Assembly: GCA_001972305.1 (NCBI GenBank)
Contig: BDDD01000378.1
Coordinates: 72,996-136,995, forward strand
DNA length: 64,000 nt
From: Cephalotus follicularis
Taxonomy: Eukaryota > Streptophyta > Magnoliopsida > Oxalidales > Cephalotaceae
Reading direction: 5' to 3'
The notes below the pieces were generated by a model. That model was given only the letters and a program-made list of their open reading frames with translations, had not been told where the DNA came from and searched no databases. The translations under genes were made by a program, and so were the position numbers. This document shows positions 1 to 64,000 of this stretch, one piece after another (position 1 is the stretch's first letter; the number at the start of each line of letters is the position of its first letter).

Positions 1-2
1 TA

Positions 3-182
3 TATAATTCACGTTTACATTTGTTTCCTGGGAAATTGAGATCTCGTTGGGATGGTCCGTATATTGTTACAAATGTTTTCTTACATGGTGTTTTTGAGAT
101 ATGTAAGCCAGGTACTGAAGATGTGTTCAAAGTAAATGGGCAAAGATTAAAGAAATTTTTAGAGTTCCGGTTGCACCGTTGA
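3..182 (+). pseudogene. pol: Athila-like pol, C-terminal end (partial)
   Basis: This is the last 59 codons of a Ty3/gypsy polyprotein, entering from the left edge and ending at TGA 180-182. The frame reads the integrase C-terminal block with the motif [19 protein letters not shown], which in plant Athila-like elements follows the DDE core. The same block occurs in the minus-strand element E near 18900-18990. The frame is open as far as it can be seen, so the upstream part could be intact or broken. Followed by about 460 bp of non-coding DNA and then a 3' LTR, the normal order for this lineage. Confidence 0.85.
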
Positions 183-641
183 AAGAGAAGTAGGATTTTA
201 TGGTATTGCGAATGCATATCTTGATTGGTCATTAATGGTTGAATAATAAAATAATTTGCTAAAAAGTTCCTTAATTGAGATGTGTTTTGATTCTAGAACT
301 TGGAACGAGATTATAAAGTTCAAGTATGAGGGTGTTCTATGAATTTTTTAGTATAGATACATTTAACCTGTTTTCAAAGTTTTGATGATCTGAATTTTGT
401 GTGTTTATTCGCTTGGAAAATACCCACGAGACAAAACTCGTCCACTAGGTCCACGTAGGGGTTTAACGGCTTGTTGCATAAGCTAAATGCAATCGTGATT
501 CCTACGAAAGTGAGTTAGGTTTTTGTTTATGTTTTTGTTTGTGTTTTTAGTTTTTATTTTTGGTGTTTGCATGTGTTTTCTTGTTTTTAGCTTTCTATTT
601 GGTTTGCTTGAGGACAAGCAAAGTCTAAGTATGGGGGTATT
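183..641 (+). other. post-pol non-coding region and polypurine tract of element A
   Basis: No usable reading frame. The stretch is T-rich, and about 200-580 is homologous in inverse orientation to 4952-5263 plus the start of 15433-16298 in element E, so both are 3' regions of one Athila-like family. The purine block TATGGGGGTATT at 630-641 directly precedes the LTR and is the likely polypurine tract for plus-strand priming. Some Athila elements carry an env-like gene here; none is visible. Confidence 0.7.
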
Positions 642-846
642 TGTTTAGCATAAAAATGTGCTGTTTTTAATGCATTATTTGTGATATTTTTATGCTTGGA
701 ATATACTACTTTGATTTTGTTATATTGATTTTCAGGTAAAGAGCAAAATGACCAAAGTGCAAGAATACTACCCAAAAGTGTGCAAAATTGGAGTTAAAAG
801 TGTAAAGATTAAAGAATGGAAAAATTTTGCAGAAAATAAACTAAAA

Positions 847-1146
847 GCGTCGACGCCTTTCATTCACATCGATGTCTCTTCTGGGTTTACATCAAAGAAG
901 TCGACGTCTTTGTATAGGGATCGACGTCTTTTCTGGAAAATGTAACTTACCTTCGAGAGCTATGAACAAGGGATCGACGTCTTTCATTAAAGGGATCGAC
1001 GTCTTTGAGCAAATTTGACCTGTAACTTTGGACCAGAAGACATCGACGTCTTTCAAATTAAGAGTCGACGTCTTTCACACGCATCTCAGTAAATCGCGAC
1101 TTTTACCTAAAGACATCGACGCCTTTCAGAAAGAAGTCGACGTCTT
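847..1146. repeat. TCGA-palindrome cluster in LTR A
   Basis: About ten copies of a degenerate palindrome centred on TCGA, such as GCGTCGACGCC (847), ACATCGATGTC (866) and AAGTCGACGTC (898), mostly followed by TTT. Spacing is irregular (about 10-50 bp), so this is not a simple tandem array. It lies upstream of the TATA box at 1233, where an LTR enhancer would be. Confidence 0.85.
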
Positions 1147-1232
1147 CCTCTGCAGCAGAAATAGAAAGATTAGATTTTTGCCATATTTTGTAACTAGGAT
1201 TGCTTTTATTCCGTTTTTGATCAACTTTGTAG

Positions 1233-1239
1233 TATATAA
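1233..1239 (+). promoter_or_regulatory. probable TATA box of LTR A
   Basis: TATATAA lies about 590 bp into the LTR and just downstream of the palindrome cluster. Position and context fit the U3/R border of a plant LTR. Function is inferred only. Confidence 0.5.
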
Positions 1240-1548
1240 GCAATGTTATTTCGACCAGATTACAGGTAAGTAGAATGTAGAGTAGTAGAAAGGCTGTAGA
1301 ACCCTAATTTCTCTTTGTCAATTTAGCTTTATTTTTACAATGTTTAGTAGCTAAACTTTATAAGGTTTTGGGGAAGAACAAAGTCTATATTGTTATTGTT
1401 TCAATTCCATCAATAAAAATCCTTGAATATTTGATTTGTTTTTCGATATTTCTGCCTTCGCACACACTTTGTCTGTCTGATTAAAATCCACAAACATCTT
1501 GTCGGTGAAGCTGAAAGTTGGCGAATAAATGGTGCTTAATTCAACGGA

Positions 1549-1702
1549 GTCTACTCATACGATTTGTCGCAACGAACACACTTCGTATAGACCTAGCATG
1601 TCTACTCATACGTCTTGCCGCCGCGTTTGCCGTACTTCGTATAGACCTAGCAGGTCTACTCATACGTCTTGTCATCACCGCCGCACTCCGTATAGACCTA
1701 GC
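1549..1702 (+). repeat. three-unit tandem repeat in LTR A
   Basis: Three head-to-tail units of about 50, 54 and 50 bp start at 1549, 1599 and 1653. Each begins GTCTACTCATACG and ends CGTATAGACCTAGC. Unit middles are diverged and C/G-rich. Overlapping short ORFs here on two frames are by-products of the repeat. Solo LTR L, of the same family, lacks it, so it arose or expanded in the A lineage. Confidence 0.8.
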
Positions 1703-2070
1703 TCTCGTTGTTTATCAAGGTATGATCGTTCAACTTCATGGAATTGTTCAATATAATCTATGGTGAGTTTCCATACCCTAAAACCGTTTCTTTATTATAT
1801 ATTCTCTTTACTTTTATTCATTGCATGCTTTATTTCTTTGTGTTTTAAATTCAACGTTTTTAATTATCAAAGTTTTAATTTCTTGTTTTATTTATTTATT
1901 TTACTTTGCATAATTAGGAGTAGTTTTTGATAGTTTATTTCAAATTTGGTATACTTCGCCTAGGTTGGATAAATTACAACTAGTTTACGTTTTCCTATGT
2001 TCGACCCGTTACTGCATGATCCGTGCACTTGCGGCTATAAATTCTAAAACATTCTTTTTAACAGTGAACA

Positions 2071-2110
2071 AGCCACATTTTAACGCACCAGGGTGCCAAA
2101 TCTAGCGGTT
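2071..2110. other. unresolved junction between LTR A and LTR fragment H
   Basis: About 40 bp that I cannot assign securely to the end of LTR A or the start of H. H would be expected to begin with TG and to be preceded by a copy of GCTAA (the bases at 4952-4956); neither is clear. This suggests a deletion joined the two elements here. Confidence 0.4.
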
Positions 2111-2424
2111 ATCATGCATACAACACATGCAAATCAATCCATTTTCACTCCAAATCATACCATGCATACAGGTTATGGAAGACCTCAATATGCATAGTTG
2201 CAATTCAACAATCATGCATTTCATCAAATGAACATCCAACATTTTTGAACTCAAAATACAAGTATATAGCCCCTACCTTTTGATCCCAAGTTAGGAACCG
2301 AAGGACCACCTCTTTAAGTCCCGGATCAGTGGCGTTTTGAGCTCCCTAGTGGCTCCGAGTCCAGGTTCGAGCTCCAAGTTCGAGCTTCCAAGTTCTTGCA
2401 CCAGTTCAAAAATGGAGAGTGTAA

Positions 2425-2448
2425 CTCTCTCTCTCTCTCTCTCTCTCT
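2425..2448. repeat. (CT)12 microsatellite
   Basis: A pure CT run in the leader-like part of LTR H. The equivalent part of LTRs of B and K is also CT/GA-rich, so the microsatellite probably grew from a conserved pyrimidine tract. Confidence 0.95.
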
Positions 2449-2908
2449 GTTTCTTTCTTTTTCGGGCGTCGAAGGAAGGAGATGAGAGATGTGTCTTTAT
2501 GGAGTTTCCCTCTCTCTCTTCCCTCACGCAAGCCAGGTGCCATGTGCCTTTCTCTCTGCTCTCTCTACTGTTCAACGCATAGAGAAGAGATAAAGCATCT
2601 CACATGTGCCTTATGTCAGTGCTTTGTCTTATTCTACCAACAGTTTAGGCGTCAATGCCTACGAAGCGCGCGACGCGTTGACTCTCTTCCCTTGGCTAAT
2701 AGGCTCCATGAACCGTGTTAGCGCCTACCTCTTTGTTTTCCCCTATATAGGCGTCGACGCTATCTCTTGGTGTCAACGCCTTAAGGAAAAATTGTAATGA
2801 CCGGAAATTTTGTTAAAGTTATTGTTTATGGAAATATGGTTGCTATAAGTGTTGTATTGCATGTTTTGGAGTATGTTTTGGTTTCATGCGGTGTTAAAAG
2901 CGTTGAAA

Positions 2909-3170
2909 GCGTCGACTGTCTCATTTAAAGCGTCGACGGTTAGTCTGTGTTATGTGATAAATGCCCCGAGCGTCGACTGATTCTACACACAGAACGTTTT
3001 AGCTTAAGCACAGACAGTTTGTTAAAAGCAGCGACGCTTATGCATTTAAACCAACGACAATTATTTCCTTTTTCATCGACGGTTTAAGCCTCATTTTCTT
3101 TGTTAAATGCGTTCAACCGGTGACGCTTAGTGGTTAGCAGCAGCGCTTTGAGGTTAAAGCATCGACGCTT
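2909..3170. repeat. TCGA-palindrome cluster in LTR I
   Basis: Five TCGA-centred copies of the GCGTCGACTG / GCGTCGACGG / CATCGACGCTT type, plus decayed relatives (GCAGCGACGCTT, GGTGACGCTTAG). The arms here favour GCG...CGC over the GACGTC arms of LTR A. The cluster lies upstream of TATAAATA at 3427, as in other LTRs of the window. Confidence 0.75.
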
Positions 3171-3426
3171 TATGTTCAAACTTCAACGCTTTAAGAAATA
3201 ACCTTGGATGCGCCGGCGCATCTCATTTTTTTGTCATTTTGTGAATTAATTATATTAATTATGGACAGATGTCAAGCAATGGACTGTAGAGTTAAGATAT
3301 TTTACCTGACTATTATTATTCTAAAATAAAAAAAAATGACAAGTGTCATTATTTTGGGGGAAGAGAAGCACATGGGCGGCAGCAGAACGTGGATGGCGTA
3401 AAACCTTACAGACTAAGTTACTCTCC

Positions 3427-3434
3427 TATAAATA
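3427..3434 (+). promoter_or_regulatory. probable TATA box of LTR I
   Basis: TATAAATA, followed about 30 bp later by an almost pure purine (GA) tract at 3464-3550. This order (palindromes, TATA, purine or pyrimidine leader, AAGGTAAGG) recurs in related LTRs. Function inferred. Confidence 0.6.
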
Positions 3435-4951
3435 CGGAGGTAACTTCTGCAAAAAAATTATTGAGAAGGAGAGAAAAGAAGGAAAAGAAGGAGAGAAAGA
3501 AGGAGAGAAAGAAAGAGAGGGAAGAGGAGAGAAGAGAAAAGAAGGAGAATCCTACTTAGATTTCAGTGTAGAAATTATTTCAGTGTAGGAAATGAGGGAG
3601 GGAGAATAAAGCAAGGTAAGGAAAATTCTATTTTTTTATGCCAAAGTATGCTCTGTTATTTCTGGAATTTATGCAGCAGATTGTTTTAATCATAACTTTC
3701 TCGTTTCTTGATGAAAATTCAAATGGTTGGCTGTTCTGAAAATTTTAATATATCTTCTACAATTGTTATGTTTCCTATATTTTGAATTTCTACCAATTTC
3801 TTGATGAAATTCTATGTTTAAAATTACTGCTCATGTTCTGCTGCCAAATGGAACATGCAAATTTAAAAATTTATTTTAGTTTCGTTTCTCAATAAAAAAT
3901 TATGATACAGTTGAAATGTCTATTGTTTTCATTTTCTCTGAAAATGAATATTTTTTTTTTGAATACCTTGAGCTGATTACTCAAAGTATTAAGAAATGAT
4001 TTTCTTTTACAAAATAAGAAAAGGTAATGAACTGAGATGAACAACTATTGGATTGCGATCCAATAGGGATTAATGTTATGACCAGAGAGTGCTCTCGGAC
4101 ATGCATGTGATGTGAGGATAGTAATCGGGGAGTGCACAATACCCCGGTGAAGCATGGTTCAGTTGGGTTCTTTAAGTTTATATAACCCCTCAATATTTAT
4201 GAAATGTTCTGATTCATGAGATATGATCAGAAAAGAAATGAATGTGAAATGTGTTGGTTTTATAAAATATACCACAAAATGAATTTCATTGATGTTGTGT
4301 TACGATAATTCTTACTAAGCTATTTTGATGCTCACTCCTTTCAATGTTTTTGTTTTCAACTAAAATTTTTCCAAGAAGCTGTTGAACGTGGATTTCGAGC
4401 TTCAGCAGAAGTTCGTAAAAAGGAATTTTGAGAAGAAATTACATTTTGCATAAACTGTTTTATCATGTAATGAGTTTAAATTTTCCGTTGTGTAATGTGT
4501 AATGTCAGACGTTGACGATGATCATAATAGTATATGATGTTTTCATATAAGAATATGATATCTTGATGTTTAGTGTGGAATTGTAAGACATATAAGAATT
4601 ATGAGAAGTTAATGAAAAATGGTAGCCATAAGTTAGATTGTTAAAATGGTTAAAGGTTTCACCCCCCACGTAACGCACAGATTCCTCGAGGCTCACTTTG
4701 AGCATGAGGTGAACTCGGATCTAGGGCATTACAAAAAGCCTTAAGCGAGCCTCATGTTCCTTCTCATCAACGCCATATTTTGGAGTCAACGCTCAAGCGT
4801 CTTTGCCTTATGAAATTTCCAGTTCAACACATCCTTTAACACTTTCTATCCAATCTCAACATTATAAGCAGAAACCATAATTCCCATTAATTTTTCATAA
4901 AATTACAATGAGAAATACAATAGTACATAAATGAAAATTCCGAGCGTTACA

Positions 4952-5263
4952 GCTAAACACAAGAACACAAAAACTAAAACTAAAACAACAAACATAAACA
5001 AAAAAAATTAACTCACTTTCGTAGGAATCACGATTGCATTTAGCATATGCAACAAGCCGTTAAACCCCTACGTAGCCCCAGTGGACGAGTTTTGTCTCGC
5101 GAGTGATTTCCAGTGAAAAAACACACAAAATTCAGTTCAACAAAACTTTGACAATAGGCAAAATGTATCTCTACTTAAAAATTCATAGAACACCCCCATA
5201 CGTGAATTTTATTATCTCGTTCCAAGTTCTAGAATCAAAACACATCTCAACTAAGGAGCTTTC
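4952..5263 (-). other. E: 3' non-coding segment, distal part
   Basis: Reverse complement of 300-590 in element A with moderate divergence, including the block around CGTAGGAATCACGATTGC. It joins LTR H at 4951/4952 and chromovirus B at 5263/5264. The last five bases, CTTTC, are the left TSD copy of B. Confidence 0.8.
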
Positions 5264-7979
5264 TATCACACCCCGTTTTCCAAGAAGGCAACATTAAAGC
5301 GGTAAGGCAATCAACACAACATAATTCAGCTTATGCGATATTACGTATAAACAAAAACCTTCAGTAGCAGAAGCAATAACATGAAATAAGCTGAATTTAA
5401 ATATGTATCATACATCCCATACTACATGATACCCACAAAGTTTATATAAAACCTAACATCATTGTCGATCACCCATAAACGAGCGTGATAATACAATACG
5501 AAATAAAAAAAAAACCACGTTACAATAATCCAATTAACATAGTCATTGTCCATTAATCTAGTACATTAAATAAGAGAAACAACTCAGTCTTCTCCTTAAG
5601 TCTCCTTGCATGCTCCATATCAAATGCCACTCCATCAATCTGTTACAGTAGGGGTTAGCCTGTGTCCTCACTCGGCTAAGTGAATAAACTCATAAATGCA
5701 ATTCGAGGTATATGATAATGAGTATCATGAATGAATGCATTATGATGCAGTACAGTATATATATCGTAGTGTATACATGTAGAAAGTATATGCATGTTCA
5801 CAGTACAGGTATAACCTCGTAAGGCTACATCAACACAAGCAGTAAGTATGTCCCAAAAGGAGCCAGACAAACAAGTCGTCATGACCGTCGTCACCTCCTG
5901 GCCCCAACGTCATGCAATCTTACCCCATCCCCGTTTGCGAACGGTTTGGGGCAAGTCCTCCGTACAGGTTGCTTAGCATGACGGCTAAACAATCAACAGG
6001 TTATCAGCACAACGGCTAATAATCAACAAGCACAAACACCGTACAGTACAAGTCAAGCAATAAAATATAATTACTTGATCAAATATATTTGTTTAAAATA
6101 TATTACTCCGTTCTCAGGTTGTAATAAGTTATAAAACTTAAAACAATACAGTTTGATTGTGTAACCAATCCTTTAAACATTTCTCCGTCTTTGGAAAATA
6201 CTTTCCCCGATCATTTGAAAAAATATATATATATTTGGCAAATATACATTTTCGTACAATTAATGATTATAATAATCATGGAAGCTTTTCAAAATGGTTA
6301 ACACATTTTAGCAATAAACCACAATGCAATTCATAGTACAGTAATAATGCAAACATATGCTCAGAATGCATCTAGGATCGTTTGTAGAGTCGTTTCGGGT
6401 CTAACGGGCCCCATTCGAGTGAAACTTTTCCAACCAGGGGGATAAGCGTCGATGCTTATCCCCAAGGCGTCGACGTCTTTTACCCTAAGGCGCCAACATT
6501 TCATGCAGTTATTCCCAGGCGTTTTTGGACCAAAGACATCAATGCTTTTCAAAAGACGTCGATGTCTTTACGATACCAGGAGGTATCAGTTCACGAATCT
6601 TGATTCTAGGGGGAATAATCCGGCCCTTAAACCTTCATATAAGCAAAACTCACCCTCTCAAAGTGTAAGGCATGTTACTGGTTATCAGGATATGTAACAA
6701 GAACATCAATTCATGAATAAACATGCAACCACAAGTGGGTAATTCACCATCTACAGTAATCACTACTGTTCTGCAAATACCCAGAAAAGGCGTCAATGTT
6801 TTTACTCAAACATCGGTGTCTTTCGCATTCACACATGAAGACATCGACGTCTTTGTGTAGGCGTCGATGTCTATTTAACCCAGAACGTCATTTCCATTGT
6901 TTTAACACCCCAGGCTATTACCAAACCATCCATTACACAAACCAGTTCGAATATTCATGTAAATTACACATGCATGGTTACTCCGTACATCACAGTAGTC
7001 ATCACAACAAATCGAGAGATTTCAATTCATCCATTTACATGCAATTCATCAATGGCATATCATTATCTTAAAACTCAAAATGCATGTATAAGAATCATCA
7101 CTTTCCCCTACCTTGTTGTTCCAAGTTAGGAACTAGAAAGTCCACTTCTTTGTGTTCCAAGGGTTGTTCACAGCAGCTCCAAACTCGTCCCAAGTTGCAA
7201 TCCCAGGAGGTCCAAGCTCCAAGTGCTCAACAATGGTGGTTCTATCCTCTCTCTTTCTTTCTCTATTCTATCTCTTCTCTCACAGTGTTTAGCTGAGGAA
7301 GAAGGGAAGGAAGAGGGGTTTTATGCTAACAGAAATCCTCCCTTTTTTTTCTCTTGTTTCACATGCATCCACACACATCCGTGTCCTCCTCTCTCCTTTC
7401 TGTTTTTGGCTCTCTTCCCATTTTTCTTCTGCAGGTTGCAGGTGAAGAGATGGCACATCCCTTTGCATGCACCAGGTGAGGAACACGTTTTGGAGCATGC
7501 CTGGAAACACACCAGCATGATCAACACGTCGCATTGTGCATGTCAAGATGCCTGGATGATGCCTCAAACGTTTCCCCATTGCATGTTATTCTGTCAATGT
7601 ATAACGTGACAGATGTTCTTTTCAAAGACGTCGACGTCTTTCCTTAGACGTCGATGTCTTTTCCTCTTTCATAAGAGGGTGTCGATGTCTTCACCTACAT
7701 CGACGTGCATGTACATGCATTCACGTGCTCCCTTCTTCCCATATGCGTCGACGTCTTTCCAAAGACATCGACGTGTTTATTCCATAACTGTGCCATTTTG
7801 CCTCTAATTGCATTATTTAACATTTCTTTAACATCCCAAACATTCCCTCTTCCAAAATCTAACCTTTTAAATTTCAAAAAGCATCATCTAAGTCAGAAAT
7901 TATGCCATTCTCATTAATTCAATAATAAGATTACACTTTAATATGGAATGTTACAATAACAAAAATTTCGGGGGTTACA
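5264..7979 (-). repeat. 3' LTR of B
   Basis: Plus-strand limits are TATCACACCCCG (the expected TG has become TA) and GGGGTTACA. It aligns end to end with 12697-15432. It has TCGA-palindrome clusters in three blocks, a pyrimidine-rich stretch at about 7240-7430 and the CCCCTACCTT block at 7107-7116 (minus-strand donor-like AAGGTAGGGG). No clear TATA box found. An open frame on + at 7223-7609 exists in both LTRs, but its composition does not suggest a gene. Confidence 0.95.
6447..7775. repeat. TCGA-palindrome clusters in B 3' LTR
   Basis: Three blocks: 6447-6572 (GCGTCGATGC, GCGTCGACGTC, ACGTCGATGTC and a decayed ACATCAATGC), 6789-6873, and 7624-7775 (six copies, including the 18-bp perfect palindrome AAAGACGTCGACGTCTTT). 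About eleven TCGA-centred copies in all. The third block lies within 360 bp of the LTR start (minus sense), in the expected enhancer region; the other two lie downstream. Confidence 0.85.
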
Positions 7980-7991
7980 TCCACCCCTCCT
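7980..7991 (-). promoter_or_regulatory. polypurine tract of B
   Basis: On minus AGGAGGGGTGGA immediately precedes the 3' LTR start TGTAACCCC. It has the standard place and composition for plus-strand priming. Element F has GGGGGGGTGGA in the same place. Confidence 0.85.
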
Positions 7992-8024
7992 TCAAGAAAT
8001 TTCCTCTTCAAAATTAGCACAATA

Positions 8025-8546
8025 CTAAAACAAATGCGGGTAACGTTCTCGAATATCATCCTCACGTTCCTAAGTCGCTTCATCCGGCCGATGAAATTGC
8101 CACTGAACCTTTACTATCAGAATGGTTCAGTTCCTCAATACTTGTGTCTTCCAATCCAAGATTCTCATGCGTGACTCCTCGCAGGAAAGATCATCCCTTA
8201 CCGTAACCAAGTCATAATCCAGGACATGTGATGGATCTCGGATATAACCTCGTAGCATCGATACATGGAAGACATCATGTACGCCCGACAAGGTAGGAGG
8301 CAAGGCTAGCTAATAAGCTACCTCCCCAACCATTTCCAGAGCCTCAAAAGGACCAATATAGCGTGGCGCTAACTTGCCCTTCTTCCCGAATCTTTGCACC
8401 CCTTTCCACGGAGATACTTTTAAAAACACATAATCTCCAACATTGAAGGTTAAAGGCCTTCTCTTCACACTGTCGACATAGCTCTTCTGCAGACTCTGTG
8501 CTGCTAGCAACTCCTCTTTGATGAACTTGACTTTCTTCGAAGTCTC
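8025..8546 (-). pseudogene. pol: B: integrase C-terminus and chromodomain-like tail
   Basis: Carries the GPF/Y-type block GPFEALEMVGEVAY and the DVFHVSMLRGY block, then a tail ending in IRERYPHLF and a TAG stop at 8025-8027. This tail is the short chromodomain-like end of Tekay/Del elements, thought to guide insertion to particular chromatin. In-frame stops interrupt it near 8308, and others fall in the tail. Element F (37233-37664) carries a cleaner version. Confidence 0.8.
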
Positions 8547-9323
8547 CTACACCAAATCCGACCCAAGCAATGGTCGTTCACCAACCTCGTCCCAACAGAC
8601 GGGTGACCTACACTTCCTCCCATACAGTGCCTCGCATGGAGCCATACCAATACTCGCGTGATAGCTGTTATTATAGGAAAACTCTATCAGAGAGATATGG
8701 TCTTCCCAGGTCTCAGCAAAATCGATCACATAAGCCCGAAGCATATCCTCCAAGGTTTGGATGGTACGCTCTGACTGTCCATCTGTTTGAGGGTGAAAAG
8801 CAGTACTGAGCTTCAATCTCGTTCCGAAGGCTGTCTGGAATCTCTTCCAGAAGTTGGAAGTGAAGATCGAATCCCTATCGCGAACGATGCTCACCGAAAC
8901 ACCGTGGAGTCTCACAATTTCCTTCACATATAATCGAGCCAACTTGCTCGATGAATCAGTGACGTGTGTAGGCAAAAAGTGTGCTGATTTGGTGAGTCTA
9001 TCAACAATAACCCACACAGCATTATGACGGTGCCTAGTCAGTGGAAATCCAGAAACAAAGTCCATCGTGATGTGTTCCCATTTCCACTCTGCCACTGGTA
9101 ATGACTGCAACAGTCCTGCCGGTTTCTGGTGTTCGGCCTTGACCCTCTGGCAACTCAAACACTTCGCGACATATTCGGCAATTTCGCGCTTCATGTCGGG
9201 CCACCAGTAAGTCTTCTTCATATCTTGGTACATTTTGGTGCTACCGGGATGGATACTGTATCGGGAGTTATGAGCCCCATAAAGTAACTCACTCTTCAGC
9301 TCGCTATCATTCGAAAGACACAC
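8547..9323 (-). pseudogene. pol: B: integrase zinc finger and DDE core
   Basis: Open for 258 codons. The C-C half of the HHCC zinc finger (CLSCQRVK) is followed by the DDE core: Asp in ITMDFVSGF, Asp in the VRDRD block, and the FHPQTDGQSERTIQ block with the Glu. It would cut target DNA and join the element's ends. This is the best preserved part of B; stops flank it on both sides (9324 and 8544), so full-length pol cannot be made. Confidence 0.9.
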
Positions 9324-10461
9324 CCGTCCCCGAAATCTCAGAATACCATCAGCGTGTACTCAAAATCGGACTCTGAATTCAGATTCTCTCGAATCTGCTG
9401 CAATTCGGGATCATGCGGTTGTGCATCCCCTATGTGGTCGAGTAACACAGGCCATACTGCATGTCGGCCAGAAAAATCCCCGGTGACTGATTAAACGGAG
9501 ACCACTCTTAGAAGTCTTCTAACATCTTCCATTGCGACACCATTGTACTGGCAACCATAGCCTTGGGACTCAAGGCATCAGCGACCACATTTGCTTTTCC
9601 TGGGTGGTACTGAATACTGCAATCATAATCGTTAAAGAATTCTACCCACCTACATTGCCTCATGTTTAGTGTGTCCTGACAGAACAGGTACCTCAAACTC
9701 TTATGATCAGTAAAGATCTGAAACTACGCCCCATAAAGATAGTGCCTCCACTTATGAAGAGCGAAGATAATAGCTACAAGTTCAAGGTCATGAGTCGGGT
9801 AGTTTTCTTCATAAGGCTTCAGCTTCCTGGAAGCATAAGCGATTACCCTTCCTCGCTGCATCAGCATGTAGCCCAAGCCCTTACCCGATGCATCACTATA
9901 GACTACAAAGCCCTCATTACCCTCAGGTAATGCCAACATAGGAGAGGAAACTAACCAATCTTTCAGTTCATGGAAACTAGCTTCACAATCTTCGTCCCAG
10001 ACAAACAAGGTCTTCTTCTGGGTTAGTCTAGTCAAGGGCTCGGCTATCCTTGAAAATTTCTGGATAAACCTCCTGTAATACCCCGCCAAGCCAAGAAAAC
10101 TGCGTACCTCCGTTACATTCTTCGGTTATGGCCAATCTTGTACCACCTCTGTCTTTGACGGATCCAACGCTAAGCCCTCTCTGGATACAATGTGACCAAG
10201 AAAGATCACACGGTCAAGCCAAAATTCACACTTACTGAATTTGTCATACATCTGCTACTCTCGGAGAATCTGCAAAACCAACCTCAAATGGCAAGCATGC
10301 TCCTCCTCACTCCTTGAGTATACTAGTACGTCGTCAATAAACACAATGACAAAGTGGTCCAGGTACGGTCAAAACACATCATTCATTAATGACATGAACG
10401 CAGCCGGTGCATTGGTAACACCAAAAGGCATCAAGAGGAACTCGTAGTGACCATACCTTGT
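9324..10461 (-). pseudogene. pol: B: RT C-terminal half and RNase H
   Basis: Includes the RT active site in FIDDVLVYS (about 10318-10347), the FLGHIVS block, YRRFIQKFS, and RNase H with [10 protein letters not shown] and DHKSLRYLF, ending at [10 protein letters not shown] near 9560. Stops fall near 10090 (end of palm/connection), 9723 and between 10240 and 10461, mainly TAG or TGA where the family has Trp, Gln or Arg. This pattern fits deamination of methylated cytosines. Confidence 0.85.
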
Positions 10462-11595
10462 CTAGAAAGCAGTCTTCTCAATATCTCCTTCCCTCACCCT
10501 CAACTGGTAATAACCTGACATCAAATCAAGTTTCGAGAATACTCTCGCTCCTTGCAACTGGTCAAACAAATCCTCGTTGTGGGGTAAAGGATACTTGTTC
10601 TTGATAGTTGCCTTGTTCAACATTCTGTAGTTGATGCAGAGCCTCATCGACCCATCCTTTTTGTTGACAAACAGTACAGGCGCACCCCACAGAGAAACAC
10701 AGGGTCGAATAAGACCCTTATCGATCAGATCTGGTAGCTGCAATTTTAGTTCCCTCAATTCCGTAGGAGCCATTCTATATGGTGCTTTAGAAATATGAAC
10801 CGTACCTGGTATAAGATTGATAACAAACTCCATATTCCTCTTTGGTGGCAAAGATCCCAAGTCATCAGGAAATACATCTGGAAACTCACACACAACTAGG
10901 ATTTCCTCCAAGCTCAAGCCTTTCTCCTTCCTTCGATCAATTACATAAGAAAGATATCCTTCGCATCCTTTCTCGAGATACTTTGATGCACGGATGAAGG
11001 ATATAATCGGTGTAGAAAACCCCTTGTATCCCTCAAACTGGAAAACAGTACCATCGGGCAGACGAAAATCAACCGTCTTGTTGTAGCAGTCCATGTAAGC
11101 ATGATGTGCTGACAGCCAATCCATCCCCAAAATAACATCGAAGTCGCGGATAGGCAATACTATCAAATCTGCATACAAGGAAATGCCTGCCATAGACATC
11201 TCACAACTACTATATACGATATCCGTATTCATGGAAACTCCAGCAGGTGTGCTCACATCCAAGGTATATGGCATACAGTCTGGTGTTACATCTAAATATG
11301 ATGCAAATTGTGATGAAATAAATGAATGTGATGCTCCAGGGTCCATCAACACTCTAGCAGAAAAACCATAAATATACAGTGTACCTCCAACGACCGAGGT
11401 AGACTCTGGAACCTCTGTCTGTGAAAGGGTAAAAACTCTACCTTTCGCAATGCCCTTGCCAGTGTCCCTTCGCTGTGAAGGCCCCGCTGTGGCACCACTG
11501 CTACTCGCTGGTCCAGTAGGTGTTGTAGCCTGACTCTTCCGGCAATCTCTCATGGAGTGGCCAGATGCCCCACACCTCAAACACAGTCCGTTCAT
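10462..11595 (-). pseudogene. pol: B: zinc knuckle, protease and RT N-terminus
   Basis: 377 open codons. Order: CCHC knuckle [14 protein letters not shown] at the start, protease with [12 protein letters not shown] (family D-S/T-G, here D-P-G, so activity is doubtful) and [12 protein letters not shown], then RT fingers with [20 protein letters not shown] and [14 protein letters not shown]. It ends at a TAG in the [10 protein letters not shown] block. gag and pol seem to share one frame, usual for this lineage. Confidence 0.85.
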
Positions 11596-12585
11596 CCTCC
11601 AACAATCTTTCTATAAGTGGCCTTTATGACCATAGTGATAACAAGCTCCAGTTCCCGCATTACTCCCCTGACTAGGAGTACCTTGTGTGGCAGTCTGTCC
11701 AGATATGTTCTTCGATGATTTCGTCGGAGAACCACCACCATGCCATTTCAAAGAAGCTAGTCTCGTCGGGCTCTGTTTATTTTGTTGTACTCGAGCCCTC
11801 TCTGCTCGGCCCTCATTAGATATGCTCTCCAACAATCTCGCTTTCTGAGCAACCTCCACAAAAGTTCCCAACTCCATAGCTCTGATCCTTGACCGAAGAT
11901 CCTATCGCAGACCCCTCAGAAATCTCTGTATCTTCTTCACTTCATCAGCTACCAGATAAGGTGAATGTCTGGCTAGCTCCATGAACCTTGCTTGATACTC
12001 GGTCACCGTCATTTCCCCCTGTCGCAACTCCAAGAGCTTCGTCTCCTGGCGCCCCTGTTCAATCCGTGGAACATATGTCTCCAAGAATTCTATCTGGAAT
12101 CTTCCCCAATTACTGTCAAGCCTCTGAGATTCCCATTTCGCCTTGACCATCTCCCACCAATGAGTGGCCTCACCCCATAGACGGTATACAGCAAACTTCA
12201 GTTTTTGAGTGTCAGGACAGTCCATTACTTCAAAGATTTTCTCCAAGTCCTGCAGCCATCTCTCAGACACAGTAGCATGAAGTTCTCCCTAGAAACTGGG
12301 TGGATTCTATCTCCTAAACCTTTCAATGTCCCTCCCAAACTGGTTACTATCCTCTCCTGGGTAGTGATCGGGAGCTCTATGTTGCGGTCGAGCTTGCGCG
12401 TAGTACTGGCGCATCTCCTCCAAATTAGCCATATTAAAGGCCATCTATTGCTGGAAATAATCCACAATTCGGGTCTTCGGATCCCTATCATCATGGGGGA
12501 CATTCATTCCTTGTGGCATATTCGCTTCCCCAACGGCATTGGCTCCAACAGCTCTAGCCCTAACTCGTGTTCTTCTTCGGTCCAT
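11596..12585 (-). pseudogene. gag: B: gag
   Basis: ATG at 12585-12583 (MDRRRTRV) opens a frame that continues into pol but is hit by stops in the N-terminal third (near 12447, 12303 and 12288), at 11901 and at 11610. The middle shows the retrotransposon gag block (WGEATHWWEMVKAKW, FLETYVP, ELRQGEMTVTEY), followed by a first CCHC knuckle CYHYGHKGHL.KDC interrupted by one stop. Gag would form the particle and bind RNA. The start was chosen because it is the first ATG after the primer site and matches the leader spacing of D. Confidence 0.8.
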
Positions 12586-12681
12586 TTGATCCTATAAGAA
12601 GGACGACGGTTAGTCAAGACTTTAGGAAAACAATTTATTGATTGCAAAGTAAAGTATCCTAGCTAAGCATATATAAAATAT

Positions 12682-12693
12682 GCTCTGATACCA
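12682..12693 (-). promoter_or_regulatory. primer-binding site of B (initiator tRNA-Met type)
   Basis: On minus TGGTATCAGAGC, three bases inside the 5' LTR. This is the classical complement of the 3' end of plant initiator tRNA-Met and sets minus-strand priming. Confidence 0.95.
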
Positions 12694-12696
12694 CTC

Positions 12697-15432
12697 TGTC
12701 CCACCCCGTTTTCCAAGAAGGAAACATTAAAGCGGTAAGGCAATCAACACAACATAATTCAGCTTATGCGATATTACGTATAAACAAAAACCTTCAGTAG
12801 CGGAAGCAATAACATGAAATAAGCTGAATTTAAATATGTATCACGCATCCCATACTACATAATACCCACAAAGTTTATATAAAACCCAACATCATTGTCG
12901 ATCGCCCATAAACGGAGCGTGATAATACAGTACGAAATAAAATAAACCACGTTACAATAATCCAATTAACATAGTCATTGTCCATTAATCCAGTATATAA
13001 AATAAGAGAAACAACTCAGTCTTCTCCTTAAGTCTCCTTCCGTGCTCCATATCAAATCCCACTCCATCAATCTGTTACAGTAGGGGTTAGCCTTTGTTCT
13101 CACTCGGCTAAGTGAATAAACTCATAAATGCAGTTCGAGGTATATGATAATGAGTATCATGAATGAATGCATTATGATGCAGTACAGTATGTATATATCG
13201 TAGTATATATATCGCAGTGTATACATGTATAAAGTATATGCATGTTCACAGTAAAGGTATAACCTCATAAGGCTACATCAACACAAGCAGTAAGTATGTC
13301 CCAAAAGGAACCAGACAAACAAGTCGTCATGACCGTCGCCACCTCCTGGCCCCAACGTCATGCACTCTTACCCCATCCCCATTTGCGAACGGTATGCGGC
13401 AACTCCTCCGTACAGGTTGCTTAGCACAACGGTTAAACAATCAACAGGTTATTAGCACAGCGGCCAATAATCATCAAGCACAAACACCGTACAGTACAAG
13501 TCAAGCAATAAAATATAATTACTTGATCAAATATATTTGTTTAAAATATATTACTCCATTCTCAGGTTGTAATAAGTTAAAAAACTTAAAACAATACAGT
13601 TTGATTGTGTAACCAATCCTTTAAACATTTTTTCGTCATTGGAAAATACTTTCCTCGATCATTTGAATATATATATAGATTTGGCAAATATACATTTTCG
13701 TACAATTAATGATTATAATAATCATGCAAGCTTTTCAAAATGGTTAACACTTTTTAGTAATCAACCACAATGCAATTCATAGTACAGTAATAATGCAAAC
13801 ATACACTCAGAATAGATCTAGGATCATTTCTAGAGTCGTTTCGGGTCTAACGGGCCCCATTCGAGTGAAACTTTTCCAAACAGGGGGATAAGCGCCGATG
13901 CTTATCCCCAAGGCGTCGGCGTCTTTTACCCTAAGGCGCCAACATTTTGTGCAGTTATTCCCATGCATTTTTGGACCAAAGACATCGATGCTTTTCCAAA
14001 GACGTCGATGTCTTTATCGTACCCGGAGGTATCAGTTCGTGAATCTTGATTCTAGGGGGATGAATCCGGCCCTTAAACCTTCATATAAGCAAAACTCACC
14101 CTCTCAAAGTGTAAGGCATGCTACTGGTTATCAGGATATGTAACCAGAACATCAATTCATGAATAAACATGCAACGACAAGTGGGCAATTCACCATCTAC
14201 AGTAATCACTACTGTTCTGCAAATACCCAGAAAAGGTGTCAATGTGTTTACTCAAACATCGGTGTCTTTCGCATTCACACACGAAGGCATCGACGTCTTT
14301 GTGTAGGCGTCGACGTCTATTTAACCCATAACGTCATTTCCATTGTTTTAACACACCAGGCTATTACCAAAACATCCATTACACAAAATAGTTCGAATAT
14401 TCATGTAAATTACACATGCATGGTTACTCCGTACATCACAGGAGTCATCACAACAAATCCAGAGATTTCAATTCATCCATTTACATGCAATTCATCAATG
14501 GCATATCATTATCTTAAAACTCAAAATGCATGTATAAGAATCATCACTTTCCCCTACCTTGTTGTTCCAAGTTAGGAACTAGAAAGTCCACTTCTTTGTG
14601 TTCCAAGGGTTGCTCACAGCAGCTCCAAACTCATCCCAAGTTGCAATCCCAGGAGCTCCAAGGTCCAAGCTCCAAGTGCTCAACAATGGTGGTTCTATCC
14701 TCTCTCTTTCTTTCTCTGTTCTATCTCTTCTCTCACAGTGTTTAGCTGAGGAGGAGGGGAAGGAAGAGGCATTTTATGCCGGTCAAAATCCTCCCTTTTT
14801 TTTCTCTTGTTTCACATGCATCCACACACACCCGTGTCCTCCTCTCTCCTTTCTGTTTTTGTCTCTCTTCCCATTTTTCTTCTGCAGGTTGCAGGTGAGG
14901 AGATGGCACATCCCTTTGCATGCACCAGGTGAGGAACACGTTTTGGAGCATGCCTGGCAACACACCAGCATGATCAACACGTCGCATTGTGCATGTCAAG
15001 ATGCCTGGATGATGCCTCAAAAGTTGCCCCATTGCATGTTATTCTGTCAGTGTATAACGTGACAGATGTTCTTTTCAAAGACGTCGACGTCTTTCCTTAG
15101 ACGTCGATGACTTTTCCTCTTTCATAAGAGTGTGTCGATGTCTTCACCTACATCGACGTGCATGTACATGCATTCACGTGCGCCCTTGTTCCCATAGGCG
15201 TCGACGTCTTTCCAAAGACATCGACGCGTTTATTCCAGAACTGCGCCATTTTGCCTCTAATTGCGTTATTTAACATTTCTTTAACATCCCAAACATTCGC
15301 TCTTCCAAAATCTAACCTTTTAAATTTTGGAAAGCATCATCTAAGTCAGAAATTTTGCCATTCTCATTAATTCAATAATAATATTACACTTCAATTTGGA
15401 ATGTTACAATAACAAAAATTCTGGGCGTTACA
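12697..15432 (-). repeat. 5' LTR of B
   Basis: Plus-strand limits TGTCCCACCCCG and GGCGTTACA; TSD CTTTC follows at 15433. It is the presumed promoter LTR of B, 2736 bp. Block order equals the 3' LTR. The splice-donor-like AAGGTAGGGG (minus) lies near 14555-14564. Same family as solo LTR K. Confidence 0.95.
13891..15232. repeat. TCGA-palindrome clusters in B 5' LTR
   Basis: Same three blocks as in the 3' LTR: 13891-14012, about 14236-14320, and 15077-15232. Individual copies differ between the two LTRs mostly at CpG sites (for example CGTCGACGTC against CGTCGGCGTC, ACATCGATGC against ACATCAATGC). Confidence 0.85.
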
Positions 15433-16298
15433 CTTTCACTACATTTTTCTGTTATTTCACACATTTTACCAATCAAGATATGCATTCTTAGTAACATAAA
15501 ATCCTAGTTTGGATTCGGCCAAAGAACTTTAGCACTTACACACATCTTTTTCTTTTCATTTTCTTTTATTAATCTTGTTCCTCCACTACTTTTGGTTTGA
15601 ATGACATGGATGGAGCAAACACCAAACATCCAAATTACTAAGTAGCTTTAGATTTTACCAACTTAAATTGATTCAATGTCTTGATCTATTAAGCTTTCTA
15701 TAAGACCCATGGAGCGAGCTTTCAACCAGTTACTCTCAAACCAGTTTGTTTTAAGAAACTAAGTGTAAAACACCCCCAAGGCTTAATCACTCTAATCAAA
15801 TAGGCTACAGACCAATACTGAATTCAAAGAGGTAAAATATGCTTTATTCTTCTTCTTTTTTCTTTCTCTCTTTTTTATAGATACATACATACATATATAT
15901 ATGCAAGAAGATCCATTCATTGTCCTTCTCCTCACTAATGATCAATGAAACTTTAAAAACATTCAAGAATGTTCTTTATTCATTCTTTTCTTTTATTTTT
16001 CGCATACACTCATTCCTTGAGATATATACCTTTTCTTTTCCTAGAAAACAAGATTTTTATTATTTCTCCTATGGTGTTTTTCTATTATCATCAAGCATAT
16101 CTACATTTACTCTTATTTTCAAAATTAAGATGAACTTTGTTACTAAACCCCCATATACTTAAACTTTGCATTGTCCTCTATGCAATGAAACACAACTATA
16201 AAAATAACCATAAATGAGCAAAAATAGATGAAACAATGCAAATAAATAAAAGAACAATGGGGTAGGGTTTACCGGATATGATCATGGAGGTTCGAAAT
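15433..16298 (-). other. E: 3' non-coding segment, proximal part
   Basis: Continues E on the far side of B. The first 90 bp match, in inverse, the sequence just after the pol stop in element A (AATCAAGATATGCATTC, CATAAAATCCTA). The rest is A/T-rich with no gene; short frames are not supported. The last five bases GAAAT are the left TSD of solo LTR J. Confidence 0.7.
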
Positions 16299-17548
16299 TG
16301 TAACACCTCGTGCTTGCAGGGCGGACACGTGGCATTACTCTCAATCCAATAACAATACAATGGTCGGGACTAACAGTATAATAATACTGAAAAACTTAAA
16401 ACTTTGCAATACATATCATTAATCAGAAGATACAATACAACAATCCATCCTTACAGTACATTACAATATAATCCTTTACAATACCAATCTTTTGCAATAC
16501 ACTTATGAACTCTTCAATACAGTATTACAAGAACTCTGTCAGATCCAGGCGAACACCTCGGTCGATGGAATCTTCAATCTTTCGGTCCACTGCAACTTGC
16601 TGCCCTACCTATGCCGTACACAAAGGTACAACACAGCCCCACCCCGAAGGATGGGGTTAGCCACACTAGCTAAGCAGAAATCTCATGCAGCATGTATGCA
16701 TGTACAATTGCAATATCGGTGACAATCTATGCAATAACAATGTGCGGTGTACAATATCAATGCATGACATGGAAAATGCATATGTACAGTTGGCGATCAG
16801 ACTACCCGTATGACAATGGCCCATAACAGAGCATACGGACAGGATCTATAACAATCAATAAATGGCAGACACTCAATGGTGGTGTATAAAACACCCAATA
16901 AATCAATCAATATCCTATAGAGCATGCGACCTCGGGTCAGTACGATGTCAATCAGTTAGCAGTGATCAATCCCACGGAAGATAGTCCTTCAAAAAAGGTG
17001 GGAGATCTATCTACGGTTCTTAGATTGATTAGGTCTGGGACTCATATATCTTCCAGCCTATGGCTAGGTCAATACAGTCTCGATAAGCTACAACCGAGGG
17101 AGCTACTGATACAGTTAGGGAGCTACAGGCTCAAGGGAGCATCAATCAACAATCAATTGGTACCGCTCATCAGCGGGTCAATGCAATGCAGTAAATGAAA
17201 CGATCGACGAATTAGGTGGACAGAGTTAACAACCTAACATGCTGACATGAATCATAAGGTTGCTCTATAGGATCCATACAATACAATCAGTCATGTCAGT
17301 GCAATTTCATTACAATATCAATAAGCAAAGTCAATGAGTGACGGTATCTAATGGAGGGTTGGGAATGTACGTCAAACTTACCAACTTAGACTCACATCAC
17401 TCATGACTCAAGAAATCAATTGGTCAGTACAATCATTAAAACCGTTTTCAAACACTTCAACACCTCAAGTGAGGCTCCAGTCAAGTGGTAATGTGAAAAA
17501 AAGTTGAAAACCAGCTTTAAACAGTTAAAAACTCCACTCAGCCCGAAA

Positions 17549-17882
17549 GGCGTTGATGTCCTTGGCAAAAGACATCGATGCGTATCAGGGCATGCCTTTG
17601 AAAATTATAGAAGGACGTCGATGTCTTTGAAAGACATCGATGTCTTTCTCAGTTAGTCGAAGACGTCGATGTCCTTGGACAAAGACGTCGATGCGTTTCG
17701 ATAAAAATGGCCTGGGAATGCGCATTGATGCCCCGCGTTGATGCCTTTTCTGGGAAAAGACATCTCAAGGCAAAGACGATTATGTCTTTCAAAGACATCA
17801 ATTTCTTTTCTGCGAAATCAAGGAGGTTGCATCCCAAAGCGAAAGACATCGATGTCCATGGGCGAGGGGATCGATGTCTTTG
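17549..17882. repeat. TCGA-palindrome cluster in LTR J
   Basis: About seven TCGA-centred copies, including back-to-back GACGTCGATGTC and GACATCGATGTC around 17613-17645, plus several where the core has decayed to TTGA or TCAA (GCGTTGATG, ACATCAATTT). Confidence 0.8.
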
Positions 17883-18408
17883 CTGGGAATGGCCGATTTT
17901 ATGCAGAAAACTAGCGATTTTCAAGACAAAATACAATTTAATGCCATTGTTTGAAAACACCGGTTTAAAATCAATCATTTAAGGTTAGTAAAACTTGTTA
18001 CAACCTACAAAATTCAGTTTCAATCTTCCTAGATCAATTAGAGCAAGGAAAATCAATGAAAGCCCTAGTTTCATAATTCATTTCAATTCAATCATTCAAT
18101 AACTCAATCAATCATGTAATTCAATCAATCATGCATTTAAGCAATAGGCAATTCAAGTAGGGAAGTCCTACCTTTAACGAAGCTTCAAAATTTGAGCTTC
18201 CAATCAATAAATCGATTGGGAAACTTGAAGAATCCACTGCAATCTTCCTCCAACCAAGGAAAGGTGAGACTTCAATTGTTGTTTGCTGTTGGAGATGCAA
18301 TCCGTAACTGCTATGGAGGAGGAGGCTTTCGGCTAGGAGAGGGAGAGAGGAGAAGGATAGAGAGAGGGAGAAGAATGAGTGAAATGATAGGAATGGCTAA
18401 GGAATTGG

Positions 18409-18416
18409 CTTATATA
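18409..18416 (-). promoter_or_regulatory. probable TATA box of LTR J
   Basis: TATATAAG on minus, within the context CGGCTATATAAGCC. Placed upstream (minus sense) of a pyrimidine-rich leader at about 18310-18380. Confidence 0.5.
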
Positions 18417-18583
18417 GCCGATTCTGCCAACTCTCCAAAACTCAGCCCAAAAATCCTGACTATACATGCATTTAATCAATACATGATAATAGGTATAGGA
18501 ATACCTCAATTCAATACAATTTGATACGGTTCAATACGATGCAGTATGCATGAACAGTAAAAAAGGGAATTCGGGTCGTCACA

Positions 18584-19755
18584 GAAATAAAGAGGCTCAT
18601 GCAGGTCCATGGTCTCTTTTACTGGTGCAGCACGTAATTTACCTACTAAAACAATAAAAAAAAACATAAACATAAAGGAAACGATGTACATAAATAAAAC
18701 AGTGGGTTGCCTCCCACTAAGCGCTAGGCTTTAACGTCTTTAGCTAGACGCAGCAGGTATGGACATCACAGAGGAGTGTAGACAGGATCAATCAAGTCAA
18801 CAGACTCAATGATCTATCCATCAGTAATTCCATCCATATAGGGTTTCATATGCTACCCATTGACTTTAAATGTGGATCCATTGGTCAGGTGCTTGATGGT
18901 CACAGCACCATGAGGGGATACTTCAGTAACGATAAATGGGCCATCCCAACGGGATCGAAGTTTACCTGGAAACAAGTGTAACTTAGAGTTAAATAGCCAG
19001 ACCTTCTGGTTAGGTTCAAAAGATTTCCTAACAATATACTTATCATGAAAATCCTTAGTCCTAGCCTTGTAAGTCTGTGCACTCTCATATGCGCTGTTAC
19101 GCCACTCGTCAAGCTCTAAAAGCTAAATAGCAAGGTTAGAACCTGTTGTCTTCATGTCAAAATTGAATTGCCTTATAGCCCATAGCGCACGGTGTTCCTA
19201 CTAAACAAGCAAATGGAAAGCTTTCCCAAAAACAAGGCGGTATGGTGACATGCCAATGGGAGTCTTATATGTTGTCCGATAGGCCCACAAAGCATCATCT
19301 AGTCTTAATGACCAATGTTTCCTATCTGGCCTAACAGTTTTTTCGAGTATTCTCTTAAGCTCCCTATTGGACACCTTTACTTGCCCACTAGTTTGTGGAT
19401 AGTACGGATTGGAAATCTTATGCGTTATGGAGTATTTCTTTAAGAGTGCACCTACATTCCAGTGTTTAAAATGTGACCCACCATCACTGATAATGGCTCT
19501 AGGAAAACCAAAACGGCTAAAAATATGACTTTGCACGAATTTAATTGCTATCTTATGATCATTGGTTCCGGTGACCTGAGCTTCTACCGATTTGGACACA
19601 TAATCCACAGCAACTAAAATATACTCATGACCAAAAGACGATGGAAAAGGTCCCATAAAGGCCATACCCCGAACATCGAATATCTCCACAACTAAAATAG
19701 GGCTCAGGGGCATCATGTCTTTACGAGGCATATTTCCTACTTTTTGGGAGTTAAC
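18584..19755 (-). pseudogene. pol: E: integrase core and C-terminus
   Basis: Core is open 19731-19201. The second catalytic Asp is in IISDGGSHF and the Glu follows in [16 protein letters not shown]. The first, expected as GIDFMGPF in Athila, reads GMAFMGPF, so that catalytic Asp is lost. Downstream the frame continues through two stops near 19198 into [20 protein letters not shown] (about 18950-19010) and SPHGAVTIKHL (about 18890), matching element A. Right end GTTAA marks the TSD of solo LTR K. Confidence 0.85.
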
Positions 19756-19925
19756 TGTAACGCCCCGTATTTTTTTTTTGTAATATTTCGTCCTAAGATG
19801 TAATCTTATGTTGAATTAATAAAAAGTTGGAGTTTTCATCTCAATAATGTTTCCAAACCCTAAATATTGCTTTAGGAAAGAAATGTGTGTGTTAAACTAG
19901 AAAACGGCGCAGTTTTGAGGTAAAC

Positions 19926-21255
19926 GCGTCGATGTCTTTTGAAAGACGTCGACGCCTATGGGAACCATGGCACACATGAATGCATGTACACGCACGTCGA
20001 TGCAGGCAAAGACATCGACACCTTCTGGTGAAAAAGGAAAAGGCATCGACGTCTAAGGAAAGACGTCGACGCCTTTGTAAAGAACATCTGTCACGTTAAA
20101 CACTGACAGAGTAACATGCAATGGACAATTTTGAGGCATCATCCAGACGCCTTGAGGCATGGGAAGGAGACGTGTTGATCATGCGCAATGGTCTCCTGAC
20201 CTGCATGACTGCGGAAGGATAAAGAAGGTAACAAGTGTTACCATGCATGGAACCTGCAAAAGAAGACATGAGAAGAAAACAAAAAGGAATGCAGAACTCA
20301 CTGGGAAAGGGAGAGAGAACACGAGAGTGTTCATTGAATGCAAGGAGAAAAAAGGTGGGGGAGCCATCTGCATAAGAACAACCCCCTTCCCACATCTCTC
20401 TCTCGTTTAAAACACCAAAGGAAGCAAAGTGAGGAAAACCAGTGAGTGGGAGAAAGAGAGAGCCACCATTGTTGAGCTAGACTTGGAGCTCGTGGATTGC
20501 AGTTGCTGAGAGGATCTTGGAGCTGCTGTGGCCAGAACCTTGGAACTCAAAGAGGTGGACTTTCTAGTTCCTAACTTGGAACAACAAGGTAGGGGAAAGT
20601 GATAATTTTATACATGCATTTTGGGTTTTAAGTTAGTGAATAACATGATGAATTGCATGTTAATGGTTGAATTATGATTCTGGACTTCTTGTGATGACTA
20701 CTGTAATGTACGGAGTGAACATGCATGTGAAAATTACATGAGTATGTGAACTGGTTTACGTATGGATGATTTTGATGATGGCCTGTTGTGTTAAAACTAT
20801 GGAGAAAATGTTCTGGGTTGGATAAACGTCGACGTCTACCTGAAGACATCGATGTCTTCGTGTACGTATGAAAAAGACATCGATGTTTGAGTACAAGCAT
20901 CGACGCCTTTTCTGGGTAATCATAGAACTATATTGTTTACGGCAGATGGTGAATTAGTCACTTGGGATTACATGTTTGATTACGAACTGACGTTATGGTT
21001 ACATATCCTGATAACCAGTAGCTTTTCTTGCTCCTTGAAGGGATGAGTTTCGCTTACATGGGGATTTAGGGACTGGATTCTTCCCTCCAGAATCCAGACT
21101 CGCGAACTGATACCTCATGGTATCATAAAGACATCAATGTCTTTGGAAAGGCATCAACGTCTTTGGTCCAAAAACGCCTGGGAATAACTGTACATGGGAT
21201 CGACGCCTTAGGGTAAAGACGTCGACGCCCTGGGAATAAGCATCGACGCCTATTC
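19926..21255. repeat. TCGA-palindrome clusters in LTR K
   Basis: Three blocks as in B: 19926-20076 (six copies), 20826-20913 (four) and 21126-21255 (three TCGA copies plus decayed ACATCAATGTC and GCATCAACGTC). The conserved block positions across K and both B LTRs argue that the blocks belong to the LTR design. Confidence 0.85.
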
Positions 21256-21660
21256 CCCTGTTGAAGGAATTTCGCTCGAATGGGACCCACTAGACCCGAA
21301 ACGACTCTAGAGACGATCCTAGATGCATTCTGAGCATATGTTTGCATTATTACTGTGAATTGCATTATGGTTGATCTCTAAAAAGTGTTAACCATTTTGA
21401 AAAGCTTGCATGATTATTAAAATCGCTATTGTACGAAAATGTATATTTGTTAACATATGATTTTATATATTTTTCAAAAGGATTGGGGAAGTATTTCTAA
21501 AGACGGAGAAATGGTTTAAAGGATTGGTTACACAATCAAATGTATTGTTTTAAGTTTTATAACTTATCACAACTGGTGAACGGAGTAATATATTTTAAAC
21601 AAATATATTTGATCAAGTAATTATAGTCTATTGCTTGAGTTGTACTATGCAATGCTTATG

Positions 21661-21750
21661 CCTGTTGATTATTAGCCGCTGTGCTAAAAACCTGTTGATT
21701 CTTAGCCACTGTGCTAGTAACCTGCTGTTGGTTTAGTCATCGTGCTAAAC
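21661..21750 (+). repeat. 30-bp tandem repeat, three units, in LTR K
   Basis: Three units of exactly 30 bp start at 21661, 21691 and 21721, each beginning CCTG(T/C)TG and ending GTGCTA(A/G). B LTRs carry a diverged counterpart around 5970-6035 (minus). The third unit is the most diverged. Confidence 0.85.
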
Positions 21751-22467
21751 AACATACGGAGGACTTGCTCCAAGCCATTCGCAAACGGGGATGGAGTAAG
21801 AGTGCATGACGTTGGGGCTAGGAGGTGGCGACGGTTATGACGACTTGCTTGTCTGGTTCCTTTTGGGACATATTTGCTGCTTGTGTTGATATAACTTATG
21901 AGGTTATACATGTGCTGTGAACATGCATATATTTTTATATGTATATACGGAGATAAAATTACTGTGAAAATTACATGTCATACTACATCATAATGTATTC
22001 ATTCATGATACTCATTATCATATACCTCGAACTGTATTTATAAGTTTGTTCACTTAGCTGAGTGAGGACAAAGGCTAACCCCTGCTGTAACAGATTGATG
22101 GAGTGGATATGATATGGAGCATGCAAGGAGACTTAAAGAGAAGACTGAGTAGTTTCTCTTATTTCTTGTATTGGGTTAATGAACATTGGTTATGTTATTT
22201 GGATTATTGTAACAATGGTTATTTTGTTATCCTGTACTGTTTATCACGCTCCGTTTTGGGTGATCGACTATGATGTTGGGTTTGTATAAACTTGTTGGGC
22301 ATCACGTAGTATGGGATGCGTGGTGCATATTACAATTCAGCCTATTTCTGTTATTGCTTCCGCTATTAATGGTTTTTGTTTTATGGATTATTGCATGAGC
22401 TGAATTATGTTGTGTTGATTGCCTTACCGCTTTAATGTTGACCTCTTGGGAAAAACGGGGTGTGACA

Positions 22468-22543
22468 TTAACACAGGTGGGTAGAAATCATGGGCGTCTT
22501 TAAATAATGTAGGCCAATAGAAACCGCTTTGCAAGACTTTGGT
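22468..22543 (-). pseudogene. pol: E: integrase zinc-finger fragment
   Basis: Only 76 bp of E survive between solo LTR K and element D. On minus it reads VLQSGFYWPTLFKDAH, the block just after the GGHF motif in Athila integrases. The preceding half lies at 46834-47072, beyond D, and the following half at 19755. TTGGT at its right end and TTAAC at its left end are TSD copies. This short link proves the three E segments were once contiguous. Confidence 0.9.
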
Positions 22544-23179
22544 TGTAACACCCCCGATGGTGGGAGCCCTTACAGGTTATAATACCAAACTGAAACATAA
22601 CAGAATACTTAAACAGAAGACTGATGCGAAACGGATGTGGTGGTCTGAAACATAACTTATAACAAATCTGATGTTTAACAAAGTCTAAAAATTTTAACAA
22701 ATCATAAACTGAACATAACCGGAAAACAAAACCAAAATCTGGAACTGTTTCTAATGAAAAAGCAATCTGATCCTACTGGAAGAACACAAAAGACCAACTC
22801 CTAGATGATCCTCTGACAAGTGGGTAACTCTCATCACATGTTTCCCCCATCCTTCTGAAAACTTGCCGCATAGAAACAAAAGCGCGGCTGAGCAAACCTC
22901 AGTACGGATAAGGAATTAAAACAGTAAACGATAAACAGAATATCTTGAACTTTGGAATACAACAAAGTAACATAGTAAATATTCTTGAAATGTAAAACAT
23001 AATGTTTAAAAACGAGCAGTTTTAAAATCATCATAATTTTACGAATAGCAGAATACCATAATTCAAAACTTTATCTAATTTCATAATTCCATAACAGAGA
23101 ATTTCTGACATACATACATATATAGGTGCAAGGGGTTTGCGAGGCCCACATGCTCTGACGGAAAAGTCGTGCATGGTAC
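22544..23179 (-). repeat. D 3' LTR, distal part
   Basis: Matches 44302-44937 of the 5' LTR base for base apart from scattered substitutions, and ends with GGTAC, the left TSD of element C. The LTR resumes at 33781. Confidence 0.95.
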
Positions 23180-24131
23180 TGTTGATACAGAAATCCTTCT
23201 CTCAACAGTATCCTACGTGGAGGACTTTTATTTGTTAAGAGAAACGCTAGTCAAGGATGCCTAGAGGAAGACTTCGATCTCTAATCCCTGCACAAAGTAA
23301 CAAAATTGTGGAAAGTCCAGGAGGTTGTTCTCCCGGGGACACTCCGACGCTCAAGATAGACAGGGTGCAGAGGAATAAGGTTTTTTTGCAATGTAAAAAT
23401 GGCTGACCTTTGTTCAGTCCGTTGAACTTGTATTTATAGTGGTGTTTTGTAACGGTTTGAGCGTGAAATTCGGAGGTTGTAGCTGTCCCCTAGGGAAATG
23501 CCGAAGATCTCGGTCATTCCCCTTGATCTCCGCTAGAAATGTCGATGTTTCCTTTGTTTGTAGTTGGTTATGACACTATCTCTTCATTTGGATAAGTACA
23601 AATCCCAAGAAATCAGGTGGAGTTAATTCCCTTATCCCATAGATAAGGTAGAGGTCCTCCGTTGCGGGACTGTAGAGGAAAGCTATTGTGATACTGCTGC
23701 CGAGGTTATGGTCCTCTTGCTTTCCCTTTTTGCTTCTCCGTAGTGTGTGCTTAAGGTGCTAGGTCCTCTTTAATTCGAGGACAAAACCTTTTTGAATATG
23801 TCTGAGGAGGAGGTCCTTAGTTTATATGTAGTGGCGGGTGTGTCTCATGTTCCATGTCTTATAGGTAACCTGGGCAGAGGAAGTCCTCGGCCCCGGCACC
23901 CGGGATGAGGTCTTCTGACCCGAAGTCCGAGGAGGATCCTCGGACTTGATGTCTTAGTATGTTCTCTTCAAAAAATAATGGTTCTCAGCTCTGGGTCCGA
24001 GGAGGATGTCTTCTGCTATGTTAGCGTTCCTCGGCATGATCTCCTGTCGAGCTCCCAATTCCCTCTGGACAACTGGTCAAGTCTGCAGTGGACACGTGTC
24101 CTTCTTAATATAAACAGATTTTCCCCCATCA
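23180..24131 (-). repeat. 3' LTR of C
   Basis: 952 bp. Minus sense starts TGATGGGGGAAAATC. TATAAATA on minus near 23431-23440 is the probable TATA box. In contrast to the other LTRs, it has only an isolated TCGA motif (about 23542) and no palindrome cluster. Instead it is rich in CCGAGGA/TCCTCGG words. Confidence 0.95.
23923..23947. repeat. 11-bp inverted repeat in C LTR
   Basis: Arms AAGTCCGAGGA (23923-23933) and TCCTCGGACTT (23937-23947) are perfectly complementary around a GGA loop. The other LTR keeps it unchanged (about 33571-33595). The words TCCGAGGAGGAT recur nearby at 23996 and 24544. Confidence 0.9.
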
Positions 24132-24142
24132 TATGCCCCCCT
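24132..24142 (-). promoter_or_regulatory. polypurine tract of C
   Basis: On minus AGGGGGGCATA directly precedes the 3' LTR start TGATGGGGG. Correct place for plus-strand priming. Confidence 0.8.
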
Positions 24143-24558
24143 GGTCCTTATTCTCTGACCTTGGTCAGAGGAGGAGGATCAGAGTTGAGAGCCGTGGCCC
24201 GGGCAAGAATCCTCTGCAGTGCTTCCTGGTAGCTTTTCCTTGTACAAGTGGGCTGAGGCTGAGAGTGTTGCCTTTGTCGTTCCTCTGACACAGAACCTAG
24301 TCTGCCTGAACTGAGGATCAAAGCCTGCCCCTTGGTCTGCCATTGATTTTATTAGCTGGCCTTGAGTTGCGAACCGATATGATTAGCATTTAGGTTGCGT
24401 ACTAAATACTCTTCACACGTGGCATGCTCAAAACATCTCCCGCCTCTGCCTTTTTATTTCTCGCGCCTATCTCCTCATTTCCCACGTCTGATTTGAGGAT
24501 CCGTTTCCCAACCGTTGGATCTGTGCAAGGTGTAGGGCCAGGATCCGAGGAGGGGGTC

Positions 24559-24565
24559 TATAAAA
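24559..24565 (+). promoter_or_regulatory. probable TATA box of the antisense gene
   Basis: TATAAAA in the context GGGGGTCTATAAAAGC, outside the LTR, 209 bp upstream of the ATG at 24774 and on the strand opposite to gag-pol. A possible donor GGTAAGT follows at about 24690 in the leader. This suggests the antisense gene has its own promoter. Interval 24132-24558 shows no gene. Confidence 0.6.
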
Positions 24566-24773
24566 GCTTTTGTTCTTCTCACAGCAAAACTTTCGTCTCT
24601 TGAATCTTCAGAACTTACATTGTTTTTGAGACCTTGCCGAATCTGCAGTGCCTTTAGCACCCTATTCCAACCCTTCGAATCAAAGTCTTTGGTAAGTTTC
24701 TGTCATCTCTTTGCTTTTCCAGATCGTTCTAAGGTTTTTTCTTTAGCGATTTCTTCTTCTTCATCTCTAACTC

Positions 24774-25556
24774 ATGGCTAGTCAAGAACAATCTAATGGG
24801 TCTTCTTCTACTCCTCCCCTGTCTGTTGAGCCTTTGGCCATGGTGGTTCCCACCGCCGAAAGGCCACTTGGTGTTAAAGGTACTCTGGGGGCTGCGGTGG
24901 GTGACCCTGATGCACCCACTGCAGAGGCCAATCCTCTTCCTGATGATTGTGTCTTCGATGTAAGCACCCTCAGCCAAGCTAAGGTGGAAAATATGTCTGC
25001 AAAGTACAACTTCCCTCGTGGGTTGACCTACTGTCTTCCTAAGGATCCTCGGATAGTTACCATGAGCCGAGAAGGTCACTTTGTGATCTTCGAAGGGGCA
25101 CTTTCCCATGGTCTGAGGGTCCCAGTTCCTTCCTTTGCCATCTCTGTCTTGGTTAGCTTTAGTCTTCATCCCTCACTTCTTCAACCTCAGTCTTGGAGCT
25201 TCATAATAGGCTTCCTCGTTAAATGTATAGAGTCCGAGGTGGACGCGACTGTGAACCTGTTCAAAGAGTTTCACGTCCTCTTGGCCACCCCTAAAACGAT
25301 CGGGTATTTTTTCAAGTCCCGTTCTGGGGTGAAAAAGCTTCTCCTCAACCCTAGCAAATCCATAAAAAACTGGAGGAGGAAGTACTTCTTGATAAAGGAC
25401 TTCGAAGGATTTACTCCCTCTCCCTGGTGCAACTCCCTGGACACTAAATCTCTGAACAAGAGGTCTCGTCTGACCTCGGCTGAGAAGATCAGCCTTAATA
25501 AACTCTTGGCCCTTGAGCCAGAGGATGTAAACTCCACCTTAGCGAGGATCGTTTGA
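24774..25556 (+). CDS. antisense gene of C, first coding block
   Basis: 260 codons from ATG (MASQEQSNGSS) to TGA. The middle (CLPKDPRIVTMSREGHFVIF, FAISVLVSFSLHPSLL) resembles plant transposon-borne proteins listed as 'putative gypsy type transposon' (Pfam PF04195 from memory). The last third has NWRRKYFLIKDFEGF, often seen after it. Tat-lineage elements are known to carry antisense ORFs between INT and the 3' LTR; their role is unknown. The TGA at 25554 may result from a one-base shift, since the next frame continues with an acidic stretch (DGSEDDVSEGEGEQ) to about 25670. No catalytic motif is seen. Confidence 0.7.
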   Translation: MASQEQSNGSSSTPPLSVEPLAMVVPTAERPLGVKGTLGAAVGDPDAPTAEANPLPDDCVFDVSTLSQAKVENMSAKYNFPRGLTYCLPKDPRIVTMSREGHFVIFEGALSHGLRVPVPSFAISVLVSFSLHPSLLQPQSWSFIIGFLVKCIESEVDATVNLFKEFHVLLATPKTIGYFFKSRSGVKKLLLNPSKSIKNWRRKYFLIKDFEGFTPSPWCNSLDTKSLNKRSRLTSAEKISLNKLLALEPEDVNSTLARIV

Positions 25557-25777
25557 TCCAAGCCGGACTGAGTGTAGTCCTCGGACAAAGATCTCGCTCG
25601 GACGGATCTGAGGACGACGTCTCAGAGGGAGAGGGAGAACAAGATAGTCCTCGGCCCCCAATGTTGGAACCAAACTGTATAAAGCCTTTGTCTCCTCCGT
25701 TCCTTCTGCTAATGCTATTTTTATTGATTTTTGCATTTTTGGATCTCTGATTCTAACTCTCATGTCTTCTATCAGCT
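25557..25777 (+). other. inter-exon stretch, possible intron 1 of the antisense gene
   Basis: The first about 110 bp look coding in a shifted frame; the rest (25670-25776) is T-rich and ends TTCTATCAG just before ATGGCTCC, a good acceptor. A possible donor is the GT at about 25662. I could not fix the donor, so the intron is tentative. Confidence 0.45.
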
Positions 25778-26299
25778 ATGGCTCCTCGCCGCGATTTCTC
25801 TGCTATCATGAAGGCCACCGACCAGAGGAAGGTCCCTGTAACTACTGTGCCGAAGCCTAAGGGGAAGGCCCCTGTGGCCGAGGGGTCAAGGCCGCAGGCC
25901 AAGACTCCTCCTCCTACTAGGGTGCCTGTTGCTGCCACTGAGAAGAGGAAAGAAGCCAGCAAACGGGCTGCCGATAGCACCTCCACTGCTGAGCACGCTC
26001 CTCTGACGAAGAAGAGCAGGAAGGGGAAGGTTGTCGATGGGACCAAGAAAGGGAAAGAGGTCGAGGATGTGGCTGCCCTCGGATGAAGCTCCCAGGACCT
26101 AATCATCATTCCTCCAACTCGGGCGGTGGACGAGCTGCTTAATGAGTACGAGGACATGGACTGCCAAAAACTAAACCTGAATGGTCCTGGAGTCCCCCAA
26201 GCAATTAGTCGGCTGGTCTTCTTCCCCATGGAGATGGAGGCAAGGCAGAGATGGTCCAACGAGGAGTTGGTGACCCATTGTCTGAGGAGAAACTTGAGG
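25778..26299 (+). CDS. antisense gene of C, second coding block
   Basis: Begins ATGGCTCCTCGCCGC and is lysine-, proline- and alanine-rich (KPKGKAPVAEGSRPQ, KKSRKGKVVDGTKKGK), a low-complexity basic linker that could hold nuclear localisation signals. One in-frame TGA at 26084-26086 breaks it; the same frame then runs on (DELLNEYEDMDC, PQAISRLVFFPMEMEARQRW) to ..NLR, where a GTAAAT donor sits exactly at a codon border. The frame matches the third block across the intron. Confidence 0.65.
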
Positions 26300-26382
26300 G
26301 TAAATGATCTCTTCCTTAGTTGCCTTGATTTCTCTTGTACTTTGGTTCTTCATAATTACTAACATTTGTACTCCTCTGACAG
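26300..26382 (+). other. intron of the antisense gene
   Basis: 83 bp, starting GGGTAAATGATC (GT at 26300-26301) and ending CTCCTCTGACAG (AG at 26381-26382). It is T-rich, with stops in all three forward frames, and contains TTACTAAC about 25 bp before the acceptor, a fair branch site. Removing it joins two same-phase open frames (phase 0). Size and composition are typical of small plant introns. Confidence 0.75.
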
Positions 26383-27213
26383 GCTTTGAACAACACTCAA
26401 CTGCTTGTGGACAACTTCTCTGCAATAGTATCCAGGGACAGAGAGCTGAGGTCGAGCATGGCCTCGTTGGAGGAAACTGCCCGCTCGGCACAGGCTCAAC
26501 TGAACGAGGTTCTCAAGGTTCAGGAGTCCTTGGTCGAGGAGAAGAAGCAAGCGATTGAGGACTTGGAGGAGGAGAGGGCCGAGAGGAAGGGGCTGGAGGC
26601 CAAGCTGGACCGAGCCGAGAAGAAAATCGATGATCTGGTAGCCAGGCTTGAGCGGCAGCAGAGGAGAGAGATGGAGAAGCTGAGGATGGAACAAACCCAG
26701 GCAGTGGCAGACTTCAAGAACTCGGAGGAGTTCAAGGAGTTGATAAGGTCCTCTGTGGAGGAGTTCAAGAGCTCAAACGAGTTCGATGAGCCAGTGTTCT
26801 TGGAAGCGGTCGAGTACTTTCGTCGGGGCTTCTATGCTTGCGGGAATTGGGTCTCTTCTCTGCATCCCGAGGTCTCGCTGGATGAAGTAGTGTATGTTCC
26901 CTCTGCCAATGCATTTGAATTCTACCCAGAGGGAATTGATGCAGTGGAGGAGAAACTTCGTCAGACATTGGAGGAAGGAGTCTCGTCTGCCATGGTGGAT
27001 GATCTGCCAACTCCAACTTCACCTGACTTGGTTATTCTTGCTGTGGATCCTGCTGCCACCTCAGACCCCTTAGCTCTTCCTTCTTCTTTAGCTCCAGAGG
27101 ACCCTTTTACTGGCCTTGGCGATCCTCCTCTTACAATTATTGATAATACTTCCTCAGATGCTCGGCATTCCAAGCTCTTGGAATCTCCCTATCCCCCAAA
27201 GTTTCAAGTTTGA
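26383..27213 (+). CDS. antisense gene of C, coiled-coil block
   Basis: 276 open codons to TGA 27211-27213. Roughly residues 20-130 are strongly charged with heptad spacing (DLEEERAERKGLEAKLDRAE, RREMEKLRMEQ), a long coiled coil. Then a conserved-looking segment (FLEAVEYFRRGFYACGNW) and a Ser/Pro/Asp-rich tail. Such coiled-coil ends are common in the antisense ORFs of plant gypsy elements. The last 77 bp overlap tail to tail with integrase on the other strand. Function unknown; I assign none. Confidence 0.75.
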   Translation, partial: ALNNTQLLVDNFSAIVSRDRELRSSMASLEETARSAQAQLNEVLKVQESLVEEKKQAIEDLEEERAERKGLEAKLDRAEKKIDDLVARLERQQRREMEKLRMEQTQAVADFKNSEEFKELIRSSVEEFKSSNEFDEPVFLEAVEYFRRGFYACGNWVSSLHPEVSLDEVVYVPSANAFEFYPEGIDAVEEKLRQTLEEGVSSAMVDDLPTPTSPDLVILAVDPAATSDPLALPSSLAPEDPFTGLGDPPLTIIDNTSSDARHSKLLESPYPPKFQV

Positions 27214-28633
27214 ATGTTCCTGGGCGGAGGACCCTTTTGATCTTGTATGGCCCTTCCCAGGCAGGGGCTAGCTTTCCTCTGGTACAAGTAGGATCTGCAA
27301 TCGCTGAGTTGCGTAGGACTAGATCTCCTTGCCTTAGTGGTCTTGGGCTTACTCTTTTGTTGTAGTAGCGGCTTACCCTCTGCTGGTAGGCAGCAACTCT
27401 GATCATAGCCTTATCTCTGAGTTCTTCCACTAGGTCGAGGATGATCCTCAGCCCTTCTTCGTTGTTGTCTTCAGTAAAGTGCACAACTCTTGGTGATTGT
27501 ACTTCAACTAGTATCACGGCCTCTGCTCCGAAACATAAACTGTATGGGGATTCTCCGGTGGTAGTCCGAGGAGTGGTTCTATATGCCCATAATACACTTG
27601 GTAATTCCTCGGTCCACCTTCCTTTACTGTCTTCTAGGTGCTTTTTCAAACCTGAGATGATTTCTCTGTTGATCACCTCGGCTTGGCCAATACTTTGAGG
27701 GTAGGCTACCGAAGCAAGCCTATGATCTATCCTCCATTCTCTGCAAAAGTCCCGGAAGGCTTGGCAATCAAACTGCTTACCGTTATCGGTGATAATTGTC
27801 TTTGGGACTCCAAACCTGCAGATGATTGACTTCCACACAAAGCTCTCCGTGTTCTTCTCTGTTATTGTTGCCAGAGGTTCTGCTTCCACCCACTTAGTGA
27901 AATAGTCAACCGCTACAATGAGAAACTTCCTCTGGCCTGTTGCCATAGGTAATGGTCCGACGAAGTCCATTCCCCACTGTGCGTAGGGCCACGGGGCCGT
28001 AATTGATGTCAGAGGTTGAGAAGGCCTTCTACTTATATTGGCGTTCCTCTGACACTTATCGCACTTCCTCACTAAGTTTATAGCATCTTGATGCATGGTC
28101 GACCAGTAGTAGCCTTGCATTAATAGCTTGTGAGACAAAGTCCTGCCCCCAGTGTGGTTGCCACAAATCCCTTCATGAACTTCCCTTAGAGCATAATCAG
28201 CCTCTGAGGGGTTCAAACATCTCAACCAAGGAAATGAGAAAGACCTTTTGTAGAGGATCCCATTTCGAAATTGGAATCTGTTTGCTCTGTAAACCAGCTT
28301 CCTCGCCTCCACGGGGTCCTTGGGAAGGATCCCGTCCCTTAGCCAACTAATAAAAGGAGTCATCCAATTTGGCTCCTGTGGAACATCTATGTCCATTACC
28401 TCTGCTTCAGAGATTGTCGGACGATCCAGGTAGTCAACTAGCACTGTTTGATTTTTCTCCAACTCCTCTGTCGTTGCTAGCTTTGACAATTGGTCTGCTC
28501 TGACGTTCTCTGCTCTAGGCACTTTAACAATTCTTAAAACTTCGAAGGCTGATTTCATGCCCTGAAAATGGGATAAGTATTTCATCATAAGGTCTGCTCT
28601 GGCCTCATACTCCCCATTCGCCAAACCAACCAC
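27137..28633 (-). CDS. pol: C: RNase H end and integrase
   Basis: 498 open codons. Residues about 1-55 finish the second RNase H (VPRAENVRADQLSKLAT). INT then shows the zinc finger (H in VHEGICGNHTGG, CDKCQR), core Asp in WGMDFVGPLP, Asp in IITDNGKQF, and the Glu in AYPQSIGQAEVINRE, followed by LWAYRTTPRTTTGESPYSL and a C-terminal GPYKIKRVLRPG block ending at TAA 27137. All three catalytic residues are present. The upstream TAG at 28634-28636 separates it from the rest of pol, so this is an open fragment of a broken polyprotein. Confidence 0.9.
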   Translation of the reverse strand: MVGLANGEYEARADLMMKYLSHFQGMKSAFEVLRIVKVPRAENVRADQLSKLATTEELEKNQTVLVDYLDRPTISEAEVMDIDVPQEPNWMTPFISWLRDGILPKDPVEARKLVYRANRFQFRNGILYKRSFSFPWLRCLNPSEADYALREVHEGICGNHTGGRTLSHKLLMQGYYWSTMHQDAINLVRKCDKCQRNANISRRPSQPLTSITAPWPYAQWGMDFVGPLPMATGQRKFLIVAVDYFTKWVEAEPLATITEKNTESFVWKSIICRFGVPKTIITDNGKQFDCQAFRDFCREWRIDHRLASVAYPQSIGQAEVINREIISGLKKHLEDSKGRWTEELPSVLWAYRTTPRTTTGESPYSLCFGAEAVILVEVQSPRVVHFTEDNNEEGLRIILDLVEELRDKAMIRVAAYQQRVSRYYNKRVSPRPLRQGDLVLRNSAIADPTCTRGKLAPAWEGPYKIKRVLRPGTFKLETLGDREIPRAWNAEHLRKYYQ

Positions 28634-28882
28634 TAGCTAAGAATCACTCGAGGCTTCTATCCTCTGCACCTCCAAGTGCTTCCGAATTGTTAGTCCAGCT
28701 ATCAGAGCTTCCCACTCAGCTTCATTATTTGTAGCTTTGAACTTAAACCTCAGAGCATATTCCAACGTCCAACCATCTGGACTAGCCAATACTAATCCTG
28801 CCCCACTGCCAGTGAGGCATGAGGATCCATCCACTGATAACTTCCACATCCCCTTCTCGATCTTGGAAGGGCTCTCCTCCAT
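28470..28882 (-). pseudogene. pol: C: second (archaeal-type) RNase H
   Basis: Carries WKLSVDGSSCLTGSGAGLVL and KATNNEAEWEALIAGL, the signatures of the additional RNase H domain of Tat elements, with Asp and Glu active-site positions visible. Two stops affect it: TGA at its start (28883 border) and TAG at 28634-28636, which splits the domain. The domain follows the normal Ty3-type RNase H, the dual arrangement known in this lineage. Confidence 0.85.
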
Positions 28883-30658
28883 TCACTCCGTAGCTGTATT
28901 ATCTCCAACAAAGTCGGCCAGTACCTGTGATTTGATTGCTGGTCTGGCTTCGAACTTCACATCATAATCACCTAGCTCGACTGACCACTTAACTAGCCTG
29001 CCCGAGGTGTCAGGCTTGGCGAGAACCTGTTTGAGTGGTTTGTCAGTCAAAACCTTGATTGTATGGGCTTGAAAATATGGCCTCAATTTTCTGGCCGAGA
29101 TGATCAACGCATAAGCAAACTTCTCCACCTCTGGGTACCTTCCCTCTGCATCGTTCAAAGCCTTGCTCACGTAGTACATCGGCCTTTGAACTTTTTCCTC
29201 TTCTCTGACTAACACTGCACTCACTACGCCCGAGGTGGCCGCAAGGTACAAATATAGGACTTCTCCATCCTTAGGTTTTGAGATCAGAGGAGGAGAAGCC
29301 AAGTATTCCTTCAACTTGTCGAAGGCTGCTTGACAATCGTCGGACCACGAGAATCCCTTGGGATCTCTAAGTATTTTAAAGAAGGGAAGGCACTTCTCTG
29401 CTGACTTGGACACAAACCTACTCAGGGTTGCAATATTCCCATTCAATCTCTGCACATCCCTGATGGTTTGAGGTGGCCTCATGCTTTGAATGGCCGAGAT
29501 CTTCTCTGGGTTGGCCTCTATTCCTCTGCTAGAGACCATGAATCCGAGGAACTTTCCCGAGGTGACCCCAAACGTGCACTTGGACGGATTGAGCTTCATA
29601 TTATACTTTCTCAGCACTTCAAACGTCTCCTCCAAGTCTTTTATGTGGGGTCTCCTGGCTGGGGTTTTGACGAGCATATCGTCTATGTACACCTCCATGT
29701 TCTTCCCAATCTGAGGCTCAAAAATTTTGTTGACCAGGCGCTGGTAGGTGGCCCCTGCATTCTTCAAACCAAAGGGCATAACCTTGTAGCAGTACATTCC
29801 TCGGTCTTTTATGAATGCTGTCTTGTCCTCATCTGGCTTGTACATGGGGATTTGATTATATCCCGAGTAAGCGTCCAAGAAGCTCAATATTCTGTAACCC
29901 GAGGTTGTATCTACCAGCTGGTCTATCTTTGGGAGAGGGAAGTGATCCTTTGGGCAGGCCTTGTTGAGGTATGTGAAGTCTATGCACATCCTCCATTTGC
30001 CATTGGATTTTTTGACCAACACCGAATTTGCTAGCCAGTCCGAGTAGTGCACTTTTCTTATAAAATCTGCCTGCAACAGCTTGCTCACCTCCTCGGCTAT
30101 TGCCTGCTGCCTCTCAGGGGCAAAGTTCCTCTTCTTTTGTCTGGTCGGGGGCCTGGCTGGGTCCACGCTTAGTTTGTGAACCATTACATTTGGGCTGATG
30201 CCAGGGACCTCCTCTGCCGACCATGCAAAAACGACTTTGTTATCTCGGAGGAATGTTATTAATTCCCCCTTCTCCACCTCTCCAAGTTGTGAGCCAACTT
30301 GGAATACTCTCTCAGTGTTACCCTCTTCCACGGGCACTTGGAGGACATCCTCAACAGGCTGTGGACGCTCTGGTTCCACGTCTCCTCTGAGCTCCACGTT
30401 TGCTATGGGGAGGACCTTGCCCTTCCCCTTGTCCGAGATGGCAGTTTTATAGTATCGTCTTGCCACCTCTTGGTCTCCTCTGACCTCCCCCATGCCAAAC
30501 CTTCTGGGAAACTTCATCAATAAGTGTCTTGTAGACACTATGGCCTCCAACAAGTTCAGACCTGGTCGCCCCACTATAGCATTGTATGGGCTTGGGGTAT
30601 CCACCACCAGGAACGTCATCTGTACCTGAGTCTGACGTGGATCCGTGCCTGCAACCAC
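28883..30658 (-). CDS. pol: C: protease end, reverse transcriptase and RNase H
   Basis: 591 open codons, the longest frame of the window. Order: late protease block YNAIVGRPGLN, linker, RT with VHYSDWLANSVLVKKSNGKW, the FLDAYSGYNQIPM block, active site in YIDDMLVKT, then tether and the Ty3-type RNase H (LYLYLAATSGVVSAVLV, where the family's Asp is usually seen, so this domain may be weak). It ends at the TGA before the second RNase H. RT looks intact by motif. Confidence 0.9.
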   Translation of the reverse strand: MVAGTDPRQTQVQMTFLVVDTPSPYNAIVGRPGLNLLEAIVSTRHLLMKFPRRFGMGEVRGDQEVARRYYKTAISDKGKGKVLPIANVELRGDVEPERPQPVEDVLQVPVEEGNTERVFQVGSQLGEVEKGELITFLRDNKVVFAWSAEEVPGISPNVMVHKLSVDPARPPTRQKKRNFAPERQQAIAEEVSKLLQADFIRKVHYSDWLANSVLVKKSNGKWRMCIDFTYLNKACPKDHFPLPKIDQLVDTTSGYRILSFLDAYSGYNQIPMYKPDEDKTAFIKDRGMYCYKVMPFGLKNAGATYQRLVNKIFEPQIGKNMEVYIDDMLVKTPARRPHIKDLEETFEVLRKYNMKLNPSKCTFGVTSGKFLGFMVSSRGIEANPEKISAIQSMRPPQTIRDVQRLNGNIATLSRFVSKSAEKCLPFFKILRDPKGFSWSDDCQAAFDKLKEYLASPPLISKPKDGEVLYLYLAATSGVVSAVLVREEEKVQRPMYYVSKALNDAEGRYPEVEKFAYALIISARKLRPYFQAHTIKVLTDKPLKQVLAKPDTSGRLVKWSVELGDYDVKFEARPAIKSQVLADFVGDNTATE

Positions 30659-32781
30659 GGACAGGTTGATAGATCCCAGAGGATGGATCGTCTCACCTGA
30701 AAAACCAACCAGTGGGGTTTTGACGGGCTTTAGTTGGTCTGCCGGTATCTTAACTGATCAAATACATGTTTGTACAAGATATCGGCCGAGCTGCCACTGT
30801 CTATGAGGATCCTCTTCATGGTAAAGAGTTCCACCAGAAGAGTCACCACCACTAGATCATCATGAGGAAGACGTACTCCCCCATAGTCCACCTCTGAGAA
30901 GGTTATCACCTCCTCGGCTCCTCCATTTCTGAGCCTTTTGCTGTGAGGAACTTGTTGCACAGAAAGAGACTGTCTCCCATAGGCCTTTCTTGCATTTGAG
31001 TGGTCGCCCCCTGATGCGACCCCTCCAGAGATGGTGTGGATGACACCTCTGGGTTGCTGCAGTTGCTGCTCCTCTTGCTGCCGAGGAGCCTCTTCTCTTC
31101 TCTGTTCCCTCCTTCCTTGAGGGGCATCTCTGTCCACATACTTGTGCAAGTGTCCCTTTCTAATCATATCCTCAATCTGATTTTTTAGTTGTCTGCACTC
31201 CTCTGTATCGTGCCCATGGTCATGATGATACCGGCAGTACTTCTCCACATTTCTGTTCTCTGTCGGGGTCCTCAGCTTCTCAGGCCACTGGAAAGGGACT
31301 TTATCTTGCTCCACAACAAGTATCCTGGTTCGTGTGTCCAAGAGGGGGGCAAAAGTGTTGTAAGATGGTATGGGTGCCCCACCCCTGGATGTGCCCTCTC
31401 GTCTGGAGAGCTTATGTCTGAGGTCTTCCTTGGACAAATCTGACCTCTCCTTCCTCTTCTCTCTCCTCTCTGGAGCATTTTGTGAATGCTCCCTTCTCTC
31501 CTCCTGGTGGCCAGACCAGGGTGTCTTTTGTTTCCTGGCCACCATCTCTTCCTCGGCATTGACATACCTCTCCGCCCTTTTCAGCAGGTCTGCCATGTCC
31601 TTGGCCGGTTTCTTCAGTAGAGAGAAGGTGAATGATGAGTTGCTCCTCAGCCCATTGTTCAAGGCTGCCAGAGCAAAGGACGGCTCCAGGTCTTTCACAG
31701 TGAGAGATTCCTTGTTGAACCTGGTGAGGTAGTCTCTCAGTGACTCATCTTTACCTTGCACCACGTTGATGAGATGGGTAGAGTTCCTCCTCTGCGTGGT
31801 GCTATTGAGGAACTTAGTCACGAACAATTCCGTAAACTGGTCGAAGCTCTTCACTGAATTCCTCGCCAAGGTGAAATACCATGACTGGGCAGCTCCAATC
31901 AAGGTCACTGGGAATCCTCGGCAAAGCATGGCGTCTGAGGCCTGATACATCCACATAGCCTGAATATAGGTGCGCACATGCTGGATGGGGTCCGTGGACC
32001 CATCGTACTTATCAAGACTTGGGTTTCAAAACCCGCTAGGGACTTGCTCGGCCATGATCTTGGCCGTGAAGGGGTGTGCGTTGATATTTCGCACCTTGGA
32101 TAGGTGCCCCCTGTGTTATTCCACTCCTCGGAACCTCCTTTCCAGGTCAGCAAGCCTTCTATCCACTTCTTTCTCCACCTCTTCTATGTTCCTAACTCTT
32201 CTAGAAACATGTGATCTTCCAGCCATTGAGGCTGGGGGATTGACTCTGCTTCCTCGGACCGTGCCAGCTCTGTGCGGAGCATTGGAGCGCGCTTGTGCCT
32301 CCTCTGCTTCCCTGGCCTCATGCCGAGGATCCACATCCATGGCCTGGAGCTGAGGGTGCACTCTCCTGGGATCATTGGGGTGATCCCTAGCGGTCGAGGA
32401 CTCAGCTCTCTGAGATGCATTGATCTCAGGCATCCTTCCCAGGGGATTGTTGTCCCCTAATCTCCTAAGGGGAAGTTCATCTCCCCTCAACGGGTTTCTC
32501 CTGGCACCTCATGGGTGTCGTTCCTCCACCTCCGGTTTTTGGGGACCAGAAACTCCTCGGACCACTTGCTGAGCAGGCCCGGCTTGTTGCTGTTGGTTGG
32601 CCAAAGTGGTGACCAAAATATCTGTGATACGCTCCATCCCTTGGAGCAACTGATTGAGTTGCTCCCCTGTAACGGGAGCTTGTTGTTGGGCCACTACTTG
32701 AACGGCTTCTGGGGGAGGAGCTGTGACCTCCTGTTGTTGGCTGCCAGTGGCTCCAACCAGGTTGTTCTTCCTCGGAGGCAT
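30659..32781 (-). pseudogene. gag: C: gag and protease N-terminus
   Basis: ATG at 32781 (MPPRKNNLVG) starts a Q-rich N-terminus. Stops occur near 32508, 32115 and 32026, all in one frame that otherwise continues 32781-30730. The 415-codon open part holds the gag core (WYFTLARNSVKSFDQFTELF, LAALNNGLRSNSSF), a single knuckle-like CRYHHDHGHDTEEC, and the protease active site ILIDSGSSADILY. A one-base shift near 30765 separates that site from the rest of the protease (frame of 30658). Gag would assemble the particle. Confidence 0.85.
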
Positions 32782-32806
32782 GGTTGTTAATGTCTTTTTG
32801 CTGCGT

Positions 32807-32826
32807 TTCCCACAGACGGCGCCAAC
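32807..32826 (-). promoter_or_regulatory. primer-binding site of C
   Basis: On minus TTGGCGCCGTCTGTGGGAA starts right after the 5' LTR end. This sequence is common in Tat/Ogre-type plant elements, where the primer has been proposed to be tRNA-Arg; I cannot verify the tRNA here. It differs from the tRNA-Met sites of B and D. Confidence 0.8.
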
Positions 32827-33780
32827 TGTTGATACATAAATCCTTCTCTCAACAGTATCCTACGTGGAGGACTTTTATTTGTTAAGAGAAACGCTAGTCA
32901 AGGATGCCTGGAGGAAGACTTCGATCTCTAATCCCTGCACAAAGTAACAAAATGGTGGAAAGTCCAGGAGGTTGTTCTCCCGGGGACACTCCGACGCTCA
33001 AGTTAGACAAAGTGCAGAGGAAATAAGGTTTTTTTGCAATGTAAAAATGGTTGACCTTTGTTCAGTCTGTTGAACTTGTATTTATAGTGGTGTTTTGTAA
33101 TGGTTTGAGCATGAAATTCGGAGGTTGTAGCTGTCCCCTAGGGAAATGCCGAGGATCTCGGTCATTCCCCTTGATCTCCGCCAGAAATGTCACTGTTTCC
33201 TTTGTTTGTAGTTGGTTATGACACTATCTCTTCATTTGGATAAGTGCAAATCCCAAGAAATCAGGTGGAGTCAATTCCCTTATCCCATAGATAAGGTAGA
33301 GGTCCTCCATTGCGGGACTGTAGAGGAAAGCTATTATGATACTGCTGTCGAGGTTATGGTCCTCTTGCTTTCCCCTTTTGCTCCTCAGTAGTGTGTGCTT
33401 AAGGTGCCAGGTCCTCTTTAATCCGAGGATGAAACCTTTTTGAATATGTCTGAGGAGGAGGTCCTTAGTTTCTGTTTAGTGGAGGGTGTGTCTCATGTTC
33501 CACGTCTGATAGGTAACCTGGGCAGAGGAAGTCCTCGGCCCCGGCACCCGGGATGAGGTCTTCTGACCCGAAGTCCGAGGAGGATCCTCGGACTTGATGT
33601 CTCAGTATGTTCTCTTCAAAAAATAATGGTTCTCGGCTCTGAGTCCGAGGAGGATGTCTTCTGCAATGTTAGCGTTCCACGGCATGACCTCCTATCGAGC
33701 TCCCAATCCCCTCTGGACAACTGGTCATGTCTGTAGTGGACACGTGTCCTTCTTAATATAAACAGATTTTTCCCCCATCA
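32827..33780 (-). repeat. 5' LTR of C
   Basis: 954 bp, TGTTGATACATA...CCCCCATCA on plus, TSD GGTAC following. TATAAATA on minus (33079-33086) is the likely promoter. Keeps the 11-bp inverted repeat at about 33571-33595. Confidence 0.95.
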
Positions 33781-34537
33781 GGTACTACACAAACAATCCC
33801 AAATACTGAATTTCTGAATTCTGACAATAACTAGAGTATACTCATACGCCTCAAAAGGATCCATATCCTATTCTCAGGATACATATTTAAAAAAGATGCC
33901 GTAGACCGATCACACCGCCACGGTAGGTGTCATGTCCTCCGTGCCAAAGAACATGCCTATGATACCTCATAGGTAGGGTTTTTCTCTGTATGTTATTATG
34001 CTAAAACTTTGTTTAATTCTAAAACAATTCTAAAGCATACTTATGTAAACTGTCTCCAGACATATCTGAAATTATTTAAAAAGAATCGTACTTTCATATC
34101 AAAATCAAATCAAAATCCGATCTGTATCTGAAATATAACATACTCCCTAAAGTTGAAGCCATGTCCAAACAATAACACATTTTCGATAACAGAAAATATG
34201 CATATCCATATCTGATGTAATAAAATTTATTTTAATAAGACTATTATCAAAACAAGAATATTTGTATCAAAATATGAGTTTTATTTCTAATAAAACCAGG
34301 AACATAAATCTGTTCAATAAAACATACAAAATCATCAATTAATGAAAGTTTAATCGAAGGAGTACCAAAGAACGAAGAATCCGTACCTTAGCAGGTCAAA
34401 AATCTAAACAATCTAGAATACCGGACAAAAGCACCCTAGAAGTGTCCTAAACTCCACCACGAATGATATTAAGACCTAAACATTTAAACCCAAACATCAC
34501 ATAACATAAAAAGAACAAAACCTCAAAATTGCCATAA
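33781..34537 (-). repeat. D 3' LTR, proximal remnant, cut at 34537
   Basis: Continues 22544-23179 after C and matches 44933-45687 of the 5' LTR up to ..TGCCATAAA. From there the D LTR should run on for about 1.15 kb with the TCGA clusters and then the polypurine tract, but sequence jumps to protease of the plus-strand element F. The donor-like TAAGGTACGG (minus) is at about 34381-34390. Confidence 0.9.
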
Positions 34538-34540
34538 ATG

Positions 34541-36170
34541 ATTTCATGATGCCAATCTTTTTCCTATGGATATGTATGATTTCGATGTTATTCTGGGGAT
34601 GGATTGGTTGGAGCGCCATCGGGCTACGATTGATTGTCATGCTCGGAGGGTTCTATTTGGAGATGTGGACCGACCTGATTTTGTTTATCAGGGTTCACGG
34701 CCTATGAAAGACGTCAAGATCATATCTGTTATGAAAGCTCAAAAGTTTGTAGCTAAGGGCGCCGAAGGGTTTCTAGCGGTTGTGAAGGATGTCTCAAAGG
34801 TTGAGCCTCACCTTGAAGATTATCCTGTGGTTAGGGAATTTTATGATGTGTTTCCGGAGGAGTTACCGGGTTTTCCACCGCAACAGGAAGTGGAGTTTAC
34901 CATTGAGCTCATTCCTGGGGCGGCACCTATATCTAAAGCACCTTATAGGATGGCACTGCTTGAGTTGCAAGAGCTGAAAGAGCAGTTGCAAGAGTGGTTA
35001 GATCGGGGTTTTATCCGGCCGAGTGTTTCGCCGTGGGGAGCTCCGATTTTGTTTGTGAAGAAGAAGGACGGATCTATGAGACTATGTATTGACTACAGAG
35101 AACTGAATCGGATCACTGTTCGAAATAAATACCCTTTACCTAGGATTGATGACCTATTTGATCAACTCCAAGGTGCACGGTATTTTTCTAAGATCGATTT
35201 GAGGTCTGGATATCATCAGTTGCGGATAAAAGATGAAGATGTGCCTAAGACCGCTTTCCGCACACGGTATGGTTATGAAATTTTGGTGATGCCGTTTGGG
35301 CTTAATAATGCACCGGCAGTTTTCATGGACCTTATGAATCGGGGAGTTTCTGGATCGGTTTGTGATCGTGTTCATCGATGATATCCTTGTGTATTCAAAA
35401 TCGAAGGAGGAACATGAAGATAAACTTCGTATAGTGCTTGGTATTCTGAGGAAGAATCAGCTATACGCAAAGTTTTTGAACTGTGAGTTCTGGTTGGAAC
35501 AAGTGGCGTTTTTAGGCCATGTGGTTACAGCGGAAGGGATTACTATGGATCCTGCTATGGTTGAAGCTATTACTAAATGGCCGAGACCTACTACAGTATT
35601 GGAAGTTAGGAGCTTTCTGGGTTTAGCTGGTTACTATAGGCGGTTCGTGGAAGGCTTCTCCTCTATAGCTTTGCCACTGACTCAGTTTATGAGAAAGGGA
35701 GCGAAGTTTGTGTGGAATGATGAACGGGAAGTAAGTTTCGAGAAGCTGAAGAACGATCTTGTGTCTGCACCGATTCTCAGTTTGCCTTCTGGGTCGGGAG
35801 GATACCAGATTTATAGTGATGCTTCTAAAAAGGGTTTGGGTTGTGTTCTGATGCAGCATGGTCATGTGATAGCATATGCTTCAAGACAGTTGAAGCCTTA
35901 TGTGATGAGTTACCCTACACATGATCTCGAGTTGGCGGCAGTTGTGTTTGCACTGAAGATTTGGAGACACTACTTGTATGGAGAAACTTGTGATGTCTTT
36001 ACTGATCATAAGAGTCTCAAGTACATCTTCACGCAAAAAAGAGTTGAATATGCGTCAGAGACGTTGGTTAGAGCTTCTGAAGGATTACGATATGAATATT
36101 CAGTACCACCTTGGTAAAGCAAACGTGGTAGCTGATGCTCTGAGTAGGAAGAGTTCTGGGAGTGTGGCGG
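34541..36170 (+). pseudogene. pol: F: protease end, RT and RNase H
   Basis: Three overlapping frames. 34566-35381 has [17 protein letters not shown] (late protease) and RT fingers [20 protein letters not shown]; a small deletion near 35350, next to the active site, shifts the frame. 35362-36117 has [21 protein letters not shown] and RNase [22 protein letters not shown] one-base insertion near 36040 moves the end ([23 protein letters not shown]) to the frame of 35978-36454. Catalytic motifs remain, but no continuous protein is possible. Confidence 0.85.
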
Positions 36171-37252
36171 CTTTGGTTACGCAGTCACATTTGATAGCTG
36201 ATATGGAGCGATTGGATTTGAATCTGTTTGTTCGGGGTTCAGATGGATATGTGGCTGGCATGAGTATGGAACCTACCCTTATATCTCGAATTAAGGTAGC
36301 TCAGAATGATGATGGTGAGCTTTGGGCCTTAGTTCAGAATGTCAAAAAGGGTAAACAGTTAGAGTTCGGCGTGGATGAGCATGGAGTGATTTGGTTGGGT
36401 AGTCGGTTATGTGTTCCGACATATACTTCTATCAGAGATGCTGTTTTATCTTAAGCGCATAGCTCTCCGTTCTCTATACATCCAAGTTCTACGAAAATGT
36501 ATAGGGACTTGAAGGAAAATCTCTGGTGGAGCGGAATGAAGAGGGATGTAGCAGATTTTGTCAGAAAATGTTTGGTATGTCAGCAGGTTAAGATCGAACA
36601 CCAGTGTGCTAGTGGTTTGTTACAACCCTTGGAAGTTCCGGTATGGAAATGGGAGAGTATTGCAATGGACTTTGTTGCAGGCTTGCCGAGAACTTATAGA
36701 AGAAACGATGCTATTTGGGTTATCGTGGATCGGTTGACCAAATCAGCTCATTTCTTGGCCATCTGAGAGGATTTTTCTGTGGACCGCTTGGCGGAAGTTT
36801 TCCAGTGGGAGATTGTGAGACTGCATGGGACTCCTGTATCTATTGTTTCGGATAGGGATCCCCATTTCACTTCATGGTTTTGGAAGGGATTTCAGAAAGC
36901 TTGGGGTACTAGGCTAAATTTCAGTACAGCTTTCCATCCACAGACAGATGGGCAGACAGAGAGGACCATTCAGACCTTAGAAGATATGTTGAGGTCTTGT
37001 GCTTTGGACTGGACTGTAAGCTGGGATGAGTATTTGAGCCTAGTGGAGTTCGCCTACAATAATAGTTGGCATGTTAGTATTCGTATGGCTCCGTTTGAAG
37101 CTCTTTATGGGAGGAAATGTCGAGCTCCGACATGCTGGGATGAAGTCGGAGAAAGGGTTATCGAGGGACCAGAGCTAGTACGACTCACTACTGAAAAAGT
37201 GGCTATCGTAAGGGAGAGATTGAAGACGTCCGATGGAATTCAAAGTAGGTGA
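36171..37252 (+). pseudogene. pol: F: integrase
   Basis: Frame of 35978 ends at TAA 36452-36454 where D has a Glu codon. The rest shows zinc-finger half CLVCQQVKIEH, Asp in IAMDFVAGLP, a TGA at about 36765, Asp in IVSDRDPHFT, and Glu in FHPQTDGQTERTIQ, then YNNSWHVSIRMAPFEALYGR. Near 37235 about 60 bp are missing compared with B, which drops the segment before the [16 protein letters not shown] block and changes frame. Confidence 0.85.
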
Positions 37253-37664
37253 ACATGTGTTCTTAAAAGTTTCACCTTGGAAAGGCGTCCGATGGTTCGG
37301 ACTGAAAGGAAAGTTGAGTCCTCGGTTTATAGGACCATTTGAGATTCTGGAGAGGGTTGGCGCAGTTGCTTATCGATTAGCTTTGCCTCCACAGCTATCT
37401 CATGTTCATGATGTGTTCCATGTGTCCTTGTTAAGGGGTTATCAGTATCATCCCCTACATGTGGTCCACTATCCTTTGGACAGCATTCGGGAGGATTTAT
37501 CTTATGATGAGGAGGCGGAGGCTATTTTGGATCGACAGGAGCAGGTTACGCGTAGCAAGACCGTTCCGTTTGTGAAGGTGTTATGGAAGAACCATCCCGA
37601 ACGTGAGGCTACTTGGGAGATCGAGGAGCACATTCGGGAACGATACCCTCGTTTGTTCGTTTAA
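37233..37664 (+). pseudogene. pol: F: INT C-terminus and chromodomain-like tail
   Basis: 143 open codons: FLKVSPWKG, the [19 protein letters not shown] block, [11 protein letters not shown], then [20 protein letters not shown] and [10 protein letters not shown] to TAA. The tail is the short chromodomain-like segment of Tekay/Del chromoviruses, without the full aromatic cage of canonical chromodomains. It is the cleanest copy of this domain in the window. Confidence 0.85.
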
Positions 37665-37705
37665 GGTATGTGTATGTTAAGATTTCGGGACAAAATCTTC
37701 TTTTT

Positions 37706-37717
37706 AGGGGGGGTGGA
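37706..37717 (+). promoter_or_regulatory. polypurine tract of F
   Basis: AGGGGGGGTGGA right before the LTR start TGTAATACCC, nearly the same as in B. The 40 bp between the pol stop and this tract show nothing else. Confidence 0.9.
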
Positions 37718-40335
37718 TGTAATACCCTGCTTACCTGTACGTATTTTTCTTACGGATTTTATTTGTTTCGTTTATGTATTTGTCCGGTTTATGTTTCGTT
37801 TATGTTTTGGGCTGACTGATACCAGCCTTAATTTTGGGTTTGTTAGTATGGACTTTTCGGCTTGGGTAAATTAGTTATATTATTATTATTATTATCATTA
37901 ATCCCATAAATTAATTTTAAAAGCCTTTTTAAAATATTATCTTTTATTTTTAATCTTTCCTTTTCTTTATTTTTCCTTTCCTTTTATTTTTCCATTTTTA
38001 TTTTCTCTCAAACTCCTCTTCTTTCCCATTTTAGTTTATTTTGCTATATATGTGAGGCCATGCATTGAGTCGGCTGCCTCTCTCTTCTTGTGTGTTGCCA
38101 CTGCCGAAATTGCTGTGCATTAAGGGCTGTGATTTTCATGTTTCTTACTCCATCAATAAGGTTGGTTTCATCAAAGGTTCAATTTAGAATTGTTTTATGG
38201 TTAACTGCATAGCATTGTCAAAGTTTTGAATGTGTATTCTTTCCCCTTTGATTCTGTCGAACAGCTTGTTCTTCTCCTGTTTGTGCCATCATTGCAGGTT
38301 AGTTTGTTGCCTACTGTGATAATTATGTATTGATGTTATCCAGAAATCGTTATGCTATGCATGAGTTGCTAGAAATTGCTAGAAAAGGAGTAGTTTTGAT
38401 TTCTACCTCTTGTTTTCTGTCAATAATAATTCTTGTGGTTGTAACGATCTGTAGACACATAGGATATGCTATGTAACCTGGCTTTGATGCATGTAAACAT
38501 GATAAGTGGACAGAATTGAATCGAGTATTGGTATTCCATGGTTTAAAGTCCCTATCACATTGAAAGAATTTTTTGTCAACATGCCTTTGTCAAATTCTGT
38601 GTTGTAACAATGTTTTACAAGTCATATGAAGTTGTTTTGCATGTTGGTAACCTTCTGGTGTCGAAAAATCCAAGTCTTGGTTGCTGAAATTGCACAAATC
38701 GCATTGAACTGCTGTTCTGATACCCAGAACAGTCGACTGCCCATATGAACAAGTCGACTGTCTAGTTGAGTAGTCGACTGCATTGTGCAAACAGTCGACT
38801 GTCTTGTGTTGAGTAGTCGACTGGACCCCTGATCCAGTCGACTATCTGCAAGTCCAGGTTGAGTAGTCGACTGGCCCTGTCGTGTAGTCGACTGCCATTC
38901 CATGTTAGTCGACTGGATTTTTGAAACAGTCGGATGGTTTGTCCTGTAAACTTCTGTTTTCATCCGTTTATTCTTCGGATGATCCGGGTCTATCGTAAAC
39001 ATCATTATGATTCTGTTTTATGCTCAAAATGAATTTTTGACCCTTATATGAATGTTTTCGTATTGTATAGATTGTTGTGCTACGTGGGACTTTTAAATTA
39101 TCAGTTATTCGTAAGCTTATCTGTGATCGCATAAGGTACGGATTCTTCGTTCCTTGACACATTCTTACTGTTTCAGTTCTGTTTGAGATTGAATACAGAT
39201 GTTGGTTTTGTTATCAGTCGGTTTTATGAATATGCTCCCTTTTGGTTTATGAATTCCGTATATTTGGGTTTTTGGAAATAAAGTCATTTGATATTTTATG
39301 AAGTAAATATTCTGACTTTATGAAATCAGTTATGATGTGTTTACGATATGTTATGCAATCATCTCTTTATTGTGAAATTAAATGAGTTGATTTTTCTGAT
39401 TATGAAAGTATGTGAACTTATATCGTTTGAGAACGATTATGATAATGTTTTGGGAAACTTTTTCTATGTGTTTTAAATGATTTGATGAAATCATAGTTTT
39501 GAAATGGTGATATGCTGAGCTTTTTATAACCACCTATGGGGGTACCATAGGCATGCTGTGAGCCTGGCACGGGGCCATGACACTTTCCGTAACGATGTGA
39601 TTCGTTTACGGCGTCTCTCAGGGATATCCTTAGATAGGATTTGGGATAGAGGCGTATGGATCGATCCTAGTTATATGTTATTGGGGTATGTTTTGGGATA
39701 TGGGAATTGTATGTGTAGTGCCGTATACTGCAATTCCATTTGGCAACGTGGGTGTCGCGAACCCCTTGCTATTATATGATATGTTATGGGTTTTGGTGCT
39801 CAGTTATTAATCCTATGTTTTGGAAAGGTACATTTTATGGTTTCAAGTTATGAACTTGGTTTAAATGTTTTGCCGTGGGCATTTATAAAACATGTTTAAA
39901 TTATTTTATTGCTTAAGATTTCAGTTTTAATGTACTTTTGGAAATCTTTCTGCTTTAAAATAGTATTTACTGTTTTATATTCTATATCCATACTGAGGTT
40001 TGCTCAGCCGCGTTTTTGTTTCCATGCGGCAGGTTATCAGGAGCAAAGGGGCAATGTGTGATGAGAGTGACTCCCATATGTCTGAGGATCGTCTTATAGC
40101 AGATCCCTTTATGTTTATGTGGTCATAGTGGAACCCGATAATTAAACAATGTGTTATTTCAGTTTATGACTTTTGGATTTCGAATAAGTTTCTGTTTATG
40201 ATCAGTTTCGATATATTATTGGTTATGCTTTAAACCATCATGTTTTTAATAAAGATGAACTTTTTAATACGTTATGTCATGATAAGTTTCCGTTATATGC
40301 ACCTGTGGCGACTCCCACAGATCGGGGGTGTTACA
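37718..40335 (+). repeat. 3' LTR of F
   Basis: 2618 bp, TGTAATACCCTG...GGGGGTGTTACA. The right 700 bp are the reverse complement of the D LTR start (22544-23160), including a block with TTTGCTCAGCCGCG near 40000. The first 1 kb is clearly diverged from the D LTR. A CTATATATG at 38044-38052 may be the TATA box, and TAAGGTACGG at 39133-39142 equals the donor-like site of D. Confidence 0.9.
38730..38938. repeat. TCGA-palindrome cluster of the CAGTCGACTG type
   Basis: Nine GTCGACT-containing copies (CAGTCGACTG and AGTCGACTGG forms) plus one decayed CAGTCGGATGG within 210 bp. The arms differ from the GACGTC arms elsewhere, but the GTCGAC core and the inverted-repeat design are the same. Located downstream of the possible TATA box at 38044. 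Confidence 0.9.
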
Positions 40336-41147
40336 TGGATGGTCCTCTCCGACTGTCCATCTGTCTGTGGGTGAAAAGCTGTACTGAAATTGAGCCGTGT
40401 TCCCCAAGCTTTTTGGAATCCCTTCCAAAATCTAGACGTGAAACGAGGATCCCTATCCGAAACAATGCATACAGGTGTCCCATGTAGTCTCACAATCTCT
40501 TGCTGGAAAACTTCCGCCAACCGATCTTCAGAAAATTTCTCTTGGATAGCCAAGAAATGTGCCGATTTAGTCAAACGATCCACCACTACCCAGATGGTAT
40601 CATTCCTCTTGAATGTCCTTGGCAATCTAGTAACAAAGTCCATTGCTATGCTCTCCCATTTCCAAACTGGAACCTCCAAGGGCTGTAACAAACCACTGGC
40701 TCGTTGGTGCTCAATCTTAACCTGCTGACAGATCAAACACCTCCCAACATACTCTGCAACATCCCTTTTCATTCCATTCCACTAGAAATTCCGCTTCAAG
40801 TGCCTACACATTTTTGTAGAACCTAGATGTATAGAGAACAGAGAACTGTGCACCTCTGACAAAACAACATCTCTGATAGTAGTATCCGCAGGCACACACA
40901 ACCGACTACCCAACCAAATCACTCAATGTTCATCCACCCGGAACTCTGACTGTTTACCCTCATCAACATTCTGGATTAACGCCCATAGTTCACCATCATC
41001 ACTCTGAGTCTCCTTAATCTGAGATATAAGGGTAGGCTCTATACTCATACTAGCCATATAACCTCCAGAACCACGAACAAACAAATTCAAATCCAAACGC
41101 TCCATATCTGCTATCAACTGCAAATGAGTAAACAAAGAAGCTACACT
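40336..41147 (-). pseudogene. pol: D: integrase, truncated by F
   Basis: Minus frame 40772-40336 shows CLICQQVKIEH, IAMDFVTRLP, IVSDRDPRFT and FHPQTDGQSERTI, then breaks at the LTR of F. Thus all three catalytic residues are present but the rest of the core and the C-terminus are missing. Upstream spacer 41135-40923 ([15 protein letters not shown]) is cut by stops near 40921 and 40783. Confidence 0.9.
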
Positions 41148-42332
41148 TCAAAAACTCTTTCTACTCAAAGCATCAGCTACCACATTTGCTTTACCGGGGT
41201 GGTACTGAATATTCAGGTCATAGTCCTTCAAAAGCTCCAACCATCTCCTCTGTCGCATATTCAATTCCTTTTGCGTGAAGATGGACTTGAGACTCTTATG
41301 ATCAATGAAAACATCACAAGTTTCTTCATACAAATAGTGCCTCCAGATTTTCAACGCAAAAACCAAAGCTGCTAACTCCAGATCATGTGCAGGATAGTTC
41401 ACTTCATAAGGCTTCAACTGTCTTAAAGCATAAGCTATCACATGACCGTGCTGCATAAGAACACATCCCAAACCCTTCTTGGAAGCATCGCTGTAAATCT
41501 GGTATCCCCTTGACCTAGACGGTAACTGAAGAATTGGTGCAGATACCAGACCGTTCTTCAATTTCTCAAAACTTGCTTCCCTTTCTTTGTTCCACACAAA
41601 CTTGGCCCCTTTTCTTAAAAGTTGTGTTAGTGGCAAGGCTATGGAGGATAAGTCTTCCACAAACCGTCTATAGTAGCCAGCCAGACCCAAAAACCTCCTA
41701 ACTTTCGTTACTGTAGTAGGCCTCGGCCATTTGGTAATAGCCTCAACCTTAGCAGGATCTACACTAATACCATATGTTGTAACCACATGGCCTAAAAATG
41801 TTACCTGCTCCAACCAAAATTCACACTTCGAAAACTTCGCATAAAGCTGATTCTTCCTCAAAATACCCAGCACTATCCGAAGTTGAGCTTCATGTCCTTC
41901 TCTCGACTTGGAATACATAAGGATGTCATCAATGAACACAATCACAAACTTGTCCAAGTATTCATGAAACACCCGATTCATCAGATCCATAAAGATTGCC
42001 GGTGCATTTGTAAGTCCAAATGGCATCACCAGAAATTCATAATGTCTGTACCGTGTACGAAAAGCAGTCTTAGCTATATCTTCATCTTTCACCCGTAGCT
42101 GATGATAACCCGATCTCAAATCGATCTTAGAAAAATACTGTGCACCTTCTAGTTGATCAAAAAGGTCATCAATCCTAGGAAAAGGGTATTTATTTGTAAT
42201 AGTGATCCGATTAAGATCTTTGTAGTCTATGCACAATCTCATAGACTCGTCCTTCTTCCTAACAAAAAGAACCGGAGCTCCCCACGGTGAAACACTAGGC
42301 CGGATAAAACCCCGATCCAATAATTCTTGTAA
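41148..42332 (-). pseudogene. pol: D: RT and RNase H
   Basis: 390 open codons (42320-41148): [40 protein letters not shown], active site [21 protein letters not shown], then RNase [21 protein letters not shown] and [14 protein letters not shown]. Domain motifs look intact. It is separated from the protease part by one TAG near 42330, so it lies in a broken polyprotein. Confidence 0.9.
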
Positions 42333-44128
42333 CTATTCCTGCAGTTCTTGCAATTCTAATGGTGCCATTTTGTAAGGTGTTTTAGATATTGGTGCCGCTC
42401 CGGGAATGAGCTCGATGGTAAACTCCACTTCCCGTTGCGGTGGCAAACCTGGTAACTCCTCGGGAAATAGATCTGAAAACTCTCTAACAACCGGATAGTC
42501 CTTAAAGCGAGGCTCATCCTTAGAGATGTCTTTCACAACAGCTAGGTAACCCTCAGCACCCTTAGCTACCAACTTCCGAGCCTTCGGAGCAGAAATAACC
42601 TTAACTTCTTTTCTCGGTTGTGAACCCTGATAAACAAAATCAGGCCTATCCACACCCCCAAATAAAACCCTCCGAGTGCGACAGTCAATCGTGGCACGAT
42701 GGAGATCTAACCAATCCATGCCAAGAATCATGTCAAAGTCATGCATATCTATTGGGAAAAGATCCGCATCTCGAACGCGATCATCAAAAACAATAGGACA
42801 AGCACAAAAACATTCAGATATCACAACAGATGTCCCCATAGGGGTCAAAAGAAACAAAGTTGGATCCAGAGATAGAGATGGCACCCCAAGATGCTGAACA
42901 AAAGATCTCGCTACTACAGAGTGAGTCGATCCAGTATCATACAAAACATAAGCCATACGACAACAAACAGAGACATAACCCGAAACAGTACTTGGAGTAC
43001 CTGCTGCCTGATGAGTAGTCAAAGCAAAGACTCGGCCACCTACATTGCGTTGTCTCGCGTCTCCGACATTACCTTTCCTCTCCTTTTCTCGAGGGTCTAT
43101 GCAATCCATAAAACGATGGCCCTGCTGTCCGCACACAAAGCATGCTCCCGAAGCCTTGTAACAAGTCCCAACCGGAAGCCTCTTTCCACAAGTCTCACAC
43201 TGTGCAATCTGAACATTGGGGTTACCCCACCAGTAGCTCCTTGGTTCTTATTTTTCTTTTGCTGCTTACCATTTCGGCCCTTACCCTGCTGTCCCGAATT
43301 TTGGCCCTGAGAGTCTCCCCTATTTCTCTTCCTTTCTCCTTCTAAACGAGTAGTCTGAAAATCCAACCTTTCCATTTCTATGTTCTTCGCAGCGTTTGCA
43401 ACCTCTGACACATCCGCAAACCTCGAGTTAATCAGCTTACCCCTAAGCTGATAATGCAACTTCCATTTAAACATCTCTGCTTGTTCCACTGCTAACCCCG
43501 CTGCAGGTCCCGCAAAACCCGCCAATCTGGTAAATCGAGCTAAAAACTCAGTAACAAACTCACCTTCCTTTTGTCTCGTCATTAGAAACTCCCTAGCATA
43601 AGCCTCTTTATCAGTAGTGGGGAAATACTGCTGATAAAAGATCTCACAAAAATCAGACCAAGACAAAGTCTCAACAAAACCTCCACCCTTAGCTGTTTTC
43701 AAGGTCTTCCACCATGTCTGGGCATCGCCCTCCAGCTTATACGCAGCCAACTTAACCTTCTGATTATCACCGCATTCCAGCACATCGAAAATCTTCTCCA
43801 AATGAGCAATCCAATGCTCAGCCTCCACTGGTGTTGGCATCGAATTAAAGGATCGCAGTCTCTATTTTTGGAACCTTTCCAGCCATACATGAACTGGAGT
43901 ATCAGGATGGTCCCCAGCTCCCCTAGCTGCATAAGCATCAACGGGTACATTCTCCTCAGCTACTTGCTCACGACGACCATGCTCATGATTTTGTTGTTGC
44001 TGTATCACTCGGTTCACTTCCTGAGCCACAGCTTGTCTAACCATCTCATCAATTGCAGGCTCATTTCTTGCTCCATCCTGAGCCACAACTGGTTCGGTCC
44101 TATGAGGGGTGTTCCTTGTTCATGCCAT
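42333..44128 (-). pseudogene. gag: D: gag and protease
   Basis: ATG at 44128 is followed by TGA at the third codon, then the frame runs 44119-43862. The gag core is in 43840-43097 (TWWKTLKTAK, FLARFTRLAGFAG, a K/Q/G-rich basic stretch). A frameshift near 43240 moves the knuckle CFVCGQQGHRFMDC and the protease (VLYDTGSTHSVVARS, MILGMDWLDLHRA) to frame 43136-42333. The protease keeps D-T-G. Confidence 0.85.
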
Positions 44129-44283
44129 CTACGCAACAAAACCAGGATAAGATAAGGACAAAAGAATCAGGGTATTAAAACGAAAAGACACATCAAAAGA
44201 TCATAACGAAGAAGTCCTAACCTAGTGTCTACCCAATCTCACAGGTCAAACCTAGTTAGGTCTTCTAAGGAAACAAAACCTGT

Positions 44284-44295
44284 ATCTCTGATACC
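44284..44295 (-). promoter_or_regulatory. primer-binding site of D (initiator tRNA-Met type)
   Basis: On minus TGGTATCAGAGAT, six bases from the 5' LTR; one mismatch to TGGTATCAGAGC at the last base, probably mutation. Confidence 0.85.
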
Positions 44296-44301
44296 ACAAT
44301 C

Positions 44302-46833
44302 TGTAACACCCCCGATGGTGAGAGCCCTTACAGGTTATAGTACCAAACCGAAACATAACAGAATACTTAAACAAAAGACTGATGCAAAAGGGATGTGGTG
44401 GTCTGAAACATAACTTATAACAAATCTGATGTTTAACAAAGTCTAAAAATTTTAACAAATCATAAACTGAACATAACCGGAAAACAAAACCAAAATATGG
44501 AACTGTTTTTAATGAAAAACAAATCTGATCCTACTGGAAGAACACAAAAGACCAACTCCTAGATGATCCTCTGACAAGTGGGTAACTCTCATCACATGTT
44601 CCCCCCATCCTTCTGAAAACCTGCCGCATAGAAACAAAAGCGCGACTAAGCAAACCTCAGTACGGATAAGGAATTAAAACAGTAAACGATAAACAGAATA
44701 TCTTGAACTTTGGAATACAGTAAAGTAACATAGTAAATATTCTTGAAATGTAAAACAGAATGTTTAAAAACGAGCAGTTATAAAATCATCATAATTTTAC
44801 GAATAGCAGAATACCATAATTAAAAACTTTATCTGATTTCATAATTCCATAATGAGAATTTCTGACATACATACATATATAGGTGCAAGGGGTTCGCGAG
44901 GCCCACATACTCTGACGGAAAAGTCGTGTATGGCACTACACAAATAATCCCAAATACTGAATTTCTGAATTCTGACAATAACTAGAGTATACTCATACAC
45001 CTCAAAAGGATCCATATCCTATTCTTAGAATACATATTTAAAAGAGACGTCGTAGACCGATCACACCGCCACGGTAGGTGTCATGTCCTCCGTGCCAAAG
45101 AACATGCCTATGATACCTCATAGGCAGGGTTTTTCTCTGTATGTTATTATGCTAAAACTTTGTTTAATTCTAAAACAATTCTAAAGCATACTTATGTAAA
45201 CTGTCTCCAGACATATCTGAAATTGTTTAAAAAGAATCATACTTTCATATCAAAATCAAATCAAAATCCGATCTGTATCTGAAATATAACATACTCCCTA
45301 AAGTAGAAGCCATGTCCAAACAATAACACATTTTCGATAACAAAAAATATGCATATCCATATCTGATGTAATAAAATTTATTTTAATAAGACTATTATCA
45401 AAACGAGAATATCTGTATCAAAATATGAGTTTTATTTCTAATAAAAAAAGGAACATAAATCAGTTCAATAAAACATACAAAATCATCAATTAATGAAAGT
45501 TTAATCGAAGGAGTACCAAAGAACGAAGAATCCGTACCTTAGCAGGTCAAAAATCTAAACAATCTAGAATACCGGACAAAAGCACCCTAGAAGTGTCCTA
45601 AACTCCACCACGAATGATATTAAGACCTAAACATTTAAACCCAAACATCACATAACATAAAAAGAATGAAACCTCAAAACTGCCATAAAGCGTCGATAGT
45701 GTATCCTTAGGCGTCGACGGTTTCATTGCACAAAAGGACAAAGCGTCTAGTAAAGAGTCGACTGACCAAAGCACAAAACAGTACAAAGCGGCGACGCTCA
45801 AAAGACAAGCATCGACGGTTTGTGTCGAATACTGAATACCAGTTGCAGAAAACGATTTTAAATCTATGGCAAATCTGATTTTTGATAAACACTATGCATA
45901 AATGACAACATGAAGGTTCTGTGACATGTTATATCAGTTCAAAAACTCCAATATATAACTATCTTAGTGCATGATCAAAGCTAAAACAAAAGTATGGAAG
46001 TTTAAAGTAAAAATTTTCTGGTTTAAAACAGTTTATAAAACATATGCTATAACCCAATCTTTCTGTGCACAACCCTTAAAACAGTAGTATATACTTATGT
46101 CAATAACATAATTTCTTTGTTTTTAAGCATCAATATTACAAGTTATGCATAATATCCATGAATGAACATATTAAAGTTATAGCAGAAAACCTTTCTCAAC
46201 AGGGTCCTAAAACATGATCATCATGAATTCTAGCACGTCTTTATAAAAAAAAATAGTTGATACATAATCTATGTAGTAAAAGCTACAACTTTTGTTTAGA
46301 GAATACCTCCAAAAGACGTCAAGAGGATGCAGAGAAATGCTTGCCAAGTTGTTGTTCGTGTTTGTTAAAAATGTGCAAGTGATTTCTCAAAAATGTAGTG
46401 ATCAGTTTTTAAAACAACAAAACGTGTAAAATTAATGATAAAATCGTGCAACTAATGTGTTACCTTTCTTGCAGATTCGGTTTCAAACAAAGAAGGAAAA
46501 TCAGATCAACAAAAATGGCAAAAACCCTTTTTTCCCTAAACAACCCTCCTTCCAAACTGGTATGGAAAGCCGACTAAAGCATCGACTGTTTACCTAAAGC
46601 GTCGACAGTTAAGCACTTAAATACAAAATGCATCGATGTCACACGTTTTGGCATCAACGTGTCACACAACACCCAAAGCGTCGATGGTTCTAATAAGAGC
46701 GTCGGTGCTTTGTGCCCAGAAAACAAAAATAAAAGAATTTCAAACTAAAATTCATAGCGTTCACAATCCATAGCATATATCAAAAGGTATAAACCCAACA
46801 TAAACCATGTAAGCATAGAAACGGGATGTTACA
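44302..46833 (-). repeat. 5' LTR of D
   Basis: 2532 bp, TGTAACACCCCC...GGATGTTACA on plus, TSD TTGGT following. Two palindrome blocks lie near its minus-sense start. The donor-like TAAGGTACGG (minus) is at 45533-45542. Confidence 0.95.
45688..46710. repeat. TCGA-palindrome clusters in D 5' LTR
   Basis: Block 45688-45826 (GCGTCGATAG, GCGTCGACGG, GAGTCGACTG, GCGGCGACGC, GCATCGACGG) and block 46576-46710 (GCATCGACTG, GCGTCGACAG, GCATCGATGTC, GCGTCGATGG and decayed forms). Arms are mixed between the GCG and CAG types. The first block begins just where the 3' LTR copy was cut. Confidence 0.8.
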
Positions 46834-48176
46834 TTGGTAGCTATTTTCTTCCCACTAAAATGCCCTCCACAAGTAAGAGAGTAGCAAAAGGTAAGAATAT
46901 TATGGAACTCACTCTTCGGAACACAACGACGGATAATCTGATCTGGACAATACTGAAATAATTCAGGATCCTCCCATATGTAGAACTGAAGCTGAGTGAA
47001 AAACCTGTCTTTTTCTTGCTTACCCCAACTATCGGGGAGCTTCCCAATAGCCAAGTAGTTCACTATATGCATATACCACGGAGAAGGCCTATGGGAGACT
47101 GCAAAAAGATGTTCATCAGGGGATGAATCTCTAACTAATTCCGTGGATGGGGGAGGTTCAACAAGGATTCTAGACAGATGTCAGCTACGACATTATCATA
47201 ACCTTTCTTATCACGAATTTCTAAGTCAAATTCCTATAGTAGCAGAATCATCGAATAAGTCTAGGTTTTGTGTCCTTTTTGGGAAGGAGATGCTTAAGAG
47301 CATAATGATCCGTATATACCACTACCTTAGATCCTACGAGGTATGAGCAAAACTTTTCCAGAGCAAACACTACTGCTAAAAATTCTTTTTCAGTCGTGGT
47401 GTATTTAGATTGAGCCTCTGAAAAAGTCTTACTAGCATAGTAAATAACAACCGGTTTCTTGCCTATCTTCTATCCTAAAATAGCACCAACTGCATAATCC
47501 GATGCATCGCACATAATTTCAAAGGGCAACGGCCAATCTGGGGGCTGAATAATAGGTGCAGTAGACAATAAATCTTTCGAGGTCTAAAAATACTGGAGAC
47601 ATGCATCATCAAAGACAAATGGTACTTTTTCGACCAGTAGGTTGCATAGGGGTCTAGAGATGGTACTAAAGTCTTTAACGAATCGCCTGTAAAATCCGGT
47701 ATGGCCAAGAAAAGATCTAACTTGTCGAACTGAAGAGGGCGGAGGGAGTTTCTGGATTAATTCAACTTTTGCTCCATCAACCTCAATCCCACGGGAAGAG
47801 ACAATGTGTCCAAGCACAATGCCTTATTGCACTATAAAATGGCTCTTCTCCCAACTCAGAACTAGATTTGTCTCCTTACAACGCTTGAGAACCTTTTCCA
47901 ACTTAAAGAGGCCATCATAAAACGATGCTCCAAAGATAGAGAAATCATCCATAAAAACCTCCAGGAACACCCCTACCATATCAGAGAATATCAAGAGCAT
48001 GCAACGCTGGAAAGTGGCAGGGGCGTTACATAAACCAAAGGGCATTTGTCAGAAAGTGAATGTGCCATAAGGGCATGTAAATGTGGTTTTCTCTTGGTCC
48101 TCTGGGCACACACTTACTTGGTTATATCTAGAATAGCCATCTAAAAAGCTAAAGTACCTATTTCCAGACAGCCTCT
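46834..48176 (-). pseudogene. pol: E: RT palm to integrase N-terminus
   Basis: On minus from 48176: FLDGYSRYNQ, then MPFGLCNAPATFQRCM and VFMDDFSIFG (RT active site MDD), LGHIVSSRGIEVDG, RNase H MCDASDYAVGAILG and [10 protein letters not shown], and the integrase start SLTCGGHFSGKKIAT ending at D. These are typical Athila forms. Several stops and shifts occur between 47470 and 47090. TTGGT at the left end and CCTCT at the right end are TSD copies. Confidence 0.85.
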
Positions 48177-49685
48177 TGATAAGCATAACTATGTATTCTT
48201 TTAATGAGTTAATTATTGTATTTTTATGCTTGGAAGATATTACTTTCGTGGTCTTTGATTGACTTTCAGGTAAGAAGCCAAAGTGATAAAAAATTCAGAA
48301 ACATGAGTCAAATGGCGTAAATAGAGAGCAAGAAGATCAAAGTATGAAGAATAGCAAAAATTCTTCATCAAACAAAGCAGGACGTCAACGCCTAGACTTA
48401 AGCATGGACGCCTAACTCTTACGCACTGACGGGTTCAAGTTAAGCGTCGAGGCTTTCTAATCCATGTGATCATACCTGCAGAATTATGATTTTCATCAAC
48501 ACCAAAGGTTTACGTGTCAACGTGCTGAGAATTCAGCATTTACACATCAATGCCATCATTTAGATGTCAACGCCATAAATGCACAATTCGGACAGCAGCT
48601 TAGACATTGACGAACAAAGAGGAAGATGTCAGCGCCATCCTGCTTCACAACTTAAGTGTCGACGCCTTACTTTAACATTGATTCTTAACGTTGAAAGTAT
48701 GCCCCATAACGTAGAATCACATCGACGCCTAGCACCTTCAACATATGAAAGTGTCAACGCAGAACACTAAATTGTCGACGCCCAAGACTTAAGCGTCGAC
48801 ACTTACGACGTATCAGGGGCCAAATTTGGAAAGTTTTTATAGTTTTAGTCAGATTCTAATAGTTAGATTTTTTTCATTTTTCTGCATTAGGTTAGAGTAT
48901 AAAAAGGAAACAATGAGTCTGGTTTTGTGAGGCTGGTAACTTAACACAACAAAGAAAGCGGTTGTTGGATGAAGAATTCTTTGAAGATTATTGCAGCTAC
49001 CATCGTCATGACCGGCTAAGTTTCTTAATCCCTGGATGTAGATGAACCCATGTTTTATATATATTTCAATTCTGGTTTTCTGGTTTAATAGCATGTTTGT
49101 CAGACAATCTTTTCTTGTTAATGTATGTAGAACATTGATGAGAAGGAATTTTAATGATATAAAATATGTTTTGATGTTTTAGTGCTTGTAGCTCTATTTC
49201 ATTCACATCATGCATTGATTCTTAATTTCTCTAGGTGATTGAATCAAAGACATCCTTTAACCAATCATCCTTTCGAGAGTCAAGATTTGACAGGATAGAC
49301 TGTACCTAGGCTAAATCATTATTTTCGGTGATATTTGTGATATCACACTTAAACCAGAATTTATGCCATGAATTTGATATATATATATATATACATGCGG
49401 GGATTCTCACATCTATGGGATTGCTTTCTTATCTTACTTTCATATTTATTTATTCACATTACTTTAGATATTTAATTTGAATTGTTTAATTTCTCATTGC
49501 TGTTGTTTAATCCAAATCAATCCTCTTTTGCAGTTATTTTATTTAGTGTTTATTATTTCTGTTTAATTGCATACTAGTTTCATTTTTATAGTAAATAATC
49601 ATAGCTCTTCGTGGGAACGATCCCTACTTTCCATTTGCTGATTGTTAGATTAGGGTAATTTTGAATTGGTTCAACGACACAAACA
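48177..49685 (+). mobile_element. solo LTR L (Athila-like, family of A)
   Basis: TGATAAGCATAA...CACAAACA, 1509 bp, with exact CCTCT duplications at 48172-48176 and 49686-49690, and E RT reading across. Similar to LTR A over its start, the TTTTTATGCTTGGAA block and the end. TATAAAAA at 48898-48905 is the likely TATA box. A (TA)n tract lies at 49377-49393. TCGA-type motifs cluster at 48371-48806, upstream of the TATA box, many decayed to GTCAACG. Confidence 0.9.
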
Positions 49686-50258
49686 CCTCTCAAGGATATG
49701 ATCAATGAATGCAAGTGGAAATTGATCTTTGCGAGTGGAAGAATTAAGTTTTCTATAATAAATACATACTCGCCAACCAGTCATTGTACGAGTGGCGATC
49801 TTGTCACCTTTTTCATTCTCAACTACAGTACTGCCTAACTTCTTTGGCACTACTTGAGTGGGACTAATCCAATTGCTGTCAGAGATAGGGTAAATAATGC
49901 CAGCATCTAACCATTTCACAATCTCATTCTTGAAAACTTTGTGCATATTTTGATTCAATCTTCATTGAGCATCCCTAAAAGGTTTAGCACCATCTTCACA
50001 GAAAATCCGATGCATACAGATATATGGGCTTATAACTTTCAGATATGCCGCTGACCTCCCAATGGCTTCTTTGTGATCCTTTAGAACTGCCAAAACCTTG
50101 TCTTCCTGATCAGTAGTCAAACTGGATATGATAATGACACTGAGTGTTTCATTCGGTCCCAAGTAAGCATACTTCAAAGAGTCGGGTAAGGACTTTCTGT
50201 CTAAAACAGGGGGAGACTCTATGGAATTTAGGATGGATGACTTTTTCAGAGGAGGCAA
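49686..50258 (-). pseudogene. pol: E: RT N-terminal part
   Basis: Minus frame 50258-49962 covers the linker before RT (SSLTTDQEDKVLAVLKDHKE); a stop at 49959-49961 precedes 49958-49686, which has EIVKWLDAGIIYPISDSNW, VPKKLGSTVVENEKG and RVCIYYRKLNSSTRKDQFPL. The frame breaks after ILER at the solo LTR L, and the partner is at 48176. Confidence 0.85.
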
Positions 50259-51053
50259 TGGCTCAAATTTCTATGTCCACGGAGGAAGATTTGAAAAACT
50301 AGGAAAATCCAACAGGGCATTAATCTCAATAGTGTCAGCGTCTGTATCACAATCGTCGCCAAAGATGCTCAAATATTTCTGCAAGGAGTTATTTACAAGT
50401 GTCTCCGGTGCAAACTCGGATACCACCTCATCTATCATATCTATGGCAAAACAATCCTCCTTACCCCGAGGTCCTAGAGATGCATTGAAGATGTTTAGTC
50501 TCAACTTCTTATTACCAAAGGATATGTCCATGGCTCCAGATCGATAGTTTATGTAAACATTTGCTGTGGCTAAGAAAGGACGACCTAAGATAATCGATTG
50601 TGGCTTCCCATTTGAAGAGGTTTCCATATCAAGCACAAGGAAATCCACTGGAAAATAAAGCTCGTCCACTTTCACTAAAACATCCTCAATGAATCCCTTA
50701 GGAATTTTTAGAGATCTATCAGCAAGTTGAAGAGTCACCTCAATGGGTTTTAATTCTCCAAACCCAAAATGGTCATAAAACGAGCTAGGGAGGATGTTAA
50801 CGTTGGCCCTTAAATCAAGGAGTGCTCTCGTTATTTGTAAATTTCCAATCTTACAAGATATTAGAGGAGCTCCGGAGTCTTTTAGTTTAGGTGGAAACTT
50901 GTTAGAAATCACTACACTCACCTGCTCTGTTAGATGGACAGTTTTTGGAATGTGAGTTTTCAGCATACGCTTCGTGGTGCATAAGTCCTTTAGGAACTTG
51001 GCATACGCTGGCACTTGCTGTATCACATCTATGAGAGGAAGGTTGATATGGAC
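50259..51053 (-). pseudogene. pol: E: protease region
   Basis: 251 open codons (51026-50271). The active site, D-L-G-A in Athila, reads ALLDLRANVNILP, with the Gly replaced by Arg, so it is inactive. Further ELKPIEVTLQLADRS, PKGFIEDVLVKVDELYFPVD and ILGRPFLATANVYI agree with Athila proteases. The open frame here is long for such an old element. Confidence 0.85.
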
Positions 51054-52650
51054 CTACTTAAATAGTTCCATCATCTCTTCCATCCTTCGAACCTTTTTAC
51101 CAAATGGAGGAACGAAAGACGAAGATCGCAAACACTCGGGAAAAGGTGGTTGAGGTGAAACAAGAGTATTGTCCTTTTCCTTTCCCTTGTTCAGGGTCTC
51201 TTTATCACCACTCTTTGAGGACACTTTCTCTTCAGGAATCTTATCGTGCATCATATCAGGATTTGGAACAGTTGCTTGCGGTTCTCTGATTACCCGACCA
51301 CTTCTCAAAGTAGTAACTGCTTGGGCATGTTCTAAAGGTGAACGATGTCCAGACTGATTTTTAGGATTGCCTACCACTTGACTGGGTAGGTGGCCCTCTT
51401 CTCTCTTCCTGATGATATCGGCTATCTATCCTATTTGAGTTTCCAATTTGGAGATGGATTGGGTATGGGAGTGAAGGTTTTGATCATATTTCTGGCTATT
51501 CTTGTTGATTCCATCCAAAGCAACTAGTACCTTATCCATTTTATCCTCAGCTGCAGTAGGCGCTTGAGGTGGTGGAAGATTAGATTGTTGCACATCCCTA
51601 TAGGCATTCTGATAAGGAATGGAATTATTTTGCCTATAAGGGAGATTGTGGCTAGTATTGGGATGCTTCCATGCGAAGTTGGGGTGATTCCTCCATCCCG
51701 AGTTATATGTGCTGGAGAACGGATCATTCCCTGGTCTAGGGAATCTTTGCACTGCTTGTGCTTGTTCTTGAATAAATTCTGGATATTGCACAACCAGCGG
51801 GCAATCACTCATATAATGTGCCGGGCTAGCACAAAGGCACATGCCTCTTGTGCAATAGAAGTCTGAGTCGATCACGTAGGAAGCGTCCCTATAGTTAGCA
51901 CTTTATCTACCTTCTGGGATTGGATGTCCACCATGGCCTTGATGGTCTCAAATTGGCTAACCTCATAAATACCTCTTTTCTTCTGAGTACCCATTGTAGA
52001 GGACTCTACTCTGGATGATAAATGATGCAGAGAGTTCTCGTTGAGGGACTCAAACAATTTCTATGCCTCGTCTTCAATTTTGTGCATAAATATGCCTCCA
52101 CACAAAGCATCCACCATTTGTCTATTTTGTAAGGTCAGTCCATCATAGAAGCATTGGACTAACTGCCATTTGGGTACGGCGTGATGGGGGCATTTTCTGA
52201 TGAGGTCCTTTAATCTTTCTCATGACTCATGGAACTGCTCACCATCTTGCTACGAGAAGCTCATGAGAGCTCGCCTTATTTGATTGGTCCGACCTATGGG
52301 AAAATATTTGATTGTGCCCATGTGGTGATAATCATAGAGTCCAAGGAATGGAGCCATTGTTTAGCTCTGTCCTTTAATGAGAATGGAAATAAAAGCAGCT
52401 TAAGGGCATCCTCTGAAAAGTTCTGAATTTTAAATATGGAACAGATCTCAATGAATTCATCCAAATGCTTATACAGTTCCTCAGTGGAAAGTCCATAAAA
52501 GGATGGTACCATGTGTATAATACTAGACTTGATATCATATTGAGCTGCTTGGACAGCAGGCACCCTAATACATGAAGGGGTTGTATACGCACCTGGAGTA
52601 AAGTGTTCACTTAAGGGCCATCTTGGGGGTTTGTCATTATTATCACCCAT
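51054..52650 (-). pseudogene. gag: E: gag
   Basis: The likely start is the ATG at 52650 (MGDNNDKPPR), 15 bp from the copia insertion. The core (FSEDALKLLLFPFSLKDRAK) runs to a stop at 52294. The middle (52290-52058) is only recognisable in pieces. ENSLHHLSSRVESSTMGTQK, the knuckle-like CLCASPAHYMSDC and a Q/N-rich part are at 52057-51426; 51377-51054 adds ATTLRSGRVI. At least four stops or shifts. Order and motifs fit Athila. Confidence 0.8.
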
Positions 52651-52664
52651 TATGTTATTCTCTC

Positions 52665-53941
52665 TGAAATAAAACACTCTTGCAATATACAAGAGGGGGG
52701 GTGAATTGAATATTGAAGTAAAATCGGGAATTTAAAAACTTTAAATGTAAAGAGTTAAGGAAAGAAAAACTTCTCCGAAATTTAGAGTGGTTCGGTTAAC
52801 TCTTGCCTACGTCCACTTTTCCCAAGGGAGCTCCTTGAGTTTCCACTATAGCTCGAATTGATTAAGGCAACAATTCGTTACACCTCACAAATTCGTGATT
52901 GACCTCAATCACAAGACCTTGACCTCAAAGCCTTAGAGGATTCTCCTCTTTTACAAGAAATGATAAAAGTGTTTACAAGATGACCTCTCAAATAGGTAGG
53001 TATGAAAAATACAGCTCTCAATATGAAACACTCAGATATTCTCAAAGAATAAAGCTTAGAAGCTTGTTAGAGCAATATAGAGCACTTTGAGCTTTTTACA
53101 CAAGTATGCTTGGATTTCATTTCTCTTTTGATGTTGTGTAATTGATGTTGAATAATTCTGAATTGTTGTTTTTCTTCTAAGGTTTCAATCTTCCTTTTAT
53201 AGCCACAAAAGATTTGTAGCCGTTGCATAATTCATGGAAGCTTTTGATTTAATAATGTGTAGTTGCAATCTTTGAATTTGTCTTCTGCTGACATAAAGAC
53301 ATCGACTTCCTTTTAAAGGCGTCGATGTCTTTGTAGCTGATAGCCATTGGTAGTGCATGTACTAGCCGTTCCAGGTTTCCAGGGTCTTGTTCATTTAAAA
53401 AGACGTCGATGTCTTTTTAAAGGCGTCGATGTCATTTTTGGGAAATCTCCAGCATTTGACTCTTTGAACATCACATCGACTTCTTCTGTGGGGGTCGATG
53501 TATTTTCTGGGAAATGCAGGTAGCTCTAGAAAGGCGTCGATGTCTATCAAAAGGCATCGATGCCTTTTGTACTGACGTCGATGTCTTTGTATATAGGATC
53601 GATGTCTTCAATTTGCCATTTCGTACAGTAGCTTCTGGCACTAAAGACGTCGATGTCATTTTTAAAGTAGTCGATGTCTTTTGGTACGAACGTCGATGTC
53701 ATAACTGGAAGGACGATGTCTTCATTGTATTTTGATCTTGCACTAAAGACGTCGATGTCTTTGTGGAAGGGATCGATGTCATCTTGTACGGACGTCGATG
53801 TCATTATTTGAGAGTCGATGTCTTCTTCTGCATATGGTATTTTGCTTTGGTATTGAACTTGTAATTTCTTGCACATTAAGTAAACTTGTCAAATGCAAAT
53901 ATGTTATCATCAAAACAAGGATTGAGACTTAATCGTCAACA
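52665..53941 (-). repeat. 3' LTR of G
   Basis: 1277 bp, TGAAATAAAACAC...ATCGTCAACA on plus, next to the polypurine tract. TATAAAA on minus (53195-53201) is the probable TATA box. Compared with the 5' LTR I see scattered substitutions in the first 250 bp (for example GGGGGGG/GCGAGGG, ATCGGG/ATTGGG, CTCCTT/ATCTTT). Confidence 0.95.
53302..53825. repeat. TCGA-palindrome cluster in G 3' LTR
   Basis: About seventeen TCGA-centred copies in 520 bp, mostly GACGTCGATGTC, GCGTCGATGTC and GGATCGATGTC followed by TTT. This is the densest cluster in the window. On minus it lies between the LTR start and the TATA box, the expected enhancer region. Short ORFs on both strands are translations of the repeat. 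Confidence 0.9.
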
Positions 53942-53955
53942 ATCTCCCCCTTTTT
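53942..53955 (-). promoter_or_regulatory. polypurine tract of G
   Basis: On minus AAAAAGGGGGAGAT directly precedes the 3' LTR start TGTTGACGATT. Confidence 0.9.
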
Positions 53956-54607
53956 GATGATGAAAAAAATTTGCTCAAAAGGCATAAATTAAAGTAATAC
54001 CAATTTAAAAATATAAGTGAATACCAATAGAGACAAATTATAATGTAAGCAATTTGTAATGTTCATGCAATATCAAATAAGCAATGAGTTATGAGTCTTA
54101 GTCTTAATTTCTCATATTGAGCCTTTTCTCCCAAAGTTCATAAACTCAAGCATTAGCATTTCTCCCCAAACATAATTCTCCACAAACATAACATATTTCT
54201 TTTGAGCCATTAGCATTTCTCCCCCTTTTTTGTATAGCATCAAAAAGATCTACAAAAGGCAGAAAAAATTAGCTCCCCCTTAATAAAAGCAAGGGTGAAA
54301 AAAATATGAACATAAGCATTAGAATCAAAATATCGGCAATAATTGAGAAAACACAATTATACAACACAATTATATCATAGATCAAATATATATATTCATA
54401 CAACACAATTCATAAAAACTGTATAAACATCATCGCATAAACACAATTTCATAAACACATAAACATTTCATTAATATCATGAATTCAAACTTGTTCTTAC
54501 AAAAAATTATAAATAACCACTTAGTTTTCATTACATCACAACTAAAAACAAAAAATTAGCAACAAGAAACAAAACAATACCAAATAGAAAACAGCAGCAA
54601 CAAGCAA
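53956..54607 (-). other. non-coding spacer between extra ORF and polypurine tract of G
   Basis: A/T-rich, with several purine-rich minus-strand runs (AAAAAAGGGGGAGAAATG near 54212-54229, AAGGGGGAGC near 54272-54281). These could be secondary polypurine tracts, a feature described in Sireviruses. No gene seen. Confidence 0.6.
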
Positions 54608-55921
54608 TCAAGAGGCAACAGGAGGGGCATCGGATTCAGATTCATCTCCCGAAGTCTCTTCGCAACGATCAATAGTTTTGGAGTCGGCAAGCTTTCGTTC
54701 CATTCTTTTTAGACACCTCTTAACGACTTTCAGATCGTAGAAGATGGTGTCATCAACATTTTCGTAGTCGGAATGAAGTATCTTATGATCGTTCTCCAAT
54801 CTAGTGAGCCGCGTGTTGACTTGCTTAAATTTATCATCAAGCGAGGCTTGCATGGAAGCAAATGGAGAACGCATGAACTCCATCAGCCTGTCATAATCAG
54901 TAGTGGATGAGCTTCCTTGAGCTTGAGGCTGAGCAGGTGTAGCTTCCCCTTGAGCTTCCCAAGGAGGGTTCTCTTCTTGCTCTTCAATAGCAATCCTTGG
55001 CCCTTGATCCACTTTGGGGTAATAGGTCCAAATCCCTTCCTGTTTCTTCCACCCCATCCGATTCAAAGTACTCTTGTTGTATGTGTCTTCTTTCTTTAAT
55101 TTGGTTGCTATCTCTCCTTCTAGCCGAATATGACAATGTTGGAAGACTTTGGTAAGAATGGAGCCAAAAGGTAGAACTGATTTCTTTTGTGAGAATGCTC
55201 TAACCATAGTCTTGAGCATGAGGAGAGGAAAACAAAACTCAATTTTGGAAAGGATGCACCACATAAGAAAAACTTGCATCCTAGACAATTTTGCATACCC
55301 TCCACCAGTGGGTAGAATTTGATGAACAATAAGATGGTGGAGTAACCTATGATCTACAGACAATCTATTGGTTGTCAATGCCATATTGGGATGGACATTT
55401 GGATCATTAGGGTAGAGAATAGACAAAATTTGGTTAGGGTGAAAACCCTCAACCTCCGACCATTTCTTGTGTTCAAAGACATATAAACCGGTGTGTGGAA
55501 TATGTAAAATAGAAGCTAGAATCCTAGCATCTAGGTAAATTCTCTGCCCTTTAACAGAGGAGGAGAGTGAAAATTCCTCATTTGGGCTAGAAACAATCCT
55601 AAGGTTAGAATAAAATTCCTTGACCAATTTAATATAAAAGGGGTCAGAAATTTGAACAAGTGGGAGAAGATGTAGATCATCTAACCAGGAAACGAAAGAA
55701 AACTCGGAGGAACAGAAATCCAAGTCAATATTTCTGCCTCCCATCACACTTTTTTCAACAAAAACTACATTCCTAAGAGAAACTTGCTCTTTGGATGCGG
55801 AATCCTAAAGAGAAGGGTCGGGGGAAGACTCTCTAAGTTCGATCCTCTGCTTTTTAGCAGATTTCTTAGGTTGAGAGGTCGAAGCAGCCTTCTTTTTGAC
55901 AGTTTGTTTAGTCCAAGGCAT
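54608..55921 (-). pseudogene. extra sense ORF of G, after pol (env-like position)
   Basis: Open 379 codons at 55747-54608. The same frame extends upstream to an ATG at 55921 (MPWTKQTVKKKAAS) through one TAG at about 55805-55807, so the intact protein would be near 437 residues. The N-terminus is strongly basic. The middle (LVKEFYSNLRI, LDARILASILHIPHTG) resembles the 'putative plant transposon protein' type of domain. A Q/S-rich linker and a charged C-terminal helix (MERKLADSK) with acidic end follow. Sireviruses often carry an env-like ORF here; I see no clear signal peptide or transmembrane helix, so I do not call it an envelope. Function unknown. Confidence 0.7.
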
Positions 55922-56508
55922 TTTCACAAACAGTTGGTGAGCACAAGGAGAAGACACTGAGAATGACAAAAATAGATGGATTGGAGTAAACGAAAAGAGT
56001 TTTTGATGTTGAAAACGGGTTTAGAAGATGTTTTTCGAAATATTAGAATGATTTTTGAAAGAAAAAGTAGAGAGAAAAAAAATTTGAAATTGCTCATAGT
56101 AGGGTAGAAGTGATAAATGAACATAAGATCGACGTTTTTATGAAGAAGTCGATTTCTGAGTAAAATACGTCGACGTGATTCAAAAGAAGTCGACGCGTTC
56201 TTTAAATGAACGGAAGAAATCGATACAGAAAACGCTGCGTTTTGAAAAGCATCGACGTGTTTGAAAAGGAGTCGACGTGTTTCAAAGAGATCGATGTTTT
56301 GAAAAGAGATCGACGTGATTTTCATAAGACATACAGTTTTCCAGAAAAGAAGTCGACGTTATTTTGTAAAGCATAAAATTTCCAGAAAAGAAGTCGACTC
56401 TTTTATAAAACAGTGCAGAAAAATCAAGCAAAAACAAATCAATAACCGAAAACAATCATCACATCAATTATGCATTCAATCAAACATATCATTCAAACAT
56501 AATAAACA
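55922..56508 (-). other. spacer between pol and the extra ORF of G, with palindrome cluster
   Basis: No gene. Between 56127 and 56396 lie about eleven TCGA-centred motifs (TACGTCGACGTG, AAGTCGACGCG, GCATCGACGTG, AGATCGATGTT). The arms favour CACG/CGTG ends, a different flavour from the G LTR. It is the only clear cluster outside an LTR in the window. Confidence 0.8.
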
Positions 56509-57964
56509 TCATTCAAGCTCACACAAACCTAATTCTCTTATAAACTTAGAAAAAGAATTCTCATCTAAAGGTTTGGTGAAAATATCCGCCACTTGTTTTT
56601 CGGTGGGAATATGCTCTAAAACAATGTCACCACATTCTATGTGTTCTCTTAAGAAATGGTATCTAATGTCAATATGCTTTGTCCTAGAATGATGGACAAG
56701 GTTCTTAGCAAGGAAAATGCTACTAGTGTTATCACATTTGATAGATACATCCTTAACACATATACCATAATCAACCAATTGTTGCTTTTGCCAAAGAATT
56801 TGAGCACAACAACTACCTACTACAATATACTCAGCTTCAGTGGTAGATAAAGCTACTGAATTTTGCTTCTTGCTAAACCAAGAGACTAGCATGCTTCCTA
56901 GGTATTGGCATGAGCCACTAGTGCTCTTGTGGTCTACTTTATAACCACCAAAGTCGGCATCCGAGTAAGAATGTAAATCAAAATTCGAATCTCGGGAATA
57001 CCATAAACCTAGAGTAGGAGTGTATGCAAGATATTTAAAAATCCTTTTCACAGCAAATAAATGGGATTCTTTAGGATTGGATTCAAAACGGGCACACAAG
57101 CACACACTAAACAAAATATCGGGTCTACTTGCGGTTAAGTATAATAAAGAACCTATCATACTTCTATAAAGCTTTTCATCGATACATTTACCTTGTTCAT
57201 CTTTGTCAAGCTTTGTAGAGGTACTCATTGGTGTCTTGCTCGTTTTAGCATTCTCCATCCCAAACTTCTTTAGAATATCCTTTGTATATTTTGTTTGGTT
57301 GATGAAGATCCCGTCTTTGTTTTGTGTGACTTGTAGTCCAAGAAAATAGTTGAGCTCTCCCATTAAACTCATTTCAAATTCAGCTTTCATTGTATTTGAA
57401 AATTCCTTGCATAAAAAATCATTAGTAGATCCAAAGATAATATCATCAACATAAATTTGAACAATAAGTAGATCATTACCTTTAGACTTTGTAAAAAAAG
57501 TAATATCAACATTTCCTCTTTTAAAATCATTTTCAATCAAAAATTTTGTCAATCTCTCATACCAAGCACGAGGGGCTTGTTTGAGTCCATATAAAGCTTT
57601 ATTAAAATTGAAAACATGATTTGGAAAGTGAGGGTCCTCAAAACCTTGAGGTTGTTCAACATACACCTCTTCTTTAATAAAACCATTTAAAAAAGCACTT
57701 TTCACATCCATTTGATATAATTTGAAATTATTAAAAAATGCAAATGCAAGCAACAAACAAATGGATTCTAATCTAGCAACCGGTGCATAAGTCTCATCAT
57801 AATCTATTCCTTCTTCTTATGAATAGCCTTGGGCAACTAGTCTAGCCTTATTTCTAATAATGGTTCCTTGATCATCCATCTTGTTTCTAAAAACCCATTT
57901 GGTTCCTATAACCGAATGGTCCTTTGGTCTAGGTACAAGAAACCAAACTTTGTTTCTATCAAAT
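56509..57964 (-). pseudogene. pol: G: reverse transcriptase and RNase H
   Basis: 415 open codons from 57756: QMDVKSAFLNGFIKEEVYVE, ALYGLKQAPRAWYERL, the active site YVDDIIFGSTN, then RNase H SDADFGGYKVDHKSTSG, ALSTTEAEY, RTKHIDIRYHFLREH, and EKQVADIFTKPL. It ends at TGA 56509. The N-terminal 70 codons (57964-57757, KWVFRNKMDDQGTIIRNKA) are in frame but carry one TAA near 57818 where Gln is expected. RT and RNase H motifs are complete. Confidence 0.9.
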
Positions 57965-59269
57965 TGGTTTAAACTCTTCTTGCATGGCTAAAATCCAATT
58001 TGCATCTTTTTCCGCTTCTACAAAGTTCTTGGGTTCTATGTGTGAAAGGAATGCAACATAGTTACAAGTGTTTGCTCTAGATCTAGTTCTAATCCCTTGT
58101 TGAATGCCACCTATGATAGCCTCATGTGGGTGGTCTCTAACAACCTTGTAAGTCTTATCTATGAGTTCTTCTTGGTAGCTATCCTTAGGTTCAACTTCTA
58201 TGTCCTCCGATGGTCCATGAAAATCTATACTATCATGCACATGTGAACTTGAATCATGCAACTCATCAAAAACAATATGCATATATTCTTCTCCTAATAA
58301 AGTACGCTTATTGAAACATCTATAAGCTTTAGTAGAGAGAGAGTAGCCAAGAAATATACCTTCGTCCGCTTTGGAATCAAACTTACCAAGTTGGTCTTTG
58401 CCATTGTTGTGAATAAAACATTTACATACGAAGGCACGAAAGTAGCTAATGTTAGGCTTTCGCTCCTTCCATAACTCGTATGGAGTCTTTTTGAGAATAG
58501 GCCTTATTGATGTTCTATTCAAAATATAACATGCGGTGTTTGTGGCTTCGGCCCAAAAGTACTTTGGTAAATCATTTTCGCAAAGCATTGTTATTGTCAT
58601 TTCTTCCAAAGTTATATTTCTCCTTTCAACAACTCCATTTTGTTGAGGAGTCCTAGGGGTTGAAAACTCATGTTTAAAACCATTTTTAATGCAATAATCA
58701 TCAAAAATATTATTTTTGAAATCTTTGCCATGGTCACTTGTAATTTTCAAAATTGAAAGTCCTTTTTCCTTTTGAACTATTTTACAAAAATTGGCAAAGA
58801 AGGGAAAAGTTTCACTTTTATGTGCTAAAAAGTAAACCCATGTGTACCTAGTATAGTCATCAACAATAACATAGGCATAAGATTTACCTCCTAAGCTTCT
58901 TATGTTTATTGGTCCAAAAAGGTCCATATGGAGTAGTTCGAGTGGCCTAGAAGTTGCAACAATGTTTGTAGGTTTAAAACTTGCTCTTATTTGTTTACCT
59001 TGTTGGCAAGCATCACACAACTTATCTTTTTGAAAACTCAATTTTGGAAGACCTTTAACAAGGTCATGTTTCAAAATTTTTGCAATTGTTCTCATACTCA
59101 CATGTCCAAGCCTTCTATGCCACATCCAACTATCTTCATTTAAGGAGACAAGGCATTTTACATTTTGATTTTGAAGGTCATTTAAATTAATAACATAAAC
59201 ATTGCCTTCTCTTTGTCCAATAAATTTAGTAGCATTATTGTTGTTGTCTATGACTCTACATGAAGTATT
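57965..59269 (-). pseudogene. pol: G: GAG-pre-integrase and integrase
   Basis: 388 open codons from 59125 (MWHRRLGHVSM, zinc finger H-H then CDACQQGK). Core: Asp in LHMDLFGPINI, Asp in ITSDHGKDF, Glu in PQQNGVVERRN; then WAEATNTACYILNRTSIRP and GIFLGYSLSTKAYR. A single extra base near 57965 shifts the frame before RT. The segment 59269-59126 is in the same frame and follows a TAA at about 59268-59270. All three catalytic residues are present. Confidence 0.9.
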
Positions 59270-59550
59270 TTAAAAAATAACTCTATAATTCTTGTCACAT
59301 AATTGACTTATGCTCAAGAGATTGTGTTTGAGTCCTTTTACATGCAATACATAAGAAATAGAAATATCCTTGTTACCTATAGATCCGGTTCCAACGATTT
59401 GTCCTTTCGTATTGTCTCCAAAGGTCACGTTACCTCCGTCTTTTGGTTTCCAAGTTATAAATTGCCGTTTGTTACCCATCATATGCTTGGAACAACCACT
59501 ATCGAGGTACCAACGTTTTCTCTTTGGTGACACCTACAAAACAAGAAAAT
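59270..59550 (-). pseudogene. pol: G: protease
   Basis: Frame 59533-59270 holds KRWYLDSGCSKHMMG (copia protease site, D-S-G) and HNLLSISQLCDKNYRVIF before a TAA. Its frame is shifted against gag, which may be a true frameshift site or a lesion; many Sireviruses read gag and pol in one frame. Confidence 0.85.
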
Positions 59551-61203
59551 TTATGTTGAAGCCTTTGGTACCCAAGTTGCTTTGGGTCCGGGGGGGTTAG
59601 TAACAAATGTTCCTTTAGGAACCCATATAGTTCTTAGTTTCAACAATTTATTTTTTAATAGCAAATTTCTTTTGTTCATGTCATTTTTCTTCCGATAGCA
59701 TGTGTGTGTAGTGTGGCCATGTCTATTGCAATAATTACAAGTCATGCTTGATGAGATCTTTTGCTTATCCTTCTTTTCAAGGTATTTTTGAAAATGTTTA
59801 ACATTATTCATCTCATCATAACCTAGGCCAGCTTTGTTGAAAACACATCTTTGAAGACCTAGTAGTTTATCTAGTTTTTCACTACTATCAGAAAATTTTG
59901 AAAAAGTCTTTTTAAGAGCATCAATTTGAACTTTTAAAGTCTCATTTTCTTTTTCTAAAGAAATAATCTTATCATCTAGTGACTTATTAGATAAGCATTC
60001 TAATTCATGGTTTAAGCTAACATTTTCTCTATTAATAGATTTAATGGTCTTTTTAAGAGAAGAGTTTTCTAAGCTAAATTTCTCAAGAAGTTCAAGTGGT
60101 TCACTTACCTCATTCTCATCTTCATCTTGATCACTATCGTTGATAGCCATCAATGCTATTTGTGCTACTTCTTGGTCTTCTTCTTCTTCGGAACTTGATT
60201 CATCACTATCCGACCAAGTGGCAAGCATAGCTTTCTTCTTTTTGATAGTGTCCTTTGCTTTCTTCAATCTTGGGCATTCACTCTTGTAATGTCCGGGTTT
60301 ATTACATTCGAAGCACACTATCTCTTCCTTCTTTGTTTCGGATTTTGATGGGAATGTCTTCTTGAAATGTTTGTTCCCAAACTTTTTCGTAGCTAGATAC
60401 TTCTTGAATCTTCTTGTGATTAAAGCCATTTCATCGTCACTTTCTTCATCACTTGAGTCCGGTGTAGAGGACTTAAATGCAATGACTTTCTTTTTCTTTT
60501 TATCTAGTTCTTCATCATCCTCATGATTTTTGATGGTCATTTCGTGTATCATGAGTGATCCAAGAAGTTCTTCAAGCGGCAAAGTGTTGAGGTATTTAGC
60601 TTCCTCTATGGCCGTAACTTTAGGTATCCAACTTTTCGGTAGACACCTAAGTATCTTTCTCACCATTTCACTATTAGTGCAGCATTTATTCAATGATTGT
60701 AAGGAATTAATAATATTAGTAAATCTAACAAACATACCGGAAATGTTTTCGTTTTCCTTCATGGAGAACATTTCGTATTCTCTTACAAGCATGTTTATTT
60801 TTGCGTCCTTGACTTGATTTGTACCTTCATAGGTAACTTCTAATCTATCCCACATCTCTTTAGCCGTAGCACATGATGATACTCTATTGAATTCATTAGA
60901 ATTTAAAGCACATATAATCACATGTTTGGCTTTAGCGTTTAGTTGTTCCTTTTTTCGATCATCATCCGTGTAAGAGCTTCTCGGTTTGAGGGTTTTGATA
61001 CCTTCTTGCGAGATGATGTGAGGAAGTTCCGGGCCATCAATAATGATGTCCCATAGGTTGAAGTCAATAGCTTCAATGAATATAGTCATCTTTGCCTTCC
61101 AATGACTATAGTTGTTTCCATCGAAAAATGGAGGCTTTGAGATGGACATGCTTTCCTTGTTTGACATATTCAATTCCATAAGGATCTTTGTAATCTCTAA
61201 CAA
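59551..61203 (-). CDS. gag: G: gag, intact
   Basis: 550 codons without a stop. The functional start may be the Met 12 codons in (MSNKESMSISKPPFFDGNNY). Order: gag core (YSHWKAKMTIFIEAIDFNLW, CATAKEMWDRLEVTYEGT, GMFVRFTNIINSLQ), a Lys-rich and acidic linker, a first knuckle CFECNKPGHYKSEC near residue 300, a long coiled coil about 375-470 (SLEKENETLKVQIDALKKTF), and a second knuckle CNYCNRHGHTTHTC near 497. Long gag with a coiled coil is typical of Sireviruses. A truncated repeat of its first third occurs at 62603-62977. Confidence 0.95.
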   Translation of the reverse strand: MLEITKILMELNMSNKESMSISKPPFFDGNNYSHWKAKMTIFIEAIDFNLWDIIIDGPELPHIISQEGIKTLKPRSSYTDDDRKKEQLNAKAKHVIICALNSNEFNRVSSCATAKEMWDRLEVTYEGTNQVKDAKINMLVREYEMFSMKENENISGMFVRFTNIINSLQSLNKCCTNSEMVRKILRCLPKSWIPKVTAIEEAKYLNTLPLEELLGSLMIHEMTIKNHEDDEELDKKKKKVIAFKSSTPDSSDEESDDEMALITRRFKKYLATKKFGNKHFKKTFPSKSETKKEEIVCFECNKPGHYKSECPRLKKAKDTIKKKKAMLATWSDSDESSSEEEEDQEVAQIALMAINDSDQDEDENEVSEPLELLEKFSLENSSLKKTIKSINRENVSLNHELECLSNKSLDDKIISLEKENETLKVQIDALKKTFSKFSDSSEKLDKLLGLQRCVFNKAGLGYDEMNNVKHFQKYLEKKDKQKISSSMTCNYCNRHGHTTHTCYRKKNDMNKRNLLLKNKLLKLRTIWVPKGTFVTNPPGPKATWVPKAST

Positions 61204-61214
61204 TTAAGAAATAA

Positions 61215-61236
61215 GATTGACCTCTCTGATAGCAAT
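61215..61236 (-). promoter_or_regulatory. primer-binding site of G (degenerate)
   Basis: On minus TTGCTATCAGAGAGGTC next to the 5' LTR. It resembles TGGTATCAGAG (initiator tRNA-Met type) with mismatches. The identical sequence recurs at 62989-63010. Confidence 0.7.
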
Positions 61237-62514
61237 TGAAATAAAACACTCTTGCAATATACAAGAGGCGAGGGTGAATTGAATATTGAAGTAAAATTGG
61301 GAATTTAAAAACTTTAAATGTAAAGAGTTAAGGAAAGAAAAACTTCTCCGAAATTTAGAGTGGTTCGGCTAACTCTTGCCTACGTCCACTTTTCCCAAGG
61401 GAGATCTTTGAGTTTCCACTATATCTCGAATTGATTAAGGCAGCAATTCGTTACACCTCACAAATTCGTGATTGACCTCAATCACAAGACCTTAACCTCA
61501 AAGCCTTAGAGGATTCTCCTCTTTTACAAGAAATGATAAAAGTGTTTACAAGTTGACCTCTCAAATAGGTAGGTATGAAAAATACAGCTCTCAATATGAA
61601 ACACTCAGATATTCTCAAAGAATAGAGCTTAGAAGCTTGTTAGAGCAATATAGAGCACTTTGAGCTTTTTACACAAGTATGCTTGGATTTGATTTCTCTT
61701 TTGATGTTGTGTAATTGATGTTGAATAATTCTGAATTATTGTTTTTCTTCTGAGGTTTCAATCTTCCTTTTATAGCCACAAAAGATTTGTAGCCGTTGCA
61801 TAATTCATGGAAGCTTTTGATTTAATATTGTGTAGTTGCAATCTTTGAATTTGTCGTCTGCTGACATAAAGACGTCGACTTCTTTTTAAAGGCGTCGATG
61901 CCTTTGTAGCTGATAGCCGTTGGTAGTGCATGTACTAGCCGTTCCAGGTTTCCCGGGTCTTGTTCATTTAAAAAGACGTCGATGTCTTTTTAACGGCGAC
62001 GATGTCATTTCTGGGAAATCTCCAGCATTTGACTCTTTGAACATCACATCGACTTCTTCTATGGGGGTCGATGTATTTTCTGGGAAATGCAGGTAGGTCT
62101 AGAAAGGCGTCGATGTCTATCGAAAGGCGTCGATGTCTTTTGTACGAACGTCGATGTCTTTGTATATAGGATCGATGTCTTCAATTTGCAATTTCGTACA
62201 GTAGCTTCTGGCACTAAAGACGTCGATGTCATTTTTAAAGTAGTCGATGTCTTTTGGTACGGACGTCGATGTCATAACTGGAAGGACGATGTCTTCATTG
62301 TATTTTGATCTTGCACTAAAGATGTCGATGTCTTTGTGGAAGGGATCGATGTCTTCTTGTACGGACGTCGATGCCATTATTTGAGAGTCGATGTCTTCTT
62401 CTGCATATGGTATTTTGCTTTGGTATTGAACTTGTAATTTCTTGCACATTAAGTAAACTTGTCAAATGCAAATATGTTATCATCAAAACAAGGATTGAGA
62501 CTTAATCTGTCACA
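61237..62514 (-). repeat. 5' LTR of G
   Basis: Plus start TGAAATAAAACAC. The far end reads CTTAATCTGTCACA where the other LTR has CTTAATCGTCAACA, so the last 7 bp are altered or replaced. TATAAAA on minus at 61768-61774. Palindrome cluster at 61870-62396. 1278 bp. Confidence 0.9.
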
Positions 62515-62614
62515 CCCGTTCCCTACAACAACCAATATCCTTACCGAGAACGGATATGACGTTCCATATGACAACTTCCTTTCGGAAATCACCATATGGA
62601 TTTTATAACTTATC
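62515..62614. other. filler between the two tandem copies
   Basis: About 100 bp without a match elsewhere in the window. It contains CCATATG at about 62563 and CATATGG at about 62592 as inverted words. CTGTCACACCCG at its left resembles ends of chromovirus LTRs (TGTCCCACCCCG in B), so it may be a remnant of another LTR. Origin unknown. Confidence 0.4.
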
Positions 62615-62977
62615 TAATCTATCCCACATCTCTTTAGCCGTAGCACATGATGATACTCTATTGAATTCATTAGAATTTAAAGCACATATAATCACATGTT
62701 TGGCTTTAGCGTTTAGTTGTTCCTTTTTTCGATCATCATCCGTGTAAGAGCTTCTCGGTTTGAGGGTTTTGATACCTTCTTGCGAGATGATGTGAGGAAG
62801 TTCCGGGCCATCAATAATGATGTCCCATAGGTTGAAGTCAATAGCTTCAATGAATATAGTCATCTTTGCCTTCCAATGACTATAGTTGTTTCCATCGAAA
62901 AATGGAGGCTTTGAGATGGACATGCTTTCCTTGTTTGACATATTCAATTCCATAAGGATCTTTGTAATCTCTAACAA
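62603..62977 (-). pseudogene. gag: truncated second copy of gag of G
   Basis: The first 121 codons equal residues 1-121 of gag at 61203, ending ..KEMWDRL, then two unrelated codons and a stop. Offset is exactly 1774 bp. No function is expected, as the core domain is cut. Confidence 0.9.
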
Positions 62978-63010
62978 TTAAGAAATAAGATTGACCTCTC
63001 TGATAGCAAT

Positions 63011-64000
63011 TGAAATAAAACACTCTTGCAATATACAAGAGGCGAGGGTGAATTGAATATTGAAGTAAAATTGGGAATTTAAAAACTTTAAATGTAAAGA
63101 GTTAAGGAAAGAAAAACTTCTCCGAAATTTAGAGTGGTTCGGCTAACTCTTGCCTACGTCCACTTTTCCCAAGGGAGATCTTTGAGTTTCCACTATATCT
63201 CGAATTGATTAAGGCAGCAATTCGTTACACCTCACAAATTCGTGATTGACCTCAATCACAAGACCTTAACCTCAAAGCCTTAGAGGATTCTCCTCTTTTA
63301 CAAGAAATGATAAAAGTGTTTACAAGTTGACCTCTCAAATAGGTAGGTATGAAAAATACAGCTCTCAATATGAAACACTCAGATATTCTCAAAGAATAGA
63401 GCTTAGAAGCTTGTTAGAGCAATATAGAGCACTTTGAGCTTTTTACACAAGTATGCTTGGATTTGATTTCTCTTTTGATGTTGTGTAATTGATGTTGAAT
63501 AATTCTGAATTATTGTTTTTCTTCTGAGGTTTCAATCTTCCTTTTATAGCCACAAAAGATTTGTAGCCGTTGCATAATTCATGGAAGCTTTTGATTTAAT
63601 ATTGTGTAGTTGCAATCTTTGAATTTGTCGTCTGCTGACATAAAGACGTCGACTTCTTTTTAAAGGCGTCGATGCCTTTGTAGCTGATAGCCGTTGGTAG
63701 TGCATGTACTAGCCGTTCCAGGTTTCCCGGGTCTTGTTCATTTAAAAAGACGTCGATGTCTTTTTAACGGCGACGATGTCATTTCTGGGAAATCTCCAGC
63801 ATTTGACTCTTTGAACATCACATCGACTTCTTCTATGGGGGTCGATGTATTTTCTGGGAAATGCAGGTAGGTCTAGAAAGGCGTCGATGTCTATCGAAAG
63901 GCGTCGATGTCTTTTGTACGAACGTCGATGTCTTTGTATATAGGATCGATGTCTTCAATTTGCAATTTCGTACAGTAGCTTCTGGCACTAAAGACGTCGA
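63011..64000 (-). repeat. duplicated 5' LTR of G, running off the window
   Basis: Plus start TGAAATAAAACAC as at 61237. Includes the TATA box (63542-63548, minus) and the first part of the palindrome cluster from 63644. The remaining about 290 bp lie outside. Confidence 0.95.

Follow-up and report, generated by a model that had tools for sequence, protein, structure and literature searches.

In this study, we found that LTRs in a 64-kb window, the whole stretch of DNA analysed here, carry arrays of RTCGAY-centred palindromes spaced at whole turns of the DNA helix. Judged from their sequences, the carriers fall into three clades, namely Sirevirus-type copia, Tekay-like gypsy and Athila-like gypsy. 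Palindromes of this type are known in Sireviruses; what is new here is the same motif in copia and two gypsy clades, helically phased. The phased arrays are probably sites for one dimeric nuclear protein, likely a host activator, and would have been acquired convergently.

Results

RTCGAY counts are given as observed versus expected, the expected number being the mean of 300 dinucleotide shuffles of each stretch. The copia element, G, carries its array on the minus strand of the 3′ LTR (52665–53941; array 53294–53825; 17 vs 1.3), of the 5′ LTR (61237–62512; array 61867–62398; 16 vs 1.4) and of a further LTR that is cut by the window end (array 63641–64000; 9 vs 1.0). A second cluster, M (56121–56404, minus strand; 11 vs 1.0), occupies the G linker, with the reverse-transcriptase ORF on one side and, on the other, an accessory ORF (54608–55804, minus strand) assigned by Pfam to PF20167.

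Four Tekay-like gypsy families or copies were recognized from their sequences. Three sub-arrays lie in the B 3′ LTR (5262–7980; 6441–7778, minus strand; 12 vs 1.6) and recur in the B 5′ LTR (12697–15433; 13887–15231, minus strand; 11 vs 1.8), and the solo LTR K (about 19756–22467) has sub-arrays at 19921–21253 on the plus strand (14 vs 1.8). The D LTR (44302–46833) holds two sub-arrays (45685–46712, minus strand; 8 vs 1.4). Array F, of the CAGTCGACTG type (38725–38918, plus strand), belongs to a chromodomain gypsy element that lies on the plus strand and ends at 40335, and is located close to the 3′ end of this element; its stretch gave 10 vs 1.7, with 9 RTCGAY in the array itself, mostly 20–22 bp apart. 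The chromodomain was found in F only (PF00385, 1.3e-6), and B and D are tied to F through reverse-transcriptase and integrase similarity. A search with the D gag gave 15 relatives, of which the 14 with a species name were all from Asteraceae at 39–50% and one was unnamed, with none from Cephalotus. The solo LTRs I (about 2793–4733, chromovirus-type ends; array 2904–3172, plus strand; 5 vs 1.2) and J (16299–18583, target duplication GAAAT; array 17545–17881, minus strand; 10 vs 2.0) are probably Tekay-like as well, as judged by the LTR ends alone.

The putative Athila-like LTRs are A (about 650–2118; array 842–1147, plus strand; 10 vs 1.2) and the solo LTR L (48177–49685, target duplication CCTCT; array 48377–48806, plus strand). 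The 56 bp adjoining A resemble the integrase end of another element (80%) and L has 108 bp in common with A at 75%; the Athila label is used provisionally for both. L is partly decayed, and its 4 RTCGAY (vs 1.0), with 3 more decayed sites, do not exceed its own shuffles (maximum 5). Gypsy domains support the gypsy origin of the array-bearing A, B, D, F and K.

The clusters of short inverted repeats listed in the initial annotation were recovered at or near the positions given there, and its view that unrelated lineages have the motif in common holds for copia and two gypsy clades. The nine lineages listed there reduce to three clades, since B and K, at 82% identity, belong to the same family, a single LTR accounts for all three G clusters, and D and F are relatives. 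The clusters in B and D are not continuous and consist of two or three sub-clusters each. TCGA alone proved too short as the core, which is RTCGAY. The window contains nine perfect palindromes of at least 16 bp, five of them TCGA-centred (two of the five being one site seen in both B LTRs), and the longest measures 22 bp (53548–53569). With a motif matrix at a threshold of at least 10 bits, 129 positions were found against 3.2 in simulated sequence; this agrees in size with an earlier hand count of about 130, and is partly circular in that the matrix was trained on the same sites that it then counts.

The enrichment is a property of LTRs. Within the window, motif density greatly exceeds that of shuffles and also that of non-LTR DNA, contrary to the refuting outcome named in the initial annotation. 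The 15 non-LTR stretches (37,261 bp) gave 19 RTCGAY against 18.8 expected, which is background. The gypsy element E (23178–33781, minus strand), which is nested within the LTR of D, served as a negative control, its two LTRs being without an array (0 and 1 RTCGAY vs 0.56 and 0.57). Adjacent sites 17–23 bp apart numbered 68 in the 13 motif-bearing stretches and zero both in the E LTRs and in the 15 non-LTR stretches. A scan of viral_contigs with the 18-bp motif gave seven stretches with a single site in each. In the sense strand ATCGAC outnumbers GTCGAT by 31 to 10, an excess due mostly to G (12 to 2), which is not taken as evidence of orientation.

Site centres lie about 20.5, 31, 42 and 51 bp apart, giving a period of 10.3 bp. 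With all families pooled, none of 4000 trials reached the observed phasing under either null. When the short gaps were kept and the clades were taken separately, the phasing gave p = 0.016 for the Athila-like LTRs, p = 0.004 for the G LTR and 0/4000 for M; the Tekay-like LTRs reached only p = 0.081, a value that counts against the favoured explanation.

The motif also diverges more slowly than the far LTR between two branches of one family. Comparing B with K, 27 of 215 non-CpG motif columns differ, against 386 of 1861 far from the motif (p = 0.004), and none of 41 indels falls in the 288 motif columns. Against nearby spacer the motif gave p = 0.04 (B3–K) and p = 0.10 (B5–K), values that again weigh against the favoured explanation. 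Within a single B copy, a comparison of its two LTRs showed no slowdown (9/223 vs 75/1925). When the paired LTRs of B and of G were compared, CpGs of the core had decayed in 1 of 30 cases against 17 of 68 outside (p = 0.010), which speaks for the favoured explanation; CpGs of the whole motif, arms included, showed no significant difference from those outside (8/60 vs 17/68, p = 0.12), which speaks against it. The helical phasing and the slower divergence between families bear out the earlier suggestion that the motif behaves like a DNA site read by a protein.

G appears from its sequence to be a copia element with Sirevirus hallmarks. Sireviruses are recognized by multiple AGGGGGAG octamers in the linker, with AT/TG after the terminal one (PMC2829016), and G has three AGGGGGAG octamers on its own strand (53944, 54219 and 54273, within 53942–54280, minus strand), the terminal one followed by AT/TG. 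Its domains stand in copia order with a gag zinc knuckle (PF14223, zf-CCHC, gag_pre-integrs, rve, RVT_2), and its palindromes are placed like the RM palindromes of Sireviruses, 17 of them preceding the TATA box of the LTR and 11, in M, preceding the accessory ORF. The CGG-CCG core of the RM was not found in G, whose core is RTCGAY. A search with the copia integrase gave a best-scoring match of 57% over 99%, with no close species among the 120 matches listed.

Discussion

The same palindrome across three clades suggests that all of them answer to the same DNA-binding protein. As this reader we propose a single dimeric DNA-binding protein of the nucleus, or a few related ones, acting on DNA; each RTCGAY-centred palindrome of about 10–20 bp would bind one dimer. 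Because the sites are kept at whole helical turns, bound dimers could line up along the same side of the helix and influence the LTR promoter jointly. A host transcription factor is the likeliest reader, and the arrays would most likely serve as enhancers; each clade would have built its arrays by point change and local duplication, with no cassette handed round, because the same protein raises the expression of all three. Protein binding, a single reader, its host origin and its activating effect are all inferred here from sequence patterns. A TATA box lies 97, 105 and 103 bp downstream of the last site in A, G (3′ LTR, GGCTATAAAAGG) and L, respectively, which counts in favour of this explanation.

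Other features count against this explanation. The arms of the palindromes vary by family, so that one protein need not read all of them. The J array lies downstream of the TATA box of its LTR, and some sub-arrays of B, K and D lie more than 1 kb into the LTR. The evidence comes from one 64-kb window.

It is unlikely, though deserving of some weight, that the palindromes act as RNA, with hairpins in the LTR transcript feeding small-RNA silencing and the shared motif being a common silencing target or by-product. Such silencing has been argued for maize Sireviruses, in which small RNAs are described as in excess over the palindrome clusters (PMC10760457). In the window, RNA folding is better for the G and F arrays than for their shuffled versions (z-scores of −5.5, with 0/100 shuffles as good, and −6.8, with 0/200), an observation that counts against the protein-site explanation; the effect is weaker for A (−2.0, 4/100). 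RNA hairpins, however, have no need of whole-turn spacing over unpaired spacers, and the sense strand of G reads ATCGAC in 12 of 17 sites, which places an A–C mismatch in the sense hairpin.

We regard as improbable a reader encoded by an element, for example the accessory protein of G (PF20167), acting as an activator or in anti-silencing and exploited by the other clades. In its fullest form, which we hold equally improbable, the accessory protein rather than a host factor would be a common retrotransposon switch binding the arrays in its own LTR and at its own gene, and the Tekay-like and Athila-like elements would have gained its address by convergence and would exploit it. M precedes the accessory ORF, a position comparable to that of the RM copies found ahead of ENV in Sireviruses, and VANC proteins, which bind arrayed motifs (PMC5735166), offer a precedent, although the VANC array motifs are same-orientation, non-palindromic and family-specific. 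The accessory ORF is kept in many Cephalotus proteins (387 relatives, with all 120 of those listed from Cephalotus), and a basic N-terminal patch is present in 23 of 40 aligned relatives. On this one protein the host is probably Cephalotus follicularis, an assignment that the search with the D gag did not bear out. A structure model predicts a long C-terminal helix at moderate confidence, but its mean pLDDT of 39.9 is too low for it to show a DNA-binding fold; moreover, in the ORF of the window a stop separates the basic N-terminus from the remainder.

Less probable still is that the arrays arose without a specific reader, as by-products of duplication or slippage of a 20–21 bp unit or of nucleosome positioning. 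G does carry a 102-bp tandem duplication and several repeats of 19–21 bp, and a period of 10.3 bp also fits DNA wrapped on nucleosomes. Nevertheless, no whole number of 20–21 bp units makes up the gaps of 29–32 bp or those of about 51 bp, the long gaps stay in phase with the short gaps kept and the second copy of the G duplication removed, and slippage would not yield the same core in three clades.

The exchange of one cassette among families by recombination with later divergence, as the initial annotation had envisaged, is very improbable, since the unmasked cross-clade matches, which reach 52 bp at 85% (G–A), vanish in 131 of 132 cases once the sites are masked (71, 26 and 35 falling to 0, 0 and 1, the last of 18 bp), and in 9 of 10 comparisons the best cross-clade scores stay within what site-shuffled arrays give (in the tenth, M–J, 13 of 200 shuffled arrays reached the score), although the short spacers limit the power of this comparison. 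Outside the sites, then, the clades have no other shared sequence of note. The same masking and site-shuffle comparisons rule out an inserted satellite or MITE, which had been named as a refuting outcome, as well as a travelling cassette. Nesting into palindromes was rejected as the cause, the preference for them being reported as only weak in PMC6911290. The proposed bZIP reading, with ACGT as the common site, was abandoned, as ACGT occurs in 30 of 82 sites and in none of the 26 in L, I, F and D.

Among known systems, the Sirevirus RM palindromes described in PMC2829016 are the closest to the arrays. Both are short palindromes in high copy in the upper LTR before the TATA box, with extra copies upstream of an ORF that follows reverse transcriptase. 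The RTCGAY core is present in 2 of 13 published RM motifs (Vitis and Tnd-1), and the RM was described as specific to Sireviruses, its core being given as CGG-CCG with Tnd-1 as the exception (PMC2829016). The window arrays differ in their RTCGAY core and in their helical phasing, which is not mentioned for the RM in the sections of PMC2829016 drawn on here; nor is the window motif confined to Sireviruses, as arrays also occur in the gypsy LTRs A, B, D, F and K.

The targets of VANC proteins in VANDAL DNA transposons, as described in PMC5735166 and PMC10398659, are likewise dense arrays of short motifs in non-coding parts, which grow by tandem duplication and are read by a sequence-specific protein. 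They are largely family-specific, with one unrelated element noted, and differ from the window palindromes in belonging to DNA transposons with an element-encoded reader and in being non-palindromic and of one orientation, the window motif being palindromic. COPIA heat-responsive elements (PMC5059998) resemble the arrays in that a host-factor site was gained independently in LTRs of several families, but they consist of a few nGAAn motifs within copia, are read by HSFA2 and have no RTCGAY palindrome. In CLSY3/REM recruitment of Pol IV, a sequence motif also serves as an address, there for a host DNA-binding family that marks silencing loci (PMC12270911, PMC8752594); that motif, a tandem TTTTGCTTAT without CG, was rejected as a candidate because it is a different sequence.

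If unrelated copia and gypsy clades do converge on one phased site, retrotransposons would be controlled in part by a common code that is legible in their sequence. The factor that wakes or silences them could then be sought directly, and the joint expansion of unrelated families would have a possible cause. A literature search for the exact motif strings gave no retrotransposon paper by title among the matches listed. Repeated LTR boxes act as stress enhancers in Tnt1 and Tto1, and the arrays resemble them, by description, as repeats within the LTR.

Retrotransposon nest in the window

Self-comparison and Pfam scans resolved the window into nested plant LTR retrotransposons. The gypsy element B (minus strand) has LTRs at 5262–7980 and 12697–15433, and the solo LTR K (~19756–22467) belongs to the same family with 82% identity. 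On the minus strand, D has one LTR at 44302–46833 and a second, broken one split by E, a gypsy element whose two long open frames at 24771–27210 (plus strand) lie opposite its gag-pol strand, the first carrying PF04195. The gypsy element F, on the plus strand, encodes a chromodomain. The internal regions of F and D (34548–36972 and 40336–42770) show inverted similarity of 81.5%, as related gypsy elements head to head. A protein search with the gag piece of D gave 15 relatives, among which Cephalotus was not named. The copia element G (minus strand) has LTRs at 52665–53941 and 61237–62512, followed by part of another copy. Positions 60834–62226 and 62606–64000 are 99.86% identical, so that an LTR and internal start stand in tandem across a 93-base gap (62513–62605), an arrangement as after recombination between G copies.

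The remaining LTRs are A (~650–2118) and the solo LTRs I (~2793–4733), J (16299–18583, target duplication GAAAT) and L (48177–49685, target duplication CCTCT). Our clade assignments are labels based on domains, similarity and LTR ends rather than on trees. Because F has a chromodomain and B and D resemble it in reverse transcriptase and integrase, we call B, K, D and F Tekay-like; I and J are presumably Tekay-like too, judged from their LTR ends only. A is assumed to be Athila-like from an adjoining 56-bp match to another element's integrase end, and L from 108 bp at 75% similarity to A.

Arrays of TCGA-centred palindromes

The clusters of TCGA-centred palindromes reported in the initial annotation are real: RTCGAY occurs 4–17 times per motif-bearing LTR or in M, a cluster in the linker of G, compared with about 1–2 times in shuffled sequences; of all these stretches, only L has a count that its own 300 shuffles also reach. 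In the LTRs of E, which lack arrays, there are 0 and 1 sites, and 37 kb of other window DNA contains 19 (18.8 expected). In the best copies the palindrome is perfect over 18–22 bp. The arms vary by family: B, K, J, G and A have AAAGACGTCGACGTCTTT or near variants of it, D and I have AAAGCRTCGAYGCTTT-like arms, L has a shorter form and F has CAGTCGACTG. The first sites lie ~117–209 bp inside the LTR in G, I, D, K, A and B, and the last site precedes a downstream TATA box by 97 bp in A, 105 bp in G and 103 bp in L. J is an exception, its array being downstream of its TATA box; B, K and D carry additional sub-arrays >1 kb into the LTR. A further LTR-like sequence, H (2119–2792 and 4734–4951, starting at 4951 on the minus strand and split by I), absent from the initial list, has two sites, at ~2653 (decayed) and 2755. 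After the I array, the same LTR has a perfect 16-bp palindrome with a different core, CCGG (3208–3223).

Independent families had been proposed to have acquired or exchanged a shared cassette. Unmasked LTRs gave 71 Sirevirus/Tekay-like, 26 Sirevirus/Athila-like and 35 Tekay-like/Athila-like matches, but masking 20 bp around each site left 0, 0 and 1, the last of 18 bp. When sites were shuffled within families and spacers scrambled, the best cross-family scores equalled or exceeded those observed in nine of 10 comparisons; in the tenth, M against J, the observed score was matched by 13 of 200 shuffles. Thus the clades have the site in common rather than a segment inherited from a shared ancestor, although small old exchanges may have gone unnoticed, since masking dense arrays leaves only short spacers.

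Constraint and helical phasing

Between B (5′ LTR) and K, 27 of 215 non-CpG columns of the 18-bp motif differ (12.6%), against 386 of 1861 far from it (20.7%; p = 0.004) and 62 of 346 in nearby spacer (17.9%; p = 0.10, or p = 0.04 when the other B LTR is compared with K). The 288 motif columns are free of the 41 indels, of which a single one lies in the 318 columns that separate neighbouring sites. Within the B copy, motif change is no slower (9/223 versus 75/1925) between its LTRs, whose divergence postdates insertion. Such a contrast would be expected if the motif were important during element replication. Core CpGs in the LTR pairs of B and G decayed in 1 of 30 cases compared with 17 of 68 other CpGs (p = 0.010; 2/31 versus 30/129 with E and D added, p = 0.044), a tentative sign, given the small numbers, that a bound protein shields them; CpGs of the whole motif did not differ significantly from others (8/60 decayed, p = 0.12).

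A new feature of the arrays is helical phasing. Distances between site centres cluster at ~20–21, 31–32, 41–43, 50–51, 61–62, 71–72, 81–84 and 102–103 bp, and power at 10.5 bp was 0.52, compared with ≤0.25 in 2000 simulations. When each family was represented by a single LTR and only the first copy of the G duplication was counted, the best period was 10.3 bp and the mean cosine over 160 pairs was 0.57, against −0.06 with all gaps jittered and 0.20 when jittering was limited to long gaps; in 4000 trials, the observed value was never attained under either null. With short gaps kept, p was 0.016 for the Athila-like LTRs, 0.081 for the Tekay-like LTRs and 0.004 for the G LTR, and no trial in 4000 matched M. 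A simpler test of 23 nearest-neighbour gaps of 25–62 bp gave p = 0.014. That the sites keep step with the helix across spacers suggests proteins aligned along a single face of the DNA.

Proposed function

On the evidence of this one window, we consider it reasonably probable that the arrays provide binding sites for a nuclear protein that acts as a dimer and is most likely a host activator; it would bind the RTCGAY palindromes, and the Sirevirus-type, Tekay-like and Athila-like clades would have converged on its sites. It is possible that RNA hairpins act in some arrays, given folding z-scores of −5.5 (G), −2.0 (A) and −6.8 (F), but hairpins leave the DNA phasing unexplained. The earlier ACGT/bZIP reading does not account for the data, as ACGT is present in only 30 of 82 sites.

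There is precedent for such convergence in heat-responsive COPIA elements, several families of which gained the same host site independently, according to PMC5059998. PMC2829016 places high-copy Sirevirus palindromes in the upper LTR half, before the TATA box, with further copies upstream of the ENV-like ORF, and two of its 13 published motifs (Vitis, Tnd-1) have the RTCGAY core. G matches this plan, with palindromes before the TATA box and before the ORF, three AGGGGGAG linker octamers and an AT/TG attachment site. That paper regards the motif as specific to Sireviruses and reports it missing from classic copia elements; in the window, the same motif also occurs in gypsy LTRs of two clades. 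In maize, a comparable peak is generally missing from Ty3 elements, and the copia palindrome is frequent in Helitrons as well (PMC10760457), so that sharing across classes is not wholly unprecedented. We found no report in the open-licence literature of the same motif in copia and gypsy LTRs.

The boldest reading is that the accessory protein of the Sirevirus-type element (PF20167; 54608–55804, minus strand) reads the arrays. It is favoured by the position of M, by the abundance of proteins related to the ORF product and by the basic N-terminus that 23 of 40 relatives have, but is without structural support because the structure model is poor. The ORF has 387 relatives, and all 120 of those listed are Cephalotus follicularis proteins, 74–94% identical. 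Going by this one protein, the host is probably Cephalotus (Oxalidales). In sunflower, an accessory ORF of an Athila element contains PF20167 together with a nuclear signal (PMC11728184), and the family thus spans copia and gypsy elements. At 54608–55920 (minus strand), a basic N-terminal stretch and a stop precede a 398-aa open frame with PF20167, for which a long C-terminal helix is predicted.
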